Below, piece by piece: positions 1 to 64,000 of a stretch of 64,000 bases of DNA. Position numbers and translations under genes: made by a program. Every line of letters begins with the position of its first letter. Positions within the stretch are counted from its first letter, which is position 1. Source of the DNA: Tabrizicola flagellatus (GTDB lineage Bacteria; Pseudomonadota; Alphaproteobacteria; Rhodobacterales; Rhodobacteraceae); contig NZ_VMDU01000002.1 in assembly GCF_008271465.1 (NCBI RefSeq), positions 496,001 through 560,000 of the forward strand, in the 5' to 3' direction. The notes beneath the pieces were generated by a model. It was not told the DNA's origin. It worked only from the letters and a program-made list of their open reading frames with translations, and did no database searches.

Positions 1-51
1 GATGGGATCATCCGCCGCCTCATCGACGCAGCCGCCCCGCCACCCGCGTAG
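1..51 (+). CDS. C-terminal end of a gene cut by the window edge
   Basis: Frame 1 is open from the first base to a TAG at 49-51 and encodes only the last 16 residues, ending in a proline/alanine-rich tail (AAAPPPA). Codon use is GC-rich like the neighbours. It converges on the NUDIX gene that ends at 133. The family cannot be identified from this stub, and it could be a chance open frame. Confidence 0.4.
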   Translation, partial: DGIIRRLIDAAAPPPA

Positions 52-132
52 GGAGCGCTCCAGCGCACCATCCCGCCGCCCTTCGGCGCCATGGTTGACA
101 TCCGGTAAACGCCCACGGCCATCCTGTTGAAA

Positions 133-579
133 TCACGGGGCGATCCCGGATTGTCCACCGTGGACAGCCTGCATCTCCGCCCAGACGATCCCGGCCCGCC
201 GCTGCATCTCGGGCACCGCCTTCGGATGGCCGAGGAAGCCCGAGACCGGCATCAGCTCCCATCCCTGCCCCTCGTCTCCGAAGCGGATCGCCGCGACCTC
301 CTCCGGGCTGATCCGGCCACCGAAGAAGACCGCCTGCCGCCCGGCCTCGACCATCGAGGGGAAGACCCGCCGCCAGACCAGCCGGCTGGCCGGCAGGCGC
401 AGCCCGAACTCTTCCCAAAGCTCGCGCAGCAGGCAGTCCTCGGGCGTCTCCGCCCCCTCGCGCCCGCCGCCCGGCAGGTCCCAGAGCCCCGGCCAGCGCA
501 GGTCGGGCCGGTCGTCGCGCAGGCAGGTCAGCACCGAGGCCCCGCAGAACAGCGCCGCCTTGGCCCCGGTGAAATCCAC
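133..579 (-). CDS. NUDIX hydrolase
   Basis: Predicted Mg-dependent pyrophosphohydrolase of the NUDIX superfamily, 148 aa; the substrate cannot be inferred. The Nudix box lies at about residues 38-60, with the REL-x-EE-x-G core seen as RELWEEFGL, preceded by the family's usual WDLPGG. I place the start at the GTG at 579 because its G is shared with the TAG of the upstream nfeD gene, which indicates translational coupling, and a longer frame would run through nfeD. It is the last gene of a three-gene minus-strand run qmcA-like, nfeD, NUDIX. The end of the gene contains the palindrome TGTCCACCGTGGACA at 152-166, seen again near 54.87 kb. Confidence 0.85.
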   Translation of the reverse strand: MDFTGAKAALFCGASVLTCLRDDRPDLRWPGLWDLPGGGREGAETPEDCLLRELWEEFGLRLPASRLVWRRVFPSMVEAGRQAVFFGGRISPEEVAAIRFGDEGQGWELMPVSGFLGHPKAVPEMQRRAGIVWAEMQAVHGGQSGIAP

Positions 580-863
580 TACCGCTGGTCGTTGATGTCG
601 CGGTCCCAGATCTTGACCTGGCCCTCGCGCACGCCGACCACCCGGCGCAGCACGGCCCATGCCGCCACCGACAGGATGGCGAAGATCAGCACCAGCGCCG
701 CCAGCCCGCCCGGCGCGAGGCCGATGCCGACCAGCACCCCGGTGAGCACCGCCCCGATGGCGAAGCCCAGGAAGATGTAGCCCGGCGCCAGCACCTCGAG
801 CACCCCGAGCGCAAAGCCCAGGATGACCCAGGCCCACCAGGTCCCCGCGATTGTCGGCAGCAT
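579..863 (-). CDS. NfeD-like membrane protein
   Basis: Small (94 aa) inner-membrane protein of the NfeD family, which partners SPFH/stomatin proteins in membrane microdomain or protein quality control. It starts with a hydrophobic segment at about residues 7-30 and a second at about 35-68, then a short soluble tail with VGVREGQVKIWDRD typical of the NfeD OB-like domain. This is the short form lacking the ClpP-like protease domain. It begins one base after the stop of the SPFH gene and shares one base with the NUDIX gene, so the three are probably co-transcribed. Confidence 0.85.
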   Translation of the reverse strand: MLPTIAGTWWAWVILGFALGVLEVLAPGYIFLGFAIGAVLTGVLVGIGLAPGGLAALVLIFAILSVAAWAVLRRVVGVREGQVKIWDRDINDQR

Positions 864-864
864 G

Positions 865-1746
865 TCAGCCCCGTCCTTTCAGCATCTTGAACGCATCGCC
901 GAAGGCCTCCAGCGCGTTCGCCGGCACCAGGATCGTCTGCTTGCCCTGACCCACGGCCACGGCCTGCAAGGCCTCGACCTGCTTCAGGGCGACCTGGAAC
1001 TGCGCGGCCTCGAGGCCGTTTTCCTTGATCGCCCCGGCGATCACGCCCGTCGCATAGGCCTCGGCATCCGCCGTGATCCGCCGCGCCTTGGCGGCCTGTT
1101 CGGCGGCGTAGAGATCGGCGTCGGCGGCAAGCTCGACCGACCGCTTCTTGCCTTCGGCCTCCGTGACCTGCGCCCGCCGGGCGCGTTCTGCGTTCAGCTG
1201 CTGCAGCATGGCCGCCCGCGTCGCCTCGTCCAGGTTCACGTCCAGGATCTCGGCCCGGGTGACCTCCACCCCCCAGTCATCGACCATGGCCGTCACCTGC
1301 TCGCGCACGCGGTCGATCAGCTGGGCGCGGTTCGACTGGACCTGGTCCAGTTCCAGCTTGCCGATTTCCGACCGGACGATCCCGGCGACCGTCGTCGCGA
1401 TCGCGCCGTCCACGTCGCGGATCCGGTAGACGGTCTTTTCCGGTTCCGTCACCCGGTAGAAGACCGAGGTCTCGACCTTCACCAGCACGTTGTCCGCCGT
1501 GATCGCGTCCTGGCTGGCGTTCGGCAGCTGGCGCTCCAGCACAGACACCTTGTGCGCGATACGGTCCAGGAACGGGACGACGAAGTTGATCCCCGGCCCG
1601 AGGACCGAGCGCAGCCGGCCGAACCGTTCGACCACATGCTTTTCGGACTGCGGCACGATCCGCACGCCAAGGAAGATGCAGAGGATGATGAAGAGAGCGA
1701 TGGCCAGATAGACCCCTGGCCAGCCAATCAGGAAATCAAGGTCCAC
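865..1746 (-). CDS. SPFH/stomatin-like protein (QmcA/HflK-C type)
   Basis: Membrane-anchored SPFH (band 7) protein of 293 aa. One N-terminal transmembrane segment at about residues 4-26 is followed by the SPFH domain (IVPQSEKHVVERFGR, then GPGINFVVPFLDR) and a long charged helical region rich in Ala/Glu/Arg. The chosen start is the GTG at 1746, six bases after a good GGAGGG ribosome site (1753-1758); upstream starts would add a non-conserved arginine-rich tail. With nfeD directly downstream, this is the classic stomatin-NfeD pair, thought to organise membrane domains. The 149-bp gap to the divergent gene at 1896 should hold both promoters. Confidence 0.88.
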   Translation of the reverse strand: MDLDFLIGWPGVYLAIALFIILCIFLGVRIVPQSEKHVVERFGRLRSVLGPGINFVVPFLDRIAHKVSVLERQLPNASQDAITADNVLVKVETSVFYRVTEPEKTVYRIRDVDGAIATTVAGIVRSEIGKLELDQVQSNRAQLIDRVREQVTAMVDDWGVEVTRAEILDVNLDEATRAAMLQQLNAERARRAQVTEAEGKKRSVELAADADLYAAEQAAKARRITADAEAYATGVIAGAIKENGLEAAQFQVALKQVEALQAVAVGQGKQTILVPANALEAFGDAFKMLKGRG

Positions 1747-1895
1747 GACAATCCCTCCAGACCAAAGACCGCCACGTCGGGCGCCCACGGGAATGTGACC
1801 CCTGATCCCGGTGCGTGCAAGACCCTTGCCCCGACTTCCCCCTGCCCGGCGAACAAGATAGGGTCGCTCCGCGTCTGAAACGAACGGAGCCGATC

Positions 1896-2141
1896 ATGAC
1901 CCAGCGCCTGCACCTTGTCTTTGGTGGCGAGTTGGTGGACCCCCAGAAGAACGTCTTCCGCGACGTCAGCCAGATCCACATCGTCGGCATGTTCCCGGAC
2001 TACGACAGTGCCTTCAAGGCCTGGAAGGGCGAGGCACAGCGCACCGTGGACAACGCCCACATGCGCTATTTCATCGCCCATATCCATCGGCTGCGCGACG
2101 AATCCGTGCCGGCCTCTGCGACCGAGGAACTGGGCAACTGA
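1896..2141 (+). CDS. DUF4170 family protein
   Basis: Small soluble protein of 81 aa belonging to the DUF4170 family, common in alphaproteobacteria and of unknown function. The sequence shows LVFGGELVDP near the start and a conserved middle with MFPDYDSAFKAWKG and HMRYFIAHIHRL. The ATG at 1896 is chosen because the residues upstream in frame are not conserved-looking. It lies three bases before the WaaA-like gene, so it is probably the first gene of an operon with the two lipid A/Kdo genes. Members of this family often sit next to Kdo transferase genes. Confidence 0.8.
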   Translation: MTQRLHLVFGGELVDPQKNVFRDVSQIHIVGMFPDYDSAFKAWKGEAQRTVDNAHMRYFIAHIHRLRDESVPASATEELGN

Positions 2142-2144
2142 CCC

Positions 2145-3341
2145 ATGGCGGCCTCGCTGGGCCTCACGCTCTACAACCTCGGCCAGCGGCGCGACCAGGC
2201 CGAGGCGGGCGAGCGTCCGGCGCGGCCCGCCGGGCGGCTGGTCTGGCTGCACGCGCCCGGCGAGGCGCTGGTCAGCCCGATGCGCGCCCTGGCAAGGCGG
2301 CTGGTCGAGGAGGACGGCCTGCCGATCCTGTTGACCGCGCCCGACACGGGGCCGGACCTCCCGGGTGTGATCATGCAGCCGCCGCCGCCGGACAATCCCG
2401 CCGATGCGCGCATGTTTCTGGACCACTGGCGTCCCGAGATCGCGGTCTTTGCCGGCGGGCAACTGCGCCCGGCCGTGATGCATGAGGCCGCCGAACGCAA
2501 GATCCCGATGCTGGTGGTCAACGGCAAGGCGCCCGCCTTCCTGCGCGAACGCGACAGCTGGTATCCCGGGCTGATGCGGCAGGCACTCGCACGGTTCCGC
2601 GCGATCCTTGCGGTGGACGAGGCGGCGGCCCGGGCCTTCCGCAAGGGTGGGGCGAACCTGTCTGCCGTCGCCGTGGCGGGGCGGATGGAAGAGGAAAGCG
2701 CGCTCCTGCCGGCGCAGGAAGCCGAGCGAGCGGCCTTGTCGAAACTGCTGGGCGCACGGCCGGTCTGGTTCGCCGCTGGTTGCGCCGAAAGCGAGGAAGC
2801 TGCCGTCCTTCAGGCGCATCGCAAGGCCGCGCAGCATTCGCATCGGTTGCTGTTGATCCTGATGCCGGAAGATCCCGCCCGCGCGGGCCCGTTGGCGGCC
2901 GAGCTTGAGGCAACCGGCGATTGGGTCGTAGCCGAACGCGCCAAGGACGAGGATCCCGAGCCCGGGAGCGAAATCCTGGTGGTGGACAATCCGGCGGAAT
3001 ACGGATTGTGGTACCGGCTGGCACCGATCACCTTCCTGGGCGGAACCCTGTCCGGCAACGGCCCGGTGCGAAACCCGATGGAGGCGGCCGTCCTTGGCTC
3101 GGCGATCCTGCATGGGCCGAAGACCGGGCAGTTCGGGCTGGTGCTGGGTCGGCTGGGTGCGGCGCGGGCAACGAGGGCGGTGGCGTCGGCCAGTGGATTG
3201 GGAGAGGCGCTGGGCGACCTTCTGGCGCCTGATCGCGCGGCCCGGCTGGCGCAGGCGGCCTGGACCGTCGCCAGCGACGGCGCCGAGGTGACCGATACGG
3301 TGATGCAGCGCATCCGCGCCATCATGGATGGCGAGGAGTGA
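2145..3341 (+). CDS. Kdo transferase-like glycosyltransferase (WaaA/KdtA family)
   Basis: 398-aa GT30-family protein resembling 3-deoxy-D-manno-octulosonic acid transferase, which adds Kdo to lipid IVA at the inner membrane. The fold is suggested by [10 protein letters not shown] near residue 30, by the C-terminal [19 protein letters not shown] (the NPxEAA sugar-nucleotide loop) and by an lpxK neighbour. It is odd: the family's catalytic SVGE reads PGEA, the conserved ETELWPN reads GGQLRPA, and the usual N-terminal membrane segment is missing. It may therefore be a divergent or non-catalytic paralogue, with a canonical waaA elsewhere. Its stop overlaps the lpxK start (TGATG). Confidence 0.75.
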
Positions 3342-4330
3342 TGCGCGCCCCCCGGTTCTGGTTCGCGCCGCCGGATCGGCCGGGCCTGCTCCCGCGCCTT
3401 CTGGCGCCGCTGGGCCGGCTCTACGCGGCGGGCACCGCGCGGCGGCTGCGCCAGCCGGGTTACGCGCCTCGCGTCCCGGTGATCTGCGTCGGCAACCTGA
3501 CGGCGGGCGGGGCGGGCAAGACCCCGACCGTCATAGCTCTCGTCGAGCGTCTGACAGCGCGCGGCCATGCGGTGCATGTGGTCAGCCGGGGCTATGGCGG
3601 GCGGCTGGAAGGGCCGGTGCGGGTCGATCCCACCCGGCACGCGGCGGCTGAGGTCGGGGACGAGCCACTTCTGCTCGCGGCCTTTGTGCCGGTCTGGGTG
3701 GCGAAGGACCGAGCCGCCGGTGTCCGCGCGGCCGAGGCGGCGGGTGCGGGGGTGATCCTCCTCGACGACGGGTTCCAGAGCCCGGCGGTGAGGCCCGCGC
3801 TGTCGCTGGTGGTGGTCGATGCCGCGCGCGGTTTCGGCAACGGCCGCTGCATCCCCGCCGGCCCCCTGCGCGAGCCGGTAGCGGTGGGCCTGGCCCGGGC
3901 GGACCTTGTGCTGACCATCGGCGACGCGGCGGCTCAGGCGCGGTTCGATGGTCTCTGGGGCCCTGCCGTCGCGCCACCGCGCCTGCGCGGGCGGCTCGCG
4001 CCGCTGGCGATGGGGATGGACTGGCAGGGTGCCCGTGTCCTGGCCTTCGCCGGCATCGCCGATCCCGACCGCTTTTTCGCCACCCTGCGCGCCGAGGGGG
4101 CCGAGGTGGTCCGCGGCGAGGCGCTGGGCGATCACGAAGTGCTGTCCGAGACCCTTCTGAAACGGCTTGAAGCCGAGGCCGCCGCCGCCGGGGCGCAGCT
4201 GGTGACGACGGAAAAGGACGCGGCGCGGCTGTCTCCCGCCTGGCGGTCGCGGGTGCTGACGCTGGTCGTGCGCCTGCGCATCGAGGACTGGGCGCCGCTC
4301 GACGCCCGGCTGGCGGCGCTGGGCCTATAG
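3341..4330 (+). CDS. lpxK: Tetraacyldisaccharide 4'-kinase LpxK
   Basis: LpxK phosphorylates the 4' position of the tetraacyldisaccharide precursor to form lipid IVA on the cytoplasmic face of the inner membrane. The P-loop is [11 protein letters not shown] at about residues 51-61, and the family motif VVSRGYGG follows. [11 protein letters not shown] carries the Walker B-like DDGFQ that is diagnostic of LpxK. Length (329 aa) fits the family. The ATG at 3341 overlaps the stop of the WaaA-like gene; a GTG one codon earlier is an alternative. The 3' end overlaps the convergent mnmD by six bases. Confidence 0.93.
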
Positions 4331-5011
4331 GTTCGCAAGCCGCCCCGTGGTCATGTGCCGCTTGCGCCCGAAGCCGGGGCGGCGGCTGACCTCGAACCCC
4401 GCATCGGCCAGCGCACGGCGGACATGGCCTGCGGCGGTATAGGTGGCGAAGGTTCCCCCCGGCGCGGTATGGGAAGCCACCGCGCGCATCAGGTCGTCCG
4501 ACCAGAGTTCGGGGTTCTTCGCCGGCGAGAAACCGTCGAGGAACCAGGCATCGGCGCGGCCCTCCCAGGCCGGTAGCGTCTGCCGCGCGTCGCCGACGAC
4601 GATCCGGGCCGTGAGGTTCGGAAACTTCAGCTCGCGCGCGCCGTTGGCCCATTGGCCGAGCAGCCGCTGCGAGATTTCGTCAAGTTCCGGAAAGGCCCGA
4701 TGCGCGCGTTCCATCTCGGCGGCGGGCAGCGGGAAGGCCTCGAAACTGGTGTAGTGCACCCGCGCCGGCCCCCGGTGCTCGGCCAGAAGCGCCAGGAGAT
4801 TCAGCCCGGTGCCGAAGCCCAGTTCCGCCACCTGGAACCCCTCGCAAAGCCGCGCGGGCAGGTCGTTCCCGGCAAGGAACACATGCCGCGTCTCCTCCAG
4901 GCCCCCGGCCAGCGAGAAATAGGGGTCGTCGAACCGGCGCGAGACCGGGATCACATCGTCGCGCCAGTCAAGCTCCGGGGGCGTCTCTGGGGTCTGGTCG
5001 GCAGGGGGCAT
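4325..5011 (-). CDS. mnmD: tRNA 5-methylaminomethyl-2-thiouridine methyltransferase, MnmD/MnmC1 type
   Basis: SAM-dependent methyltransferase equivalent to the N-terminal half of E. coli MnmC, which makes the last step of mnm5s2U34 in tRNA anticodons. It is 228 aa long, enough only for this domain. Motif I is ELGFGTGLN at about residues 63-71. The family signature [12 protein letters not shown] is at about 159-170, and [17 protein letters not shown] follows. The FAD oxidoreductase half of MnmC is not fused but appears to be the divergent gene starting 42 bases away. Confidence 0.88.
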
Positions 5012-5053
5012 CGGGAGTAGTCCTTTCCCGGTTCATGGCGCCGGGGCAGGGGA

Positions 5054-6109
5054 ATGGCAAGCATCGACGTGACGATCCGGGGCGCGGGGATCTTCGGGCT
5101 GTCCATCGCCTGGGCCTGCCTGCGGCGCGGGGCAAAGGTGCGGGTGATCGAGGTGGCGCAGCCCGGCGCGGGGGCCTCGGGCGGGCTGGTGGGGGCGCTG
5201 TCGCCGCATGTGCCCGAGGCGTGGAACGACAAGAAGGCCTTTCAGCTCGACAGCCTCCTGATGGCGGCGGACTGGTGGGCGGCGGTCGAGGCTACCTCGG
5301 GTCTCTCGTCGGGCCATGCGCGGACGGGCCGGCTGCAACCCCTGGCCGATGACCGCGCCCTTGCCGCCGCGCGGCGACGGGCGGAAGAGGCGCGGGTCCT
5401 GTGGCGTGGGCTGGCCGACTGGCAGGTGGTCCCGGCGACGGGCGCGGCGTGGGAGCCCGTCTCGCCCTCGGGCTGGCTGGTGCGCGACACGCTCTCGGCC
5501 CGGCTTTCGCCCCGGATGGCGCTGGCGGCGCTGGTCGCGGCGTTGCGGGCGGGCGGGGCCCAGATCGCGGGACCCGAGGCGTCCGAAGCGGGCGCGGTGG
5601 TCCATGCGACCGGCGTCGCCGGATTGCAGGAGCTGTCGCGCGCCTTCGGCCTGCCGGTCGGATCGGGGGTAAAGGGGCAGGCGCTGGCGCTCCGTCATGA
5701 CGCGCGCGATGCGCCGCAGCTTTTCGTCGACGGCCTGCACATCGTGCCCCATGCCGATGGCACCGTGGCGATCGGCTCGACCTCCGAGACGACCTGGACC
5801 GGGGACGGCCCCGATGCCCGGCTCGACGCGCTTCTGGACCGCGCGACTGCCGCCCTGCCGGCGCTGCGCGGCGCCGAGGTCGTGGCGCGCTGGGCCGGGG
5901 TCAGGCCCCGCGCCGCCAGCCGCGCGCCGCTCCTCGGCCCCTGGCCGGGGCGGCCGGGGCAGTTCGTCGCAAACGGCGGCTTCAAGATCGGCTTCGGCGT
6001 GGCGCCCAAGGTCGCAGAGGTCATGGCCGCGCTGGTGCTGGAGGGCCGCGACGAGATCCCGCCCGGCTTCCGGTTCGAGGCGCTCCTGCCCGGCGCGGGC
6101 CCGGTCTGA
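5054..6109 (+). CDS. FAD-dependent oxidoreductase, probable stand-alone MnmC2 half
   Basis: 351-aa DAO-family flavoprotein. The dinucleotide-binding motif is GAGIFGLS at residues 10-17, and the C-terminus has FVANGGFKIGFGVAPKVAE, the DAO-family FAD closure. In fused MnmC this domain oxidatively removes the carboxymethyl group of cmnm5U34. Its position back-to-back with mnmD, sharing a 42-bp promoter region, suggests the same function as a separate polypeptide. The alternative is another amino-acid oxidase of the glycine oxidase/ThiO group. Start at ATG 5054, after GGGGCAGGGGA. Confidence 0.7.
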   Translation: MASIDVTIRGAGIFGLSIAWACLRRGAKVRVIEVAQPGAGASGGLVGALSPHVPEAWNDKKAFQLDSLLMAADWWAAVEATSGLSSGHARTGRLQPLADDRALAAARRRAEEARVLWRGLADWQVVPATGAAWEPVSPSGWLVRDTLSARLSPRMALAALVAALRAGGAQIAGPEASEAGAVVHATGVAGLQELSRAFGLPVGSGVKGQALALRHDARDAPQLFVDGLHIVPHADGTVAIGSTSETTWTGDGPDARLDALLDRATAALPALRGAEVVARWAGVRPRAASRAPLLGPWPGRPGQFVANGGFKIGFGVAPKVAEVMAALVLEGRDEIPPGFRFEALLPGAGPV

Positions 6110-6206
6110 GCCGGCGCTACCCGCAACATCTTGGGGATAACCCGCCCGCTTCCGCCCAGATGCGGGGGGTCGGGTTGACTCCTGCGTCCCCCGGCGGGAA
6201 CATCCC

Positions 6207-6225
6207 CACTCGCGACTCGTGAGTG
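6207..6225. promoter_or_regulatory. Near-perfect 19-bp palindrome before smc
   Basis: CACTCGCGACTCGTGAGTG is a 19-bp dyad with one mismatched pair, ending five bases before the TTG start of smc. A TTGACT hexamer lies upstream at 6175-6180 and could be a -35 element. The dyad would overlap the transcription start or ribosome-binding region, so it could be an operator or a translation-limiting hairpin. No regulator is identified. Confidence 0.4.
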
Positions 6226-6229
6226 TGCC

Positions 6230-9200
6230 TTGCGTCTGACCCGACTGCGCCTGAACGGCTTCAAAAGCTTTGTCGACCCCACGGATCTGGTGATCCACGA
6301 GGGGCTGACCGGCATTGTCGGCCCGAACGGCTGCGGCAAGTCGAACCTGCTGGAGGCGCTGCGCTGGGTGATGGGCGAGAACCGACCCTCCGCGATGCGC
6401 GGCGGGGGCATGGAGGACGTGATCTTCAACGGCGCGGCCACGCGGGGCGCCCGGCATTTCGCCGAGGTCGCGCTGGTGATCGACAATTCCGACCGGCTGG
6501 CTCCCGCAGGTTTCAACGATGCCGACCAGATCGAGATCGTGCGGCGGATCACCCGCGACGCAGGCTCGGCCTATCGATGCAACTCGAAGGACGTGCGCGC
6601 CCGCGATGTGCAGATGCTGTTCGCCGATGCCTCGACCGGATCGCACTCTCCCGCGCTGGTTCGGCAAGGACAGATTTCCGAACTCATCAACGCCAAGCCC
6701 AAGGCTCGCCGCCGGGTGCTGGAAGAGGCCGCCGGGATCAGCGGGCTTTACGCGCGCCGGCACGAGGCGGAACTGAAACTGTCGGGCGCCGAGACGAACC
6801 TGACGCGCGTGGATGACGTGCTGGAACAGCTGGCGCAGCAGCTGTCCGTCCTGACCCGGCAGGCCAAGCAGGCGGCGCGCTACCGCGAGATTTCCGAGGA
6901 GTTGCGCAAGTCGGAGGGCATGCTGCTCTGGCGGCGCTGGCGCGAGGCCGACGAGGCGCGCGCCCAGGCCGAGGCCGTGCTGCGCGAGCGGCTGATCGCC
7001 CAGCATCAGGCCGAGGCGGCGGCACGGGCGGCGGGCAAGGCGCGCGAGGCGGCCGAGGACGCCCTGCCGCCGAAGCGCGAGGAGGAGGCGATCGCCAGCG
7101 CCATCCTGCAACGGCTGGTCCTGCAACGCGACGCGCTGGGCGATCAGGAGGCGCGCGCCCTGGCGCAGATCGACACGCTGAAAGGTCGGATAGAGCAACT
7201 GACCCGCGACATGGAGCGCGAGGCGGGCCTGAACCGCGACGCGGGCGAGGTGATCGAGCGGCTGGACTGGGAGATCGAACAGCTTTCCCGCGCCCATGAC
7301 GGGCACGAGGAGAAACTGGCCGAGGCGGTGGAGGCCGCGCGCGAGGCGGGCGCCGTGCTGGCCGAACGCGAGGCGGCGCTGGCCGAACTGACCGAGGATG
7401 CCGCCCGGCTGGCGGCGCGGCACCAGTCCACCCAGCGGATGCTGGCCGACACGCGGTCGGTGCTCGACCGAGCCGAAGAGCAGGCCGCTGCGGCCCGCGA
7501 GGCGGTGGCCGCAGCGACAGTCGCGCTGGAGGCGGCGGGCGAGGCCTTCGCCGCCGCCGAAGAGGCGCAGGAAGCCGCCGTGGCCGAGACCGAGGCGACC
7601 GAGGCCGCGCTGGAAGAAGCCGAGGCCGCCCGTGCCGAGACCCAGGGCAGAGAAGCCGAAGCCCGTGCTGCACGGTCGGCCGCCGAAGGCGAGGCTTCCG
7701 CACTGCGGGCCGAAGTCGCGGCGCTGGCGCGGCTGGTGGAGCGCGAGGCGCAGGCCGGATCGCAGCTTCTGGACCGGCTGGAGGTGGAACCGGGCTATGA
7801 GAAGGCGCTTGGCGCGGCCCTGGCCGACGACCTTCGCGCGCCCGAAGTCGGCGGCGACGCACGGTCGGGCTGGGCGGTCCTGGCACCCTATGGCGATCCG
7901 CAACCCCTGCCCGCCGGGGCAGAGCCTCTGGGGGCCCGGGTGAAGGCCCCGGCGGTGCTGGCGCGGCGCCTTTCGCAGATCGGTCTGGTCAGCCGGGAGC
8001 AGGGCTTCCAGCTTCAGGCGGACCTGCGGCCGGGCCAGCGGCTGGTCAGTCTTGAAGGCGATCTCTGGCGCTGGGACGGCTTCCGCGCAGGGGCCGAGGA
8101 TGCACCCTCGGCCGCCGCGCTGCGCCTGCAACAGCTGAACCGCCTCGTCCAGCTGAAGCGCGATCTTGAGGAGGTCGCCGCCCGGGCCGACGGGGCCCGC
8201 CAGGCGCATGAGGCCCTGCAAGCCCGCCTGCAGGAACTGGCAACAGCCGACCAGCGCGCCCGCGATGCCCGGCGCGCCGCCGATGCCCGTCTGGCCGAGT
8301 CGAACCGTGCCCTGGCCCGCGCCGAGGCCGACCGGTCCATCGCCGGCGGCAAGCTTGAAGCCGCGCGGCTTGCCGTCGGCCGCTTCGAGGACGAGGCGAT
8401 GGCCGCCCGCGCGCGGCTGAAGGAGGCCGAGGCGGCCATGGCCGATCTGGGCGATCTGGACGCGGCGCGCGGGGCGGTCGAGGCCGCGAAGATCACCGTC
8501 GAGGCCGCGCGCATCACCATGATGACCCGCCGCTCGGCCCAGGACGAGGTCCGCCGCGAGGGCGAGGCGCGGGTGCGGCGGCGGCAGGAGGCACTGAAGG
8601 AACTCTCCGGCTGGAAGCACCGCCTGGAAACCGCCTCGAAGCGGACCGAGGAACTGACCGCACGCCGCGCCGAGACCGAGGCTGAACTCGCCGAGGCGAT
8701 GCTGGCGCCCGAGGAAATCGCCGCCCGGCGCGACGAACTGGTCGAGGCCATCGCCGAGGCCGAAGAGCGCCGCCGCCGCGCCGCCGACGCCCTTGCCGAG
8801 GCCGAGGGAAGCTTGCGCGAGGCCGCCATGGCCGAACGCGAGGCCGAACGGCTGGCCGGCGAGGCCCGCGAGGCCCGCGCCCGCGCCGAGGCCCGGCTGG
8901 ATGCCGCCCGCGAGGGCGTGGCGCTGGCCGCCGAGCGTATCGCCGAGGAGGACGACCGGACGCCGGACGAACTGCTCGCATCGCTGCGCACCGACCCTGA
9001 CAAGATGCCGGACGCGGAAACGCTGGATCACGAGGTGATCCGTCTGAAGCGCCAGCGCGAGGCGCTGGGCGCGGTGAACCTGCGGGCGGAGGAGGACGCC
9101 AAGGCGGTCGAGGCCGAGTATGACGCCCTTGCGACGGAAAAGGCCGACCTCGAGGAAGCGATCAAGAAACTCCGCGCCGGGATCGCGGGCCTGAACAAGG

Positions 9201-9685
9201 AGGGCCGCGAACGCCTGCTGACCGCCTTCGAGCAGGTGAACGCGAATTTCTCGACCCTCTTCACCCATCTGTTCGGTGGCGGCGAGGCGCGGCTGGTGCT
9301 GGTCGAATCCGACGATCCGCTTGAGGCCGGCCTCGAAATCCTCTGCCAGCCGCCGGGCAAGAAGCTGGCGACGCTGTCGCTGCTGTCGGGCGGCGAACAG
9401 ACCCTTACCGCGCTGGCGCTGATCTTCGGCGTGTTCCTGGCCAACCCCGCGCCGATCTGCGTGCTGGACGAGGTGGACGCGCCGCTCGACGACGCCAACG
9501 TGACGCGCTTCTGCGACCTTCTGGACGAGATGACCCGCCGCACCGACACGCGCTTCCTCATCATCACCCACCACGCCGTGACCATGGCGCGGATGGACCG
9601 CCTGTTCGGCGTGACGATGCAGGAGCAGGGGGTCAGCCAGCTTGTCAGCGTGGACCTGAAGAAGGCCGAGGCGCTGGTCGCCTGA
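6230..9685 (+). CDS. smc: Chromosome segregation ATPase SMC
   Basis: Structural maintenance of chromosomes protein, 1151 aa, which acts with ScpAB in chromosome compaction and segregation. The Walker A loop GPNGCGKSN is at residues 31-39. The ABC signature LSGGEQT is at about 1052-1058 and Walker B VLDEVDAP at about 1078-1085. Between these are two long Ala/Glu/Arg-rich coiled coils (about 170-500 and 640-980) flanking a compact hinge at about 510-625. The start must be the TTG at 6230, since the family's N-terminus (RLTRLRLNGFKSF) begins there and no ATG or GTG lies in frame nearby. A rare TTG start may lower expression. Confidence 0.96.
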   Translation: MRLTRLRLNGFKSFVDPTDLVIHEGLTGIVGPNGCGKSNLLEALRWVMGENRPSAMRGGGMEDVIFNGAATRGARHFAEVALVIDNSDRLAPAGFNDADQIEIVRRITRDAGSAYRCNSKDVRARDVQMLFADASTGSHSPALVRQGQISELINAKPKARRRVLEEAAGISGLYARRHEAELKLSGAETNLTRVDDVLEQLAQQLSVLTRQAKQAARYREISEELRKSEGMLLWRRWREADEARAQAEAVLRERLIAQHQAEAAARAAGKAREAAEDALPPKREEEAIASAILQRLVLQRDALGDQEARALAQIDTLKGRIEQLTRDMEREAGLNRDAGEVIERLDWEIEQLSRAHDGHEEKLAEAVEAAREAGAVLAEREAALAELTEDAARLAARHQSTQRMLADTRSVLDRAEEQAAAAREAVAAATVALEAAGEAFAAAEEAQEAAVAETEATEAALEEAEAARAETQGREAEARAARSAAEGEASALRAEVAALARLVEREAQAGSQLLDRLEVEPGYEKALGAALADDLRAPEVGGDARSGWAVLAPYGDPQPLPAGAEPLGARVKAPAVLARRLSQIGLVSREQGFQLQADLRPGQRLVSLEGDLWRWDGFRAGAEDAPSAAALRLQQLNRLVQLKRDLEEVAARADGARQAHEALQARLQELATADQRARDARRAADARLAESNRALARAEADRSIAGGKLEAARLAVGRFEDEAMAARARLKEAEAAMADLGDLDAARGAVEAAKITVEAARITMMTRRSAQDEVRREGEARVRRRQEALKELSGWKHRLETASKRTEELTARRAETEAELAEAMLAPEEIAARRDELVEAIAEAEERRRRAADALAEAEGSLREAAMAEREAERLAGEAREARARAEARLDAAREGVALAAERIAEEDDRTPDELLASLRTDPDKMPDAETLDHEVIRLKRQREALGAVNLRAEEDAKAVEAEYDALATEKADLEEAIKKLRAGIAGLNKEGRERLLTAFEQVNANFSTLFTHLFGGGEARLVLVESDDPLEAGLEILCQPPGKKLATLSLLSGGEQTLTALALIFGVFLANPAPICVLDEVDAPLDDANVTRFCDLLDEMTRRTDTRFLIITHHAVTMARMDRLFGVTMQEQGVSQLVSVDLKKAEALVA

Positions 9686-9763
9686 AGCGGGCGGATGGTT
9701 AACTGACTGGCAACCAGAATCGGGCAGAACGGTACGGGAACAAACCGTAGCCAGGGCCTGAAC

Positions 9764-9886
9764 ATGCAGATGCTCCTCTCCGCCACCACGATCCTTGTGC
9801 TCTTCGCCTGGGCGCAGGAAGAAGTCGCCAAGCTCCCCCCCGCATGGTCGCCGTTCTCGGCCATCGAAGCGGCCGTGAATCCCTGA
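9764..9886 (+). CDS. Possible 40-aa membrane-associated peptide
   Basis: A short frame encodes 40 aa beginning MQMLLSATTILVLFAWAQ, a hydrophobic stretch like a signal peptide or single transmembrane helix, followed by a short polar tail ending in EAAVNP. There is no strong ribosome site, and I do not recognise a family. It lies alone in the 307-bp gap between smc and soxB, so it may be a small protein, a leader peptide, or chance. Confidence 0.3.
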   Translation: MQMLLSATTILVLFAWAQEEVAKLPPAWSPFSAIEAAVNP

Positions 9887-9902
9887 CCTCACGTCTGCGC
9901 GC

Positions 9903-9957
9903 CGTGGCGAAAACGGCGGCGCGCGTGGCGAAAACCGGCAGCCTCCTGCGCCGAAAC
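9903..9957 (+). promoter_or_regulatory. Direct repeats upstream of soxB
   Basis: CGTGGCGAAAAC occurs exactly at 9903-9914 and 9924-9935, a 21-bp spacing of two helical turns. A weaker copy, GCGCCGAAACGG, follows about 23 bp later. They lie 36-90 bp before the soxB ATG. Helically phased direct repeats are typical of activator sites, for instance for the AraC-type regulators that control betaine/sarcosine genes in other bacteria. The regulator is not identified. Confidence 0.45.
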
Positions 9958-9992
9958 GGGCCTACAACCGGCCCCAAAGCAGGAGAAGGCCC

Positions 9993-11243
9993 ATGCGCTA
10001 TTCCGGATTTCGGGTCATTGCCGAGGCACTGACCGGCCACAAGGGCTGGAAGCCCGTCTGGCGCGACCCGACCCCCAAGGCCGAATACGACTACATCATC
10101 ATCGGCGGCGGCGGGCACGGGCTGGCCACGGCCTATTACCTAGCCAAGGAATTCCGCCAGTCGCGGATCGCAGTGCTGGAAAAGGGCTACCTCGGCGGCG
10201 GCAACGTCGGCCGCAACACCACGATCATCCGGTCGAACTACCTGCTCGACGGCAACGAGCCCTTCTACGAATTCTCGCTGAAGCTCTGGGAGGGGCTGGA
10301 GCAGGACTTCAACTACAACGCCATGGTGTCGCAGCGCGGCATCATCAACCTGATCCACACCGATGCGCAGCGCGACGCCTTCACCCGGCGCGGCAATGCG
10401 ATGATCCTGCACGGGGCGGACGCCCGACTTCTGTCGCGCGACGAGGTCCGCCAGATGTATCCCTGGCTCAACTTCGACAACGCCCGCTTCCCGATCAAGG
10501 GCGCGCTGATGCAGCCGCGCGGCGGCACGGTGCGGCACGACGCGGTCGCCTGGGGCTATGCGCGGGGCGCGGACCAGCGCGGGGTGGACCTGATCCAGAA
10601 CTGCGAAGTCACCGGCATGCGGATCGAGAACGGCCGCATCAAGGGGGTCGAGACCACCCGAGGCTACATCGGCGCGAAGAAGGTCGGCGTGGCGGTGGCA
10701 GGGTCGTCCTCCAAGGTCATGGCCCATGCCGGAATGCGCCTGCCCATCGAAAGCCACGTCCTGCAAGCCTTCGTTTCCGAGGGGTTGAAGCCCCTGATCG
10801 ACGGTGTGATGACCTTCGGTGCCGGGCATTTCTACGTCAGCCAGTCCGACAAGGGCGGCCTCGTCTTCGGCGGCGACATCGACGGCTACAATTCCTACGC
10901 TCAACGCGGCAACCTGCCGGTGATCGAGGACGTGGCCGAGGGCGGCATGGCTCTTATGCCCGCCATCGGCCGCGTGCGGCTGTTGCGGACCTGGGGCGGG
11001 ATCATGGACATGTCGATGGACGGCTCGCCCATCATCGACAAGACCCATGTCGAGGGCCTCTACTTCAACGGCGGCTGGTGCTACGGCGGGTTCAAGGCGA
11101 CCCCGGCCTCGGGCTGGTGCTTCGCGCATCTGCTGGCGAAGGATGAGTCACATTCAACGGCCAGGGCCTACCGCTTCGATCGGTTCCTCAAGGGGCTGAT
11201 GATCGACGAAAAGGGGCAAGGCGCGACCCCGAACCTGCATTGA
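9993..11243 (+). CDS. soxB: Sarcosine oxidase subunit beta
   Basis: Flavoprotein subunit (416 aa) of heterotetrameric sarcosine oxidase, which demethylates sarcosine to glycine with O2 and tetrahydrofolate. The FAD-binding motif GGGGHGLA is at residues 38-45. RHDAVAWG near residue 181 holds a His (about 182) that by family knowledge is the likely covalent FMN attachment site. DMSMDGSPIID and FNGGWCYGGFKATP are conserved C-terminal segments. A good ribosome site (AGGAGAAGG) precedes the ATG. It is the first gene of soxB-D-A-G, with 12 bp to soxD. Confidence 0.96.
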   Translation: MRYSGFRVIAEALTGHKGWKPVWRDPTPKAEYDYIIIGGGGHGLATAYYLAKEFRQSRIAVLEKGYLGGGNVGRNTTIIRSNYLLDGNEPFYEFSLKLWEGLEQDFNYNAMVSQRGIINLIHTDAQRDAFTRRGNAMILHGADARLLSRDEVRQMYPWLNFDNARFPIKGALMQPRGGTVRHDAVAWGYARGADQRGVDLIQNCEVTGMRIENGRIKGVETTRGYIGAKKVGVAVAGSSSKVMAHAGMRLPIESHVLQAFVSEGLKPLIDGVMTFGAGHFYVSQSDKGGLVFGGDIDGYNSYAQRGNLPVIEDVAEGGMALMPAIGRVRLLRTWGGIMDMSMDGSPIIDKTHVEGLYFNGGWCYGGFKATPASGWCFAHLLAKDESHSTARAYRFDRFLKGLMIDEKGQGATPNLH

Positions 11244-11255
11244 CGGAATAAACGA

Positions 11256-11540
11256 ATGATCATTCACCATCCGATCCTCGGCCCCCGCGATGCGCAGGAA
11301 TTCGTCTATCTCGGCGATGCCTCCCTTATCGACCGCCCCGATGGCATGACCGCCGGGGTCGAGGCGTTCCACGACTACCTCTACCAGCGGACCAACCCTG
11401 CGGGCGAACACCAGGAGCTTTGGTATCACGAACAGGGCGACCGCTCCTGGCTGGTCGTCACCCGCAACACCGTCACGCACGAGATTACCAAGGTCGAACT
11501 CGCCCGCGACGTGGCGCGGGCCCGGGGGCGCACGAAATGA
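11256..11540 (+). CDS. soxD: Sarcosine oxidase subunit delta, zinc-ligand-poor variant
   Basis: Delta subunit (94 aa) of sarcosine oxidase, recognised by GPRDAQEFVYLGD, RTNPAG-x-HQELWYH and its place between soxB and soxA. Family members bind one zinc through an N-terminal Cys-x2-Cys plus a His and a Cys near residue 60. Here the protein has no cysteine at all: the CPYCG-like segment reads HPILG, and the later Cys is Asp62. The HxELW histidines remain. The subunit probably lacks the structural zinc. It overlaps soxA by four bases (ATGA). Confidence 0.9.
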   Translation: MIIHHPILGPRDAQEFVYLGDASLIDRPDGMTAGVEAFHDYLYQRTNPAGEHQELWYHEQGDRSWLVVTRNTVTHEITKVELARDVARARGRTK

Positions 11541-14476
11541 CCCAGTCGCATCGCATTGACGGCGGCCTGATCGACCGCACGAAGACGCTCCGCTTCACCT
11601 TCGACGGCATCCCCTACCAGGGCCATCCCGGCGACACGCTGGCCTCGGCGCTTCTCGCCAACGGCGTCCGGCTGATGGGCCGCAGCTTCAAGTATCACCG
11701 CCCGCGCGGCCCGATTTCCGCCGGGTCGGAGGAACCGAACGCACTGGTCGAACTGCGCACCGGTGCCCGGCAAGAGCCGAACACGCGGGCCACGGTGGCC
11801 GAACTGTTCGACGGTCTTGAGGCCAACAGCCAGAACCGCTGGCCCAGCCTGCGCTTCGACGCCATGGGGATCAACGACAAGCTCAGCGCCTTCTTCGCGG
11901 CCGGGTTCTACTACAAGACCTTCATGTGGCCCAAGTCCTTCTGGGAAAAGCTGTATGAGCCGATCATCCGCCGCGCCGCGGGCCTTGGCTCGGTCACGCG
12001 GGAAGAGGACCCGGACGCCTATGACAAGGGCTTCCTGCACTGCGACCTGCTGGTCATCGGCGCCGGTCCCGCAGGCCTGATGGCCGCGCTGACGGCCGGG
12101 CGGGCAGGCAAGCGGGTGATCCTCGCCGACGAGGATTTCCGCATGGGCGGGCGTCTGAACGCCGAGACTCTTGCGGTTGGCGACGCATCCGGCGCCGACT
12201 GGGCAGCAGCGGTGTTGGCCGAGCTTGCCGCGATGCCCAACCTCCGCCTGATGACCCGCACCACGGTCATCGGCGCCTTCGACCATGGCATCTACGGCGC
12301 GGTGGAGCGGGTGTCGGACCACCTCCCCACCCCCGCCAAGGGCAAGCCCCGCCAGATCCTCTGGCGCATCTACGCCGGGAAGGCGATCCTTTCCGGTGGC
12401 GCCACCGAACGCCCCATCGCGTTCGAGAACAACGACCGCCCCGGCATCATGCTGGCCGGAGCGCTGCGGGCCTATGCGAACCGCTGGGGCGTCAAGGTCG
12501 GTGAGCGCGTCGCGGTCTTCACCAACAACGACGACGGCATCCGCACGGCGCTGGACCTGCGGGCCAAGGGTGTGGACGTGGTCGCCGTGATCGACAGCCG
12601 CCCGGTGGGCGACCTCCTTCCCGGCATCCGGCATCTGCATGGGGCCGAGGTGATCGACACCTCGGGCAAGCTGGGCCTGAAGACGATCACGGTCCGGCAA
12701 TCGAACGGTGCGACCGAGACCATTGCGGTCGATGCCCTGGGCGTGTCGGGCGGCTGGAACCCAAACGTGAACATCCATTCGCATCACCGGTCCCGTCCCG
12801 TCTATGACGCCGGCATCGCTGCCTTCGTCCCCGGTCCCGAAGGCCCGCCCGGCCTTCTGGTCGCAGGCGCGGCGGCAGGCCAGATGTCCACCCACGCCGC
12901 GCTCAAAACCGGCCGCGACGCCGCCATCGCCGCGCTTGACCTCGGCACCGCGCCCGACCTGCCGCAGGCCGAGGACGCGCCCGTCCGCATCTCGCCGCTG
13001 TGGTTCGTCCATCACGGCAAGGGCCGCGCCTGGATCGACCAGCAGAACGACGTCACCGTCAAGGACGTGAAGCTGGCGAAGCAGGAAAACTTCACCAGCG
13101 TTGAGCATCTGAAGCGCTACACCACGCTGGGCATGGCGACCGACCAGGGCAAGACCGGCAACGTGATCGGCCTCGCCATCATGGCCGAGCTAACCGGCCG
13201 GTCGATCCCCGAAACCGGTACCACGATCTACCGCCCACCCTATACTCCCGTCGCCATGGGCGCGCTGGCGGGCCGGTCGCGGGGCAAGGAGTTCAAGCCC
13301 TTCCGCCTGACCCCCTCGCACCACTGGGCCAAGGAACAGGGCGCGATCTTTGTCGAGGTCGGCAACTGGCTTCGCACCCAATGGGTCCCGAAACAAGGCG
13401 AAACCGAATGGCGGCAGTCGGTGGACCGCGAGGTCCTGGCGACCCGGAAATCCGTCGGCATCTGCGATGTGACCACGCTGGGCAAGATCGACGTTCAGGG
13501 CACCGACGCGGGGGCCTTCCTCGACCGGGTCTATGCCAACACCTTCTCGACCCTGCCCGTCGGCAAGTGCCGCTATGGCCTGATGCTGCGCGAGGACGGC
13601 ATCGTCTTCGACGACGGCACCACCGCCCGGATGGGCGAGCATGAATATGTGATGACCACCACCACGGCCAATGCCGTGACGGTCTTCCGGCACCTGGAAT
13701 TCTGCCGCCAATGCCTCTGGCCCGAGATGGACGTGCAGCTCATCTCGACCACCGAGGCCTGGGCGCAGTTCTCGGTCGCGGGTCCCAACGCGCGGAAACT
13801 CCTGGAGAAAGTCGTCGATCAGGACATCAGCGATGCAGCCTTCCCCTACATGGGCGCGGGCAACATCACCGTCTGCGGCGGCCTGCGCGCGCGTCTGTTC
13901 CGCATCAGCTTCTCGGGCGAACTGGCCTACGAGATCGCGGTGCCTACCCGCTATGGCGACGCACTTCTGCGCGAGATGCTGGCGCGGGGGGCAGAATTCG
14001 ATCCGGTCGTCTATGGCACCGAGTCGCTGGGCGTGATGCGCGTCGAGAAGGGCCATGTCGCGGGGGGCGAACTCAACGGCCAATCCACCGCGCTGAACAT
14101 GGGGCTGGGCAAGATGGTGTCGAAGAAGAAGGACTCCATCGGCATGGTCCTGTCGCAGCGTGAGGGCCTCACGGACGAGAACGGCTACCGTCTTGTGGGT
14201 GTCAAGCCGGTGGACCCGAACGGAAAGCTGACCGCAGGCAGCCATTTCCTGGAGAAGGGCGCGGCGCCGGTGGCGGCGAACGATGGCGGCTGGCTGACCT
14301 CCAAGGTCTATTCGCCGCATCTCGGCCATGACATCGCGCTTGGCTACCTCAAGGGCGGCGACAAGAAGATCGGCCAGCGCATGCGCGCGGTGAACCTGCT
14401 GGCCGGCCTCGATACCGAGGTCGAGATCATCTCGCCCCACATGTTCGACCCGGAAGGAGTGCGTCTCCGTGGCTAG
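11537..14476 (+). CDS. soxA: Sarcosine oxidase subunit alpha
   Basis: Large subunit (979 aa) of sarcosine oxidase, carrying the NAD-binding domain and the folate-dependent domain that captures the methyl group as methylene-THF. In order: an N-terminal 2Fe-2S-ferredoxin-like region (FTFDGIPYQGHPGDTLASALL), a dinucleotide motif GAGPAGLMAAL, and a C-terminal GcvT-like aminomethyltransferase region (CDVTTLGKIDVQG, then GELAYEIAVP). The ATG at 11537 overlaps the soxD stop; upstream in-frame residues are non-conserved. The gene overlaps soxG by eight bases. Confidence 0.95.
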   Translation: MTQSHRIDGGLIDRTKTLRFTFDGIPYQGHPGDTLASALLANGVRLMGRSFKYHRPRGPISAGSEEPNALVELRTGARQEPNTRATVAELFDGLEANSQNRWPSLRFDAMGINDKLSAFFAAGFYYKTFMWPKSFWEKLYEPIIRRAAGLGSVTREEDPDAYDKGFLHCDLLVIGAGPAGLMAALTAGRAGKRVILADEDFRMGGRLNAETLAVGDASGADWAAAVLAELAAMPNLRLMTRTTVIGAFDHGIYGAVERVSDHLPTPAKGKPRQILWRIYAGKAILSGGATERPIAFENNDRPGIMLAGALRAYANRWGVKVGERVAVFTNNDDGIRTALDLRAKGVDVVAVIDSRPVGDLLPGIRHLHGAEVIDTSGKLGLKTITVRQSNGATETIAVDALGVSGGWNPNVNIHSHHRSRPVYDAGIAAFVPGPEGPPGLLVAGAAAGQMSTHAALKTGRDAAIAALDLGTAPDLPQAEDAPVRISPLWFVHHGKGRAWIDQQNDVTVKDVKLAKQENFTSVEHLKRYTTLGMATDQGKTGNVIGLAIMAELTGRSIPETGTTIYRPPYTPVAMGALAGRSRGKEFKPFRLTPSHHWAKEQGAIFVEVGNWLRTQWVPKQGETEWRQSVDREVLATRKSVGICDVTTLGKIDVQGTDAGAFLDRVYANTFSTLPVGKCRYGLMLREDGIVFDDGTTARMGEHEYVMTTTTANAVTVFRHLEFCRQCLWPEMDVQLISTTEAWAQFSVAGPNARKLLEKVVDQDISDAAFPYMGAGNITVCGGLRARLFRISFSGELAYEIAVPTRYGDALLREMLARGAEFDPVVYGTESLGVMRVEKGHVAGGELNGQSTALNMGLGKMVSKKKDSIGMVLSQREGLTDENGYRLVGVKPVDPNGKLTAGSHFLEKGAAPVAANDGGWLTSKVYSPHLGHDIALGYLKGGDKKIGQRMRAVNLLAGLDTEVEIISPHMFDPEGVRLRG

Positions 14477-15029
14477 TCTCCAGCCCCTCACCGCGCTTGG
14501 CAAACGCGAAGCGACCGCCGTCACCCACGGCCCGCTGACCATCACCGAGCGCACCGACGTCGCCCTCGCCTCGGTTGCCGCCCGCAAGGGCAGGATGGCC
14601 GACCTCTCCGCTGCTGCACAGAAGGCGGGCGTCCCGCTTCCGGGTCCGGCCACCCATCAGGCCGGGATACCCTACTCTGCCTTCTGGGTCGCGCCCGAGA
14701 TGTGGTTCGTCGAAGCGCCCCATGCGACCCACGAGCTGATCGCCGACCTTCTCAAGTCCGCCCTGGGCGATGCGGCCAGCATCACCGAACAGACCGACGC
14801 CTGGGTCGCCTTCGACCTTGCGGCCACCGATCTTGCCCCGCTGCTGGAGCGGCTCTGCAATGTGGATTTCCCGGCCGTCCCGAACGGCTACGCCACCCGC
14901 ACGGTGATGGAGCATCTGGGCGTCTACCTCGTCAAGCACGGCCCCGGCGCAGCCCGCCTTTACGGGCCCCGGTCCAGCGCGGAAAGCCTGCTTCATGCGC
15001 TTGAAACGGCGGCACATTCCGCCTTCTAG
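14469..15029 (+). CDS. soxG: Sarcosine oxidase subunit gamma
   Basis: Gamma subunit (186 aa) of heterotetrameric sarcosine oxidase, structurally related to the folate-binding GcvT domain. TEQTDAWVAFDL and LERLCNVDF in the middle match the family. It starts with GTG at 14469, eight bases inside the soxA 3' end, so translation is coupled. It closes the soxBDAG operon; the next gene starts 74 bp later with its own likely promoter. Confidence 0.9.
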   Translation: MASLQPLTALGKREATAVTHGPLTITERTDVALASVAARKGRMADLSAAAQKAGVPLPGPATHQAGIPYSAFWVAPEMWFVEAPHATHELIADLLKSALGDAASITEQTDAWVAFDLAATDLAPLLERLCNVDFPAVPNGYATRTVMEHLGVYLVKHGPGAARLYGPRSSAESLLHALETAAHSAF

Positions 15030-15050
15030 GGCTTTTGCTTGATAGCGGAC

Positions 15051-15075
15051 ATGTTTCCCTGTAGTGAAATCGCAT
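15051..15075. promoter_or_regulatory. Imperfect dyad in promoter of the XRE-cupin gene
   Basis: The 74-bp gap between soxG and the regulator is AT-richer than its surroundings and holds an imperfect dyad with arms ATG-x-TTTC and GAAA-x3-CAT. Dyads here are often autoregulatory sites of XRE-type repressors. Assignment is by position and symmetry only. Confidence 0.3.
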
Positions 15076-15103
15076 GTAGTGGTTCCACCCGGGATGTTCA
15101 CCC

Positions 15104-15763
15104 ATGTCCGACGGCTCTGCCAATCCGACGCTGCCACGCGGCAAGCCTGCCTTCGATCAGGACCCCCACCGCGTCCGCGAGATCACCGAGCGAAACCTCG
15201 AGGCTGCCATCGGGCGCGAGGTTCGCAACTTCCGCCGCCAGCAGGGGATGACCGTGGCCGATCTGGCCAATGTCACCGGCCTGTCGATCGGCATGCTGTC
15301 CAAGATCGAGAACGGCAACACCTCGCCCTCGCTGACCACGCTCCAGGTCCTGAGCCACGCCTTTTCCGTCCCGGTCACCGCCTTCTTCCGCAGCTACGAG
15401 GAGCGTCGCGAGGCGCAGCATGTGAAGGCCGGAGATCATGTCGAGATCGAACGCCGCGGCACCCGTGCGGGTCATCAGTATCATCTGCTGGGCCATATCG
15501 GCTCCAACAGCTCGGGGGTGGTGGTAGAGCCTTACATGATCACGCTCACCACCGAAAGCGACACCTTCCCCACCTTTCAACACGAGGGGCTGGAATTGCT
15601 CTACATGCTGGAAGGCGAGGTCGATTACCGCCATGGCGACACGGTCTATCCGCTGAAGCCCGGCGACAGCCTGTTCTTCGACGCCGATGCGCCGCATGGG
15701 CCGGAGACGCTGGTCAAGCTTCCCGCGCGTTACCTGTCGGTCATTGCCTACCCGCAGGGCTGA
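15104..15763 (+). CDS. XRE-family transcriptional regulator with cupin sensor domain
   Basis: 219-aa DNA-binding regulator. The helix-turn-helix is at about residues 36-92 (VADLANVTGLSIGMLSKIENG), with a C-terminal cupin_2 domain at about 140-215 (LELLYMLEGEVDYRHGD, then LKPGDSLFFDADAPHGPE). Such regulators sense small metabolites such as amino acids and amines through the cupin. It follows soxG directly and precedes an FAD-linked dehydrogenase by one base, so it probably controls sarcosine or related N-methyl metabolism. The target is inferred from context. Confidence 0.88.
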   Translation: MSDGSANPTLPRGKPAFDQDPHRVREITERNLEAAIGREVRNFRRQQGMTVADLANVTGLSIGMLSKIENGNTSPSLTTLQVLSHAFSVPVTAFFRSYEERREAQHVKAGDHVEIERRGTRAGHQYHLLGHIGSNSSGVVVEPYMITLTTESDTFPTFQHEGLELLYMLEGEVDYRHGDTVYPLKPGDSLFFDADAPHGPETLVKLPARYLSVIAYPQG

Positions 15764-15764
15764 C

Positions 15765-17171
15765 ATGCTGACCGCAGACCTGGCCGCCGCAATCGGGGCC
15801 GCGCATGTCCTGACCGGCCCCGACGTGGCCCGCTACGCGCGCGACTGGATGGGCCGCTACGAGGGCCAGCCGGTCTGCGTCGTCCGCCCCGGATCGACCG
15901 CCGAAGTGGCCGCCTGCGTCAGGATCGCTGCGCAGCATGGCGTGCCCGTTGTGCCCATCTCGGGCAACACCGGCCTTGTCGGCGGGACCATGACGCAAGG
16001 TGGCCTGATGCTCTCCCTCGAACGGATGAACCGCATCCGGCAGGTCAAGCGCGACGCGAAACTGGTCATCGCCGAGGCCGGGGTGATCCTCACCCGCCTG
16101 CACGAAGCCGCTGAAAGGGAAGGGCTTTACTTCCCCCTCTTGTTCGGCGCCCGGGGTTCAGCCATGCTGGGCGGCGTCCTCTCCACCAACGCGGGCGGTT
16201 CCAACGTCCTCCGCTACGGCTCCACGCGCGGCCTCTGCCTTGGGCTGGAGGTCGTCCTGCCCGATGGCCGCGTGTTGAACCTGATGTCCGAACTGCACAA
16301 GGACAACTCCGGCTACGATCTGAAAAATCTTTTCATCGGCGCCGAGGGCACGCTTGGCATCATCACCGCCGCCGTGATGAAGCTGGTCCCCGCGCCGCGC
16401 GCCCATGCTACCGCCACGCTTGCCGCCCGCTCGCTTCCCGATGCGCTGACCCTCCTGAACCGCATGCAGGAAGCCACCGGCGGCCGGGTCGAGGCGTTCG
16501 AATTCATGCCCCGCACCTACTCCGAACGCCTGCGCGAGGCCCGACCGGACCTTGGACTGCCCTTCGACCACATCCCCGAAGTCACCATCCTGATCGAGGC
16601 CGCCACCACCGTCCCGCACGAGGCCACCCCGGACGCGAACGGCGACATCCCCCTCGTCCTCACGTTGGAAACCATCTTGGCCGAGATGATGGAGGCGGGC
16701 CTCGTCACCGACGCCATCCTCGCCCGCAGCGAACAGCAGCGCCGAGCGATGTGGGCACGGCGCGAGGCCGCCGCCGAGATCGGAGTGGGCCTTTACCCCG
16801 AGGTCGATACCGATGTCTGCCTGCCTCTCGACAAGGTCGAAACCTTCCTGACCCAAGCCGTAGCCAGACTCGAAACCCTCGACCCCGGCGCGCGCACGAT
16901 CACCGTGGCCCACCTCGGCGACGGCAACCTGCACTTCACCGCCTACCCGACCCGGGACGATCCGGCGCTGAAGGACAAGGTGCTGGAAGCCATCGAGGAT
17001 GTCGTGGCCGACCTCGGCGGCAGCTTCTCGGCCGAACATGGCGTGGGCCTGTCCAAGCTCCCCTCGATGCGGCGCCGCAAGGACCCGGTGGCGCTCGACG
17101 TGATGCGGACGCTGAAACTGGCGCTCGACCCACGGGGCCTCATGAACCCCGGCAAGGTCATCCCCCCCTGA
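15765..17171 (+). CDS. FAD-linked 2-hydroxyacid dehydrogenase (GlcD/D2HGDH-like)
   Basis: 468-aa flavoprotein of the VAO/FAD_binding_4 type, which oxidises D-2-hydroxyacids (D-lactate, D-2-hydroxyglutarate, glycolate). The FAD loop reads PISGNTGLVGG at about residues 63-73, with STNAGGSNVLRYG, YDLKNLFIGAEGTLGI and the metal-binding HLGDGNLHF near the C-terminus, then SAEHGVG. The exact substrate cannot be told. ATG 15765 follows the regulator's stop by one base, so they are co-transcribed. A hairpin directly after the stop probably ends the transcript. Confidence 0.85.
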   Translation: MLTADLAAAIGAAHVLTGPDVARYARDWMGRYEGQPVCVVRPGSTAEVAACVRIAAQHGVPVVPISGNTGLVGGTMTQGGLMLSLERMNRIRQVKRDAKLVIAEAGVILTRLHEAAEREGLYFPLLFGARGSAMLGGVLSTNAGGSNVLRYGSTRGLCLGLEVVLPDGRVLNLMSELHKDNSGYDLKNLFIGAEGTLGIITAAVMKLVPAPRAHATATLAARSLPDALTLLNRMQEATGGRVEAFEFMPRTYSERLREARPDLGLPFDHIPEVTILIEAATTVPHEATPDANGDIPLVLTLETILAEMMEAGLVTDAILARSEQQRRAMWARREAAAEIGVGLYPEVDTDVCLPLDKVETFLTQAVARLETLDPGARTITVAHLGDGNLHFTAYPTRDDPALKDKVLEAIEDVVADLGGSFSAEHGVGLSKLPSMRRRKDPVALDVMRTLKLALDPRGLMNPGKVIPP

Positions 17172-17202
17172 GCCCAGGAATTTTCGACGAAACTTCCTGG
17201 GC
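17172..17202 (+). terminator. Hairpin terminator after the FAD-linked dehydrogenase
   Basis: Arms GCCCAGGAA and TTCCTGGGC (17172-17180, 17194-17202) enclose an inner TTTCG-A-CGAAA stem, giving a long hairpin starting one base after the TGA. There is no clear U-tract, so termination efficiency is uncertain. Confidence 0.55.
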
Positions 17203-17251
17203 CTGACGCGGCACCTTGCGGCCACGTCACGCCCGGGATAGCCAGTCGGCC

Positions 17252-18442
17252 ATGCCAGCCATCCGCCTCTGCCTTTCCGATCCGGCGCTGCGCGCCGCGG
17301 GTCTCGTCATGGCCTTGCAGGGCGCGGTCGCCTGTTCCTTCGGCCCCTATTTCTCGACCCTCGCCGTCAACACCTTCGGCTTCGGCGACCATGGATATGC
17401 CGTGCTTCTCGCGCTGTCGTCCATCGCCTCGGTCACGGCCTCGGTGATCGGCGGCATCCGTGCCGACCAGACCGCGAACCGTCGCCGCGTGACCCTGACC
17501 GCCGTCCTGTCGCTCCTGCTCGGCGCCTTCCTGATGTCGGTCGCCCCCGGCCCCTGGGTCTTTGCCCTGACCGCCGCCCTGCTGATCCCGATCAGCAGCA
17601 TCACCTTCGGCCAGGTTTTCGCACTCGCCCGGCTTGCCGCAACCCGTCACCCGTCAGAAGAGCGCGACGGCATCATGGCCGTCATCCGCGCCCTCTTTGC
17701 CTTTCCCTTCGTCGTCGTCCTGCCGCTCTGGTCCTTCGCCTTCGCCGCCGGAGCCCCCGTCGCCGCAATCTTTCCGGTGGCGCTGGTCCTGTCCGCCGCG
17801 ATGCTTGCCGCCGTCCTGCGCCTCTGGCCCGCCGACGGCCGCACCCCCTGGGACGACCGCCCCTCGGGCCTGAGCTTCCGCGCCGCCCTGGCCGAGATGG
17901 GCCGCCCCCGCATCGCGGCGCGCGTGATCGCCCTTGGCGCGGTGTTCAGCGCCTCGACGGTCTACATGGCCATCGTCTCGCTGGTCATGGTGCCCGATGT
18001 CGGCCGCTCGACCTCCGACGTGGCGCTTTACGTCGGCCTGGTGGCGGGCCTCGAAGTGCCGTTCATGCTGCTGATCCCCGGCCTGACCCGGGGTATCCCG
18101 CGCACCCGGCTGATCTTCGCCGGCGCGGGGCTCTACAGCCTGCATGTCGTGCTCTTGCCGATGCTGGCCGGCTCGCCCCTTGTCTGGCTTCTGGTCCTGC
18201 CCGCCGCGGTGGGAGGGGCCGTCACGCTCACGGTCCCGATCGCCTATCTGCAGGATCTCATGGCCGACCGCCCCGGGGCGGGGGCCTCGCTCATGGCGCT
18301 GCAACGACTTGCCGGCGACGTGATCGCGGCAAGCTGCTTTGCCCTCGGCACGACCTTCGCGGGATACGGCACGGTCGCGCTACTTGGCGTGGCTGCCTCG
18401 CTCTTGGGGGCGGCCGCACTGCTCTTGGCCGATCCGCGCTGA
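17252..18442 (+). CDS. MFS transporter, sugar-efflux/SetB-like
   Basis: 396-aa major facilitator with about 12 hydrophobic segments. The intracellular loop RADQTANRRRVTL between the early helices corresponds to the MFS A-motif region. LQRLAGDVIAASCFALGTTFAGYGT near the end resembles the SetA/SetB sugar efflux group. The ATG at 17252 is preferred because the first 12 residues of the longer frame are charged and overlap the preceding hairpin. Substrate unknown; it may export or import an amine or sugar linked to the sox locus. Confidence 0.75.
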   Translation: MPAIRLCLSDPALRAAGLVMALQGAVACSFGPYFSTLAVNTFGFGDHGYAVLLALSSIASVTASVIGGIRADQTANRRRVTLTAVLSLLLGAFLMSVAPGPWVFALTAALLIPISSITFGQVFALARLAATRHPSEERDGIMAVIRALFAFPFVVVLPLWSFAFAAGAPVAAIFPVALVLSAAMLAAVLRLWPADGRTPWDDRPSGLSFRAALAEMGRPRIAARVIALGAVFSASTVYMAIVSLVMVPDVGRSTSDVALYVGLVAGLEVPFMLLIPGLTRGIPRTRLIFAGAGLYSLHVVLLPMLAGSPLVWLLVLPAAVGGAVTLTVPIAYLQDLMADRPGAGASLMALQRLAGDVIAASCFALGTTFAGYGTVALLGVAASLLGAAALLLADPR

Positions 18443-18443
18443 A

Positions 18444-18509
18444 TTGCTGCGCAGCGAAGCGCGTGGAATGCTGCGGGAATGCTGCGCAGCAAATCATTGC
18501 GATCAATGA
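18444..18509. terminator. Inverted repeats between convergent genes
   Basis: TTGCTGCGCAGC at 18444-18455 is inverted as GCTGCGCAGCAA at 18481-18492, and each arm contains the self-complementary GCTGCGCAGC. A further hairpin TCATTG-CGAT-CAATGA follows at 18494-18509. The block fills the gap between the MFS gene and the oppositely oriented flavoprotein gene, consistent with a bidirectional terminator. Confidence 0.55.
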
Positions 18510-18525
18510 CTTGCCGTGGTGGCCG

Positions 18526-20502
18526 TCATATCGACAGGCCGACCTTCCGCCCCTCATGGAACGCATAGGCCGCAAGCCTGGGCGCCGCGCAGTCGCCGAT
18601 CCGGTGCAGTACCTTCCCCTCGATCGTCTCGGGCAGAACATCGAACGCCCGGTTCGTCGTCGCCATCACCAGACCCGAGGCCGGGATTACCTCCTCCGCG
18701 CCGGTCAGGAACGACCGCACCGTCACCCCGTTCCCATGCCAGCGCACCAGCCGGTGCTCGGCCAGCATCCGCACCCCCAAGGCCCCCAGCCGCCGCCGCA
18801 CCACCCCGTCCGCCGCCGTCCGGGACAGCTCCTTGCCGACGAAGGGCTCGGGCGTGACGATGGTCACCTTCTTCCCCTGCTCGGCCAGAGCCCAGGCCGT
18901 GCCCACCCCGCGCCAGTTCGACCCCTCGTCATAGAGCACCACCGCGTCGCCCAGCCGCGCCTCGCGCCGCAGGACCGCCTCGGGCGACCAGACGCCGCCC
19001 GCCTCGATCCCCGGCAGCGTCGGTTCCTCCGGCACCCAGCGCTGAAAGCCGGTTTCATCGGGCAGCGAGCCCGTGGCCACCACCACCACCCCGGCCGGGT
19101 GCGCCGCCACCTCCTCGGCGTCAAGGAAGGTGTTCAGCCGCAACCGCACCCCCAGCCTGTCGAACTGCCGCTCGTACCAGTCCATCAGCTCCAGGATCTG
19201 CCCGCGCCGCGGCTGCATCCCCGCCAGCCGGAACTGCCCGCCGACCACCGGCGCGGCCTCGACGATCTCCACCCGGTGCCCGCGTTCCGCCGCGACCCGC
19301 GCCGCCTCCAGCCCCGCAGGCCCCGCGCCCACCACCAGCACATCCTTCGGCTCGGGCGCGGCGACGAACCGGTCCCCGCCCCATTCGAACTCGCGCCCCG
19401 CACTCGGGTTGATGAGGCAGGAGATCCAGTAATCCCGGCTCCGCCGCCCCCAGCACATCTGGTTGCACGAGATGCAACCGCGCACGTCCTGCGGCCGCCC
19501 CTCGGCCACTTTCCGCGCCAGGTGCGGGTCGGCGATCTGGCCCCGCACGATGGATACCAGGTCCGCCAGGCCGGAGGCGATGATCGCCTCGCCATTCTCG
19601 GGCGTCCTGACCCCGGCTTCCGAGGTTACGACCGCATGCTTCAGCACCCCCTTCAACTGCGCCGTCAAGGGCGTCGTCAGCTTCTCGCCATGGGTAAACG
19701 GAGGAATGATCGACTCGAACTCCAGGTAGGACCCGGCGCCCACGGTCACATAATCGACATGCCCCGTCCGGTCGTGCAGCGACAGGATCTCGCACAGTGC
19801 CTCGGCCCCCAGCGTCACGCGGTAGGCCTCGGAATAGCTGACCGCGAGACCCACGACGAAGTCCTCGCCGCACGCCCGCCGGATGCGCTCGATCAGCGTG
19901 CGGGAAAAGCGGGTGCGGTTCTCCAGCGAGCCGCCCCACTGATCCGTCCGCTGGTTCGACCAGGGTGTCCAGAACTGGTCCAGAAGCGAGTGATAGGCGG
20001 CCCAGACCTCCACCCCCTGAAAGCCCGAGGCCTTCGCGCGCACCGCCGCCGCGACATGCGCCTCAAGAAGCTCCTCGACCTCTGCCCCGGTCATCGCATG
20101 GCTGCCGTCCGAATCGTGATAGGACGGCCCGCCGGAAGGGGACCAGTGCGGCGCGAAGCTCAGGTCCGAATCGCCATGCGCGCCGATGTGGTAAAGCTGC
20201 TGGAGGATGACCGCCCCCGCCGCCTTCACCTCGTCGGTGATCGTGCGGAAGGCGGGGATGACCCGGTCATCCGAATGCAGGAAGTTGCCCCGGGTCAGCA
20301 CGCCCGTCCGGTGCACCGGCACGGGTTCGGCCACCACCATCGCCGCCCCGCCCAGGGCGCGCTCCAGCAGGTACTTGCCGAAGCGCGGCCCCGGCATGCC
20401 CTGGTCCGACATGTTCGCGGTATGCGCGCCAAAGACGATGCGGTTGCGCAGCGTGTGGTCGCGCAGTTTCAGCGGGGACATCAGGCGGCGATGCTGGGTC
20501 AT
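18526..20502 (-). CDS. OYE-type FMN/4Fe-4S/FAD oxidoreductase (N-methyl demethylase candidate)
   Basis: 658-aa protein with the trimethylamine dehydrogenase/2,4-dienoyl-CoA reductase layout. An N-terminal Old Yellow Enzyme barrel spans residues 1-330. The 4Fe-4S cysteines are at about 343, 346, 350 and 362 (CISCNQMC). A C-terminal dinucleotide domain starts VLVVGAGPAGLEAA at about 388. Relatives demethylate dimethylglycine, trimethylamine, N-methylproline or stachydrine. Placed opposite soxBDAG and upstream of nothing else on its strand, it could feed sarcosine or formaldehyde into the region's catabolism. The substrate is inferred from context only. Confidence 0.82.
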   Translation of the reverse strand: MTQHRRLMSPLKLRDHTLRNRIVFGAHTANMSDQGMPGPRFGKYLLERALGGAAMVVAEPVPVHRTGVLTRGNFLHSDDRVIPAFRTITDEVKAAGAVILQQLYHIGAHGDSDLSFAPHWSPSGGPSYHDSDGSHAMTGAEVEELLEAHVAAAVRAKASGFQGVEVWAAYHSLLDQFWTPWSNQRTDQWGGSLENRTRFSRTLIERIRRACGEDFVVGLAVSYSEAYRVTLGAEALCEILSLHDRTGHVDYVTVGAGSYLEFESIIPPFTHGEKLTTPLTAQLKGVLKHAVVTSEAGVRTPENGEAIIASGLADLVSIVRGQIADPHLARKVAEGRPQDVRGCISCNQMCWGRRSRDYWISCLINPSAGREFEWGGDRFVAAPEPKDVLVVGAGPAGLEAARVAAERGHRVEIVEAAPVVGGQFRLAGMQPRRGQILELMDWYERQFDRLGVRLRLNTFLDAEEVAAHPAGVVVVATGSLPDETGFQRWVPEEPTLPGIEAGGVWSPEAVLRREARLGDAVVLYDEGSNWRGVGTAWALAEQGKKVTIVTPEPFVGKELSRTAADGVVRRRLGALGVRMLAEHRLVRWHGNGVTVRSFLTGAEEVIPASGLVMATTNRAFDVLPETIEGKVLHRIGDCAAPRLAAYAFHEGRKVGLSI

Positions 20503-20577
20503 GGGGGCCTCCGTTCGCCCCCATGTCAGCCAATCTCGACACCTGTGTCAAGTTTTCCGCGCGCCGGTCCCCTGACC

Positions 20578-20645
20578 CCGGAGTTTTCGAAAACTCCGGA
20601 CCGGAGCCTTCAAAGGCTCCGATGCGATTTCTTCGAAGAAATCGC
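20578..20645. repeat. Cluster of three adjacent palindromes
   Basis: Three perfect inverted repeats stand in a row: a 22-bp palindrome centred on TTTTCGAAAA (20578-20599), a 20-bp hairpin with arms CGGAGCCTT and AAGGCTCCG around CA (20602-20621), and a 22-bp palindrome with arm GCGATTTCTTC (20624-20645). The last ends one base before the aldehyde dehydrogenase TAA. They fill half of the 143-bp gap upstream of the OYE-type gene and may act as a terminator, RNA-stability element or protein site. Confidence 0.85.
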
Positions 20646-22091
20646 TTACTCCGCCGCCACGTCCCAGCCCGAAATCGCCTTGACCTCCAGGAACTCCTCG
20701 ATCCCCCAGACCCCGCCCTCGCGCGCCCGGCCAGAGGCCTTGACGCCCCCGAAGGGCGCACCGGCCCCACGCGACTTGCCGTTCATCTCGACCATCCCGG
20801 CCCGCAACTGTCGCGCCAGCCGGTTCCGCCGGGCGCCATCCGCCGACTGGACATAGTTGGTCAGCCCGTAGGGCGTGTCGTTGGCGATGCGCACCGCCTC
20901 TTCCTCGCTGTCGAAGGGCATCATGCAGAGGACCGGGCCGAAGATTTCCTCGCGCTCGATGGTCATTCCGGGTTTCACATCGGCAAAGACCGTGGGGCGG
21001 ACATAGAAGCCCTTGTTCATCCCCTCGGGCAGGCCCAGCCCCCCGGCCACCAGCCGCGCGCCCTCGTCAATGCCCTTCTGGATATAGGCCTGGATCTGCT
21101 CCCATTGCCGCTTGTTCACCACCGGGCCGATATGCCTGCCGGGTTCGCTTGCCGGACCAACCTTGATCCCGTTCGCGACCTCCGCCGCGATCTCGACCGC
21201 CCGGTCGTAGAAGCTGCGTTCCACCAGCATCCGGCTCGGCGCGTTGCAGCTTTGGCCCGAGTTGTTCATCATGTGCCGCACGCCGCGTTCCACCGCCCGC
21301 GCGTCGGCATCGGCGAAGACCAGGTTCGCGCCCTTGCCGCCAAGTTCCAGCGTCACCCGCTTCAAGGTCTCGGCCGCGGCCTTGCTGATCGCGCGACCCG
21401 CCCGCGTGCTGCCGGTGAAGCTGATCATCTCGACATCCGGGTGGCTCGACAGCCGTGTGCCCACCCCGGCGCCGTCGCCGTTCACCAGGTTGAACACGCC
21501 CGGCGGCACGCCCGCGTCATGGCAGAACTCGGCAAAAAGCATCGAGGACAGGGGCGCCTCTTCCGAAGGCTTCAGCACGCAGGTGCAGCCCGCCAAGAGC
21601 GCCGGGATCACCTTCAGCGTCACCTGGTTCATCGGCCAGTTCCAGGGGGTGATGAGGCCCACCACCCCGATCGGCTCCAGTGCGATCATCGTGTCTGGGG
21701 CATGCGGACCCAGCGGTCGGATCCACTCCATTTGGTCGAAGGCCTTGAGGAAGTTCTTCAGGTGCCAGGGCAGGCACTCCGCCTGGTCGTCGCGGCTCAT
21801 GTCGATGGGGGCGCCCATCTCCAGGCTGATCGCCTGCGCCATTTCCTCCTTGCGCAGGTAATACTGCTCCAGGATCCCCTCCACGACCTTGCGGCGCTGG
21901 GCGGGATCGGTCGCCGCCCAGGCCGGGAAGGCCGCCTTCGCCGCCGCCACCGCCCGGTCGGTATCCGCCTCGGACCCCAGCGAGATCACCGCGCAGACCT
22001 CTTCGGTCGAGGGGTCGATCACCGGGCAGTCCTGCGGCTCAAGGGGCGCGACCCATGTCCCGTCGATGTAGAATTCGCGCTTCTCGATCAT
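20646..22091 (-). CDS. Aldehyde dehydrogenase
   Basis: NAD(P)-dependent aldehyde dehydrogenase of 481 aa. Catalytic Cys282 sits in GQSCNAPSR, general base Glu249 in TLELGGKGAN, and Asn151 in TPWNWP; the cofactor loop is FTGSTRAG. Length and motifs fit the broad class of aliphatic/betaine/semialdehyde dehydrogenases, and substrate cannot be set by eye. The ATG at 22091 gives the family N-terminus; a longer frame adds an unlikely Arg-rich tail. It runs toward the OYE-type gene, but palindromes separate them, so co-transcription is uncertain. It may oxidise an aldehyde released by amine breakdown. Confidence 0.9.
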   Translation of the reverse strand: MIEKREFYIDGTWVAPLEPQDCPVIDPSTEEVCAVISLGSEADTDRAVAAAKAAFPAWAATDPAQRRKVVEGILEQYYLRKEEMAQAISLEMGAPIDMSRDDQAECLPWHLKNFLKAFDQMEWIRPLGPHAPDTMIALEPIGVVGLITPWNWPMNQVTLKVIPALLAGCTCVLKPSEEAPLSSMLFAEFCHDAGVPPGVFNLVNGDGAGVGTRLSSHPDVEMISFTGSTRAGRAISKAAAETLKRVTLELGGKGANLVFADADARAVERGVRHMMNNSGQSCNAPSRMLVERSFYDRAVEIAAEVANGIKVGPASEPGRHIGPVVNKRQWEQIQAYIQKGIDEGARLVAGGLGLPEGMNKGFYVRPTVFADVKPGMTIEREEIFGPVLCMMPFDSEEEAVRIANDTPYGLTNYVQSADGARRNRLARQLRAGMVEMNGKSRGAGAPFGGVKASGRAREGGVWGIEEFLEVKAISGWDVAAE

Positions 22092-22226
22092 GGCCGGCCT
22101 CCGAAGGGTTGGAATTTGATCATATCCTGACAGGTGGCGCGGCCGGCCACAAGGGCGGGCGGCAAACCTTTCCGGTTTCCTGACGCGCGCCGATAACCCG
22201 TTGATGACAAAGGCACGGCCCATCCT

Positions 22227-22239
22227 GTCCACGGTGGAC
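22227..22239. repeat. Palindrome GTCCACGGTGGAC
   Basis: A 13-bp perfect dyad lies in the 151-bp gap between the acetyltransferase stop and the aldehyde dehydrogenase start. It matches the core of the palindromes at 152-166 and 54865-54879, differing only at the centre base. The rest of the gap, which should hold the aldehyde dehydrogenase promoter, shows no other clear feature. Confidence 0.5.
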
Positions 22240-22242
22240 GGA

Positions 22243-22830
22243 CTATTCGACCCGCCGCACCATCACGGTCGAGGCCGCGAATCCGAACAGATAGCGCAGC
22301 GGTCCCAGCCGGTCGGTCCGCTCGACCCGGAACCCCTGCCGCTCGTACAGGGCGCGGGCGCGGAAGTTGTCCTGGATCACGTCCAGCCGGATCGCGCGAT
22401 AGCCCCGCTCGGCCGCCTCGCGGCAGAGCGCGGCCAGAAGCTGCGAACCCACCCCCTTGCCCCGATGCGCCCGCGCGACGCAAAGCCCATCGACCAGGAA
22501 GCGCTCGTTGTCGATCTCGCGCCCCAAGAGCCACAGAAGCGCCCCGCGCCAGCGGCCGCCGAAGGCACCATAGACTGCCACCAGATCGGCCCAGCTGCCC
22601 CCGGCAAAGCTGCCCATGGGGGTCTTGAAGCCCGCGATGCCCACCAGGTCTCCGCTGTCATCGACCGCGGTGAGGCAAAGGTCGCCCCGCATCACCCGCT
22701 CGAAGAAGCGCAGGGCCAGCGCATCGGGGCCGAGCACCGGGCCGAGCTTGCCGCCGAAGGCCTCCCAGTACAGCCGCGCCGCCTGAGGGCGCAGGTCGTC
22801 GTGCAGGCCGCGGAACAGGGTCACGCCCAT
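22243..22830 (-). CDS. GNAT-family N-acetyltransferase
   Basis: 195-aa acyl-CoA-dependent acetyltransferase. The acetyl-CoA loop reads RAHRGKGVGSQLL (motif A, R/Q-x2-G-x-G/A) at about residues 120-132, followed by LDVIQDNFRARALYERQGFRVERT, the usual GNAT C-terminal pattern. Substrate unknown. Its start overlaps the preceding DUF gene by ten bases, making it the last gene of the mobA-mobB run. Confidence 0.82.
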   Translation of the reverse strand: MGVTLFRGLHDDLRPQAARLYWEAFGGKLGPVLGPDALALRFFERVMRGDLCLTAVDDSGDLVGIAGFKTPMGSFAGGSWADLVAVYGAFGGRWRGALLWLLGREIDNERFLVDGLCVARAHRGKGVGSQLLAALCREAAERGYRAIRLDVIQDNFRARALYERQGFRVERTDRLGPLRYLFGFAASTVMVRRVE

Positions 22831-23660
22831 GCCAGCGCCTCCTGCAACAGCCGGGCATGGCCCGCGCCGAGGATCCAGCCCTCCTCGGCCGCCTCGGGCG
22901 GGGTGTCGAAGAGGGCCGCCAGCCGGTCCGCCCGGGCCAGCGCGAACAGGGCCCGTGCCAGAAGCCGCACCTGTGCCCGGTCAGGGATCGGGTCGCCCGA
23001 GGTGGCCACCGATGGGGCCAGAAGCGAGGGATAGACCTCGGCCAGGGTCAGCGGGCCGAGGGGCTCGAAGGGCCAGACCCGCGCGCCGCTGACCTTGGCC
23101 AGCCGGTGCACCACCGGAATGCCCATGAGCGCCTGCGACCCGACCGAGCCCGCGCCCATCAGCTGCCAGACCGGCTTGGCCGGCGGGTTCTCGCGTTCCA
23201 CCCGGCGTTTCTCGGCCAGGCCGAGGGCGGCATGGTCCACGGCCTTGAGCGGCGACAGATGCGGGATCCGCCGCGCCTTGGGCCGGCCCCAGAACGGACC
23301 CCCACCGCCCAGCCGGGCATTGATCGCGGCGGCCACCTCGAAACGGTTGTTGCGGTTGTCCGGCCCATCCTCGATCCGCTCCGCGAGCCAGCCATGCAGC
23401 GCGCGGGCTTCGTCCCGGCCGGTCAACATTCGCGCGAAACCGACGGGATAGCCCATCGGGAAGTCGAAGCCGACGAGTTGCCGCCCGCCCTCGGCCAACC
23501 GGGCTGTCAGCCAGTCCGAAGCCTCGGCACGGGTGCGGAAATAGGCTTGTTCCTGACGGTCGTCCTCGCAGAGGCCAGCCCAGATCGCGTCCCTGCTGGC
23601 CCGGGCAGGGCTGGGCGTGCCCCGGCCCGACCAGTCCACCACGATGACCCGGTCAAACAA
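22821..23660 (-). CDS. Conserved protein of the mobAB operon, RNase H-like fold suspected
   Basis: 279-aa soluble protein that I do not assign to a named family. It opens with IVVDWSGRGTPS and continues with LVGFDFPMGYP, so two acidic residues on beta-strand-like stretches resemble the catalytic start of DUF429/RNase H-like proteins. A further RNNRFEVAAAIN, KARRIPHLSPLK and GSVGSQALMGIP look like active-site loops. It overlaps mobB by eight bases and the acetyltransferase by ten, so it is expressed with molybdenum cofactor genes. A role in that pathway is inference. Confidence 0.6.
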   Translation of the reverse strand: MFDRVIVVDWSGRGTPSPARASRDAIWAGLCEDDRQEQAYFRTRAEASDWLTARLAEGGRQLVGFDFPMGYPVGFARMLTGRDEARALHGWLAERIEDGPDNRNNRFEVAAAINARLGGGGPFWGRPKARRIPHLSPLKAVDHAALGLAEKRRVERENPPAKPVWQLMGAGSVGSQALMGIPVVHRLAKVSGARVWPFEPLGPLTLAEVYPSLLAPSVATSGDPIPDRAQVRLLARALFALARADRLAALFDTPPEAAEEGWILGAGHARLLQEALAWA

Positions 23661-24144
23661 GCCCGACCTCGCGCAGGATGAAATCGGCCACCGCCCGCGT
23701 GTCGTTCAGGTCCAGGACCGGCACCGGCAGCGTCAGCGCGGCATCGGTCGCCACCGCGCGCACCAGCGGGTCGCCGCTCTGGATCAGCGGCTGGCCGGTC
23801 TCGGCCCGCCAGACCTCGACCTTGGGGTGGGCGTCGCGCTTGTAGCCCTCGACCAGCACGAGATCGACCGGGGCCAGCCGCGCCAGCACCTGCGGCAGCT
23901 CCGGCTCCGGCCCGCGATGTTCGACGAGGATCGCCAGCCGCTCGGCCGCCGCCAGCACCACCTCGCGCGCGCCGGCCTGGCGGTGGCGATAGGTATCCTT
24001 GCCCGGCTGGTCCAGATCGACCGCGTGATGCACATGCTTGACGGTCGAGACCGAGAAGCCCCGCCCGGTGATCTCGGCCACCAGGCGTTCCATCAGGCTG
24101 GTCTTGCCGGAATTCTTCCAGCCGATCACGCCATAGACCTTCAT
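23653..24144 (-). CDS. mobB: Molybdopterin-guanine dinucleotide biosynthesis adaptor MobB
   Basis: 163-aa GTP-binding protein that assists MobA in making the MGD form of the molybdenum cofactor. The P-loop GWKNSGKT is at residues 8-15, then KHVHHAVDLDQPGKDTYRHR, and LVEGYKRDAHPKVEVWR, all typical of MobB. It overlaps mobA by four bases (ATGA) and the next gene by eight. The product could serve molybdoenzymes elsewhere in the genome; the CODH-like enzyme in this window would use a cytosine-dinucleotide cofactor instead. Confidence 0.92.
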   Translation of the reverse strand: MKVYGVIGWKNSGKTSLMERLVAEITGRGFSVSTVKHVHHAVDLDQPGKDTYRHRQAGAREVVLAAAERLAILVEHRGPEPELPQVLARLAPVDLVLVEGYKRDAHPKVEVWRAETGQPLIQSGDPLVRAVATDAALTLPVPVLDLNDTRAVADFILREVGLV

Positions 24145-24731
24145 GCCGTCCCCCGGATCAGGGCCTCGGCGGCGGCAAGCTCGTCGGGCGTGTTGAGGTT
24201 GGCGAAGGCGCGCGGATCGGGGAAAGGTGCACGGACCACGCCATGCGCCTCGGCAAAGCGCAGGACGCGGGTTTCGCCTGCATCCAGAAACGCGGCCAGC
24301 GCCGGTGCCAGCCCGACGGGCCAGAGCGCGGTGGCCGGATGATCCCCGCTGTCGTCCGCCGCCAGGGCCAGCCGCTCGGCCGACGCTTCCGCCGCCAGCA
24401 GCAGTCGCGGCACCAGATCGCCCGGCAGGAAGGGGGTATCGACCGGGATCGAGACGAGATGCGTCGCCCCCATCTCGGCCGCGACGCGCATCCCCGCGAG
24501 GATGCCCGACAGCGGACCCCGCGACCCGTCATCCGCGACCACGCGGCAGCCGAAGGGGGCGAACCGCACCGGGTCGCCGTTGGCCGAGATCAGCACGCTG
24601 TCCACCTGCGGCTCCAGCCGGTCCAGCACATGGGCGATCATCGGGCGCCCGGCCAGGGGCACCAGCGCCTTGTCGACCCCGCCCATGCGACGGCCCTGTC
24701 CCCCTGCAAGGATCACCCCGAAGATGCGCAC
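24141..24731 (-). CDS. mobA: Molybdenum cofactor guanylyltransferase MobA
   Basis: 196-aa nucleotidyltransferase that attaches GMP to molybdopterin. The nucleotide-binding signature ILAGGQGRRMGGVDKAL begins at residue 7. DDGSRGPLSGILAG and SIPVDTPFLPGDL (the metal-binding D-x-P-F) follow, and NLNTPDEL is near the end. The start is taken as GTG 24731, which gives the family's compact N-terminus; an ATG 20 codons earlier would add a poorly conserved tail. It is the first gene of mobA-mobB-DUF-GNAT. Confidence 0.92.
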   Translation of the reverse strand: MRIFGVILAGGQGRRMGGVDKALVPLAGRPMIAHVLDRLEPQVDSVLISANGDPVRFAPFGCRVVADDGSRGPLSGILAGMRVAAEMGATHLVSIPVDTPFLPGDLVPRLLLAAEASAERLALAADDSGDHPATALWPVGLAPALAAFLDAGETRVLRFAEAHGVVRAPFPDPRAFANLNTPDELAAAEALIRGTA

Positions 24732-24803
24732 GGCCCCGCCTGTCCCTGTCCCGGCCGGAACCCTATCCGATCCAGTGTCCGGTTCAAGCAACGAAGGTCG
24801 GAA

Positions 24804-25421
24804 CTAAAGCAGCGTCCCGTCCCGCTGCCGCATCAGGACGCCGTGGTTGTCGTCGGCATCGTCATCGGTGACGACCCGGGTCGTCACCCCCGGCAGGCGG
24901 CCGAAGGCTTCGGACAGCTTCCTCGGGTAGAAGGTCTGCGGCAGGGATTCGAAACCCGGCACCCCACGCAGGATGGACGAGGTCGCCTGCGTGCACATCG
25001 CCTTGGGCACCGCCCCATAGGCCTTGACGCGGGCCAATACCAGTTCGGCCACCTCGGGCGAGACGTAGATCGTCTGCTCGATCGTGTTGTAGGTGATGCG
25101 GGTGTGGTAATCGAGATAGAAGGCAACAGCCTTGTCGGACATGCCGAAATGCACGTCGTTCCGTTCCGGCAGCTTGGGGTGATACCAGGTGCCGGCGGGG
25201 TCGAAGATCACCCGTTCCGAGGCATTGACCAGAATCGCCGAATGGGCACCCGAGCCGGTGCGCGTGTTCACGACCGTGTAAAGCGTGATGTAGGTCGGAG
25301 GTCCGGCCACAAAGCGCATGGCATCCACCTGCTCTTGCGGCGCCCACTTCGAATCCGCCCCGCAGGCGGCCAAGGCCAGCGCGACAACGAGACCGCAGAG
25401 AATGCGCAGCAGGCGGGCCAT
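24804..25421 (-). CDS. Putative lipoprotein of unknown function
   Basis: 205-aa secreted protein with a lipoprotein signal: hydrophobic LVVALALAAC with the lipobox Cys at residue 20, so it is probably anchored to a membrane. The mature part contains TYITLYTVVNTRTGSGAHSA and HFGMSDKAVAFYLDYH, and a conserved Cys in KAMCTQATSS. I do not recognise a function. It follows the CoxIV gene by 14 bp on the same strand and is likely co-transcribed. Confidence 0.75.
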   Translation of the reverse strand: MARLLRILCGLVVALALAACGADSKWAPQEQVDAMRFVAGPPTYITLYTVVNTRTGSGAHSAILVNASERVIFDPAGTWYHPKLPERNDVHFGMSDKAVAFYLDYHTRITYNTIEQTIYVSPEVAELVLARVKAYGAVPKAMCTQATSSILRGVPGFESLPQTFYPRKLSEAFGRLPGVTTRVVTDDDADDNHGVLMRQRDGTLL

Positions 25422-25435
25422 CGCCAGGTCCGGGA

Positions 25436-25585
25436 TCAGGCGTTCACCAGGCCCATGAAGATCAGCACGCCGATGACGATGCAGGTCACCCAGACCGTCA
25501 TGCGGATGAAGCCCTCGAAGGTCTTCTCCTGCTCGCGGATGTCCATCGAGCCGTGCTTGTACTCGGCGTGGTGCTGGTCGGCCAT
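25436..25585 (-). CDS. aa3-type cytochrome c oxidase subunit IV
   Basis: A 49-aa protein: a soluble N-terminus MADQHHAEYKHGSMDIREQE, then a single membrane helix TVWVTCIVIGVLIFMGLV. Length, the KHGSMDI-x-EQEKTF segment and the C-terminal helix match the small bacterial aa3 oxidase subunit IV known from Paracoccus and Rhodobacter. It is a structural accessory subunit in the inner membrane; catalytic subunits are not in this window. The CoxIV-lipoprotein order places it as first gene of a two-gene unit. Confidence 0.9.
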   Translation of the reverse strand: MADQHHAEYKHGSMDIREQEKTFEGFIRMTVWVTCIVIGVLIFMGLVNA

Positions 25586-25680
25586 GGGCGGTTCACCTTG
25601 TTTTCCCGGTTTGCAAGCCTGATAGCGGATTCGTTGCGCCCTGTCACGGGGTCGGCTGGCCCGGGGGTAGTGCCCGCGAG

Positions 25681-25755
25681 GCCTCCTCGCTCGACTGCGT
25701 CTCCTCGTCGGACGACACGCGCGAGGAGCGACGAAGTCGACGACGAACCTTTGCC
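25681..25755. repeat. CTCCTCG/CGAGGAG intergenic repeat, copy A
   Basis: A hairpin-forming segment with CTCCTCG at 25683-25689 and 25701-25707 and the complement CGAGGAG at 25722-25728, then GACGAAGTCGACGACGA. It lies just after the DUF6173 gene on the minus strand. It closely resembles the block at 29603-29650 and, less closely, that at 46955-46996, so it is a dispersed terminator-like element. Confidence 0.7.
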
Positions 25756-25759
25756 CGCC

Positions 25760-26143
25760 TCAGCCGGCCGAACCGTCGCCCGAATCGCCCCCCATCCAGC
25801 CCGCGTTCAACTGGAACCCGATCCGGCGCGGCGGCTCGGCCTTGGCCTCCTTCGGCACGGCGCGCAGGGTGACGGAAAGCTGCGTCACATGCTGGATCAA
25901 CTGCGTCTTCGCACCGTCCTCGTCGCGGCCGTAGAAGGTGATGATGTCGGGGTCGAAATAGCCCAGTCCCTCGATCCGCAGCACGCCGGATTCGTCCGAG
26001 GCAAAGCCCATCGCGATCTCCTGTTCCGCATCCAGCCCGGCTTCGAAGCTGCGGATATAGGCGACCAGCCGGTCATGGGCCGAGGCGGCTGGGCTTTTCG
26101 GCGTTTGGCTCCTGACTTTGGCGGACTTCCGGGTGGTGGCCAT
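25760..26143 (-). CDS. DUF6173-like conserved protein
   Basis: 127-aa soluble protein: a basic, Ser/Lys-rich N-terminal tail (about 20 residues), then a compact domain with IAMGFASDESGVLRIEGLGYFDPDIITFYG and LIQHVTQLSVTLRAVPK. It resembles a small family of unknown function found across Rhodobacteraceae. No catalytic motif is visible. It lies 60 bp after the rlmN stop on the same strand, with a repeat hairpin just beyond its own stop. Confidence 0.7.
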   Translation of the reverse strand: MATTRKSAKVRSQTPKSPAASAHDRLVAYIRSFEAGLDAEQEIAMGFASDESGVLRIEGLGYFDPDIITFYGRDEDGAKTQLIQHVTQLSVTLRAVPKEAKAEPPRRIGFQLNAGWMGGDSGDGSAG

Positions 26144-26203
26144 GGGACGCTCCCTCTTGCGCGGAAGGCCAGAGAACGCGACTGCGGCCGGGCCCGCAAG
26201 GGG

Positions 26204-27394
26204 TCAGCCGAGGCCGGCCTCGGCCGCGATCTGGGCCCTTGACTTCCGCGCCCGCTCGGTGGCCGATTTCAGCTGGCCGCAGGCTGCCATGATGTCCTCG
26301 CCGCGCGGGGTGCGGATCGGGCTGGCGTAACCGGCCTTGTAGATGATGTCGGCGAAGGCGTGGATGCGGTTGCCCGACGACCGTCTGTAGGGCGCGCCCG
26401 GCCATTCGTTGAACGGGATCAGGTTCACCTTGGCGGGGATCCCTTCCAGGAGCTTCACCAGCCGGTGCGCGTCTTCCTTCGTGTCGTTCACCCCGTCCAG
26501 CATCACATATTCGAAGGTGATCCGCTCGCTGTTCGACAGGCCCGGATAGGCTTTCAAAGCCTCCAGAAGCGTGGCGATGTTCCAGCGCTTGTTGATCGGC
26601 ACCAGCACGTCGCGGACCTCGTCCGTCGTCGCATGGAAGCTGATCGCCAGCTGGCAGCCGATCTCGGTCGCGGTGCGGGCGATCTCCGGCACCACCCCGC
26701 TGGTCGAGAGCGTGATCCGCCGGCGGCCGAGCGCGATGCCCTCGCCGTCCATCACGATCTGCATGGCGTCGCGGACGTTCTCGAAGTTGTAGAGCGGCTC
26801 GCCCATCCCCATCAGCACGATGTTCGAGATGAGCCGCACCTCTTCCTTCGGCGCGCCCGGCACCGGCCATTCGTCCAGGTCGTCGCGCGCCATCATCACC
26901 TGGCCGACGATTTCCGCCGCGGTCAGGTTGCGCACCAGCTTCTGCGTGCCGGTGTGGCAGAAGGAACAGGTCAGCGTGCAGCCGACCTGGGAGGAGATGC
27001 ACAAGGTTCCCCGGTCGGTTTCCGGGATATAGACCACCTCGACCTCATGGCCCCCGGCGATGCGCACCAGATACTTGCGCGTGCCGTCGGCCGAGATCTG
27101 GCGGGTCACCACCTCGGGGATCTCGATGGTGAAATGCCGCTCCAGAAGCGCGCGGTAGTCCTTGGCGAGGTTGGTCATCTGCGCAAAGTCGCGCACGCCC
27201 CAGTGATAGACCCATTGCCAGACCTGGCCGAGCCGCATCTTCGCCTGCTTTTCCGGGGTGCCGGCAGCGACCAGCGCGGCGCGCAGGGCCTCGCGCGTCA
27301 GGCCGACGATGTTCGTCTTGCCGCCCTCGGGCAGCTTGCGCGGGATGGTCAGCACGTCCTGCGTGATGGGGGCGGTTGCCGGTGCGGCGGTCAT
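26204..27394 (-). CDS. rlmN: Dual-specificity RNA methyltransferase RlmN
   Basis: Radical-SAM enzyme (396 aa) that methylates C2 of A2503 in 23S rRNA and A37 of some tRNAs. The 4Fe-4S motif is CTLTCSFC with Cys at 139, 143 and 146; [14 protein letters not shown] and [12 protein letters not shown] follow, and the resolving Cys lies in AACGQL near the C-terminus. The ATG at 27394 is used because the longer frame adds a Pro/Arg-rich extension. Confidence 0.96.
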
Positions 27395-27464
27395 GGGGCA
27401 GATCCTTCGGTCGGGCCTTGTCACAGGCGATCTGGGCTGGCGCGCATATAGGGCAGGGGGGCGC

Positions 27465-27493
27465 AAAAGAAAAGCGCCCCGCGAAGGGGGCGC
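27465..27493 (-). terminator. Rho-independent terminator of the IalB-like gene
   Basis: On the minus strand a 7-bp stem GCGCCCC/GGGGCGC with a six-base loop is followed by TTTTCTTTT, the best-formed intrinsic terminator in the window. It lies 22 bp beyond the stop at 27516. Confidence 0.9.
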
Positions 27494-27515
27494 CCGGTTG
27501 GCCGGCCTGATGGCG

Positions 27516-28034
27516 TTACTTGCAGCGCTTCTCGGCGTCTTCCATGGCGGCGGTGAAACCGCGCAACGAGAAGGTGTCCTTCGTCTGCGTGCCCTTGCCG
27601 GACCGCGCGGTCAGGACCGCAGTGGTGCCGGCCTTCATCGCGGCCAGAAGCTTCGCATCCTCCTCCGCGCTGCCCGGCCAGGCCCATTCGCCATCGGTGA
27701 ACAGCTGGTAGGTGGCGCCGTCGATCGCGACATCGACCGTCGAGCCGCTGGCGAAGGGATAACCGCCGGTAAAGCTGATCTCGCCCGGCTTGCCCGGACG
27801 GAAGGTCACGAACAGAAGGATGTCGCCGCGCCGCACCGAAACCGGCTGGCCGTCGCGGGTGTTCAGCGTCTCCTTCGGCTTGGAAACGCCCCAGCACTCC
27901 TTGGGGTTCTCCTCGGTGAAGACGTTCCAGTCCGTCATCGTGGCGACGCGATTGGTCGACTCCTGGGCCTGGGCAGCCGCCCCGGCAAGCGTGATCGCGG
28001 CAACCGCCAGCGTGCGACCGAAAAGGGATGTCAT
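27516..28034 (-). CDS. Invasion-associated locus B (IalB) family protein
   Basis: 172-aa exported protein. Signal peptide about residues 1-23 ([17 protein letters not shown]), then an IalB-like domain with [32 protein letters not shown] and [17 protein letters not shown], and a terminal Cys (KRCK) that could pair with the Cys of ECWG. IalB proteins are periplasmic in alphaproteobacteria, and their role outside Bartonella is unclear. The gene is monocistronic: a terminator follows, and a divergent gene starts 167 bp upstream. Confidence 0.85.
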
Positions 28035-28201
28035 GGTTGACGCAGCCTCCAAGCTGTCTTCCTTTCGCGCCGTTCTGCCCTGCCCGAATGGCCTTTTCGG
28101 CTGGCGCGGCGCCGTTCTACCCGATATTCCAGCCATACTCAAACAGGGCAGGTGGCGAAAGCCCCGTGGGCGACAATTCGCGCATATGTGACGGAGGTTC
28201 G

Positions 28202-29221
28202 ATGGCACAGATCGGGGCACAGGTCGGCGAAGGCGCGGTTCCCATGCTGGAAGTCTGGCGCGGCGGCATCCAGGAATGCGTGCACCGGGGCCATGCGGTG
28301 ATCTGCGACGCGAAGGGCATCGTCGCGGCCTGGGGTAACCCGGATGCGGTGATCTTCCCGCGCTCTTCGGCCAAGATGATCCAGGCACTGCCCCTGATCG
28401 AGACCGGGGCTGCCGCCGCCCATGGCCTGACCGACCGCCAGCTGGCGCTGGCCTGCGCCAGCCACGAGGGGGCGGAACTGCATGTCGGCATGGCCGCGCG
28501 CTGGATCGCCGATCTGGGCCTGACCGAGGCCGACCTGCGCTGCGGCGCGCACGAACCCTCGAACCGCGCCGAACGCGACCGGCTGATCCGCGCGGGCGAG
28601 GCACCCTGCCAGCTGCACAACAACTGTTCGGGCAAGCATTCCGGCTTCCTTACCGTGACCCGGCACCTGAAGGCCGGGCCGGAATATGTCGAGATCGACC
28701 ACCCTCTGCAAAAGGCCGTCCGCGCCGCGACCGAGGAGACCACGGGCGAGACGGTGGCGGGCTGGGGGGTGGATGGTTGCTCGGCGCCGAACTTCGCGAT
28801 GTCGGTCGCGGGGCTCGCCCGGTCGATGGCCGCCTTCGCCACGGCACGCGAGGGGCACGGGGCCCGCGAGGACGCGATGCATCGCCTGACCCGGGCCATG
28901 GCGGCCCATCCCGAACTCGTCTCGGGCGAGGGGCGGGCCTGCACGGAACTGATGCGCGCCATGGGCGGGCGCGTGGCGCTGAAGGGCGGGGCCGAGGCGG
29001 TCTATGTCGGCATCGTGCCGGAAAAGGGCCTTGGCATCGCGCTGAAGGTGGTCGATGGCGGCGAGCGCGGCTCGCAGGCGGCGATCGCCGCGCTTCTGGC
29101 GCGGATCGGCGTGCTGGACCCGGCCCATCCCGAGGCGGTCAAGCGGATGGCGGGCGTCCAGCGCAACTGGCGCGGGCTGGAAACCGGTTTCCTGCGGCTG
29201 GCACCGGGCTTTCCCGGTTGA
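28202..29221 (+). CDS. L-asparaginase, AnsA/R. etli type II family
   Basis: 339-aa asparaginase of the Rhizobium etli-type (Asparaginase_II) family, converting L-asparagine to aspartate and ammonia. Conserved stretches are FPRSSAKMIQALP, ACASHEGAELHV, HNNCSGKHSGFL (catalytic region) and VDGCSAPNFAMS. The ATG at 28202 follows a GGAGG ribosome site; upstream in-frame sequence belongs to the divergent promoter region. It precedes DUF2794 by 30 bp. Confidence 0.9.
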   Translation: MAQIGAQVGEGAVPMLEVWRGGIQECVHRGHAVICDAKGIVAAWGNPDAVIFPRSSAKMIQALPLIETGAAAAHGLTDRQLALACASHEGAELHVGMAARWIADLGLTEADLRCGAHEPSNRAERDRLIRAGEAPCQLHNNCSGKHSGFLTVTRHLKAGPEYVEIDHPLQKAVRAATEETTGETVAGWGVDGCSAPNFAMSVAGLARSMAAFATAREGHGAREDAMHRLTRAMAAHPELVSGEGRACTELMRAMGGRVALKGGAEAVYVGIVPEKGLGIALKVVDGGERGSQAAIAALLARIGVLDPAHPEAVKRMAGVQRNWRGLETGFLRLAPGFPG

Positions 29222-29251
29222 TTTGGAGGGCAAAGCGGGTAAGCTTTGCCG

Positions 29252-29596
29252 ATGAACGCCGAGGCGCCGATCCCGTTTCCGCAGTCCGACCGCATCGCCG
29301 ATGAGGTCAGCTTCGACCGGAAGGAACTTGGCCAGATCCTGCGGGTCTATGGCCGGATGGTCGCCGCCGGGGAATGGCGAGATTACGCCATCGCCGCAAT
29401 GCGCGACCTTGCGGTGTTCGCCGTCTTTCGCCGCACCTCGGAAACCCCGCTCTACCGGATCGAGAAGCGACCCAAGCTGCGCCATCGGCAGGGGCTGTAC
29501 GCCGTGGTGGGGATGGACGGCCGGGTGCTGCGCCGGGGCCATGACCTCGACCAGGTGCTCAAGGTGCTGGAACGCCGCCTGATCGGCCCGGTATGA
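29252..29596 (+). CDS. DUF2794 family protein
   Basis: 114-aa protein of the DUF2794 family, widespread in alphaproteobacteria, function unknown. VSFDRKELGQILRVYGRMVAAGEWRDYAI and FAVFRRTSETPLYRIEKRPKL are typical. The ATG at 29252 is chosen over a TTG two codons earlier. It probably shares a transcript with the asparaginase gene and ends at the hairpin repeat that faces the convergent NlpC gene. Confidence 0.82.
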   Translation: MNAEAPIPFPQSDRIADEVSFDRKELGQILRVYGRMVAAGEWRDYAIAAMRDLAVFAVFRRTSETPLYRIEKRPKLRHRQGLYAVVGMDGRVLRRGHDLDQVLKVLERRLIGPV

Positions 29597-29602
29597 GACG
29601 GC

Positions 29603-29650
29603 GCCTCCTCGGAGTCCGCGCGAGGAGTGACGCAGTCATCGACGAGCTTT
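29603..29650. repeat. CTCCTCG/CGAGGAG intergenic repeat, copy B
   Basis: CTCCTCG at 29605-29611 pairs with CGAGGAG at 29621-29627, followed by TGACGCAGTCATCGACGAGCT, nearly the same tail as copy A at 25.7 kb. It fills the gap between the convergent DUF2794 and NlpC/P60 genes and so probably terminates both. Confidence 0.75.
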
Positions 29651-29654
29651 CCGG

Positions 29655-30470
29655 CTAGAGGCGCTGCCGCGTCTGCACCAGCCCGCCGCCGCCGGCCGAG
29701 ATTCGCGCCACCGCCTCTTTCATCCCTTCGTAGGACACCGACATCGTGTGACCATTGGCGTGAATCACCCGGTCGCGGTCCACCACCATCGCCACGTGAC
29801 CCTTCCAGAAGATCAGGTCGCCGCGCTTCATCGGCTCGTTCGGGGCCAGCTGGCGGCCGAGCTGCATCTGCATGTCGCTGTCGCCGGGGCAGGGCAGCCC
29901 GCAGGCATGCAGCGACAGCTGCACCAGGCCCGAACAGTCCAGCCCGAACCGCGAATTGCCGCCCCAGAGATAGGGCGTTCCCAGAAGGCTTTCGGCCACG
30001 CTGACGGGATCGGTCGCCCAGTCGCCCAGTGCCCTCAAGTGGCACAGCGGGACAAAGCCATGCGGCGTGTTGGCCCAGGCCCCCCAGGATCCGATGACCG
30101 CCAGCCGCGACCCGAGGCTTAGCGCCATCCGCTCCGGGGCCTGGACCTGAGGCTCGGAATAGATATGCGTGCCGGGCGCCGCCACCCAATGCGTCGGCGC
30201 CGGACCCTGGCCCAGGTCGCTTTCCTCCATCCAGCCGCAGTAGCCGTCCTTGGCCGACAGGACGAACACATGCCCCTGGTCCCGGTCGATCACCGTCACG
30301 GCCTCGCCCAGCAGCAGCTGGCGATCGCGTGTCCCGCCCGGGCGGTCGCAGAGATTGGCAACCGGCACGATGACCTGTGCCTGCAAGCCTTCCGTTAGCG
30401 GCGCGTTGACCAGACCGGACAGCGACACATGTGCAACCCGGCCGGAAAATGGCGTCAGCCTGCGGTCCAT
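29655..30470 (-). CDS. NlpC/P60 cell-wall peptidase with SH3-like domains
   Basis: 271-aa probable dipeptidyl-peptidase that cuts peptidoglycan stem peptides (LysM-less YkfC/P60 type). N-terminal bacterial SH3-like repeats span about residues 10-150, then the NlpC/P60 domain with nucleophile Cys179 in FGLDCSGLVQL, a His in GHVAMVV and a polar residue in VIHANGHTM. No signal peptide is visible, so it may act on imported muropeptides in the cytoplasm. I use the ATG at 30470. It is 72 bp after the aminopeptidase gene on the same strand; the two may cooperate in peptide recycling. Confidence 0.87.
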   Translation of the reverse strand: MDRRLTPFSGRVAHVSLSGLVNAPLTEGLQAQVIVPVANLCDRPGGTRDRQLLLGEAVTVIDRDQGHVFVLSAKDGYCGWMEESDLGQGPAPTHWVAAPGTHIYSEPQVQAPERMALSLGSRLAVIGSWGAWANTPHGFVPLCHLRALGDWATDPVSVAESLLGTPYLWGGNSRFGLDCSGLVQLSLHACGLPCPGDSDMQMQLGRQLAPNEPMKRGDLIFWKGHVAMVVDRDRVIHANGHTMSVSYEGMKEAVARISAGGGGLVQTRQRL

Positions 30471-30542
30471 TGCGATTTCCTCCACTCGTCCACCCACTGC
30501 CTGCCATAAACCGCAGGCCTGACCGCCCCCGCTGCGGTTCCG

Positions 30543-31943
30543 CTAGAGTTCCACCATTTCCGCCAGCCCTTCAAGCACGGCCCGCGCGCCCTGGCCGACG
30601 GCGCCTTTCGGCCGCGCGGGCTGGTCGCTGGGCGTATGGCCATAGATGTCGAAATGCAGGTACCGCGGCCCTTCGACAAAACGGCGCAGGAACAGGGCGG
30701 CGGTGATCGACCCCGCAAAGCCGTAGCCCGGCGCATTGTCCAGGTCGGCGATCCCCGGCTCGATCACGCTCTCGTAGGGATCATGGAACGGCATCCGCCA
30801 GACCGGATCGAAGCCCTTGCGCGCCCCCGCCTCCAGCGCAGCCGCCAGCCCCGCGTCGTCGGTGTAGTAGGGCGCGAGGTCCGGCCCTACCGCCACGCGC
30901 GCCGCGCCGGTCAGGGTCGCCATGCTGATCAGCACGTCCGGCGCCTCTTCGCAGGCATGGGCCAGCGCATCGGCCAGCACCAGTCGCCCCTCGGCATCGG
31001 TGTCGTTGACCTCGACCGTCAGGCCCTTGCGGCTGGTCAGGATGTCCTTCGGCTTCAGCGCATTGCCCGAGACCAGGTTCTCCACCGCCGGGATCAGCAC
31101 GCGCAAGCGCAGCGGCAGGTCCAGCGCCATGATCATCCGCGCCAGTCCCATGACGGTCGCCGCCCCGCCCATGTCCTTCTTCATCAGGTTCATGCCGGAC
31201 GATGGCTTGAGGTTCAGCCCCCCGGTGTCGAAGCAGACCCCCTTGCCGACCAGCGTCAGCTTCGGCCCCGCCTTGCCCCAGCGCAGGTCCAGAATTCGCG
31301 GCGCGCGCGGGCTGGCGCGGCCGACGGCATGGATCATCGGGAAGTTCCGCGCCAGCAGGTCATCGCCCCGGATCGCCTGAACCGAGGCCCCGAAACCGGC
31401 CCCCAGCGCCACGAGCGCGGCTTCCAGTTCGTCCGGCCCCATGTCCTCGGCCGGTGTGTTGATGAGGTCGCGGGTCAGGGCCTCGCCTTCGGCCATGGCC
31501 AGCAGTCGGGCCGGGTCCATTCCCTTGGGGCAGACCAGGCGCGCAAGTGCGGTGGGCTTGCGGCCCGGGCGATAACGGTCGAAGCGGTAGCCCGAAAGCA
31601 ACCACGCAAGGGTGGCTTCGGTCGTCTCTGCCATGTCAAGCACGCCCTCAAGCCGCCAGTCGCCTGTGGGCAGACCCGTGACCGCCTTGGCCAGCCCGAA
31701 CCTCATCCGACGCCGGGCCTGCGGCGTGCCGAAGCCCGCGACCGCCCCGGCAAGACCGCCTGCCGGATCCGGCAACAGCCGCAAATCGCCCAGCCCGGCC
31801 TCGAATCCGGTCGCCTTCAGCCAGTCCGCCCAGGTCTTGCCGGGTCCGTTCAGAAATCCTGGCAATTCCTCGGGGCGCAGGACATGCAAGGGCAGTGCGG
31901 CGGCTGTGGGTTCGGCGAAGGCGACGGTCACGCGAGGTTTCAT
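30543..31943 (-). CDS. Leucyl aminopeptidase family (M17) metallopeptidase
   Basis: 466-aa M17 aminopeptidase removing N-terminal residues from peptides with two metal ions. The signature NTDAEGRLVLADAL is present, as are the metal/substrate loops VGKGVCFDTGGLNLKP and KKDMGGAATVMG, and SMATLTGAA. The N-terminal domain is shorter than that of E. coli PepA. The ATG at 31943 is the first giving conserved sequence. It runs into the NlpC/P60 gene. Confidence 0.92.
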   Translation of the reverse strand: MKPRVTVAFAEPTAAALPLHVLRPEELPGFLNGPGKTWADWLKATGFEAGLGDLRLLPDPAGGLAGAVAGFGTPQARRRMRFGLAKAVTGLPTGDWRLEGVLDMAETTEATLAWLLSGYRFDRYRPGRKPTALARLVCPKGMDPARLLAMAEGEALTRDLINTPAEDMGPDELEAALVALGAGFGASVQAIRGDDLLARNFPMIHAVGRASPRAPRILDLRWGKAGPKLTLVGKGVCFDTGGLNLKPSSGMNLMKKDMGGAATVMGLARMIMALDLPLRLRVLIPAVENLVSGNALKPKDILTSRKGLTVEVNDTDAEGRLVLADALAHACEEAPDVLISMATLTGAARVAVGPDLAPYYTDDAGLAAALEAGARKGFDPVWRMPFHDPYESVIEPGIADLDNAPGYGFAGSITAALFLRRFVEGPRYLHFDIYGHTPSDQPARPKGAVGQGARAVLEGLAEMVEL

Positions 31944-32226
31944 CCAGAAGGTTGGTCGGGATCTTCCACCCAGATGGCGTGCTTCACGGTCAGAAAGCAA
32001 GCATTTCCAGAGTATTGCGCCAGATTGCCGTCGATTCCCCGCAAATTTGGCTCCCTTGCGGCGCACTGTAGCACTGGCGTGACTGCACCCGTTGACGGCC
32101 GATTGCGCGCGCCATTCGGCCTGCAACCTTTCCTTGTGCGACTCGCCCGGCATCAGTGACGCCCAAGACTGTCGCGCAGGGCTTCTCCGCCGTCTGCGCA
32201 CTCCTGCTCCATGGATCGGCGGCCGG
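31944..32226. other. 283-bp intergenic region
   Basis: Holds the probable promoter of the aminopeptidase gene on the minus strand and the 3' end of the small hypothetical gene. I see no convincing frame, RNA gene, repeat or terminator here; base composition is slightly AT-richer near 31990-32050. Confidence 0.4.
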
Positions 32227-32607
32227 TCATATCAGCTGGTCGGCAAGCCCTGCTTCGATCGCCAGCGACCTTTCGGCAACCCGCATCAGCCGCGCCCAGA
32301 CCGCCGAGAAGGCCGTGCTGTCGGCGCATTCGAGGCAGGTCTTGGCATCCCCTGCCACGGTCGCAAGGCTCGAAAGGCCAAGGTCGCCCGCAAGCCGGGC
32401 CAGCCGCCCCAGCTGCCGCGCCATGTCACGCAATTCCTGCGCGCGGACCTTTTCGGCGATCGCTGCCATGGTCAGCGCCAGTTCGCCCAGGGCCCGCGTC
32501 ACCATCTGTTCGGCCACCGGCGCACCGAGGTTGCGGTAGATCACCGCGATCGCCTCGACATCCTGACGCACGACCTCGCGTGGCCTGAGAGTGGCAATCT
32601 CTCCCAT
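32227..32607 (-). CDS. Hypothetical helical protein
   Basis: 126-aa protein, predicted all-helical and Ala/Leu-rich, with no recognised domain. It has a Cys pair in KTCLECADS near residue 87 and heptad-like Leu spacing in LRDMARQLGRLARLAGDLGL. The ATG at 32607 (MGEIATLRP) is preferred over a start 19 codons upstream because it gives a clean hydrophilic N-terminus. It is divergent from the carbonic anhydrase gene across a 150-bp gap that should hold both promoters. Confidence 0.6.
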   Translation of the reverse strand: MGEIATLRPREVVRQDVEAIAVIYRNLGAPVAEQMVTRALGELALTMAAIAEKVRAQELRDMARQLGRLARLAGDLGLSSLATVAGDAKTCLECADSTAFSAVWARLMRVAERSLAIEAGLADQLI

Positions 32608-32757
32608 CACAAACACCCAAGTTTCATCACACCCGTGCACAGCCTGCGCCTGCATGCTGAACAATTGGTTGCCCGGATGGGATCCGGGCCTGATTTTGCC
32701 TCTCGAATTTTCCGCAAATGCAGCCTAGGCAGGGGCGCATATCAAGGATGCCCGCGC

Positions 32758-33405
32758 ATGACACCGATCCGCCCGCTTCCCGCCTACCTTGTCCAGCGCT
32801 TCCACGGCTGGCGCGCCACCACCTACCAGGACAACCGCGCCTGGTATCGCCGCCTCGCCGAAAGCGGACAGCATCCGCGCGCCATGGTGATCTCCTGCTG
32901 CGACAGCCGCGTGCACGTCACCTCGATCTTCGGCGCGGACGAAGGCGAGTTCTTCATCCACCGCAACATCGCCAACCTGGTGCCGCCCTACAACCCGGAC
33001 GGCGAGTATCACGGCACCTCGGCGGCGGTCGAATATGCCGTCACCTCGCTGGGGGTGGCGCATATCGTGGTGCTGGGCCATTCCAACTGTGGCGGGGTCA
33101 AGGGGTGCCATGACATGTGCCGGGGCCACGCGCCCGCGCTGGAAGAGAAGACCAGCTTCGTAGGTCGCTGGATGGACATCCTGCGCCCCGGCTTCGAGAA
33201 GGTCGCGCACCTGCCCGATGCGGAAATCCTTCAGGCGCTGGAAAAGCAGGCGGTGCTGACCAGCCTCGAGAACCTGCTGACCTTCCCCTTCGTTCGCGCG
33301 GCGGTCGAGGATGACCGGCTGACGCTGCACGGGCTGTGGAACAACACCGGGGAAGGCCTGCTTGAAGCCTACGATCCGGCGCGGGGCGGGTTCTTCGCTG
33401 TCTGA
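32758..33405 (+). CDS. Beta-class carbonic anhydrase
   Basis: 215-aa zinc enzyme interconverting CO2 and bicarbonate. Zinc ligands are Cys47 (with Asp49/Arg51 in CCDSR), His108 and Cys111 (HSNCGG). FIHRNIANLVPPYNPDGEYHGTSAAVEYAV is conserved. It is cytoplasmic, with no signal. The ATG at 32758 overlaps an alternative ATG ten bases earlier in another frame. It sits 69 bp before the NosR-like gene on the same strand. Confidence 0.94.
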   Translation: MTPIRPLPAYLVQRFHGWRATTYQDNRAWYRRLAESGQHPRAMVISCCDSRVHVTSIFGADEGEFFIHRNIANLVPPYNPDGEYHGTSAAVEYAVTSLGVAHIVVLGHSNCGGVKGCHDMCRGHAPALEEKTSFVGRWMDILRPGFEKVAHLPDAEILQALEKQAVLTSLENLLTFPFVRAAVEDDRLTLHGLWNNTGEGLLEAYDPARGGFFAV

Positions 33406-33474
33406 GCCCTGTCGCCGCACCCGGCCGACTTTGGTCGGATACGCGCCGGTCCCGCGCGCGCCTATTGTCGGCGC

Positions 33475-35550
33475 ATGCGCGCGCTGCTCTGCATTCTCTG
33501 GATCTGCCTGACGGCCGTCGTCGCTGCCGCCGATCCTTCGCCGCGCGACCGGATCGCGCCCCTGATCGTGCCGCCCTACGCGCTGGGCGAGGCGCTGGAT
33601 GACCGCGGGGTCTACAGCCTGCTCAACTCGGGCGGGGCAGAGGCGGGATATGTGTTCGAGACCGGCCCGCTTGCCCCCCTGCCGGGCTTTTCCGGCGGGC
33701 CGATCAACATGCTGGTGATGATCGACCTGCAGGGCACCTTCATCGATGTCCGCCTTCTCGACCATAACGAGCCGATCTTCGTCTCGGGCCTGGGCGAGGC
33801 GCCGTTCCTCAAGTTCCTCGAACAGTATCGCGGCCATTCGATCAACGAACCGCTGGTCGTGGGCACCCCCTACGGCTCCGGGGGCGGGGCCGACCTCGTC
33901 TATCTCGACGGGGTCACCAAGGCCACGGCCTCGGTCCGCATCGCGCATGAATCGATCCTGGCCGCGGCGCTGGCCGTGGCGCGCGAACGGATGCAGGGCA
34001 TCCAGTCCGCGCCGCCCGCACGGCCGGACCCCGGCCTCGACGAACCCCTCACCTGGGAGGACCTGGTCGCACAGGGCATCGCCCGCAACCTGCGCGTCAC
34101 CAATGCCGAGGCCGACGCGGCCTTTGCCGGGACGCTCTGGGCGACGGACGACCCCGAGGCGCGGGCGGACCCGGATGGCCTCTATCTCGACCTCTGGGCC
34201 GTGGACCTTGGCCCGCCCTCGGTCGCGCGCGCCGTGCTGAGCCCCGAAAGCCTGTCCGAACTCGGCCGCTTCCTTGCCGTCTCGCCGCAGGACGAACCGA
34301 TCCTCGTGATCGACACCGCCCGGCATGGCCTCGTGTCGAAGGACTTCGTCCGCAACACCGCGCCCGACCTCCTGTCGGCCACGCAGGGTGGCCTGCCCCT
34401 GGCCCTGCGCGATGCGGACCTGTTGTTCGAGACGCTGCCAGAAGTCCCCGAAGGCACCGCGATGATCCTGCGCATCGACCGCCGCCTCGGGTTCGATCCC
34501 GCCGCCGACTGGGAGCTGTCCGCCACCGCGCTGCGCGAACATGGCCAGTTCCAGCCCGAGATCGGCAGCGCCCATTTCACACTGACCCTCGCCGCGCCCG
34601 AACGGTTCTTCCTGCGCGAAACCCCGCCGGAGAAACTCGCCCCCTGGCAGGAGGCGATCCTGAACCGGCAGACGGATCTCTGGGCGCTGACCGGGCTTCT
34701 TGCCGTGATGCTTGCCGCCCTCGGCCCCGGGATGAACCGTCTGGCCGACCACGCGCTGTTCACCCCGATCCGCCTTGCCACCCTTGTCGTCGTCACCGGC
34801 TTCATCGGCTTCTGGGGACAGGGGCAGCTGTCCATCGTCACGCCGCTTGCCACGCTGCGCACCGCGCTGGACGGCGGGTCGCTGGCCTTCCTCCTTTACG
34901 ACCCCTTCTCCCTTCTCATCTGGGCGACCGCCATCCTCGGCTTCGTCCTCTGGGGCAGGGGGCTCTTCTGCGGCTGGCTCTGCCCCTTCGGCGCGTTGCA
35001 GGAATTCGCACACCACGCGGGCCGCCTGCTCCGCCTGCCGCAATGGGATCCCCCGGCCCGCTGGGACGGCCGGCTGAAATGGCTCAAGTACGGCCTTCTC
35101 GCGGCGCTCGTCGGTGTCACGCTCTTCGCCCCCGGCCAGCTCGACACCGCCGCCGAGGTGGAACCCTTCAAGACCGCCATCACCACCTTCTTCCTCCGCG
35201 ACTGGCCCTTTGTCGCCTATGCGGCGCTGTGGCTGGTCCTTAGTCTCTTCACCTTCAAGGGCTTCTGCCGCTGGGTCTGCCCGCTCGGCGCGCTCATGGC
35301 GATCGGCGGCCTGATCCGCGGCCGCGACTGGATCGCCCGGCGCAAGGAATGCGGCTCGCCCTGCCAGCTGTGCCGGGTGCGCTGCAAGTACGGGGCGATC
35401 AAGGCGAGCGGACAGGTCGCGTATTCGGAGTGTTTCCAGTGCCTCGACTGCGTGACGATCCACAATTCGCCAGCCGCCTGCGTCCCTCTGGTCCTCGCCG
35501 GCAAGGGCCGCCCCCTCGCTCCCCCGCAACTGCGCGAGGCGAAGGCATGA
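33475..35550 (+). CDS. NosR/NirI-like membrane flavo-iron-sulfur protein
   Basis: 691-aa inner-membrane protein with the NosR layout: signal peptide about 1-19; periplasmic FMN-binding domain with TKATAS, where Thr151 is the likely covalent FMN site; about five membrane helices at roughly 390-600; Cys-rich cytoplasmic loops (FCGWLCPFGALQEF, FCRWVCPLGA); and a C-terminal pair of 4Fe-4S clusters (CGSPCQLCRVRC, then CFQCLDC). NosR delivers electrons and supports nitrous oxide reductase. No nosZ, D, F, Y or L is in the window, so this may be an orphan paralogue serving another periplasmic enzyme. It overlaps apbE by four bases. Confidence 0.85.
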   Translation: MRALLCILWICLTAVVAAADPSPRDRIAPLIVPPYALGEALDDRGVYSLLNSGGAEAGYVFETGPLAPLPGFSGGPINMLVMIDLQGTFIDVRLLDHNEPIFVSGLGEAPFLKFLEQYRGHSINEPLVVGTPYGSGGGADLVYLDGVTKATASVRIAHESILAAALAVARERMQGIQSAPPARPDPGLDEPLTWEDLVAQGIARNLRVTNAEADAAFAGTLWATDDPEARADPDGLYLDLWAVDLGPPSVARAVLSPESLSELGRFLAVSPQDEPILVIDTARHGLVSKDFVRNTAPDLLSATQGGLPLALRDADLLFETLPEVPEGTAMILRIDRRLGFDPAADWELSATALREHGQFQPEIGSAHFTLTLAAPERFFLRETPPEKLAPWQEAILNRQTDLWALTGLLAVMLAALGPGMNRLADHALFTPIRLATLVVVTGFIGFWGQGQLSIVTPLATLRTALDGGSLAFLLYDPFSLLIWATAILGFVLWGRGLFCGWLCPFGALQEFAHHAGRLLRLPQWDPPARWDGRLKWLKYGLLAALVGVTLFAPGQLDTAAEVEPFKTAITTFFLRDWPFVAYAALWLVLSLFTFKGFCRWVCPLGALMAIGGLIRGRDWIARRKECGSPCQLCRVRCKYGAIKASGQVAYSECFQCLDCVTIHNSPAACVPLVLAGKGRPLAPPQLREAKA

Positions 35551-36398
35551 ACCGCCGCCGCTTCCTTGCCCTGTCCGCCGCGGCGCTGGCCACCCCGGCC
35601 CGGGCGCAAACGACATGGCGGGGTCGCGCCTTCGGGGCCGACTGCGCCCTCACCCTCGCCGGCGACGTGCGACGGGCCGAGGCCGCGCTGGCAAGCCTCC
35701 CGGCGCTGATCGAGGCCATCGAGGCCGACTTCTCCCTCCACCGCCCCTCGGCCCTGACCAGCCTGAACGCGACGGGCCGTCTTGCCGACCCATCCCCCGC
35801 CTTCCGCGCGTTGACGGACCTCGCCGATGCCGTCCACCACCTGACGGACGGTGCCTTCGACCCCAGCGTCCAGCCCCTCTGGCAGGCCGCCGCCGAGGGT
35901 CGCCCGACCGCTGCCCCCATCGGCTGGCACCGCGTCCGCCGCGAAGGCGGCATTGTGCTCGAACCCGGCATGGCGCTGACCTTCAACGGCATCGCCCAGG
36001 GCTTCGGCGCCGATGCCGTCCGCGCCCATCTCGCCGCGCATGGCTTTGACCACGCGCTGATCGACATGGGCGAGATCGCGGCGCTCGGCGGCCCCTTCCG
36101 TCTCGGGCTAGGCGATCCGACCCATGGCCAGCTTGCCACCCGCACCCTGACCGGAACGGCGATCGCCACCTCCTCGCCCATGGCGACGCTGGCAGGCGGC
36201 CAGCCGCATATCCTGCACCCGCAGGGCCTGCCTCCGCTCTGGTCCACCGTCTCGGTCGAGGCGACCTCGGCAACCCTCGCCGACGCCCTGTCCACCGCGC
36301 TGGTCTTCCTGTCGGCAGACCGCATTGCGCGCCTCCGCCACCCCGGCCTGATCCGCGTCACGCTGATCGACCCGGACGGCAACCTGACCACGATCTGA
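35547..36398 (+). CDS. apbE: FAD:protein FMN transferase (ApbE/NosX family)
   Basis: 283-aa periplasmic flavin transferase that attaches FMN covalently to threonine in RnfG/NqrC/NosR domains. A Tat-like signal (NRRRFLALSAAALATPARAQ) begins the protein. The FAD-binding region shows FDPSVQPLWQAA and LTFNGIAQGFGADAV, and DMGEIAALGG and ATSSPMATL follow. The ATG overlaps the NosR-like stop (ATGA), so the partner whose Thr151 it flavinylates is almost certainly the upstream gene product. The pair matches the nosR-nosX arrangement. Confidence 0.92.
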   Translation: MNRRRFLALSAAALATPARAQTTWRGRAFGADCALTLAGDVRRAEAALASLPALIEAIEADFSLHRPSALTSLNATGRLADPSPAFRALTDLADAVHHLTDGAFDPSVQPLWQAAAEGRPTAAPIGWHRVRREGGIVLEPGMALTFNGIAQGFGADAVRAHLAAHGFDHALIDMGEIAALGGPFRLGLGDPTHGQLATRTLTGTAIATSSPMATLAGGQPHILHPQGLPPLWSTVSVEATSATLADALSTALVFLSADRIARLRHPGLIRVTLIDPDGNLTTI

Positions 36399-36401
36399 GC
36401 G

Positions 36402-36454
36402 CCGGGTGCCTCCCTCCCCCTCCGTGGGGGAGGGAGGGGGTGGGGGGCACCCGG
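36402..36454. repeat. GC-rich palindromic repeat, copy R1
   Basis: A 53-bp hairpin: arms CCGGGTGCC (36402-36410) and GGCACCCGG (36446-36454) enclose the core CTCCCTCCCCCT-CCGTGGGGGAGGGAGGGGG. The core is shared with three copies at 43.76, 44.79 and 45.27 kb. Here it lies three bases after the apbE stop and probably serves as its terminator. Confidence 0.8.
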
Positions 36455-36465
36455 GCCAAAGAAGA

Positions 36466-36493
36466 AGGCCCGGCGGATCGCTCCGCCGGGCCT
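36466..36493 (-). terminator. Intrinsic terminator of the coxGSLM operon
   Basis: A perfect 12-bp stem AGGCCCGGCGGA/TCCGCCGGGCCT with a four-base loop. On the minus strand it is followed by TCTTCTTTGG, a U-rich run, 20 bp after the coxM stop. Confidence 0.85.
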
Positions 36494-36512
36494 CTCGTTC
36501 AGTCCGGTCGGA

Positions 36513-37301
36513 TCAGCCCGCCGCTGTCACCGCGCGCCCGGTCAGCACCTTGACGAGGTTCGCCCGATAGGCGGCCGAGCCATGCAGGTCCGAGATCATC
36601 CCCGCCGGATCCACGCTCAGCCCGGACAGCGCCGAGGCCGAGAAGTCAGCCGAAAGGGCCCGTTCGGCCTCGGCCCAGCGGAAGACGCCGTCATTGCCCG
36701 CCCCGGTCACCGCGACGCGGACGCCGCTCGCGAACTTGGCCACGAAGACCCCGGTCAGGGCAAAGCGGCTGGCGGGCTGGTTGAACTTCACATAGGCCGC
36801 CTTCTGCGGGATCGGGAAGATCACGCTGGTCACGAACTCCCCGTCCTCCAGCGCCGTGGTGAACAGGCCCTGGAAATAGTCGTCCGCCGCGATCTTGCGC
36901 TTGTTGGTCACCACCGTCGCGCCCGAGGCCAGCACCGCCGAGGGATAGCAGGCCGCCGGGTCATTGTTGGCGATCGACCCGCCGATGGTGCCGCGCGACC
37001 GCACCGCCGGGTCGCCGATGCCCCCCGCCAGATCGGCCAGCGCCGGGTAATGCGCGCGGGCCTCCTTTGCCACGACCGCATGGGGCGTCGCCGCGCCGAC
37101 ATGCAGGCCCCCGTCGCCCATGCAGACGCCCTGCATCTCCTTGATGCCGGTCAGGCTGACCAGCACGGTCGGCTGCGCCAGACGCTGCTTCATCGTCGGG
37201 ATCAGCGTCTGCCCGCCCGACAGGGCCTGCGCCCCGTCAGCGGCCAGCGCCTTGGCCGCATCCGCGATGGTCGAGGGTTTTGCGAAATCGAAGTTGTGCA
37301 T
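36513..37301 (-). CDS. coxM: CODH-like molybdenum hydroxylase, FAD (medium) subunit
   Basis: 262-aa FAD-binding subunit of an aerobic CO dehydrogenase-like xanthine oxidase-family enzyme. It passes electrons from the 2Fe-2S subunit to an acceptor. FAD loops are AGGQTLIP-like (SGGQTLIPTMK, residues 28-38) and RGTIGGSIANNDPAACYP. Gene order S-L-M on the minus strand, with small gaps (9 and 10 bp), and CoxG upstream. The substrate depends on the large subunit and need not be CO. Confidence 0.9.
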   Translation of the reverse strand: MHNFDFAKPSTIADAAKALAADGAQALSGGQTLIPTMKQRLAQPTVLVSLTGIKEMQGVCMGDGGLHVGAATPHAVVAKEARAHYPALADLAGGIGDPAVRSRGTIGGSIANNDPAACYPSAVLASGATVVTNKRKIAADDYFQGLFTTALEDGEFVTSVIFPIPQKAAYVKFNQPASRFALTGVFVAKFASGVRVAVTGAGNDGVFRWAEAERALSADFSASALSGLSVDPAGMISDLHGSAAYRANLVKVLTGRAVTAAG

Positions 37302-37311
37302 GATGGCCCCC

Positions 37312-39690
37312 TTACCCGTTGATCGCCGACCAGACCCGCGACGGCGAGACCGGCATGTCGATATGCGTGACGTGGGTATGTCCCCCGCGATGCAGCGCGT
37401 CGATCACCGCGTTGACCACCGCCGGCGGCGAGCCGATGGCCCCCGCCTCGCCGCAGCCCTTCACCCCCAGGGGGTTGTGCGTGCAGGGCGTCTGGCAGGA
37501 GTAGTCCACGTTGTAGAACGGCACGTCCTCGGCCCGCGGCATCGGGTAGTCCATGTAGGACCCCGTCAGAAGCTGGCCGTTCTCGTCATAGGCCGTGAAC
37601 TCGCACAGGGCCTGGCCGATCCCCTGGCCCACGCCGCCATGCACCTGGCCCTCGACCACCATCGGGTTCATCACGTTGCCGAAGTCGTCGGCACAATGGA
37701 AGGCCACGACGTCCACCTTGCCGGTGTCCGGGTCCACCTCGACCTCGCAGATGTAGGCCCCGGCGGGATAGGTGAAGTTGGCCGGGTCGTAGAAGGCGGT
37801 TTCCTCCAGCCCCGGCTCCAGCGTCTCCAGCGGGTAGTTGTGCGGGACATAGGCCGAGAAGGCGATCTCGCCGAAGGTCTTGGCCTTGTCGGTACCGGCG
37901 ACCTGGAACTTGCCGTTCTCGAAGGTGATGTCGCCCTCGCTGGCCTCCAGCATGTGCGCGGCGATCTTCTTGCCCTTGGCGATGATCTTGTCCACCGCCT
38001 TGGCCATCGCCGTGCCGCAGACCGCCAAGGACCGCGAGCCGTAGGACCCCATTCCGAAGGGGATTTTCGAGGTGTCGCCATGCACGATCTCGACCGAGGA
38101 TTCCGGGATGCCCAGCTTCTCGGCCACGATCTGCGCGAAGACCGTCTCGTGCCCCTGGCCGTGGCTGTGCGCCCCGGTCATGACGCTGATGTTGCCGGTC
38201 GCGTTCACCCGAACCGTCGCCGCGTCGTAAAGGCCGACGCGAGACCCCAGCACGCCGACCAGATGGCTGGGAGCGATCCCGCAGGCCTCGATCCAGGTGG
38301 ACAGCCCCATGCCGCGCAGCTTGCCGCGCTTCTTCGACTCGGCCGCCCGCTTCTCGAAGCCGGCGACATCGGCGATCTGCATCGCCTTGTCCAGCGTCGC
38401 ATGATAGTTGCCGGTGTCATAGACCAGCCCCACGGGCGTCGTGTAGGGGAACTGGTCCGGCGTCAGCAGATTCTTCCGCCGCACCTCGAACGGGTCGAGG
38501 TTCAGCTCGCGGCACATCTTGTCGATCACCCGCTCGAGGCTGAAGGTCGCCTCGGGACGGCCCGCGCCGCGGTAGGCATCGACCGGCGCCGTGTTGGTGA
38601 AAACGGTTTTCACGTTCACATAGACATGCGGCACCTTGTAGGGCCCGGCCATCAGCGTGCCGTGCAGGAAGGTGGGCGTCGCGGTCGAGAAGTTCGAGAG
38701 ATAGGCCCCCACGTTCGCCAGCGTCTCGGTCCGGATCGCCAGGATCTGCCCGTCCTTGGTGCAGCCCAGCTCGATCTTCGTCACATGGTCGCGGCCATGC
38801 GCATCGGTCAGGAAGCTCTCCGACCGCTCCGCCGTCCAGCGCACCGGGCGCGCGAGCTTCTTCGCCGCCGCCAGCACCAGCGCCTCTTCGCCGTAGTGAT
38901 AGATCTTCGACCCGAAACCGCCGCCCACATCGGGCGCGACCACGGTCAGCTTGTTCTCCGGGATGCCCAGCACAAATGCCGCCACCAGCAGCCGCGTCAG
39001 GTGCGGGTTCTGGCTGGTCGTCGTCAGCTTGTAGTCGCCCGTCCCCGGGTTGTACTCGCCGATCGAGGCGCGCGGCTCCATCGCGTTCGGCACCAGACGG
39101 TTGTTGACCAGTTCCAGCGTCACCACATGCGGCGCGGCCTTCATCGCCGCATCGACCGCCGCGCGGTTGTCCTCGATCCAGCCCCAGTCGAAGCAGAGGT
39201 TGTCCGGGATCTCGTCATGCACGCGGTTCGACGGATCGGCCACCGCCGCCTTCATGTCGATGATCGCCGGAAGCTCCTCGATCACCGAATCCGCGGCCAG
39301 CTGTTCCGCCGCGTCCTTGGCCTGGGCGTAGGTCTCGGCCACCACGGCGGCATAGGCGTCGCCCACATGACGCACCTTGCCATGCGCCAGCACGGGGCGC
39401 TTCGGTTCGCGCATCGGCGTGCCGTCGCGGCTGTTGATCAGCCAGCCCGCCGGGTTGCCGCCCACGTCCTTGAAATCCTCGCCGGTGAAGACGGCCAGCA
39501 CACCCGGCATCGCCGCCGCCTTCGACGTGTCGATCGACTTGATCCGGCCATGTGCGACGGTCGAACGGACGAAGACCGCATAGGTCTGCCCGTGCAGCGC
39601 CAGGTCGTCGGTATAGACCCCGCGTCCCGTCAGGAAGCGGACATCCTCGCGGCGCTTCATGGACGCGCCAATCCCGGTATCCTTCGGCAT
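37312..39690 (-). CDS. coxL: CODH-like molybdenum hydroxylase, large subunit, form II
   Basis: 792-aa molybdopterin subunit with an N-terminal aldehyde oxidase a/b domain and the Mo-binding region ([10 protein letters not shown], then [14 protein letters not shown] with the conserved Glu). The active-site loop reads AYRGAGR at about residues 372-378. True CO-oxidising form I enzymes carry AYXCSFR with a catalytic Cys, so this is a form II (BMS-type) enzyme whose substrate is unknown and may be an aldehyde, N-heterocycle or aromatic. It lies beside the PQQ alcohol oxidation locus, so aldehyde oxidation is an attractive but unproven role. Confidence 0.92.
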
Positions 39691-39699
39691 CTTCCCCCC

Positions 39700-40185
<486 letters not shown>

Positions 40186-40224
40186 CTTAACTCCTCCCTG
40201 GGTCGTCCTAGGTATGCAGCCGGT

Positions 40225-40746
40225 TCAACCGAGCAGTCGTTTGAACCAACCCTTCTTCTTTTCCCCCGAATCGGCAACAGCTTCTTCGGTCACAACTTCG
40301 TCTTCCGGTTCCTCGACCGCCGCCTGGAACCGGGTGAAGAACTCGTCCGCCAGCTTCCTGGCGAAACTGTCGATGATCCGGCTGCCCAGCTGGGCGATCT
40401 TGCCGCCGACATTGGCCTCGGCCGCGTAGGTCAGCCGCGTGCCGCCCTCGAAAGGTTCGAAGCTCACATCCGCGCCGCCCTTGGCGAAGCCCGCGACGCC
40501 GCCCTTGCCCTCGCCGCTGATCTTCAGCGACCGGCCCTCGACGATGTCGGACAGTTGCACCAGCCCGGTGAAAGTCGCCGACACCGGGCCGACCTTCTGC
40601 TTGACCACCGCCTCGTAGCCCTCGGCCACGGACCCCGTCAGGCTCTCGCAGCCCGGGATGCATTCCTTCAGCACGTCGGGGTTCAGGATCGCATCCCAGA
40701 CGACCTTCGGGTCCGCCTTGATCTCGCGGGTGTCGGTCAGTTTCAT
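40225..40746 (-). CDS. coxG: CoxG-like membrane-anchoring SRPBCC protein
   Basis: 173-aa START/SRPBCC-fold protein of the CoxG family; some CoxG proteins recruit CO dehydrogenase to the membrane or carry quinone. The core begins MKLTDTREI and has KECIPGCESL and ISGEGKGGVAGFAKGGADV. A flexible acidic linker (about 145-158) precedes a short basic amphipathic tail KKKGWFKRLLG that could bind the membrane. It is the first gene of coxG-S-L-M. Confidence 0.9.
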   Translation of the reverse strand: MKLTDTREIKADPKVVWDAILNPDVLKECIPGCESLTGSVAEGYEAVVKQKVGPVSATFTGLVQLSDIVEGRSLKISGEGKGGVAGFAKGGADVSFEPFEGGTRLTYAAEANVGGKIAQLGSRIIDSFARKLADEFFTRFQAAVEEPEDEVVTEEAVADSGEKKKGWFKRLLG

Positions 40747-40816
40747 GATTGGTCCCTCTGTTGGGCACAGCCTAAGCGCCGCGCGGGCAAGCGGCTATGC
40801 TGCCTAAGTCGTAGGT

Positions 40817-41725
40817 TCATCGGTCGGGCGGGGTGAAGTCGAGTCCGTATTGCGCGAAGATCGCCGCGATCCGCCCGTCGGCCAGCGCGGCGGCCACCGC
40901 CTCGTCCACCGCATAGCCGAGGTCGCGGTGGCTCTGGTGCAGCGCGACCCCCAGCGTCCAGCGCGACAGCTGGAACCCCGGAAGCAGCGGCGCATGGACC
41001 GCGACGCCCTCGCCCGCCCCGGCCTCCAGCTGCGACAGGGGGCCCATCACCGCCCAGACCTCGCCCCCGGCCAGCCCCTCCATCGCGTCCGCCACGGTCT
41101 TGTAGCGGGTGATCCTGGCCGAAGCGCCGAAGGTCGAGGTCAGGTAGAAATCGGAAATGGAGTCGTTCTCGACCCCCACCGGGTCATAGACGAAGAAGGA
41201 CGGCACCGGCCCGCCCGGGTGCCGGCCATCCGCGTTCGGCTCCTGCACCGCGTCGGGATAGTCGTCGATCCGGTAGGCGATGCCGACCTTCTCTCCGGCG
41301 TATTGCCCGGTGAAGACCACCTGTTCCACCCGGCAGGTGAAGTCGCTGTTGTAGGGCACCCGCATCATCAGGTTGGATACGCGCCCCCCAACCGCCGCGC
41401 CCTTCCAGACATAGTTCAGGAGGTCCGCCTCCAGCGTCTCGCCCGATTGCACGAAACGGAACCGAGGCTCCACCCCAAGGCTTTCGGCGATGATCCGCCC
41501 GACCTCGACGTCCACGCCCCTCGCCGTGGCACCGTCCTGCCAGCTGTAGGGGGGATAGTCCTCGTAAACCGCGATCTCGATCCAGCCTCGGTCGATGATC
41601 TCGTCCAGGGTCTGGCCCACGAACTCGCGCGGGGTGTTCTGCGGGCGCGCGCCGGGCTTGTGATCCTCGCAGCGGGCATTGGCCACACCCGCCGCCAGCA
41701 CCAGGGCAAGAACCGCCCGCCACAT
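40817..41725 (-). CDS. Periplasmic quinoprotein-associated binding protein, XoxJ/MxaJ-like
   Basis: 302-aa exported solute-binding-fold protein. Signal peptide about 1-18 (VLALVLAAGVANARC); then RPQNTPREFVGQTLDEIIDRGWIEIAVYEDYPPYSW, typical of proteins encoded with PQQ methanol/ethanol dehydrogenases. XoxJ/MxaJ is thought to bind or activate the partially folded dehydrogenase in the periplasm. It begins one base after the pedF stop, so the two are co-transcribed. It could alternatively be a true transport-binding protein. Confidence 0.85.
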   Translation of the reverse strand: MWRAVLALVLAAGVANARCEDHKPGARPQNTPREFVGQTLDEIIDRGWIEIAVYEDYPPYSWQDGATARGVDVEVGRIIAESLGVEPRFRFVQSGETLEADLLNYVWKGAAVGGRVSNLMMRVPYNSDFTCRVEQVVFTGQYAGEKVGIAYRIDDYPDAVQEPNADGRHPGGPVPSFFVYDPVGVENDSISDFYLTSTFGASARITRYKTVADAMEGLAGGEVWAVMGPLSQLEAGAGEGVAVHAPLLPGFQLSRWTLGVALHQSHRDLGYAVDEAVAAALADGRIAAIFAQYGLDFTPPDR

Positions 41726-41726
41726 C

Positions 41727-42398
41727 TCAGTGCGCCGCCGACAGCCCGATCGTCAGCATCTCGGCCGCGTGCTTCTTGGCCGCGGGCGAGCCGTCCAGCG
41801 CCAGCGCCGCCCGCAGCGCCGCCGAATCCGCCTTCGGCGCGCCCGAGGCGGTGACGATCCCCGCCGCGATCTCCATCAGCTCCGCCTTCAGCGCGGCCTC
41901 GTCTCCGTCGCCCGCCATCAGCTGGTCCCGGATCGCACCCAGCCGGTCCTTGTGCGCCTCAAGCGCGCCGTCCTCGGGCCGGGTCTCGATATAGGTCCGG
42001 ATCGCCCAGGCCGCCTTCTGGCCGAGGATCTCGCCGAAGGCCGGCATCTTCGTGGTGCCGTCCTGGGTGTAGCCGTGCCGGAAGCGTTCGGCGAACCATT
42101 CGTCGCCGTATTCCGCCGCCTCGAGGAAGCGCAGGTCCGGCGCCAGCCCGCCCGAGACCACGCCCAGCCCGTGACAGCGCGCGCAGTTCTGGTTGTAGCC
42201 GGAATCCCCGATCAGCACCGCCTGCCACCAGACCTCTTCCCCGACCTTGTCGGCGCGGTAGGGGTTCTCGATCAGCCATTCCTCACCCACGTCCGGCAGG
42301 GCATCCGTGTTCACCGGCTGCGGGGCGACATCGCCATGGGCAAAGGCCAGGCTCGCCGTCACGCACAGGGCAAGGCCCGCGATCGGAGCACGTTTCAT
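41727..42398 (-). CDS. pedF: Cytochrome c-550 PedF-like
   Basis: 223-aa periplasmic c-type cytochrome. Signal peptide about 1-20; the haem motif CARCH is at residues 72-76 within GYNQNCARCHGLGVVSGG, preceded by HGDVAPQPVNTDALPDVGEEW, as in the cytochromes that accept electrons from PQQ alcohol dehydrogenases (PedF group). A Met ligand lies in TKMPAF. A long Ala/Glu-rich helical tail follows the haem domain. The ATG at 42398 gives the signal peptide. It shares a 161-bp divergent promoter region with the ABC operon. Confidence 0.88.
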   Translation of the reverse strand: MKRAPIAGLALCVTASLAFAHGDVAPQPVNTDALPDVGEEWLIENPYRADKVGEEVWWQAVLIGDSGYNQNCARCHGLGVVSGGLAPDLRFLEAAEYGDEWFAERFRHGYTQDGTTKMPAFGEILGQKAAWAIRTYIETRPEDGALEAHKDRLGAIRDQLMAGDGDEAALKAELMEIAAGIVTASGAPKADSAALRAALALDGSPAAKKHAAEMLTIGLSAAH

Positions 42399-42499
42399 CG
42401 GTGGGTCCTCCCTCAATATCTCGGGCCAAGGGGTAACCCCTGCCTCTCCGCCCCGCCATTCGACCAAGGTGCAAGCCGACCCGCCCGCCCCTGCGACGA

Positions 42500-42507
42500 T
42501 GGTCGTA
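42500..42507 (+). promoter_or_regulatory. TGGTCGTA site between pedF and the ABC operon
   Basis: The octamer lies 52 bp before the binding-protein ATG and about 100 bp before pedF. Extended form: ATGGTCGTATTGGCC (42499-42513). The same octamer is found upstream of the PQQ alcohol dehydrogenase, the cytochrome c gene and the SGNH-like gene, suggesting a shared regulator. Confidence 0.6.
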
Positions 42508-42559
42508 TTGGCCTCGGCCCCCCTCTGCCGCAGGCTCCCGGGACTGGAGGGAGGGCTCC

Positions 42560-43729
42560 ATGTTCCGCCTGTTCGTCACCATCGCCAGCCTGGCGGTCAC
42601 CGCCCCCGCGCGCGCAGACCTTCCGGTGGCGATCACCTATCTGCGGCTCGAGGTGGACCGCCCGCCTGTCCTGTCGAACCTCGACCCGGTGCCCGAGGAC
42701 CTGGGCATCGCCGGCGCCGAAATCGCGCTGGCCGACACCCGGACCACCGGCAGCTTCCTCGGCCACGATTACAGCCTCACGGTCGTCTCACTCCCCCCGG
42801 ACGGGGACTTCGCCGCCGCCGCCCGCGCGGCGCTGCAGACCTCGCGCCTGATCCTCCTTGATGCCGATCCCGCCGCGATCCTCTCGGTCGCCGACCTGCC
42901 CGAGGCCGCCTCGGCGCTTCTCTTCAACGTCTCGTCCGGCGCCGAAAGCCTCCGCTCCGCCGACTGCCGGGCGAACCTCCTCCACACCATACCCGAGGAC
43001 GCCGCCCGCACCGACGCGCTGATGCAGGTCCTGCAGCGCAAGCAGTGGCAGACGACCGTCCTCGTCACCGGCCCCAAACCCGCCGACCGCGCCTTTGCCG
43101 AGGCGCTGCGCCGCTCTGCCGCCAAGTTCGGCATCGCCATCGCGGCCGAGAAGGAATGGACCTTCGACACCGACCTGCGCGACAGCACCATGGACGAGGT
43201 GCCGCGCTTCACCCAGGACTTCCCCGACCATGACGTGATCCTGGTGGCGGACGAAACCGACGACTTCGGCCGCTACATCGAACACAACGGCTGGCTGCCC
43301 CGCCCGGTGGCGGGATCGGACGGGCTGGTCCCCACCGCCTGGTCCCATGTCATCGAAAGCTGGGGGGCGGTCCAGTTGCAGAACCGCTTCGAGGCCCATG
43401 CCCGCCGCAACATGCGCGGCCCCGACTACGCCGCCTGGGCCGCCATCCGCGCCATTGGCGAGGCGGTGACGCGCACCAGCTCGAACGACCCCGCCACGCT
43501 GCGCGCCTGGCTCCTCGCCCCCGATTTCCAGATGGACGGCTTCAAGGGCCGCGGCCTGTCGTTCCGCGCCTGGAACGGCCAGCTTCGCCAGCCGATCGCC
43601 GTGGTCAACGCCCGCGCCCTTGTGACCCTCGCCCCGGTCGAGGGCTTCCTGCACCAGCGCAACGAGATGGACACGCTGGGCCTCGACCAACCCGAATCCG
43701 CCTGCACCGCCTTCACGGAGAGCCCATGA
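42560..43729 (+). CDS. Periplasmic binding protein of PQQ-linked ABC transporter
   Basis: 389-aa exported protein with a type I solute-binding fold (branched-chain amino acid receptor-like), of the kind encoded with PQQ-dependent catabolism genes. Signal peptide about 1-19 (FVTIASLAVTAPARA). Core segments are VAITYLRLEVDRP, CRANLLHTIPEDAARTDALMQ, TTVLVTGPKPADRAFAEALRR and DVILVADETDDFGRYIEHNGW. Acidic residues are frequent in the likely cleft. It is first in a five-gene operon and overlaps the beta-propeller gene by four bases. Ligand unknown; lanthanide-chelate or PQQ are candidates from context. Confidence 0.85.
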   Translation: MFRLFVTIASLAVTAPARADLPVAITYLRLEVDRPPVLSNLDPVPEDLGIAGAEIALADTRTTGSFLGHDYSLTVVSLPPDGDFAAAARAALQTSRLILLDADPAAILSVADLPEAASALLFNVSSGAESLRSADCRANLLHTIPEDAARTDALMQVLQRKQWQTTVLVTGPKPADRAFAEALRRSAAKFGIAIAAEKEWTFDTDLRDSTMDEVPRFTQDFPDHDVILVADETDDFGRYIEHNGWLPRPVAGSDGLVPTAWSHVIESWGAVQLQNRFEAHARRNMRGPDYAAWAAIRAIGEAVTRTSSNDPATLRAWLLAPDFQMDGFKGRGLSFRAWNGQLRQPIAVVNARALVTLAPVEGFLHQRNEMDTLGLDQPESACTAFTESP

Positions 43730-44751
43730 CCCGCACACCGCCTCGGCGCACCGCGCCTCCCCTCCCCCGCGTGGGGAGGGGATGGGGGAGGGGGGCCGCC
43801 CCCCTTGCCGCGACGCTCGCCCTCGTCCTTGCGACACCGGCACGCACGGATGAAATCTGGGTGACGAACGAGAAGGACGACACGATCAGCGTGATCGACA
43901 CCGCGACCCTGGAAGTCACCCGCACCATCCCCACCGGCGAACGCCCGCGCGGCATCACCTTTTCCAAGGACTTCTCCCGCGTCTACATCTGCGCCTCCGA
44001 CAGCGACACCGTGCAGGTGATGGACCCGGCCACCGGCGAGATCCTGCACGACCTGCCCTCGGGCGAAGACCCCGAGCAATTCGTCCTCCACCCCGACGAC
44101 CGCCACCTCTGGATCGCCAACGAGGACGACGCCGTGACCACCGTGGTCGATGTGGAAAGCCGCAAGGTCGTGGCCCAGATCAACGTCGGGATCGAGCCCG
44201 AGGGCATGGGCGTCTCGCGCGACGGCTCCATCGTGGTGACGACCTCGGAAACCACGAACATGGCGCACTGGATCGACACGGCGACGCACCAGATCATCGC
44301 CAACACCCTGGTGGACAGCCGCCCCCGCCACGCAGAATTCACCGAGACCGAGCTTTGGGTCTCCTCGGAAATCGGCGGCACCGTCACCGTGTTCGACATC
44401 GCCACCAAGGCCGAGAAGGCCAAGATCCGCTTCGCGCTGCCGGGCGTGAACCAGGACCTGATCCAGCCCGTCGGCTTCGAGTTCACCCCCGATCTCACCA
44501 CCGCCTTCGTCGCGCTCGGCCCCTCGAACCACGTCGCCGTGGTGAACATGCAGACCTATGAGGTCGAGACCTACATCCTCGTCGGCCGCCGCGTCTGGCA
44601 TCTGGCCTTCAACCGCGACCACTCGCAGCTGTTCACCACCAACGGTGTCTCGGGCGATGTCACCGTGATCGACGTGGCCTCGCGCACCGCGCTCAAGTCC
44701 ATCAAGGTCGGCCGCTTCCCCTGGGGCGCCGCCTTCCGCCCCACGGAGTAA
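43726..44751 (+). CDS. Exported YVTN beta-propeller protein, PQQ-associated
   Basis: 341-aa periplasmic beta-propeller made of about seven repeats of the type IWVTNEKDDTISVIDTATLEV, as in the PQQ-dependent catabolism beta-propeller family. The start is fixed by the ATGA overlap with the previous gene. Its signal peptide has an unusual n-region, RTAPPLPRVGRGWGRG, encoded by palindromic repeat R2, before the hydrophobic AATLALVLATPARTD. Function unknown; it may carry a metal or cofactor, or help mature the dehydrogenase. Confidence 0.85.
   Translation: MTRTPPRRTAPPLPRVGRGWGRGAAPLAATLALVLATPARTDEIWVTNEKDDTISVIDTATLEVTRTIPTGERPRGITFSKDFSRVYICASDSDTVQVMDPATGEILHDLPSGEDPEQFVLHPDDRHLWIANEDDAVTTVVDVESRKVVAQINVGIEPEGMGVSRDGSIVVTTSETTNMAHWIDTATHQIIANTLVDSRPRHAEFTETELWVSSEIGGTVTVFDIATKAEKAKIRFALPGVNQDLIQPVGFEFTPDLTTAFVALGPSNHVAVVNMQTYEVETYILVGRRVWHLAFNRDHSQLFTTNGVSGDVTVIDVASRTALKSIKVGRFPWGAAFRPTE
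43755..43798 (+). repeat. GC-rich palindromic repeat, copy R2, inside a coding region
   Basis: Core CGCCTCCCCTC-CCCCGCGTGGGGAGGGGATGG followed by GGGAGGGGGGCC. It lies about 30 bp after a start codon fixed by a stop/start overlap, so it is translated (PPLPRVGRGWGRG) between the basic start and hydrophobic core of the signal peptide. Confidence 0.85.
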
Positions 44752-44754
44752 CCG

Positions 44755-45228
44755 ATGATCCATCGCACCCGCATTCGCCCAACTACGCCTCCCCTCACCC
44801 CCGTGGGGAGGGGATTGGGGTGGGGGGCCGCAACGCTCGCCCTTCTCGCCATCCCAGCCGCAGCCCAGGACGCCCCCGCGGGCCTCTTCGCCGCCTCCAA
44901 CAAGCAGGACCTGCCCGAGATCGTCCTTTCGGCAGGCGAACCCCTCGGCGACCCCTGGGTCCTGAAATCCGGCACCTATTACGAGGTCGAGATCACCTCC
45001 GACGGGTCCCAGGAACTCGCCCTGTCCGGACCGGCCTTCTTTCGCGCGATCTGGATCGACGAGATCGTGATCGAGGGGATCGAGATCCGCCCTCTCGGCC
45101 TCGACAGCGTCGAATTCGACGAGGCCGGCACCCTGGAATTGGGCTTCATCGCCATCAGGCCCGGCAGCTACACCCTGCGCACCCCGCAGGGCGGCGAGAT
45201 CCAGACCTTGCAGATCACCATCGAATGA
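44755..45228 (+). CDS. Small acidic exported protein, cupredoxin-like without copper ligands
   Basis: 157-aa secreted protein. The n-region of its signal peptide (TTPPLTPVGRGLGWG) is encoded by repeat R3, followed by AATLALLAIPAAAQ. The mature domain of about 118 residues looks like an all-beta cupredoxin-type fold (LSGPAFFRAIWIDEIVIEG, then GSYTLRTPQGGE), but has no Cys, His or Met, so it cannot bind copper like a cupredoxin. It is rich in Asp/Glu. It sits between the propeller and ABC ATPase genes. A hard-metal carrier role is a hypothesis. Confidence 0.7.
   Translation: MIHRTRIRPTTPPLTPVGRGLGWGAATLALLAIPAAAQDAPAGLFAASNKQDLPEIVLSAGEPLGDPWVLKSGTYYEVEITSDGSQELALSGPAFFRAIWIDEIVIEGIEIRPLGLDSVEFDEAGTLELGFIAIRPGSYTLRTPQGGEIQTLQITIE
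44786..44830 (+). repeat. GC-rich palindromic repeat, copy R3, inside a coding region
   Basis: Core CGCCTCCCCTC-ACCCCCGTGGGGAGGGGATT followed by GGGGTGGGGGGCC, about 88 percent like R2 by eye. It encodes PPLTPVGRGLGWG in the n-region of the signal peptide of the small acidic protein. Confidence 0.85.
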
Positions 45229-45263
45229 CCGAAGCCCGTCCACAGCCGTTCCTCCCGACGCCT

Positions 45264-45337
45264 CCGGCATGGCGCCTCACCTCCCCCTCGTGGGGAGGGG
45301 ATGGGGGAGGGGGGCGCCTCCCCGAATGCCATGCCGG
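45264..45337. repeat. GC-rich palindromic repeat, copy R4
   Basis: Outer arms CCGGCATGGC (45264-45273) and GCCATGCCGG (45328-45337) enclose the shared core CTCCCCCTCGTGGGGAGGGG-ATGGGGGAGGGGGGC. It ends 12 bases before the ABC ATPase ATG, so its hairpin could affect translation start. A longer in-frame start would translate it as LPLVGRGWGRG. Confidence 0.85.
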
Positions 45338-45349
45338 GACGGCACCCCG

Positions 45350-46063
45350 ATGAGCCTGAAGGTCGAGAACCTCTCCTTCTCCTACGGCCCGCGCAAGGCG
45401 CTGGACGACCTGTCCTTTGCGCTCGCCCCCGGCAGCTTCACCGCTCTCCTCGGCCCGAACGGCGCCGGCAAATCCACCCTCTTCTCCCTCCTGACCCGCC
45501 TCTTCACCGCGCCGAAAGGGCAGATCACCATCGCCGGGCACGACCTCGGGCAGGCCCCCCTCAAGGCCCTTGCCGCGCTGGGCGTGGTCTTCCAGCAGCC
45601 GACGCTCGATCTCGACCTGACCACGCGCCGCAACCTCCTCTACTACGCCGCCCTCCACGGCCTCCGCGGCCCCGCCGCCCGCGGACTGGCCGACGAGGCC
45701 CTTGCGACCCTCTCGCTCACCGACCGGGCCGACACGCCCGCGCGCAACCTCTCGGGCGGACAACGCCGCCGCGTCGAACTCGCCCGCGCGCTGATCCACC
45801 GCCCCGCCGTCCTCCTCCTCGACGAACCCAGCGTCGGCCTCGACGCCGCCTCGCGCCGGGCCATCACCGACCATGCCCACCGGCTTGCCGACCGGGGCAC
45901 GACCGTCCTCTGGGCCACCCACCTGACCGACGAGGTCGGCCCCACCGACCGCTGCCTGATCCTGCACCGGGGCCGCCTCCTTGCCGACGCCCCCGCCGGG
46001 CAGATTGCCGAAGGCACCACCCTCACCGACCGCTTCCTGGCGCTCACGGCGGAAACCGCATGA
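45350..46063 (+). CDS. ABC transporter ATPase, PQQ-linked
   Basis: 237-aa ATP-binding subunit. Walker A GPNGAGKST at residues 35-43, Q-loop FQQP, signature LSGGQRRR at 134-141, Walker B LLLDEP at 155-160 and the H-loop ATH. The family resembles the ATPases of drug/Nod-factor exporters (ABC-2 type) found with PQQ-dependent catabolism genes. I use the ATG at 45350; an upstream in-frame start would add 27 residues encoded by repeat R4. It overlaps the permease gene by four bases. Confidence 0.92.
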   Translation: MSLKVENLSFSYGPRKALDDLSFALAPGSFTALLGPNGAGKSTLFSLLTRLFTAPKGQITIAGHDLGQAPLKALAALGVVFQQPTLDLDLTTRRNLLYYAALHGLRGPAARGLADEALATLSLTDRADTPARNLSGGQRRRVELARALIHRPAVLLLDEPSVGLDAASRRAITDHAHRLADRGTTVLWATHLTDEVGPTDRCLILHRGRLLADAPAGQIAEGTTLTDRFLALTAETA

Positions 46064-46932
46064 CCCCCGATCCCCTTCATCTGTCCCCAAATATCCCGCA
46101 GGGGGGTCCGGGGGGCGGCGCACGCCCCCCGGGGCCGGCCGCAGGGCGCTACCTCACCGCGCTCGGGGCCATCCTCCACCGCGAACTCGCCCGCTTCCTC
46201 GGCCAGAAAAGCCGGCTCGTCGCGGCGCTGGTGCGTCCCCTCGTCTGGCTTCTCGTCTTCGCCGCCGGCTTCCGCGCCGCCCTCGGCCTGTCGATCACAC
46301 CCCCCTACCAGACCTACATCACCTACGAGACCTACATCCTCCCCGGCCTTCTCGGGATGATCTGCCTCTTCAACGGCATGCAGTCCTCGCTCTCCCTCGT
46401 CTACGACCGCGAGATGGGATCCATGCGGCTTCTCCTCACCGCCCCCCTGCCGCGCGGCTGGCTCCTTTTCGCGAAACTCCTCGCGGGCACGCTCATCAGC
46501 CTCCTGCAATGCCTCGTCTTCCTCGGCATCGGCTATGCCTGGGGCATCCGCCCGCCCCTGGCGGGCCTCCTCGCCGTGATCCCCGCGCTGCTTCTCACCG
46601 GCCTGATGCTCGGCGCGCTCGGCCTCCTCCTCTCCTCGCTCATCCGGCAACTCGAGAACTTCGCCGGGGTGATGAACTTCGTCATCTTCCCGATGTTCTT
46701 CCTCTCCTCCGCCCTCTACCCGCTGTGGAAGATGGCCGAGGCGAGCCCCGCGCTCGCCCGCGCCTGCGCGCTGAACCCCTTCACCCAGGCGGTAGAGCTG
46801 ATCCGCTTCTCGCTCTACCTCACGCCCAACTGGCCCGCCCTCGGCTGGACCTGCCTCGCCACGGCGATCTTCGCCGCCGCCGCGCTGTATGGCTATGATC
46901 CCGCAAGGGGCTTCACGCGCGCCAAGGGCTGA
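46060..46932 (+). CDS. ABC-2 type permease, PQQ-linked
   Basis: 290-aa membrane protein with about six helices. It has YITYETYILPGLLGMICLFNGMQSS and LENFAGVMNFVIFPMFFLSSALYPLWKM, the latter being the ABC-2 signature region. The ATGA overlap with the ATPase fixes the start, so the first 30 residues (a Pro/Gly-rich tail) are encoded by a hairpin element at 46075-46131. ABC-2 permeases usually export, yet a binding protein is in the operon, so direction is open. It ends 71 bp before the convergent histidine kinase. Confidence 0.9.
   Translation: MTPDPLHLSPNIPQGGPGGGARPPGPAAGRYLTALGAILHRELARFLGQKSRLVAALVRPLVWLLVFAAGFRAALGLSITPPYQTYITYETYILPGLLGMICLFNGMQSSLSLVYDREMGSMRLLLTAPLPRGWLLFAKLLAGTLISLLQCLVFLGIGYAWGIRPPLAGLLAVIPALLLTGLMLGALGLLLSSLIRQLENFAGVMNFVIFPMFFLSSALYPLWKMAEASPALARACALNPFTQAVELIRFSLYLTPNWPALGWTCLATAIFAAAALYGYDPARGFTRAKG
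46075..46131 (+). repeat. ATATTTGG-type extragenic element within the permease start
   Basis: A segment CCCCAAATATCCCGCAGGGG followed by a hairpin with arms CCGGGGGGC and GCCCCCCGG lies just inside the permease gene, giving SPNIPQGGPGGG. The first part matches the intergenic segment at 53174-53205 (TTCCAAATACTCCCGCTGG), so it is a mobile or amplified extragenic element now translated. Confidence 0.65.
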
Positions 46933-46954
46933 CCGCGCGTCGTGCCCTTCGGTT

Positions 46955-46996
46955 CTCCTCGCTGACCCCGCGACGAGGCGCGAAGCGCACGAGGAG
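46955..46996. repeat. CTCCTCG/CGAGGAG intergenic repeat, copy C
   Basis: CTCCTCG at 46955-46961 and CGAGGAG at 46990-46996 form the ends of a hairpin with an inner GCGCGAAGCGC stretch. It fills the gap between the convergent permease and histidine kinase genes. It shares the outer stem but little of the tail with copies A and B. Confidence 0.6.
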
Positions 46997-47003
46997 CCGT
47001 CGC

Positions 47004-49199
47004 CTAGAGCCGCCCCACCACCGCCTCCAGCGCGCGGGGATCGATGGGCTTGTAGAGGATATCGATCCCCGCCGAGGTCGCCGCGGCGCGCACGTCCCAG
47101 CCCCGGTTCGCGGTGATCAGCCGCGCCGGCACCGTTCCATGCGCCGCCCGGACGCGGGTGACGAAGTCGATCCCCGTCATCCCCTCGCCCAGCTGGTGAT
47201 CGACCAGGAACAGGTCGGGCAGGATCCCGATCTCCTCGATCAGCGCAAGCGCCTCCTCGCCCGAGGCGGCCTCGAGCACCGTCATCCCCCATTTCTCCAG
47301 CAGAAGCCCCAGCGCCCGGCGCAGTTCCGCGTCGTTCTCGACCAGGAAGGCGATCTTGTCGGCCGCAACCGGCCCGCTGCGCCGCTCGGGCAGCTCGGCG
47401 GGGAGGGGCAAGGCCGCGCCGGCATCGCTCAGCGGCACCTGCACCAGGAAACAGGTGCCCCGCCCGACCTCCGAGCGCAGCCCGAGCGGATGGCCGAGAA
47501 GCGCGCAGGCGCGTTCCACGATCGCCAGGCCCAGCCCCATCCCCTCGCTGGCCGAGGCGCGGGCATTCAGGCGGTGGAACTCCTTGAAGATGTCGTCCTG
47601 CGCCTCTTCCGGGATGCCGGGGCCAGTGTCCCAGACCTCCAGCCGCACCCCCGCGCCCCGCCGCCGCGCACCCACCAGCACCCGGCCCTGCGCCGTGTAG
47701 CGGATCGCATTGCCGATCAGGTTCTGCAGGATCCGCCGCAGATAGGCCGGGTCGCTTTCCACCACCGCACCGCAGGGCACCACCCGCAGCCGCAGCCCCT
47801 TGGCCGCCGCCATCGGCGCGAACTCGTCAGCCAGCGTGCGCAGAAGCCGGTCCAGATGCACCGCCCCCACGCTGACCGCGGCCTTCCCCGATTCCAGCTT
47901 CGAGATGTCCAGAAGCGCGTCCAGGATCCCCTCGACCGACATCAGCGCGTTCTGCGCCTTCTCCAGCGCCACCTGAGCGCCCTTGTCCAACCCCTCGCCG
48001 GTGATGGAGCTGATGAACAGCTTCGCCGCCGACAGGGGTTGCAACAGGTCGTGGCTCGCCGCCGCCACGAACCGCGACCGGCTGGCATTGGCGCGCTCGG
48101 CATGGGCCAGCGCATCCTCCAGCTCCAGCGTCCGCTCCATCACCCGCGCTTCCAGCGTCTCGTTCGCGCGGCTCAAGGCCACCAGAGCCGCGCGTTCCGC
48201 GGTCACGTCGGTGAAACTGAACACGAAGCCCCCGTCCGGCATCCCTTGCGCGAAGACGTCAAGGATCAGGTCGTCCCCCCGCCGCACCTCGAACTCCAGC
48301 GGCGGCCGGACGCCCCCCGCCGCCACCCAGTCCATCAGGGCCTCGGCGCTGATGTCGTCCGACTGGGTCTCGGCCCGGAACCGGCTGAACAGGTTCTCGA
48401 ACGAGGCCCCGATCCGCAGCCGCCCCATGGGCAGCGACAGAAGCGCCCCGAGCCGCTGGTTCCAGCCCACCAGCCGCGCCTCGGCGTCGAAGATGCCGAC
48501 GCCCTGGTTGATGTGGTCCAGCGTCGCCCGGATCACACGCGCCTGGTCGTCCAGAAGCTTGCCGCGCTCGTGCCGTTCGGCGCGGATGATGTCGGTCACG
48601 TCGGTCTGCAGGATCACCGTGCCGCCGTCGGCCGTCCGGTGCTCGCTCACCTGCACCCAGTGGTCGCCCGTCATCCGCACGTTGAAGATCACATGCCGGT
48701 CCTTGTGCCGCCGCATCCGGCCCTGGGCCCAGTCCGGCGCGCCCTCGCCCTCGGGCAGGGCCAGATGGGGCGAGCGGCTGACCATCGCCACATAGTCCTG
48801 GAAGGCCAGCCCCGGCTTCAACTGCGCATGGACATCCGGCATGTGCATGGCAAAGCGGCTGTTGCACATCACCAGCCGGTCCTCGCGGTCGAACAGGGCA
48901 AAGCCCTCCTGCACCGTCTCGATCGCGTTCGACAGGTTCTGCCGCGCGGTCTCGGCCTCGCGCATCGCCTCGGCAAGGCGCGCGTTCGATTCGTTCAGCA
49001 GGTCCAGTGCCCGGCCCAGGTCATGTGTGCGTTCGCGGACCTGGTCCTCCAGCAGCGCCGCGCGCTGGAACTGGGCATAGGCCGCGCCGGAATCGTCCGT
49101 CGCCTGCTCTACCCGCCGCATCAGCGCCTCGGCGATGATCAAGAGCTTCTCGGCCCGCCGCTCGGCGCTGTCGGCCGGATTGATCAGCGTCTCGATCAT
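47004..49199 (-). CDS. Hybrid sensor histidine kinase with PAS domains and receiver
   Basis: 731-aa kinase with no membrane segment. An N-terminal coiled coil spans about 40-90. Two PAS domains follow (about 90-210 and 225-340), each with GFALFDREDRL- or GVGIFDAEARL-type starts. The phospho-acceptor His383 is in SHDLLQPLSAAK, then NLIGNAIRY (N box) and DTGPGIPEE (G1). A C-terminal receiver has Asp667 in LVDHQLGEG. The layout matches NahK/ErcS/FlhS-like sensors of alcohol and formaldehyde oxidation genes. It overlaps the FIST gene by four bases and follows the response regulator in the same run. Confidence 0.9.
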   Translation of the reverse strand: MIETLINPADSAERRAEKLLIIAEALMRRVEQATDDSGAAYAQFQRAALLEDQVRERTHDLGRALDLLNESNARLAEAMREAETARQNLSNAIETVQEGFALFDREDRLVMCNSRFAMHMPDVHAQLKPGLAFQDYVAMVSRSPHLALPEGEGAPDWAQGRMRRHKDRHVIFNVRMTGDHWVQVSEHRTADGGTVILQTDVTDIIRAERHERGKLLDDQARVIRATLDHINQGVGIFDAEARLVGWNQRLGALLSLPMGRLRIGASFENLFSRFRAETQSDDISAEALMDWVAAGGVRPPLEFEVRRGDDLILDVFAQGMPDGGFVFSFTDVTAERAALVALSRANETLEARVMERTLELEDALAHAERANASRSRFVAAASHDLLQPLSAAKLFISSITGEGLDKGAQVALEKAQNALMSVEGILDALLDISKLESGKAAVSVGAVHLDRLLRTLADEFAPMAAAKGLRLRVVPCGAVVESDPAYLRRILQNLIGNAIRYTAQGRVLVGARRRGAGVRLEVWDTGPGIPEEAQDDIFKEFHRLNARASASEGMGLGLAIVERACALLGHPLGLRSEVGRGTCFLVQVPLSDAGAALPLPAELPERRSGPVAADKIAFLVENDAELRRALGLLLEKWGMTVLEAASGEEALALIEEIGILPDLFLVDHQLGEGMTGIDFVTRVRAAHGTVPARLITANRGWDVRAAATSAGIDILYKPIDPRALEAVVGRL

Positions 49200-50359
49200 C
49201 CCGCGACCTTCGGCGGATAGATGGCGACCCCGGTCATGGTCTGGTTGACATGCATGGAATTCAGCTGCTCGCCATAGGTCGAAAAGCCCACCACCCCGTG
49301 CCGCTTCAACAGCGCCGAGACCGCCCCGAAGCGCTGTTTCTCCATCGCCTCGATCCGGCGCAGGATGCAGTCGCAGGCCAGGATCGCCGCCGGTCGTCCG
49401 CCCTCGGAGAGATCGCTCAGCGCCCTGTCCAGATGCACCGCCATGTCCTGCGGTTCGGCGAGCGTCAGCACCAACCCCTCGTCGATGGCCGAGAAGAAGA
49501 CCAGATCCCCGTTCGGCGCCATCTGCTGGATCGCCCGGACATGGTGACTGCCGCCGATCCTCACGACGACCGGATGGGCGGCGAAGGTGAAGGTGGTCAG
49601 CTGGCCCGGGTCCTTGCCCAGAAGCCGCGCATATTCCTGCGCGGCGGGTTCGGCGTTGATCTGGTGGACGACGCGACGGGCAGGGTCCGCCCCGGTCACC
49701 ACCATTCGCCGGTTGGTGGGGGTCAGGTGGTTTAGGCTGAAGACCTTCACCTTGCAGGCGGTGCGCACCAGCATCAGCACCGCCCAGCCCTGCCGGAACT
49801 GCCCGTCCTGCAGGACGAAGGTTTCCTCGAACCGCGTTCCGTCCCCGGCCGAGCCGCCGAACAGCGGCACCGGCCCCAGACCCGGCCCCAGGGCCGCCGT
49901 CAGCTCGTCCTCGCGGATCGACAGCCCGTCCACCAGCACGAAGGCGAACTCGTCCTCCCAGCCCGGATGCAGCCGCGCCAGCCCCGCCCGCGCGCGGATC
50001 AGCCGCCCGATCAGCTCCTGACCGTCCAGCACGCCAAGGTCGATCCCGAGGCAGTCCACCGCGAAGGTGGAGCGGGGCAGGGCGACCGCGACGATCTCGC
50101 CCTCCGAATATCCCTCGGGCGAGATTTCGCCCGCCGTGGTGCAGCCGATGACCGTGACACCCGGAAAGGCCCCCGGCAACCCCGCTTCCAGCGCGGCGCG
50201 GTCGGCCTCGGGCGAGACGAACAGGATCACCGCCGCGAATGGCCCCGGTCCCAGGTCGCGCGCCAGCCTGGCCAGGGCCTCCGGATCCCGCGCCCCGGCA
50301 TGAGCGCGCGGCATCACCATGACGGCTTCGGCAGGAGCCAAGTTCTCGGGCGCGATCAT
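49196..50359 (-). CDS. FIST signal-transduction sensor protein
   Basis: 387-aa soluble protein with FIST_N (about 20-220) and FIST_C (about 225-370) domains. FIST domains are proposed small-ligand sensors linked to two-component systems. Conserved pieces are VIGCTTAGEISPEGYSEG, LFGGSAGDGTRFEET and GFSTYGEQLNSMHVNQTMTG. The ATG at 50359 is chosen; the longer frame adds 12 unlikely residues. It overlaps the kinase start (ATGA), so it probably gives the kinase a ligand signal, perhaps an alcohol, aldehyde or metal. Confidence 0.88.
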   Translation of the reverse strand: MIAPENLAPAEAVMVMPRAHAGARDPEALARLARDLGPGPFAAVILFVSPEADRAALEAGLPGAFPGVTVIGCTTAGEISPEGYSEGEIVAVALPRSTFAVDCLGIDLGVLDGQELIGRLIRARAGLARLHPGWEDEFAFVLVDGLSIREDELTAALGPGLGPVPLFGGSAGDGTRFEETFVLQDGQFRQGWAVLMLVRTACKVKVFSLNHLTPTNRRMVVTGADPARRVVHQINAEPAAQEYARLLGKDPGQLTTFTFAAHPVVVRIGGSHHVRAIQQMAPNGDLVFFSAIDEGLVLTLAEPQDMAVHLDRALSDLSEGGRPAAILACDCILRRIEAMEKQRFGAVSALLKRHGVVGFSTYGEQLNSMHVNQTMTGVAIYPPKVAG

Positions 50360-50426
50360 CTGGTCCTTCTCCCCGGGGATGATGCTACGGCGCACCCTCC
50401 GATCAGGGCAAGGGATTCGGGCGGTC

Positions 50427-51116
50427 TCAACCGTCCTCGGGCATCAGGCTCGAGAAATTCGTCTCGCGCGCGATCAGCACCGCCTGTGTCCGGCTCTGGA
50501 CGCCAAGCTTGCGCATGATCGCCGTGACATGGGCCTTGACCGTGGTCTCGGCGATGGACAGCTCGTAGGCGATCTGCTTGTTCAGCAGCCCCTCGCAGAT
50601 CAGCTGCAGGATCTTCGCCTGCTGCCGGGTCAAAAGCGACAGCCGCCCGATCGCCTCTTCCTTCGCCGTGCCCTTGGCCTTGCCCTCCGGCACCGGCTCA
50701 TAGCCCTCCGGCAGGAACCGCTTGCCCTCCCGCAGCGCGTCGAACGCCGCGCGGAACACCTCGCGGCGCGAGTGTTTCGGCACGAACCCAGCCGCCCCCG
50801 CGGCCAGGCAGGCCCCGATCACCCGGTTGTCGGCCAGCGAAGATACCACCAGCACCGGCACTTCCCCCGCCGCCTGCCGCAGCCGGATCAGCCCGTCGAT
50901 CCCGTTCACGTCCGGCAGGTTCAGGTCCAGCACGATGGCATCCGGCGCCGGATTCAGGTCGATCCGGTGGATCGCCGTCTCCAGCCGGTCCGCCGTCTCG
51001 ATCTCCTCGATCCCGGCCACCGATTTCAGCGTCATCGACAGGGCATCGCAGAACAGCGGGTGGTCGTCCACGATGAGGGCCGAGTGCATCGGGCGGGTAT
51101 CAGCCTGCGGAACCAT
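50427..51116 (-). CDS. LuxR/NarL-type response regulator (ErbR/FlhR-like)
   Basis: 229-aa regulator. The receiver domain has an acidic pair at Asp17/18 (IVDDHP), phospho-acceptor Asp64 (IVLDLNLPD) and a Lys in GFVPKHSRR. The C-terminal LuxR helix-turn-helix is at about 160-215 (LLTRQQAKILQLICEGLLNKQIAYEL). The start is set at ATG 51116, preceded by GGAAGG at nine bases. Relatives (AgmR/ExaE/ErbR in Pseudomonas, FlhR in Paracoccus) activate PQQ alcohol and formaldehyde oxidation genes, so it is the best candidate for the TGGTCGTA sites in this locus. Confidence 0.9.
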   Translation of the reverse strand: MVPQADTRPMHSALIVDDHPLFCDALSMTLKSVAGIEEIETADRLETAIHRIDLNPAPDAIVLDLNLPDVNGIDGLIRLRQAAGEVPVLVVSSLADNRVIGACLAAGAAGFVPKHSRREVFRAAFDALREGKRFLPEGYEPVPEGKAKGTAKEEAIGRLSLLTRQQAKILQLICEGLLNKQIAYELSIAETTVKAHVTAIMRKLGVQSRTQAVLIARETNFSSLMPEDG

Positions 51117-51208
51117 GATATTCAGCCTTCCGGGTTGGTCCATGTCCAACTCTAACCCGCCCCGTCCCGGCCCGATACAGGCCAAAAGTCCTATGATCCG
51201 AAAGCACA

Positions 51209-51236
51209 CGCGCGCCCGGGTCTGCCCGGACGCGCG
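51209..51236 (-). terminator. Strong GC hairpin after the PQQ alcohol dehydrogenase
   Basis: A 12-bp stem with one mismatch, CGCGCGCCCGGG/CCCGGACGCGCG, and a four-base loop lies 28 bp after the stop. No long U-run follows, but it should separate the dehydrogenase transcript from the response regulator gene. Confidence 0.7.
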
Positions 51237-51264
51237 CGGCCTCGCATGGCCTGACCAGAGGGGG

Positions 51265-53028
51265 TCAGTTCGCCATCGCCAGTTCCTTCGGCAGCTTGAA
51301 CACCCAGACCATGCCGCCCTGGTTCAGGTAGTTGACCTTGCTCGCGACCTCGCCGCCCCACAGCGGCACCGCCCCGCCCCAGCCGGAGACGACCGCGACA
51401 TACTGCTCGCCGTCCATCTCCCAGGTGACGGGCTGGCCCACGATCCCCGATCCGGTCTGGAAGCTCCACAGCTCCTCGCCGGTCTCGTCGTCCAGCGCCT
51501 TGAACTCGCCTTCCGGCGTGCCGAAGAACACGAGGCCCCCGGCCGTGGTCATGACGCCGCCCCAGAGCGGCGCGGGGTTCTTGTATTCCCACTTCCATTC
51601 GCCGGTCATCGGGTCGATGGCCTTCAGGCTGCCGATGTGGTCCTCGTAATTCGGCTTGATGGTAAAGCCCGCGCCCAGATAGGCCGCGCCCTTCTTGTAG
51701 GTGATCGGCTCGTTCCAGATGTCCATGCCCCATTCGTTCGAGGGCACATAGAACAGCCCCGTCTTCTGGCTGTAGGCCATCGGCATCCAGTTCTTGCCGC
51801 CCAGGAAGGACGGCGAGGCGAAGATCACCTCGCCCTTGGCGCCATCGGCCGCCGCGGCCGGGTTCCCGGGACGGTTCTCCTCGACATAGATCGGCCGGCC
51901 GTTCTCGTCGATGCCCTTGGCCCAGGTGATGTCCTTCACGAAGGGCCAGGCGTTGAGGAACTTCCCGTCCTCGCGGTTCAGCACATAGAAGAACCCGTTG
52001 CGGTCGGCGGTGGCGAACTTCTTCTTGCCGTCCCTGTCGGTGAAGGCCACGACCTCGTTCACCCCGTCATAGTCCCAGCCCTCGCGCGGGGTGGTCTGGA
52101 AATGCCACTTGATCTCGCCCGTCGCCGGGTCCAGCCCCAGCCGCGAGGCGGCATAGAGGTTGTCCCCCGTCCCGTCGTTCTTGTCGCCCGCATTGCGCAG
52201 CCAGCTGTTCCAGGGGGCGGGGTTGCCCGCGCCGAAGACCAGCGTGTTGGTCTCGATGTCATAGGACCCGCCCAGCCAGGTCGCCCCGCCGCCGGTCTTC
52301 CACATGTCGCCGGGCCAGCTGGCATTCAGCGTCCCGGTCATGGTGCTTTCCTTGCCCATGTAGGTGCCCATGTGGCCCTCGATGGTGGGGCGCGTCCAGA
52401 CCAGCTCGCCCGTCTCGGCATCGCGCGCCTGCACTTCGCCCACGATCCCGAACTCGCCGCCCGAGTTGCCGGTGATGACCAGCCCGTTCACGATCAGCGG
52501 CGCCGCGGTATAGCTGTAGCCCTCCTTGTAGTCGGCGATCTTCTTGTTCCAGACCACGTCGCCCGTCTTGGCGTTCAGCGCCACGATCCGCGCATCCAGC
52601 GTGCCGAAATAGATCTTGTCGCCATACAGCGCCGCGCCCCGGTTGATCACGTCGCAGCAGGGCAGGATGCCCTCGGGCAGGCGGGCGTCGAACTGCCACA
52701 GCTCCTTCCCGGTCTTGACGTCGATCGCGTAAAGCCGGCTGTAGGACCCGGTGATGTACATCACCCCGTCGTGGATCAGCGGCTGCGTCTCCTGACCGCG
52801 CTGCTTCTCGCCACCCAGCGAGAAGGCCCAGACCGGGACCATCTTGCCCACGTTCTCCTTGTTGATCGTCGCCAGCGGGCTGAACCGCTGCAGGTCGCGC
52901 CCCATCCCGTTGGTCAGCACGTCCCCGGTCGAGGCGGCATCCCCCGCCAGGTCCTCTTCGGTGATCCCCGCATAAGCCGGGGCAGCAAGCATCAGGGCCG
53001 CCGAAACGGCAGCGACAAAGCGGTTCAT
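51265..53028 (-). CDS. Lanthanide-type PQQ-dependent alcohol dehydrogenase (PedH/ExaF-like)
   Basis: 587-aa periplasmic quinoprotein with a signal peptide (about 1-20) and an eight-bladed beta-propeller. The Cys124-Cys125 disulfide ring (ILPCCDV) stacks on PQQ. Metal-site residues are Glu192 (SGGEFG), Asn269 (GAGNPAP), catalytic Asp319 and, two residues on, Asp321 in GWDYDGVNE. That extra Asp marks lanthanide-using enzymes (XoxF, PedH); calcium enzymes have Ala or Ser there. The N-terminal half ([26 protein letters not shown]) is ethanol dehydrogenase-like. It oxidises primary alcohols to aldehydes. The ATG is at 53028; the TGGTCGTA site is 111 bp upstream. Confidence 0.95.
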
Positions 53029-53138
53029 CAGGATCCCTCCCTCGGGTTTCAGACGACTGGACGGCGCGCCGGTCCCTCCCCCGGGGCCCCTGTCACCGGT
53101 CACTTTGCGTCCCAAACCGCGCCGCCGGTATTGGCCAA

Positions 53139-53146
53139 TGGTCGTA
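53139..53146 (+). promoter_or_regulatory. TGGTCGTA site upstream of the PQQ alcohol dehydrogenase
   Basis: The octamer (context CCAATGGTCGTAAGCCCC) lies 111 bp before the dehydrogenase ATG, reading TACGACCA on the gene's own strand. The sequence beside it, ATTGGCCA, is itself found next to the site at 42.5 kb. Confidence 0.6.
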
Positions 53147-53173
53147 AGCCCCCGCGCGCCCCCCGGCCTTCTG

Positions 53174-53205
53174 CTTGCCCTTTTCCAAATACTCCCGCTG
53201 GAGGC
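53174..53205. repeat. ATATTTGG-type extragenic element
   Basis: On the minus strand it reads CCTCCAGCGGGAGTATTTGG, followed by AAAAGGGCAAG. This is a common Rhodobacteraceae-like extragenic motif and matches the block at 46075-46106. It lies in the 275-bp gap between the cytochrome c stop and the dehydrogenase start; the remainder of that gap holds the promoter region. Confidence 0.6.
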
Positions 53206-53303
53206 ACGGCATTGCCCTGCCACCCGGTCCAGCGGCCATGCCGCACGGAGGAGGAGGCGAAGGCCGACGACGACAGGAAAGGCTTGCGCCGCAGGCGCGC
53301 CGC

Positions 53304-53714
53304 TCAGCGGCCGGTGGTCCTCAGATAGGCCAGGATGAAGTCCTGCACCGTCGGATCCTCGATGCCCACATGCCGCATCTTGGTGCCTGGGACGAGCCCG
53401 TCGTTGTCCTCCATCCAGGCCCGCAGGGCGCCGGGGGTCCAGACGAAGCCCGCGCCCTTCAGTGCCGGGGAATAGGGATAGCCCTCCATGCTGCCGGCCT
53501 TCCGTCCGACCACGCCCTCCAGGACGGGGCCATAGCTCGGGTCGCTGGCATCGGTCGCATGGCAGCGGCGGCAACTGGCCTCGAACAGCGCCTTGCCCGC
53601 GTCGATCTTGATCTTCTCGAACGCCCCCGGCTCGTCGGCGCGCAAGGGCGTCGCAAGCGGAAGCACGGACAGGACCAGCGCCAGCGCGGCAAAGGGGCGA
53701 AGGATCGGTTGCAT
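53304..53714 (-). CDS. Periplasmic class I cytochrome c
   Basis: 136-aa c-type cytochrome. Signal peptide about 1-26 ([19 protein letters not shown]). Haem-binding CRRCH is at residues 48-52, Met113 (GTKMRHVG) is the likely sixth ligand, and [13 protein letters not shown] closes the fold. Cytochrome c2/c556-like length. It lies just upstream of the PQQ dehydrogenase on the same strand, so it is probably the dehydrogenase's electron acceptor (ExaB-like) or a link to the terminal oxidase. Its promoter has a Crp/Fnr-type dyad and two TGGTCGTA motifs. Confidence 0.88.
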
Positions 53715-53773
53715 CGCGGTCTCCTTGGCTGATGGAACCTGCCCAACTTGCGCCCGCCCGCGCCCCGCGCTGT

Positions 53774-53787
53774 TTGACCTGCGTCAA
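53774..53787. promoter_or_regulatory. Crp/Fnr-type box upstream of cytochrome c
   Basis: TTGACCTGCGTCAA is a perfect TTGAC-N4-GTCAA dyad, the classic Fnr/FnrL/NnrR-like target. It ends 60 bp before the cytochrome c ATG, a sensible distance for an activator at about -41. It suggests oxygen or nitric oxide control of this cytochrome. Confidence 0.7.
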
Positions 53788-53802
53788 GCGAACCGGCCCG
53801 AA

Positions 53803-53833
53803 TGGTCGTAGAAACCCCGGCCTCATGGTCGTA
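53803..53833 (+). promoter_or_regulatory. Pair of TGGTCGTA sites upstream of cytochrome c
   Basis: Two copies in direct orientation, at 53803-53810 and 53826-53833, 23 bp apart (about two helical turns). Each is followed by a CCCCGG-type stretch. They sit 16 bp beyond the Fnr-type box with respect to the cytochrome gene. Confidence 0.65.
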
Positions 53834-53968
53834 GTCCGCCCCGGACTCCGGTCCTTGCCGCCGGGCTGCTTCGCGCTTAGTCATCCGCAACCGCCCCGCG
53901 ATACCCGGAACGCCTTGTCGCCGCGCATCGTTACCAAGGGCAGATGACGCCCAAGTTCCAGGACCGCG

Positions 53969-54748
53969 ATGCCGAACCGCCTGCCCAAAGCCCTCGTGAC
54001 CCTCATGGCATGGCTGGCCGTGACCGTCATCGTCGGAACGATGCTGCGCCCGCAGACCGCCGGGATCGCCGAGATCGTCGGCTTCCTCTCCGGCGGCATC
54101 GCCTGGAACGTGCTGGCCGGCGCCATCCTCCTCGCGCTTGCCACGCGCGCCTTCGGCTGGCGCGATCTCGGCTTCCGCGCGCCCCGGAGCGGCCCGGTCC
54201 TCCGGCTCGCCTGGTTTCCCGTCCTGACCCTGCTGCCCTTCTATGCCATCGCCTTCGCCGTGGGCCTGCCACCCGCGCAGGCGATTCTCTTCCTCGCGGT
54301 CAACACGGCGCTTGTCGCGCTCTCCGAAGAATGGATGTTCCGCGGCGTCCTCTTCGCGGCCTTCCGGGGGCGCATGGCCCTCTGGGCGGCGATCGCGCTG
54401 ACCTCGGTCCTGTTCGGAGCGGTTCACGTCCTCAACGCCTTCGCGCTGGGCGACATCCGCCTGGCCGCCGCGCAGGCGGTCGCCGCGATGATGACCGGCA
54501 CCCTCCTCGTGGCGCTGATGCTGCGCACCGGGTCGATCTGGACCGCCGTCGCATATCATCTGCTCTGGAACTTCGGCATCCTGCTCGTGGCCTACGAGAC
54601 CGCGAAATATCCGCTGCCCGACGGCCCCATGCCCCCCGGCACCTACCTCATGCCGATGCTCGTCGTCCTGCCGAACTTTCTCTACGGGCTGATCCTCCTG
54701 CGGCGGTTGCCGGAGGCGGCCCGGTCCGGGCAGACCGGCGCCGACTGA
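53969..54748 (+). CDS. CPBP-family intramembrane metalloprotease
   Basis: 259-aa membrane protein with about seven to eight helices, of the CPBP (CAAX protease/bacteriocin-processing, Abi) family. Catalytic signatures are EEWMFRG (the E-E-x3-R motif, about residues 117-123), FGAVH (His near 156) and a later AYHLLWNFG. These glutamic proteases cut within or near the membrane; the substrate is unknown. It is inserted between the dehydrogenase/cytochrome genes and pqqE, convergent with pqqE. A part in processing the PqqA peptide is conceivable but unsupported. Confidence 0.85.
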   Translation: MPNRLPKALVTLMAWLAVTVIVGTMLRPQTAGIAEIVGFLSGGIAWNVLAGAILLALATRAFGWRDLGFRAPRSGPVLRLAWFPVLTLLPFYAIAFAVGLPPAQAILFLAVNTALVALSEEWMFRGVLFAAFRGRMALWAAIALTSVLFGAVHVLNAFALGDIRLAAAQAVAAMMTGTLLVALMLRTGSIWTAVAYHLLWNFGILLVAYETAKYPLPDGPMPPGTYLMPMLVVLPNFLYGLILLRRLPEAARSGQTGAD

Positions 54749-54864
54749 CCCGGAAGGATCGGCTGGGTCCTGGCAGGAGCCGGCCGGGGCAGGGCTGTTT
54801 CAGGTGGTTAACGCCCGGTTACCTTCCACGGGCAAGCCCATGATCGAAAAGCGAAATCCGAAAA

Positions 54865-54879
54865 TGTCCACCGTGGACA
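54865..54879. repeat. Palindrome TGTCCACCGTGGACA
   Basis: A 15-bp perfect dyad sits one base beyond the pqqE stop, in the gap between the convergent CPBP and pqqE genes. The identical 15-mer is at 152-166, and its core is at 22227-22239. Confidence 0.6.
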
Positions 54880-54880
54880 C

Positions 54881-55990
54881 TCAGCCTCCGATTCGCCGCC
54901 ACCGCGCCGCGTCGAGGCCCGGCGCGTTCCCTTCCGCCGCCAGAAGCTCGTCAAGCCTCGCCCGCCCCGGCGTCCGCCGGCAGACCGGATCGGGGGCCGA
55001 GGCATCGCCGAGGACAGCCAGCGCCTGGCAGCGGCAGCCCCCGAAATCGACCTCGCGCCGGTCGCAGGACCGGCAGGGCTCGGGCATCCACTCCGTCCCC
55101 CGAAACGCCGCGAAGGCCGGGCCGCGATACCAGATCTCGTCCAGCGGGGTCTCCCTGACGTTGGCGAAGACCATCCCCGGGATCGTCTGCGCCGCGTGGC
55201 AGGGCAGGACGGCGCCGTCCGGGGCCACGTTCAGCCCGGTCGAGCCCCAGCCCCCCATGCAGGCCTTGGGCAGGTCGGCGTAGTAATCCGGCGGCACGAA
55301 GTCGATCACCAGCCGCCCCGCGCGGTCCCGGCGGGCCGCCCCGACCAGCTGCTTGGCCTCCTCGACCTGCTCGAGCGTCGGCTGCAACACGGCCCGGTTC
55401 GCCAGTGCCCAGCCCTGGAACTGGACGCAGGCCACCTCCACCCGTCGCGCGCCCAGCCGTTCGGCCAGATCGAAGACCTCGGGCAGCTCCGCCAGATTGT
55501 GCCGGTGCATCACCGCGTTCAGGGTCAGCGCGAGACCGGCCGCCGCCAGCGCCTCCGCCACCTCCATCTTGCGGGCAAAGCCGCCCCGGTAGCCGCCCAC
55601 CCGGTCCGCCGTCTCGGCCCGCGTGCCCTGAACGGACAGCTGGACATGATCCACCCCCGCCGCGACCAGCGCCGCGATCCGGTCGGCGGTCAACCCGATG
55701 CCAGAGGTGATGAGGTTGGCATAAAGCCCCGCCCCCCGCGCCGCGGCGACGATCTCTTCCAGATCCCGGCGCGAGGCGGGCTCGCCGCCCGACAGGTGCA
55801 CCTGCAACACCCCCAGCGCCGCCGCCTGCCGGAAGACCTCGGCCCAGTCCGCGACCGAAAGCTCGGCCTCGCGCCGGGTCAGCTCCAGCGGGTTCGAGCA
55901 ATAGGGGCAGGAGAGCGGGCAGCGATGCGTCAGCTCGGCCAGAAGCGCGATGGGCGGCGGGACGGCGGTGGGGCGGGCTCCGTCAGGCAT
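54881..55990 (-). CDS. pqqE: PQQ biosynthesis radical SAM enzyme PqqE
   Basis: 369-aa radical-SAM/SPASM enzyme joining Glu and Tyr side chains of PqqA, the first step of PQQ synthesis. The SAM cluster CPLSCPYC has Cys at 24, 28 and 31. The C-terminal SPASM cysteines include [11 protein letters not shown] and [16 protein letters not shown]. The start overlaps the pqqD end by eight bases. It is the last gene of pqqA-B-C-D-E. Confidence 0.97.
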
Positions 55991-56246
55991 GAAGGTCCAC
56001 CAGCCGCTCGCGGGCGAGACCTTCCAGGAACTCGGTCACGTCCGGGCCGACCTCTTCCGCCGGCGCGTCGAAGGCGGCGGCGAGGTCCGCGACCAGCGCC
56101 GCGACCGCCGTCGCCCCGTCCACCCGGGACAGGATCGCATGGCCCACCGCGTCCAGCATCAGCACCCGCTCGGGGGCGAGCAGCACATGCGTCCCGCGCA
56201 CCGCGTCCCAGTGCAGCCGTACGCCGGGGGGCAGGGCGGGCGTCAC
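55983..56246 (-). CDS. pqqD: PQQ biosynthesis peptide chaperone PqqD
   Basis: 87-aa RiPP recognition element that binds PqqA and hands it to Pqq[33 protein letters not shown] followed by [12 protein letters not shown] is typical. The GTG start at 56246 overlaps the pqqC stop (GTGA). It is a stand-alone protein, not fused to PqqC as in some methylotrophs. Confidence 0.94.
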
Positions 56247-56986
56247 CGCAGCCCCTCGCCCGGCCGCCAGGCGCCGGGGGGGATGTTCCCCGGTTCGACA
56301 TAGCCGTGCCAGAGCGCATCGAGCTGTGCCCAGAGCACATCGGTCTTGAAGGTCAGCGCCGCAGCCGCCGCGTCCTGGTCCTCGGGCGTGCGGGCGTGGT
56401 CGAGAACCCATTGCAGCCCGAAGGCCACATCCTTCGGCGCCTCGGTCAGGCGATGCCGGAAATAGGCCATCGTCTCGGGCGTGGCGAAATCGTAGTGCTC
56501 CAGCAGCCCCGCGATCCGTTCGGCATGGATCCTCGGCGCGAAAAGCTCGGTCAGCGAAGAGGCCACTGCCTGCAAGAGCGGCCTTTCGCGGACATAGGCC
56601 ACATAGGCATCCACCGCAAAGCGCGTCGCCGGCATGACGCCTGCGCCCGAGGCCACATAGTCGGGGTCGAGCCCCACCGCCTCGGCCAGCCTGAGCCAGC
56701 GCCGGATGCCGCCCTCGCGGCCCTCGGCGCCGTCGTGGTCCTCGATCCGGCTCCGCCAGGCGCGGCGGAGATCGGGATCCTCGACCCGGCTCATGAAGGC
56801 CGCGTCCTTCATCGGGATCCGGCTCTGGTAATACCAGCGGTTGACCACCCAGGCGCGGACCTGGTCCACCGTCGCCCCGCCCCCGTGCAGAAGGCGGTGA
56901 AAGGGGTGGCGGTCGTGATAACGCTCGTCCCCGATCCGGCGCAGCCGCGCCTCGAAGTCGCTTGTCGGTTTCGTCATCTCGGTCAT
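56243..56986 (-). CDS. pqqC: Pyrroloquinoline-quinone synthase PqqC
   Basis: 247-aa cofactorless oxidase for the final ring closure and eight-electron oxidation to PQQ. Conserved pieces are [35 protein letters not shown] and [16 protein letters not shown], carrying the active-site His, Tyr and Arg residues of the family. Overlaps pqqB and pqqD by four bases each. Confidence 0.97.
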
Positions 56987-57867
56987 GCCGCTATCTCCAT
57001 CCCGTCAAGGGCGATGTCCCATCCCGCCGCAGTCACCGCCGCGCGCTCCGGACTGCCGGGGCGCAGGATGGGATTGGTGTTGTTGATGTGGATCAGGATC
57101 TTGCGCCCGACCCGGCGTCCCGAAAGGCGCTCGAGCGTGCCGCCCGCCCCCCCGATCGCCACATGGCCCATGCGCGCGCCGGTCTTGGCGCCGACGCCTT
57201 CGCGGATCATCTCGTCGTCGTGGAAAACGGTGCCGTCGAAGAACAGCACGTCTGCCCCCTCGATCCGGTCCAGCAGCCAGTCGGGCAGACTGGCGCAGCC
57301 GGGAATGTAAAGGACACGCTTGCCGCCGCCCGTGATTTCGAGCCCGACGGTCTGCCCGCCCATGCGATGGTCGGCGCCCTGTTCGGCCTCGAGGAACAGC
57401 GCCACCTTGCCGGGCACGGCAAAGGGCGTGACGGTCAGGCCGGGGATGGGATTGAAGCCCTCGTCCAGCGTCATGTCCCGACGCAGCACCACCTCGGACA
57501 GAACGCCGAACACCGGGCTTGCCGCCAGCACGGCATGGGTCTCGGCGCTGGCCCAGAGATCGAAGCCCGTGCCCTCGCGCAGGGACAAAAGTCCGGCGAT
57601 GTGATCGACGTCGGCATTGGTGACCACCACCCCCTTGACCGGGCTGCCCCGCAGCCCCTGCGGCGCAAAGCGCGGCGCCGCCAGCTGGGCGCGGATGTCG
57701 GGCGAGGCGTTCAGCACCACCCATCCGGTGCCGTCCAATGAAACGGCCACGGACGATTGCGTCATCCGTGGCAGGTCACCCGCGCGGGCCAGGGAGCAAT
57801 TCCGGCAGGCACAGTTCCATTGCGGCACCCCGCCGCCCGCAGCGGCGCCGAGTACCGTCAGGATCAT
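56983..57867 (-). CDS. pqqB: PQQ biosynthesis protein PqqB
   Basis: 294-aa metallo-beta-lactamase-fold protein, an iron-dependent hydroxylase acting on the Glu-Tyr intermediate. It opens with [20 protein letters not shown] (structural Zn ligands Cys19, 21, 24) and has the metal loop [11 protein letters not shown] and later HINNTNPIL. The start lies 12 bp after the pqqA stop. Overlaps pqqC by four bases. Confidence 0.97.
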
Positions 57868-57879
57868 GGCATGTTCCGA

Positions 57880-57972
57880 TCAGACCAGGGTGCGGTCGTC
57901 CTCGGCGGGGCCGTACATGTTGATTTCCATGCCGCAGCGCACTTCCACGGCCTTGGGTTTCGTCCAGCGCAT
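57880..57972 (-). CDS. pqqA: PQQ precursor peptide PqqA
   Basis: 30-aa peptide from which PQQ is made. It has the essential Glu-x3-Tyr pair in GMEINMYGPAED, with the conserved start MRWTKPKAVEVRCG. A GGAGGAGG ribosome site stands before the ATG. It heads the pqqABCDE run. A degenerate TGGTCGTA-like site lies about 52 bp upstream. No pqqF or pqqG peptidase gene is present here. Confidence 0.96.
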   Translation of the reverse strand: MRWTKPKAVEVRCGMEINMYGPAEDDRTLV

Positions 57973-58024
57973 CTTGGGTCCTCCTCCATCTGATGCCGGT
58001 GAGTAAGCCATGATTCCGCCCCGG

Positions 58025-58039
58025 GGCCTATGCGACCTT
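58025..58039 (-). promoter_or_regulatory. Degenerate TGGTCGTA-type site upstream of pqqA
   Basis: AAGGTCGCATAGGCC on the minus strand agrees at 12 of 15 positions with ATGGTCGTATTGGCC found before the ABC operon. It lies 52 bp before pqqA. Proposed as a weaker member of the same site family. Confidence 0.4.
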
Positions 58040-58048
58040 CGGAGGGGG

Positions 58049-58588
58049 TCAGTAGAGACGTTTCTCGTATTTCCAGTCGTCCGCGTCGGGGGTGACCTCG
58101 TCGAGGTCATAGCCCGCCGCCTGCAGCCTTTGCGCCACCGGCAGACCCGCCGCCGCCGCCCGGTCAACCAGCGCGCGCCCCGCGGCCTGGTCCTGCGCGA
58201 CGCCGCGCCCGCGCATCAGGTCCAGCCCGTAGTTGAACTGGCCAACCGGATCTCCCGCCTCGGCGGCCATCCGGTCCCAGTTCGCGGCGCGGGCCGGGTC
58301 CTCGTCGGGCGCGCCGAGGCCGTTGTCGTCGAGCTGCGCGATCCAGGTCATCGCCCCGGTCCAGCCATCGCGCGCGCAGGCCTCGAACACGTCGCGCGCA
58401 TGGTCGTGGTCGCCCTTCTTGGTGATCCCGTAGCCGGCGGCGCAATGCATCATGCTGGTCTCGCCCCGGGCGACATCGTCGAGGATGCGGGCGATGGTCA
58501 TCTCCTCGGGGTTGAGGACGCCGATGTCCTCCTCCGGCTCGGCCAGGGCGGGCAGGGCAGACAGGAACAGGATCAGGATCGCGCGCAT
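58049..58588 (-). CDS. Exported Sel1-repeat protein
   Basis: 179-aa periplasmic protein with a signal peptide (MRAILILFLSALPALAEP) and Sel1-like alpha/alpha repeats, seen in AANWDRMAAEAGDPVGQFNYGLDLMRGRGVAQD and AGRALVDRAAAAGLPVAQRL. One Cys pair (MMHCAAGYG, EACARDG) may form a disulfide. Sel1 proteins are interaction scaffolds. It precedes pqqA on the same strand by 76 bp, and its start faces the palindromic site at 58659. Confidence 0.78.
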   Translation of the reverse strand: MRAILILFLSALPALAEPEEDIGVLNPEEMTIARILDDVARGETSMMHCAAGYGITKKGDHDHARDVFEACARDGWTGAMTWIAQLDDNGLGAPDEDPARAANWDRMAAEAGDPVGQFNYGLDLMRGRGVAQDQAAGRALVDRAAAAGLPVAQRLQAAGYDLDEVTPDADDWKYEKRLY

Positions 58589-58658
58589 GAGTCTCCGGCG
58601 GGCCGCTGGCGGTGTGCGGCAACCTTACCGGGTGCGGGGCGGCGGTCCAAACGTCCTG

Positions 58659-58674
58659 TGGTCGTATACGACCA
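58659..58674. promoter_or_regulatory. Perfect 16-bp operator TGGTCGTATACGACCA
   Basis: A perfect dyad made of TGGTCGTA and its complement. It lies midway in the 177-bp region between two divergent genes, 70 bp from the Sel1 gene and 91 bp from the SGNH-like gene. The half-site recurs upstream of other PQQ-locus genes, which makes this the clearest copy of a likely shared operator. Confidence 0.75.
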
Positions 58675-58765
58675 TTTTCCCGCGCTTTCGGGGCGGCAGC
58701 GGGCCTTTCCAGCCCCGGCCCCGACCTGTAGGCTGTCGGCAGAGTCGTTGTGAAAGGTGATTGTC

Positions 58766-59656
58766 ATGGCCGAATTTCCTAGCCGCCGCAGTGTTCTGGC
58801 CGGGCTTGCGGCGCTTCCCGCGATTGCGGGCGGCGCGGTTGGCGCCGGTCCGGCCGAGCGGCCGTTCAACCTGCGCATCGTTATGTCGGGCCACAGCCTG
58901 ACCGACCCGATCCCGCATCCGCTGGAGATCCTGGTCAGGGCGGCGGGCGGGCAGCAGTCGCGCGGCATGAAGATCGACCTGTCCACGATTCCCGGCAGCC
59001 CGGCCGAGCACCGCTGGGATAACGACCTGAACCTGCCGGTGGATGCCCGGCGGGACATCGCGAAATACGACCTGCTGGTGCTGACCGAACGTGTGGCGGT
59101 ACGCGCGACCCTGGAATGGCACCACGCCGACAAGATTGCGCTGAAATGGTTCGAACACGCCTGGAAGAACGGTCGTGGCGGCAAGGGTGCCGAGACAGTC
59201 TATTATGCCTCTTGGATCAGCCTAGACAGCGGCAAGCCCAGCGAATGGGACAACAGCGAGGACCAGAAGATCCCTTTCCGCGAGCGGCTGGATGTCGAGA
59301 TGTCCGCCTGGCAGAGCATCGCGGATTTCGTGAACGCCAACCGCCCGAAGGACAGCTCGCGGATGCGGGTGATTCCCGGGCCGAAGATCATGGCGGCGGT
59401 CTATGACGCGATCCAGGCCGGCACGGCGCCCGGCCTGTCGCGGATGCAGGAGCTGTTCGAGGACGACATCCACGTCAATGCGAAGGGCGCCTTCCTGATC
59501 GCGCTGGCGCATTACGCCGTGATCTACGGCCGCGACCCGCGCGAGATCCCGGGACTGCGGGGCGAGCCCGGCTGGCCCTCGGCCGCGCAGCAGGCCTGGA
59601 TGAAGGAGGTCGTCTGGACCGTGGTCAGCGCCTATCCCGACAGCGGGCTGGCCTAG
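58766..59656 (+). CDS. Tat-exported SGNH-like hydrolase of the PQQ locus
   Basis: 296-aa protein with a twin-arginine signal ([20 protein letters not shown]), so it is exported folded. [13 protein letters not shown] near residue 39 sits where an SGNH enzyme has its GDS block, and [12 protein letters not shown] near the C-terminus gives a D-x-x-H pair like block V. A lipase/esterase-type fold is therefore likely but not proven. The ATG at 58766 follows AAAGG. Its promoter carries the perfect TGGTCGTA palindrome, tying it to alcohol oxidation. It overlaps the convergent gshB by four bases. Confidence 0.65.
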
Positions 59657-60594
59657 GCGCGCTTCGCCTCGATCACTTCCCAGATGCGGCGCGCGGCATT
59701 GGTGCCGTCGAACCGCTCCAGCTCCTGGATGCCGGTGGGCGAGGTCACGTTGATCTCGGTCAGCCAGTCGCCGATCACGTCGATGCCGACGAAGATCTGG
59801 CCCTTCTCGCGCAACACGGGGCCAATGGCGCGGCAGATCTCCAGGTCGCGCTCGGTCAGTCCCACCTTCTCGGGCCGCCCGCCGGCATGCATGTTCGACC
59901 GGGTTTCACCGGCCTGCGGCACGCGGTTGATCGCGCCCACCGGCTCGCCGTCAACAAGGATCACCCGCTTGTCGCCCCTTTCGACCGCGGGCAGGAACTT
60001 CTGCACGATCACCGGCTCGCGGTTGATGCCCATGAACAGCTCGTGCAGCGAGGTCAGGTTGCGGTCGTTCGGGTCCAGCCGGAAGACGCCCGCGCCGCCG
60101 TTGCCGTAAAGCGGCTTCAGGATGATGTCGCCGTGCCGGGCCTTGAAGGCGCGGATGGTGCCGAGGTCGCGGGCGATGGCGGTGGGCGGGGTCAGTTCCG
60201 GGAAACGCAGCACGAGGAGCTTTTCGGGCGAATTGCGCACCCAGAAGGGATCGTTCACCACCAGCGTCCGGGGATGGATCATCTCCAGCAGGTGGGTGGT
60301 TGTGATGTAGCCCATGTCGAAAGGCGGGTCCTGGCGCAGCCAGACCACGTCGAACCCGCCCAGATCGACCTCGGTCTCCTCGCCATAGGTCACATGATTG
60401 CCGACCTCGCGCCGAACCTCGATCGGCCAGCCGCGTGCCATGACCCGGCCTTCGACATAGGCCAGGCGGTCGGGCGTGTAGAAGAACAGCGAATGTCCCC
60501 GCACCTGGGCCTCCAGCGCAATGCGGAAGGTGGAATCGGCGTTGATGTTGACCGACCCGATCGGGTCCATCTGCAAGGCTACCTTGAGGGGCAT
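59653..60594 (-). CDS. gshB: Glutathione synthetase
   Basis: 313-aa ATP-grasp enzyme joining glycine to gamma-glutamylcysteine. Opening [23 protein letters not shown], then [41 protein letters not shown] and the C-terminal [21 protein letters not shown] are all typical. In organisms that oxidise methanol or N-methyl groups, glutathione can also trap formaldehyde, which fits the neighbouring genes, though gshB is a general housekeeping gene. Confidence 0.97.
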
Positions 60595-60650
60595 CGGTTC
60601 ACTCCGTCCTGTGACTCCGAGTGATGACCGATGGCTGCGGAAGATGCAAT

Positions 60651-61049
60651 TCAGCCCGCGAAGGCGTTTTCCACAATCTCGATCCGGCCCAGGGCATCGA
60701 CCAGTGCAAGGTCGATGCGGACATCGGTCAAGAGTCCCTTGGGTTCACCCGCCAGGAATTCATCGACGGCCGCAAAGATGCGTCCGACCTGTGCTTGGGA
60801 CAGGTGCGAGGCAGCAAGGTCATGAGTGCGACTGTGCTTGACCTCGACGAAGACCACCACATCCCCGTCGCGGCCGATCAGGTCGATCTCGCCGCCGCGG
60901 CTGCGCCAGTTCCGCGCGCAGATGGCCGTTCCGCGGGTCTCGTACAGTCGTGCAACTGCGGCTTCGGCGGCATGACCTGCATGGTAGTTGGCCTTGCCGC
61001 GCGCCGAGCGGGACCGGCCAACGGGAGAGGCAATGCAATCGAAAGGCAT
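60651..61049 (-). CDS. yraN: YraN/UPF0102 endonuclease-like protein
   Basis: 132-aa restriction-endonuclease-fold protein of the UPF0102 family. The nuclease-like core is [27 protein letters not shown] (E-x-D and E-V-K). [16 protein letters not shown] is the usual N-terminal helix. Exact function is unknown; it is often next to rsmI, as here (four bases away). Start at ATG 61049. Confidence 0.92.
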
Positions 61050-61053
61050 GCGG

Positions 61054-61944
61054 TCATTCCTTGCTGCGGTCGAGGGCGATCCGGTAGGCGATCTTGCGCG
61101 ATACGCCCAGAGTCTGCGACACAAATATTGCTGCATCCTTAACGGACATGGTCTGCAAGGCCTCATCCAATGCCGCTGCGATGTCTTCCTCGGTTGCGGC
61201 GGACGCCGGGGCGCGGTCGACGAGCACGACGATCTCGCCACGGATCTGCCGGCCCGCGACATCGGCCGCCAGGTCGCCAAGCGGCCCGCGCAGCACCTCT
61301 TCGTAGCGTTTGGTAAGCTCCCGGCAGACCACAGCCCGGCGGGTCGGCCCCAGGGCTGTGACCATGTCGGCCAGAAGATCCGCCAGCCTCTTGGGGCTTT
61401 CGTACAGGATCAGCGTGGCCTGCACGCCCGCCAGTTCGCCCAGGAACGACCGCCTTGCCGCCTGTGCCGCCGGGGCAAAGCCGGCAAAGAGGAACCGGTC
61501 CGAGGGCAGACCCGAGAGTGTGAGCGCGCAGATCGCCGCGCAGGGACCGGGGGCAGCAGTCATCGGCAGCCCGGCTTCGGCCACGGCCCGCGCCAGTTCG
61601 AAGCCGGGATCCGAGATCAGCGGCGTCCCGGCCTCGGAGGCATAGGCAAGGCTCTTGCCCTCGGCCAGCAGGGCCAGCAGTCGCTGCATCTGCCCCGGGC
61701 CGGAATGGTCGTGGTAGGCAATCAGCGGGCGGCCCGAAAGCGCGATGCCGTGGATCTCCATCAGGTGCCTGAGCGTTCTGGTATCCTCGGCCACCAGCAC
61801 ATCCGCCCCCGCCAGGACGTCCAGCGCGCGCAGCGTGATGTCGCGTGCTGCACCGATCGGCGTCGACACGAAGTGCAGTCCCGGCGGAATGGCGCGCAGG
61901 CCGGGATTTGCCGCAGAATCAGAGGTGTCGGAGGCCGGCCTCAC
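61054..61944 (-). CDS. rsmI: 16S rRNA (cytidine-1402-2'-O)-methyltransferase RsmI
   Basis: 296-aa tetrapyrrole-methylase-fold enzyme. LHFVSTPIGAARDITLRALDVL, VAEDTRTLRHLM and YASEAGTPLISDPG are diagnostic. The GTG at 61944 is preferred: GGGAAG precedes it by seven bases, and the length then fits the family. A start at 62046 would overlap the divergent lipoprotein gene. Followed by yraN. Confidence 0.94.
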   Translation of the reverse strand: MRPASDTSDSAANPGLRAIPPGLHFVSTPIGAARDITLRALDVLAGADVLVAEDTRTLRHLMEIHGIALSGRPLIAYHDHSGPGQMQRLLALLAEGKSLAYASEAGTPLISDPGFELARAVAEAGLPMTAAPGPCAAICALTLSGLPSDRFLFAGFAPAAQAARRSFLGELAGVQATLILYESPKRLADLLADMVTALGPTRRAVVCRELTKRYEEVLRGPLGDLAADVAGRQIRGEIVVLVDRAPASAATEEDIAAALDEALQTMSVKDAAIFVSQTLGVSRKIAYRIALDRSKE

Positions 61945-62017
61945 AAGTTTACTTCCCGCATCGAACCCTTTACCTTGGCTCGCAATCGCAGTCGCACTGC
62001 AACAGTGAGGAACCACC

Positions 62018-63190
62018 ATGTTGTCCGTTATTCGCCGGGCCCGCAAGTCGCTGGGTCAGATGCTTGTTGGCCTTGGCGCCGTCGTCCTTTCCGCCTGCGT
62101 TCCGGCGACTGGTCCCGGCACACCGCCTCCCGGCGGCGGATCGGTGCAGGTGGCTCTTCTGGTTCCCTCGGGGTCCGGCCAGTCGCAGGATGAACTCTTC
62201 GGGTCAAACCTCGAGAACGCGGCGCGGCTGGCAATGGCGGACCTGTCGGGTGTCAATGTCGACCTGCGCGTCTATCGCACCGGCGGCAGCCCGGCGAAGG
62301 CCTCGGCCCTCGCGAAGCAGGCAGTGGACGAGGGCGCCCAGGTCATCCTTGGCCCGTTCTATTCCGAGGAAGCCAACGCGGCGGGCGTGGCGGTCGCCAG
62401 TACCGGCGTCAACGTGCTTGCGTTCTCGAACAACGCGGCCATCGCCGGGGGGAACGTCTTTGTCCTCGGGCAGACCTTCGACGTGACAGCGCGCCGGCTT
62501 GCCGGCTACGCGGTCCGCAACGGCAAATCGAATGTCCTGATCGTCCACGACCGCAATGTCGCGGGCGAGGTCGGCAAGGCCGCGATCGAACGCGGGGTCG
62601 CGGCGGCCGGCGGCAAGGTGGTCGGCGTGACATCCTACGAATTCTCGCAGAACGGCATCGTCCAGGCCGCGCCGGGCATCGTCAGCGCGGCGCGTTCCTC
62701 CGGGGCCACGGCGCTGTTCCTGACCGCGGATACCGCGGGCGCCCTGCCGCTGCTGACGCAGCTTCTGGTGGACAATGGCATCGACCGTGCGACGACGCAG
62801 TTCATCGGCCTGACGCGCTGGGACATCCCGCCGGCAACGCTGTCGTTGCCAGGGGTGCAGGGCGGCTGGTTCGCCTTGCCCGATCCGGGCCTGACCGCGC
62901 AATTCCGCGAGCGCTATGCGGCGGCCTACGGCAGCCAGCCGGCGCCGGTGGCGGCGCTGGCCTATGACGGGATCGCGGCGATCGGAGCCCTTGCCGGGCG
63001 GGTCAAGGGCGGTGCGCCGATCGGCAAGGCGGACCTGACCCAATCGGCCGGCTTCGCCGGGGTGGCGGGGATCTTCCGCTTCCTGCCCAACGGGACCAAC
63101 CAGCGCGGCCTTGCCGTCGCCCAGATCAGGGGCAATCAGGTCGTGATCGTTGACGCCGCGCCGCGCAGCTTCGCCGGCGCGGGCTTCTGA
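62018..63190 (+). CDS. LpoA-like penicillin-binding protein activator lipoprotein
   Basis: 390-aa outer-membrane lipoprotein candidate. A signal peptide with lipobox LSAC puts the lipidated Cys at 27, then a Pro/Gly-rich linker and a periplasmic-binding-type fold (VQVALLVPSGSGQSQ, DEGAQVILGPFYSEEANAAGVA, APVAALAYDGIAAIG). This corresponds to the C-terminal domain of LpoA/YraM, which activates class A PBPs. It lacks the N-terminal TPR domain of the E. coli protein. Its placement opposite rsmI-yraN is the usual order. Confidence 0.88.
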   Translation: MLSVIRRARKSLGQMLVGLGAVVLSACVPATGPGTPPPGGGSVQVALLVPSGSGQSQDELFGSNLENAARLAMADLSGVNVDLRVYRTGGSPAKASALAKQAVDEGAQVILGPFYSEEANAAGVAVASTGVNVLAFSNNAAIAGGNVFVLGQTFDVTARRLAGYAVRNGKSNVLIVHDRNVAGEVGKAAIERGVAAAGGKVVGVTSYEFSQNGIVQAAPGIVSAARSSGATALFLTADTAGALPLLTQLLVDNGIDRATTQFIGLTRWDIPPATLSLPGVQGGWFALPDPGLTAQFRERYAAAYGSQPAPVAALAYDGIAAIGALAGRVKGGAPIGKADLTQSAGFAGVAGIFRFLPNGTNQRGLAVAQIRGNQVVIVDAAPRSFAGAGF

Positions 63191-63207
63191 CCCCGGGTCA
63201 GAACGAC

Positions 63208-64000
63208 GTGGAAGCCCAGGCGGCGGTTTCACCGACGCAACCGGCCCCGGGTTCCGCCCATGCGGTGCCCGACGTCGTTGCACTGACCGCACAGGTCGAA
63301 GATGCCCTGCGCCAGGTGGCAGACGCCAGGTCCGCACGGGCAACGGTCGTAAGGCTGCTCCAGTCCGCCAGGACCGAGGCGACCGCTGCCCTCGAGGCCG
63401 AATTCCGCAAGACACCGCGTCAGGCCCGGGCCCTCGTTTCGGCTCAGGCCGCGCTGACCGACGTGCTGGTCCGGGTTGCCCTGGCGGCCGCGATGCGCCT
63501 GCATCCCCTGGCCAACCCGACCGAGGCCGAGCGTATCGCCGTCCTAGGCGTCGGCGGCTATGGCCGGGCCGAGATGGCGCCACAGTCCGATGTGGACCTG
63601 CTGTTCCTGACCCCCTGGAAGGTCACCCCCTGGGCCGAGAGCGTGATCGAGACCATGCTCTACATGCTGTGGGACCTGAAGCTGAAGGTCGGCCATGCCA
63701 GCCGCACGGTGAAGGACTGCATCCGCCTCGGGCGCGAGGACATCACCATCCGCACCGCGCTTCTGGAACACCGGTTCATCTGCGGCCATGCACCCCTCGC
63801 CGAGGAGCTGGACGCGAAGCTCTGGTCCGACCTCTTCCGCAACTCGGGGCCGGAGTTCATCGAGGCCAAGCTCGCCGAACGGGCGGAACGCCACAAGCGG
63901 CAGGGCGGCCAGCGCTATGTGCTGGAACCGAACGTGAAGGAAGGCAAGGGGGGCTTGCGCGACCTGCAGACGCTCTACTGGATCGGCAAGTACCTGAACC
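63208..64000 (+). CDS. glnD: GlnD uridylyltransferase/uridylyl-removing enzyme, N-terminal part
   Basis: The frame is open from GTG 63208 to the window end (264 residues seen, C-terminus missing). The nucleotidyltransferase motif GGYGRAEMAPQSDVDLLFL, with catalytic Asp128 and Asp130, is diagnostic, and EPNVKEGKGGLRDLQTLYW follows. GlnD senses glutamine and modifies PII proteins (GlnB/GlnK). The start codon is chosen as the only start giving the typical length before the catalytic motif; the N-terminal 100 residues are poorly conserved. Confidence 0.93.
   Translation, partial: MEAQAAVSPTQPAPGSAHAVPDVVALTAQVEDALRQVADARSARATVVRLLQSARTEATAALEAEFRKTPRQARALVSAQAALTDVLVRVALAAAMRLHPLANPTEAERIAVLGVGGYGRAEMAPQSDVDLLFLTPWKVTPWAESVIETMLYMLWDLKLKVGHASRTVKDCIRLGREDITIRTALLEHRFICGHAPLAEELDAKLWSDLFRNSGPEFIEAKLAERAERHKRQGGQRYVLEPNVKEGKGGLRDLQTLYWIGKYLN

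Follow-up and report, generated by a model that had tools for sequence, protein, structure and literature searches.

The window, i.e., the whole stretch of 64,000 nucleotides of Tabrizicola flagellatus DNA that was analysed, contains a PQQ alcohol-oxidation locus. A PQQ alcohol dehydrogenase (ADH), cytochromes, PQQ-linked ABC genes and pqqA are accompanied by three genes in the order regulator, FIST-type gene, kinase, as in RR-FIST-HK (FlhR/AfdR/AgmR-like) systems. These encode a LuxR-type response regulator (RR), a FIST protein and a hybrid histidine kinase (HK), predicted to form a two-component system, whose genes lie centrally in the locus. The coxGSL operon adjoins, on the left, the interval of about 16 kb to which the original prediction referred.

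Table 1. Genes and putative regulatory sites of the locus (window coordinates)
Feature	Position	Strand	Remark
coxL-like molybdenum hydroxylase large subunit	37312..39690	-	91% to L072
coxS-like iron-sulphur subunit	39700..40185	-	91% to L072
coxG-like	40225..40746	-	79% to L072
Degenerate putative operator TACGACTTAGGCAGCATAGC	40794..40813	-	67 bp before coxG
Solute-binding protein (SBP_bac_3; sbp3)	40817..41725	-	
pedF (cytochrome c-550)	41727..42398	-	
ABC operon, inexact putative operator TTCGACCAAGGTGCAAGCCG	42459..42478	+	PWM 10.9, second best in window
pedF putative operator TACGACCATCGTCGCA	42492..42507	-	octamer; second arm 5 of 6
PQQ-system ABC substrate-binding protein	42560..43729	+	TIGR03863
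PQQ-associated beta-propeller protein	43726..44751	+	TIGR03866
PQQ-system ABC ATPase	45269..46063	+	TIGR03864
Hybrid histidine kinase, NahK/ErcS'-like	47004..49199	-	below NCBIfam cut-off
FIST-domain protein, NosP-like	49196..50359	-	below NCBIfam cut-off
LuxR-type RR	50427..51116	-	proposed binder
PQQ alcohol dehydrogenase (ADH)	51265..53028	-	GWDYDG motif
Place of -10-like box, ADH promoter	53102..53107	-	+39 to +44 from operator start
ADH, predicted full 20-bp operator TACGACCATTGGCCAATACC	53127..53146	-	start 118 bp before ADH ATG
Cytochrome c	53304..53714	-	
FNR/Nnr-like inverted repeat TTGACCTGCGTCAA	53774..53787	.	between putative operator and cytochrome c start
Cytochrome c, proximal half-site (putative operator)	53803..53810	-	octamer match
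Cytochrome c, distal half-site (putative operator)	53826..53833	-	23 bp from proximal copy
pqqA	57880..57972	-	
pqqA, possible degraded operator	58027..58046	-	right half only; weak
Sel1-like gene	58049..58588	-	sub-threshold Pfam match
Palindrome TGGTCGTATACGACCA	58659..58674	.	half-sites back to back: (-) to Sel1-like, (+) to SGNH-like gene
Gene first called SGNH-like	58757..59656	+	

The ADH matches the PQQ_enz_alc_DH model (TIGR03075) with 779 bits (cut-off 480). Lanthanide PedH-type alcohol dehydrogenases carry a further Asp at the second residue past the catalytic one. The ADH of the window has this residue, with GWDYDG corresponding to GWDFDG in 6zcw, which we take to be PedH. The FIST protein scores 381 bits against NosP (NF041558; cut-off 450) and the kinase 364 bits against near_NosP_CTERM (NF041832, NahK/ErcS family; cut-off 400), both below the cut-off. 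The coxL protein of the related locus L072, 91% identical to that of the window, is below the cut-offs for both the aerobic CO dehydrogenase large subunit (TIGR02416; 651 against 991 bits) and the glyceraldehyde dehydrogenase model (655 against 790). Two labels of the original prediction fared less well: "Sel1" has a Pfam match, but a sub-threshold one, and no Pfam or NCBIfam family matched the "SGNH-like" gene, which also gave no tblastn match (E<=1e-6) in 80 related loci.

The original prediction proposed the octamer TGGTCGTA as an operator shared by genes of this locus. It occurs exactly where it had been placed, at 42500, 53139, 53803, 53826 and 58659 (all +), and there is a sixth match at 58667 (-), an arm of the palindrome at 58659-58674, which is perfect, as described, and is the sole exact copy in the genome. 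Read facing the gene, the octamer is TACGACCA. The interval holds six matches, compared with 0.38 expected from dinucleotide shuffles (maximum 2 among 100 shuffles). In the whole genome (3,616,516 bases) there are 62 copies, i.e., one per 58 kb on both strands together, which corrects the figure originally given (about one per 33 kb per strand by chance). At the rate found outside the locus, 0.25 copies would be expected per 16,176 bp (P for at least five, 7e-6). This uneven distribution, with 6 of the 62 copies in 16 kb, argues in favour of an operator. Placement was read from stretches around the 62 octamers with a crude gene finder of the coding-potential type, trained on 17 window genes: all six octamers of the locus are intergenic, as claimed, 51 of the 62 copies in the genome are within predicted genes, and 5 of the 56 outside the locus are intergenic.

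The relatives sampled comprised 80 ADH loci, of which two (L110 and L152) were left out for having too little upstream DNA, leaving 78. Upstream of ADH, TACGACCA is the commonest octamer, being present in 47 of the 78, on the same strand and 95-159 bp before the start, whereas in 100 Markov-shuffled sets no octamer occurs in more than 10 ADH promoters. Where the exact octamer is lacking, the best site is a one-letter variant in 26 of 31 loci, 90-138 bp before ADH. TACGACCA also precedes cytochrome c (27/35) and Sel1 (25/53), compared with only 8 copies in 710 kb of coding DNA (a total that includes unreliable entries, of at least 45%, from an out-of-frame abcP query with 9 stops). A scoring matrix built from ADH promoters only, i.e., from 47 of the same 78 loci, exceeds 8.7, the maximum over 1,560 shuffled regions, in 66 of the 78; the other 12 have no good site on the coding strand, and two of these have one on the other strand. 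Conservation in related species, in several promoters and at a nearly fixed position, speaks for an operator.

Within the family, 26 of 30 ADH loci are above 8.7 (the locus itself is included, and the genomes partly overlap the training set); the RR is present in the genomes of all four without a good site. With a 54-bp sequence model, the ADH promoter is recovered in 27 of the 41 family genomes that have the ADH (which partly overlap the training genomes), and there are hits in 4 of 157 without that ADH match. In L324, ADH (80%) is present and the operator absent. L293, L294 and L295 give hits with the model or the matrix that have no known locus genes adjacent.

The operator is longer than the octamer originally given: the octamer is half of an element of about 20 bp, with the ADH consensus TACGACCAWTGTNCAATACC, in which TACGACCA is followed by a weaker second half. 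The ADH site is the only full match in the window, where it has the top matrix score (34.2), and is the sole significant hit of the 54-bp model in its own genome (E 3.5e-7). The usual G at operator position 10 is absent from both cytochrome c sites and from the SGNH-side site. Symmetry of the second arm is weak: of 63 non-ADH sites, 11 agree at 4 or more of the 6 letters, where 2.2 would be expected, and of 47 ADH sites, 1 does. The 23-bp spacing of the two cytochrome c half-sites is also found in L086.

Two of the proposed sites have to be modified. The octamer at 42500, placed before the ABC operon and pedF, does face pedF, but not abcB, which has a weaker putative operator of its own; the pedF site perhaps serves pedF-sbp3-coxGSL as a whole. 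The 12/15 variant described upstream of pqqA is there, but only as a right half, AAGGTCGCATAGG, at 58027-58039 (-), and as an operator this site is doubtful. Upstream of pqqB, the exact octamer is found in 4 of 18 related loci. As to autoregulation, the octamer is present in 1 of 53 RR promoters; ahead of the RR of the window there is a weak matrix match (1.2) at 51193.

The regulon is probably wider than originally thought, taking in coxGSL. In 23 of 24 relatives, the ADH-trained matrix places its best site 64-74 bp ahead of coxG; 11 of the 24 score 8.7 or less. In the window, the candidate site before coxG rests on this common position, because its score (-3.6) is not above that of shuffles.

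What has been computed is the element itself, where it lies, how it is conserved and that it co-occurs with the regulator. The local RR, already named as the natural candidate to bind the octamer, is still the best candidate and most likely the binder, because it is present in all family genomes with the ADH, the element is absent from 9 of 10 ADH loci whose genomes lack a close RR, its recognition region is conserved, and the element resembles the motif of CrbR (see below). An RR of at least 50% identity occurs in 68 of the 198 family genomes, among them all 41 with ADH (P about 1e-24, uncorrected for ancestry). The comparison with genomes lacking a close RR relative is confounded with ancestry, since such genomes are more remote as well. 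A fair site (14.6) is present in L106, in whose genome the RR was sought and not found. Where the ADH locus itself has no RR (27 cases), one of at least 60% is encoded elsewhere in the genome in 24; of five further loci in the class with a local RR at 37-40%, one (L337) scores 9.0. The helix-turn-helix (HTH) segment IAETTVKAHVTAIMRKLGV is conserved to at least 95% per position across 109 RR sequences.

Alternatively, the operator may be real but bound by another LuxR-type regulator, either an FlhR-like paralogue or an unlinked one, with the local RR having other targets. Half-site types are common to LuxR-family regulators, and several genomes have a second RR-FIST-HK set (about 39-47% identity), which in 9 of 12 stretches fetched is beside other PQQ-type genes. 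However, only 2 of these 12 have the octamer in exact form or score above 8 with the matrix, the HTH differs in three of these relatives, the genome studied here gives just one RR match at E<=1e-30, and RR loci without a PQQ cluster keep the operator before coxG; we therefore regard this as unlikely. It is much less likely still that the octamer belongs to the core promoter of an alternative sigma factor: its position and strand are almost fixed before several genes, but in the ADH promoter its start is 39 bp ahead of a conserved -10-like box (RATAMT in relatives, the poorer CAAAGT in the window), which is too far for a -35 element, and elsewhere there are tandem copies, a palindrome and sites on both strands. 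That a common word (62 copies, 51 inside predicted genes) clustered by chance is barely credible given the enrichment and the conservation across other genera and families.

There are known systems with which the local RR can be compared. CrbR (ErdR) of Pseudomonas and other Gammaproteobacteria is likewise a LuxR-type response regulator. Its ACTU motif is a 17-bp imperfect inverted repeat, which at acs (TACTACCATCGTCGAAT) lies at -52 to -36 from the start (PMC5715377). This acs motif shares 13 of its 17 positions with the ADH consensus and 14 with the pedF site of the window, and the local operator, judged from the -10-like box, would lie similarly. CrbR differs in having an SLC5-type kinase and acetate genes as targets, rather than a FIST protein plus hybrid kinase and genes of PQQ alcohol oxidation (PMC5715377). 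Against the ErdR model (NF041830), the local RR, the one match in its genome, scores 155 bits, below the cut-off of 390.

FlhR-orf2-FlhS of Paracoccus denitrificans and AfdR-T-S and RfdR-T-S of Rhodobacter sphaeroides, which control formaldehyde/C1 oxidation, also have a third gene between those for regulator and kinase, but the targets named are the formaldehyde genes flhA, fghA and adhI (PMC4776306). In Pseudomonas putida, AgmR (ErbR, PedR1), with PedS1 and PP_2663, activates the ped cluster and the pqq operon; here too an RR, a NahK/ErcS'-like kinase and a NosP-like protein are beside PQQ alcohol genes, but regulation is layered (YiaY/PP_2683, PedS2/PedR2) (PMC12997753). Repression also occurs: RfdRS is thought to repress (PMC4776306), and ErdR of P. 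aeruginosa repressed most tested targets (PMC9927353). For FlhR, AfdR and AgmR, the parts of the open-licence literature covered named no binding site. Of 17 ADH loci in other classes of the phylum, 8 have TACTACCAAG or a word one letter off (raw count); outside the class, AATTGTTG is the commoner word (12 of 29 loci).

Judged from sequence, TGGTCGTA is very probably the strong half-site of an operator for the RR-FIST-hybrid kinase system of the locus, which likely activates the alcohol-oxidation genes together. We infer binding, dimer formation, direction of regulation and signal as follows. The phosphorylated RR would most likely bind the operator as a dimer, immediately 5' of the -35 region, and recruit RNA polymerase as a class-II-type activator; activation by the local RR is suggested by analogy. 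This would jointly switch on the genes for the PQQ alcohol dehydrogenase and its cytochromes, the ABC genes linked to PQQ, the Sel1-like gene and probably coxGSL. The FIST input is possibly NO- or haem-sensing. Rather more tentatively, one FIST-input two-component system might drive the whole alcohol oxidation programme, coxGSL included, in Rhodobacterales and some Rhizobiales.

If so, this programme would comprise a lanthanide-type PQQ dehydrogenase, cytochromes, a PQQ-linked transporter and the uncharacterised coxGSL enzyme, for which the common operator would predict an aldehyde oxidase of the same pathway, not a CO dehydrogenase. The FlhR/AgmR group would have an operator whose sequence drifts between TACGACCA here and TACTACCA in other classes. 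We judge the operator and regulon to be new, and of a kind already known. The RR-FIST-HK regulator of PQQ alcohol oxidation thereby gains a testable operator, from which regulons, and with them the link to the coxGSL molybdenum hydroxylase, can be read in genomes. The cytochrome c promoter has a further element: the FNR/Nnr-like box is present in 27 of 35 cytochrome c promoters of relatives (shuffle mean 0.02).

The original prediction placed five octamers and a palindrome in the PQQ locus, and a sequence search of the window found them all at those positions: the window holds six matches, compared with 0.38 expected from shuffles. The whole genome has 62 octamers per 3.62 Mb; therefore, the locus holds about twenty times its share (P ~7e-6 for at least five sites), and the uneven genomic spread that the prediction called for is borne out by this count. 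By a crude gene finder, for which 17 genes of the window were the training set, predicted genes contain 51 of the 62 octamers; the octamers of the locus are all intergenic (6/6), as had been claimed, versus 5 of 56 elsewhere in the genome.

Conservation was examined by scanning genome contigs with the PQQ alcohol dehydrogenase (ADH) of the window; the best 80 loci were kept, 78 of which had sufficient upstream DNA. Read in the direction of the gene, the octamer is TACGACCA; this is the commonest octamer within 250 bp before ADH and is present in 47 of the 78 promoters, whereas in 100 Markov-1 shuffled sets the maximum for any octamer was 10 and the mean for TACGACCA was 0.17. It lies on the coding strand, 95–159 bp ahead of the start. 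In 26 of the 31 loci without it, the best site of a position weight matrix derived from the octamer-bearing promoters is a one-letter variant, 90–138 bp before the start. In 66 of the 78 promoters the coding-strand score exceeds 8.7, the top value among 1,560 shuffled regions, the matrix having been built from 47 of the same 78; the other 12 have no coding-strand site above this value, and two of these have a good site on the opposite strand. In a search of the family Rhodobacteraceae, 26 of 30 ADH loci score above 8.7 (own locus included, and some genomes being common to the best-80 scan) and four do not, one of which has a good opposite-strand site.

The putative operator extends beyond the octamer: the aligned ADH sites read TACGACCA-W-T-G-T-N-CAAT-A/T-C/T-C, followed by 19 free bases and then by a box, RATAMT, at +39 to +44. 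If this box is taken as the -10 box, the operator spans about -51 to -35. As the element adjoins the -35 region, class-II-type activation would be the most likely mechanism. Other targets have the octamer in common, and 53 of the 63 non-ADH sites carry G as the tenth base (20 expected); their second halves differ from those of ADH, with GTC at 10–12 in five of six pedF sites. Among the 56 octamers of the genome outside the locus, 14 have G10 and none has a second arm; within the window, the ADH, pedF and Sel1 sites have G10 and the other three exact sites do not. The cytochrome c promoters of two related stretches, L149 and L150, have the symmetric form TACGACCAAAGTCGTA, which likely reveals the dyad of the operator.

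Within 300 bp upstream of other genes in related loci, the exact octamer precedes cytochrome c in 27 of 35, Sel1 in 25 of 53, abcB in 9 of 53, pedF in 8 of 61, pqqB in 4 of 18, the LuxR-type response regulator (RR) in 1 of 53, and the FIST-domain protein (FIST) and the hybrid histidine kinase (HK) in 0 of 52 each; the coding background is 8 matches per 710,055 coding bases. The tandem octamers of cytochrome c in the window have a 23-bp spacing, which is the same in the related stretch L086, and a more distant family genome, G003, has an exact operator (matrix score 29) 227 bp ahead of pqqB. The cytochrome c promoter of the window also contains an FNR/Nnr-like box, found between operator and start in 27 of 35 related promoters (L090–L169; shuffle mean 0.02) and, in the other promoters searched, in 0/80 for ADH, 1/54 for Sel1, 0/61 for pedF and 0/55 for abcB. 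This box is probably a second input, responsive to oxygen or NO.

Features of the window, and loci outside the class with a possibly related element
Feature	Position	Remark
coxGSL	37312-40746	just left of the interval originally described, adjoining pedF-sbp3
RR-FIST-HK gene set	47004-51116	
FNR/Nnr-like inverted repeat TTGAYNNNNRTCAA	53774-53787	between operator and cytochrome c start
TACTACCAAG or one-letter variant, ADH promoters outside the class		L326, L328, L330, L336, L338, L340, L344, L345

In 14 of 20 stretches containing RR, the gene set adjoins coxG-coxS-coxL, which encode a molybdenum hydroxylase, and not this ADH; it adjoins ADH in six, two of which also contain coxG. The coxG-coxS-coxL operon is a probable second target. 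With the matrix trained on ADH promoters only, the best site is 64–74 bp ahead of coxG in all but one of 24 relatives; in L076 it is at -137. The exact octamer is present in nine of the 24 promoters, and scores exceed 8.7 in 13 (range -19.6 to 27.9); judging by these scores, the remaining sites are degenerate. The coxG of the window has a degenerate site 67 bp upstream, at the place kept in relatives, with a score (-3.6) no better than shuffles.

In the own genome, a sequence-only model of the ADH promoter (54 bp) matches significantly at one place, the ADH promoter itself; the second-best match has E 2.5. Among the 198 family genomes, searched with filters that lose weak matches, 31 have matches at E<=0.01: 27 of the 41 with ADH, each directly before ADH, and 4 of the 157 others; the test is only partly independent, because some genomes also supplied training loci (e.g. 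G098 and the genome of L165 show an identical RR place). In L293, L294 and L295, from family genomes without this ADH, model or matrix matches lie beside genes outside the known set.

RR (at least 50% identity) is present in 68 of the 198 family genomes, one partial match counted, and in all 41 with ADH (E<=1e-200). The stretch examined lacks RR at 27 ADH loci; for 24 of these, RR is found at 60% or more elsewhere in the genome. A close RR is absent, or represented by a relative of 39–43%, in the genomes of L106, L116 and L120 and for L315–L321 (seven ADH loci from six distant genomes of the class). Nine of these ten loci have a matrix score of at most 4.3, and L106 has 14.6. Five further loci of the class, with a relative of 37–40% in the local stretch (the extent of that search), score 2.3, -12.4, 2.0, -9.4 and 9.0; two genomes with RR from the same class-wide draw reach 22.0 and 29.8. 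Across 109 RR sequences, the recognition region is strongly kept. The computation establishes the element, where it lies, how far it is conserved, which genes it precedes and that it co-occurs with RR; we infer the binding of RR to it, as originally proposed, together with activation and the signal. Against the best curated model, ErdR (CrbR), RR scores 155 bits, below the cut-off of 390, and the NahK/ErcS'-like kinase and NosP-like FIST protein also score under their model cut-offs.

Paralogous RR-FIST-HK sets of 39–47% identity occur in L348–L359, where other PQQ-type genes adjoin in 9 of 12 stretches and 2 of 12 contain either the octamer in exact form or a site scoring above 8. The sole same-genus genome in the draw, G191, has no match to ADH (E<=1e-200) or RR (E<=1e-30); thus, the locus is patchy.

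According to PMC5715377, activation requires the CrbR ACTU motif, an imperfect inverted repeat that lies between -52 and -36 at acs; the acs form of the motif shares 13 of 17 letters with the ADH consensus and 14 of 17 with the pedF site of the window. The RR-FIST-HK order resembles FlhR-orf2-FlhS, AfdR-T-S and RfdR-T-S (PMC4776306) and AgmR-PedS1-PP_2663 (PMC12997753); the passages and listings covered, mostly of non-subscription papers, name no site bound by FlhR, AfdR or AgmR. By analogy, the direction of regulation could be either: CrbR (PMC5715377) and AgmR (PMC12997753) activate, most tested targets of P. aeruginosa ErdR are repressed (PMC9927353), and repression by RfdRS is presumed (PMC4776306). 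Elsewhere in the phylum, 8 of 17 ADH promoters from other classes contain TACTACCAAG, either exact or with one letter changed (a count without chance control), a hint that this is perhaps the same operator in a drifted form.
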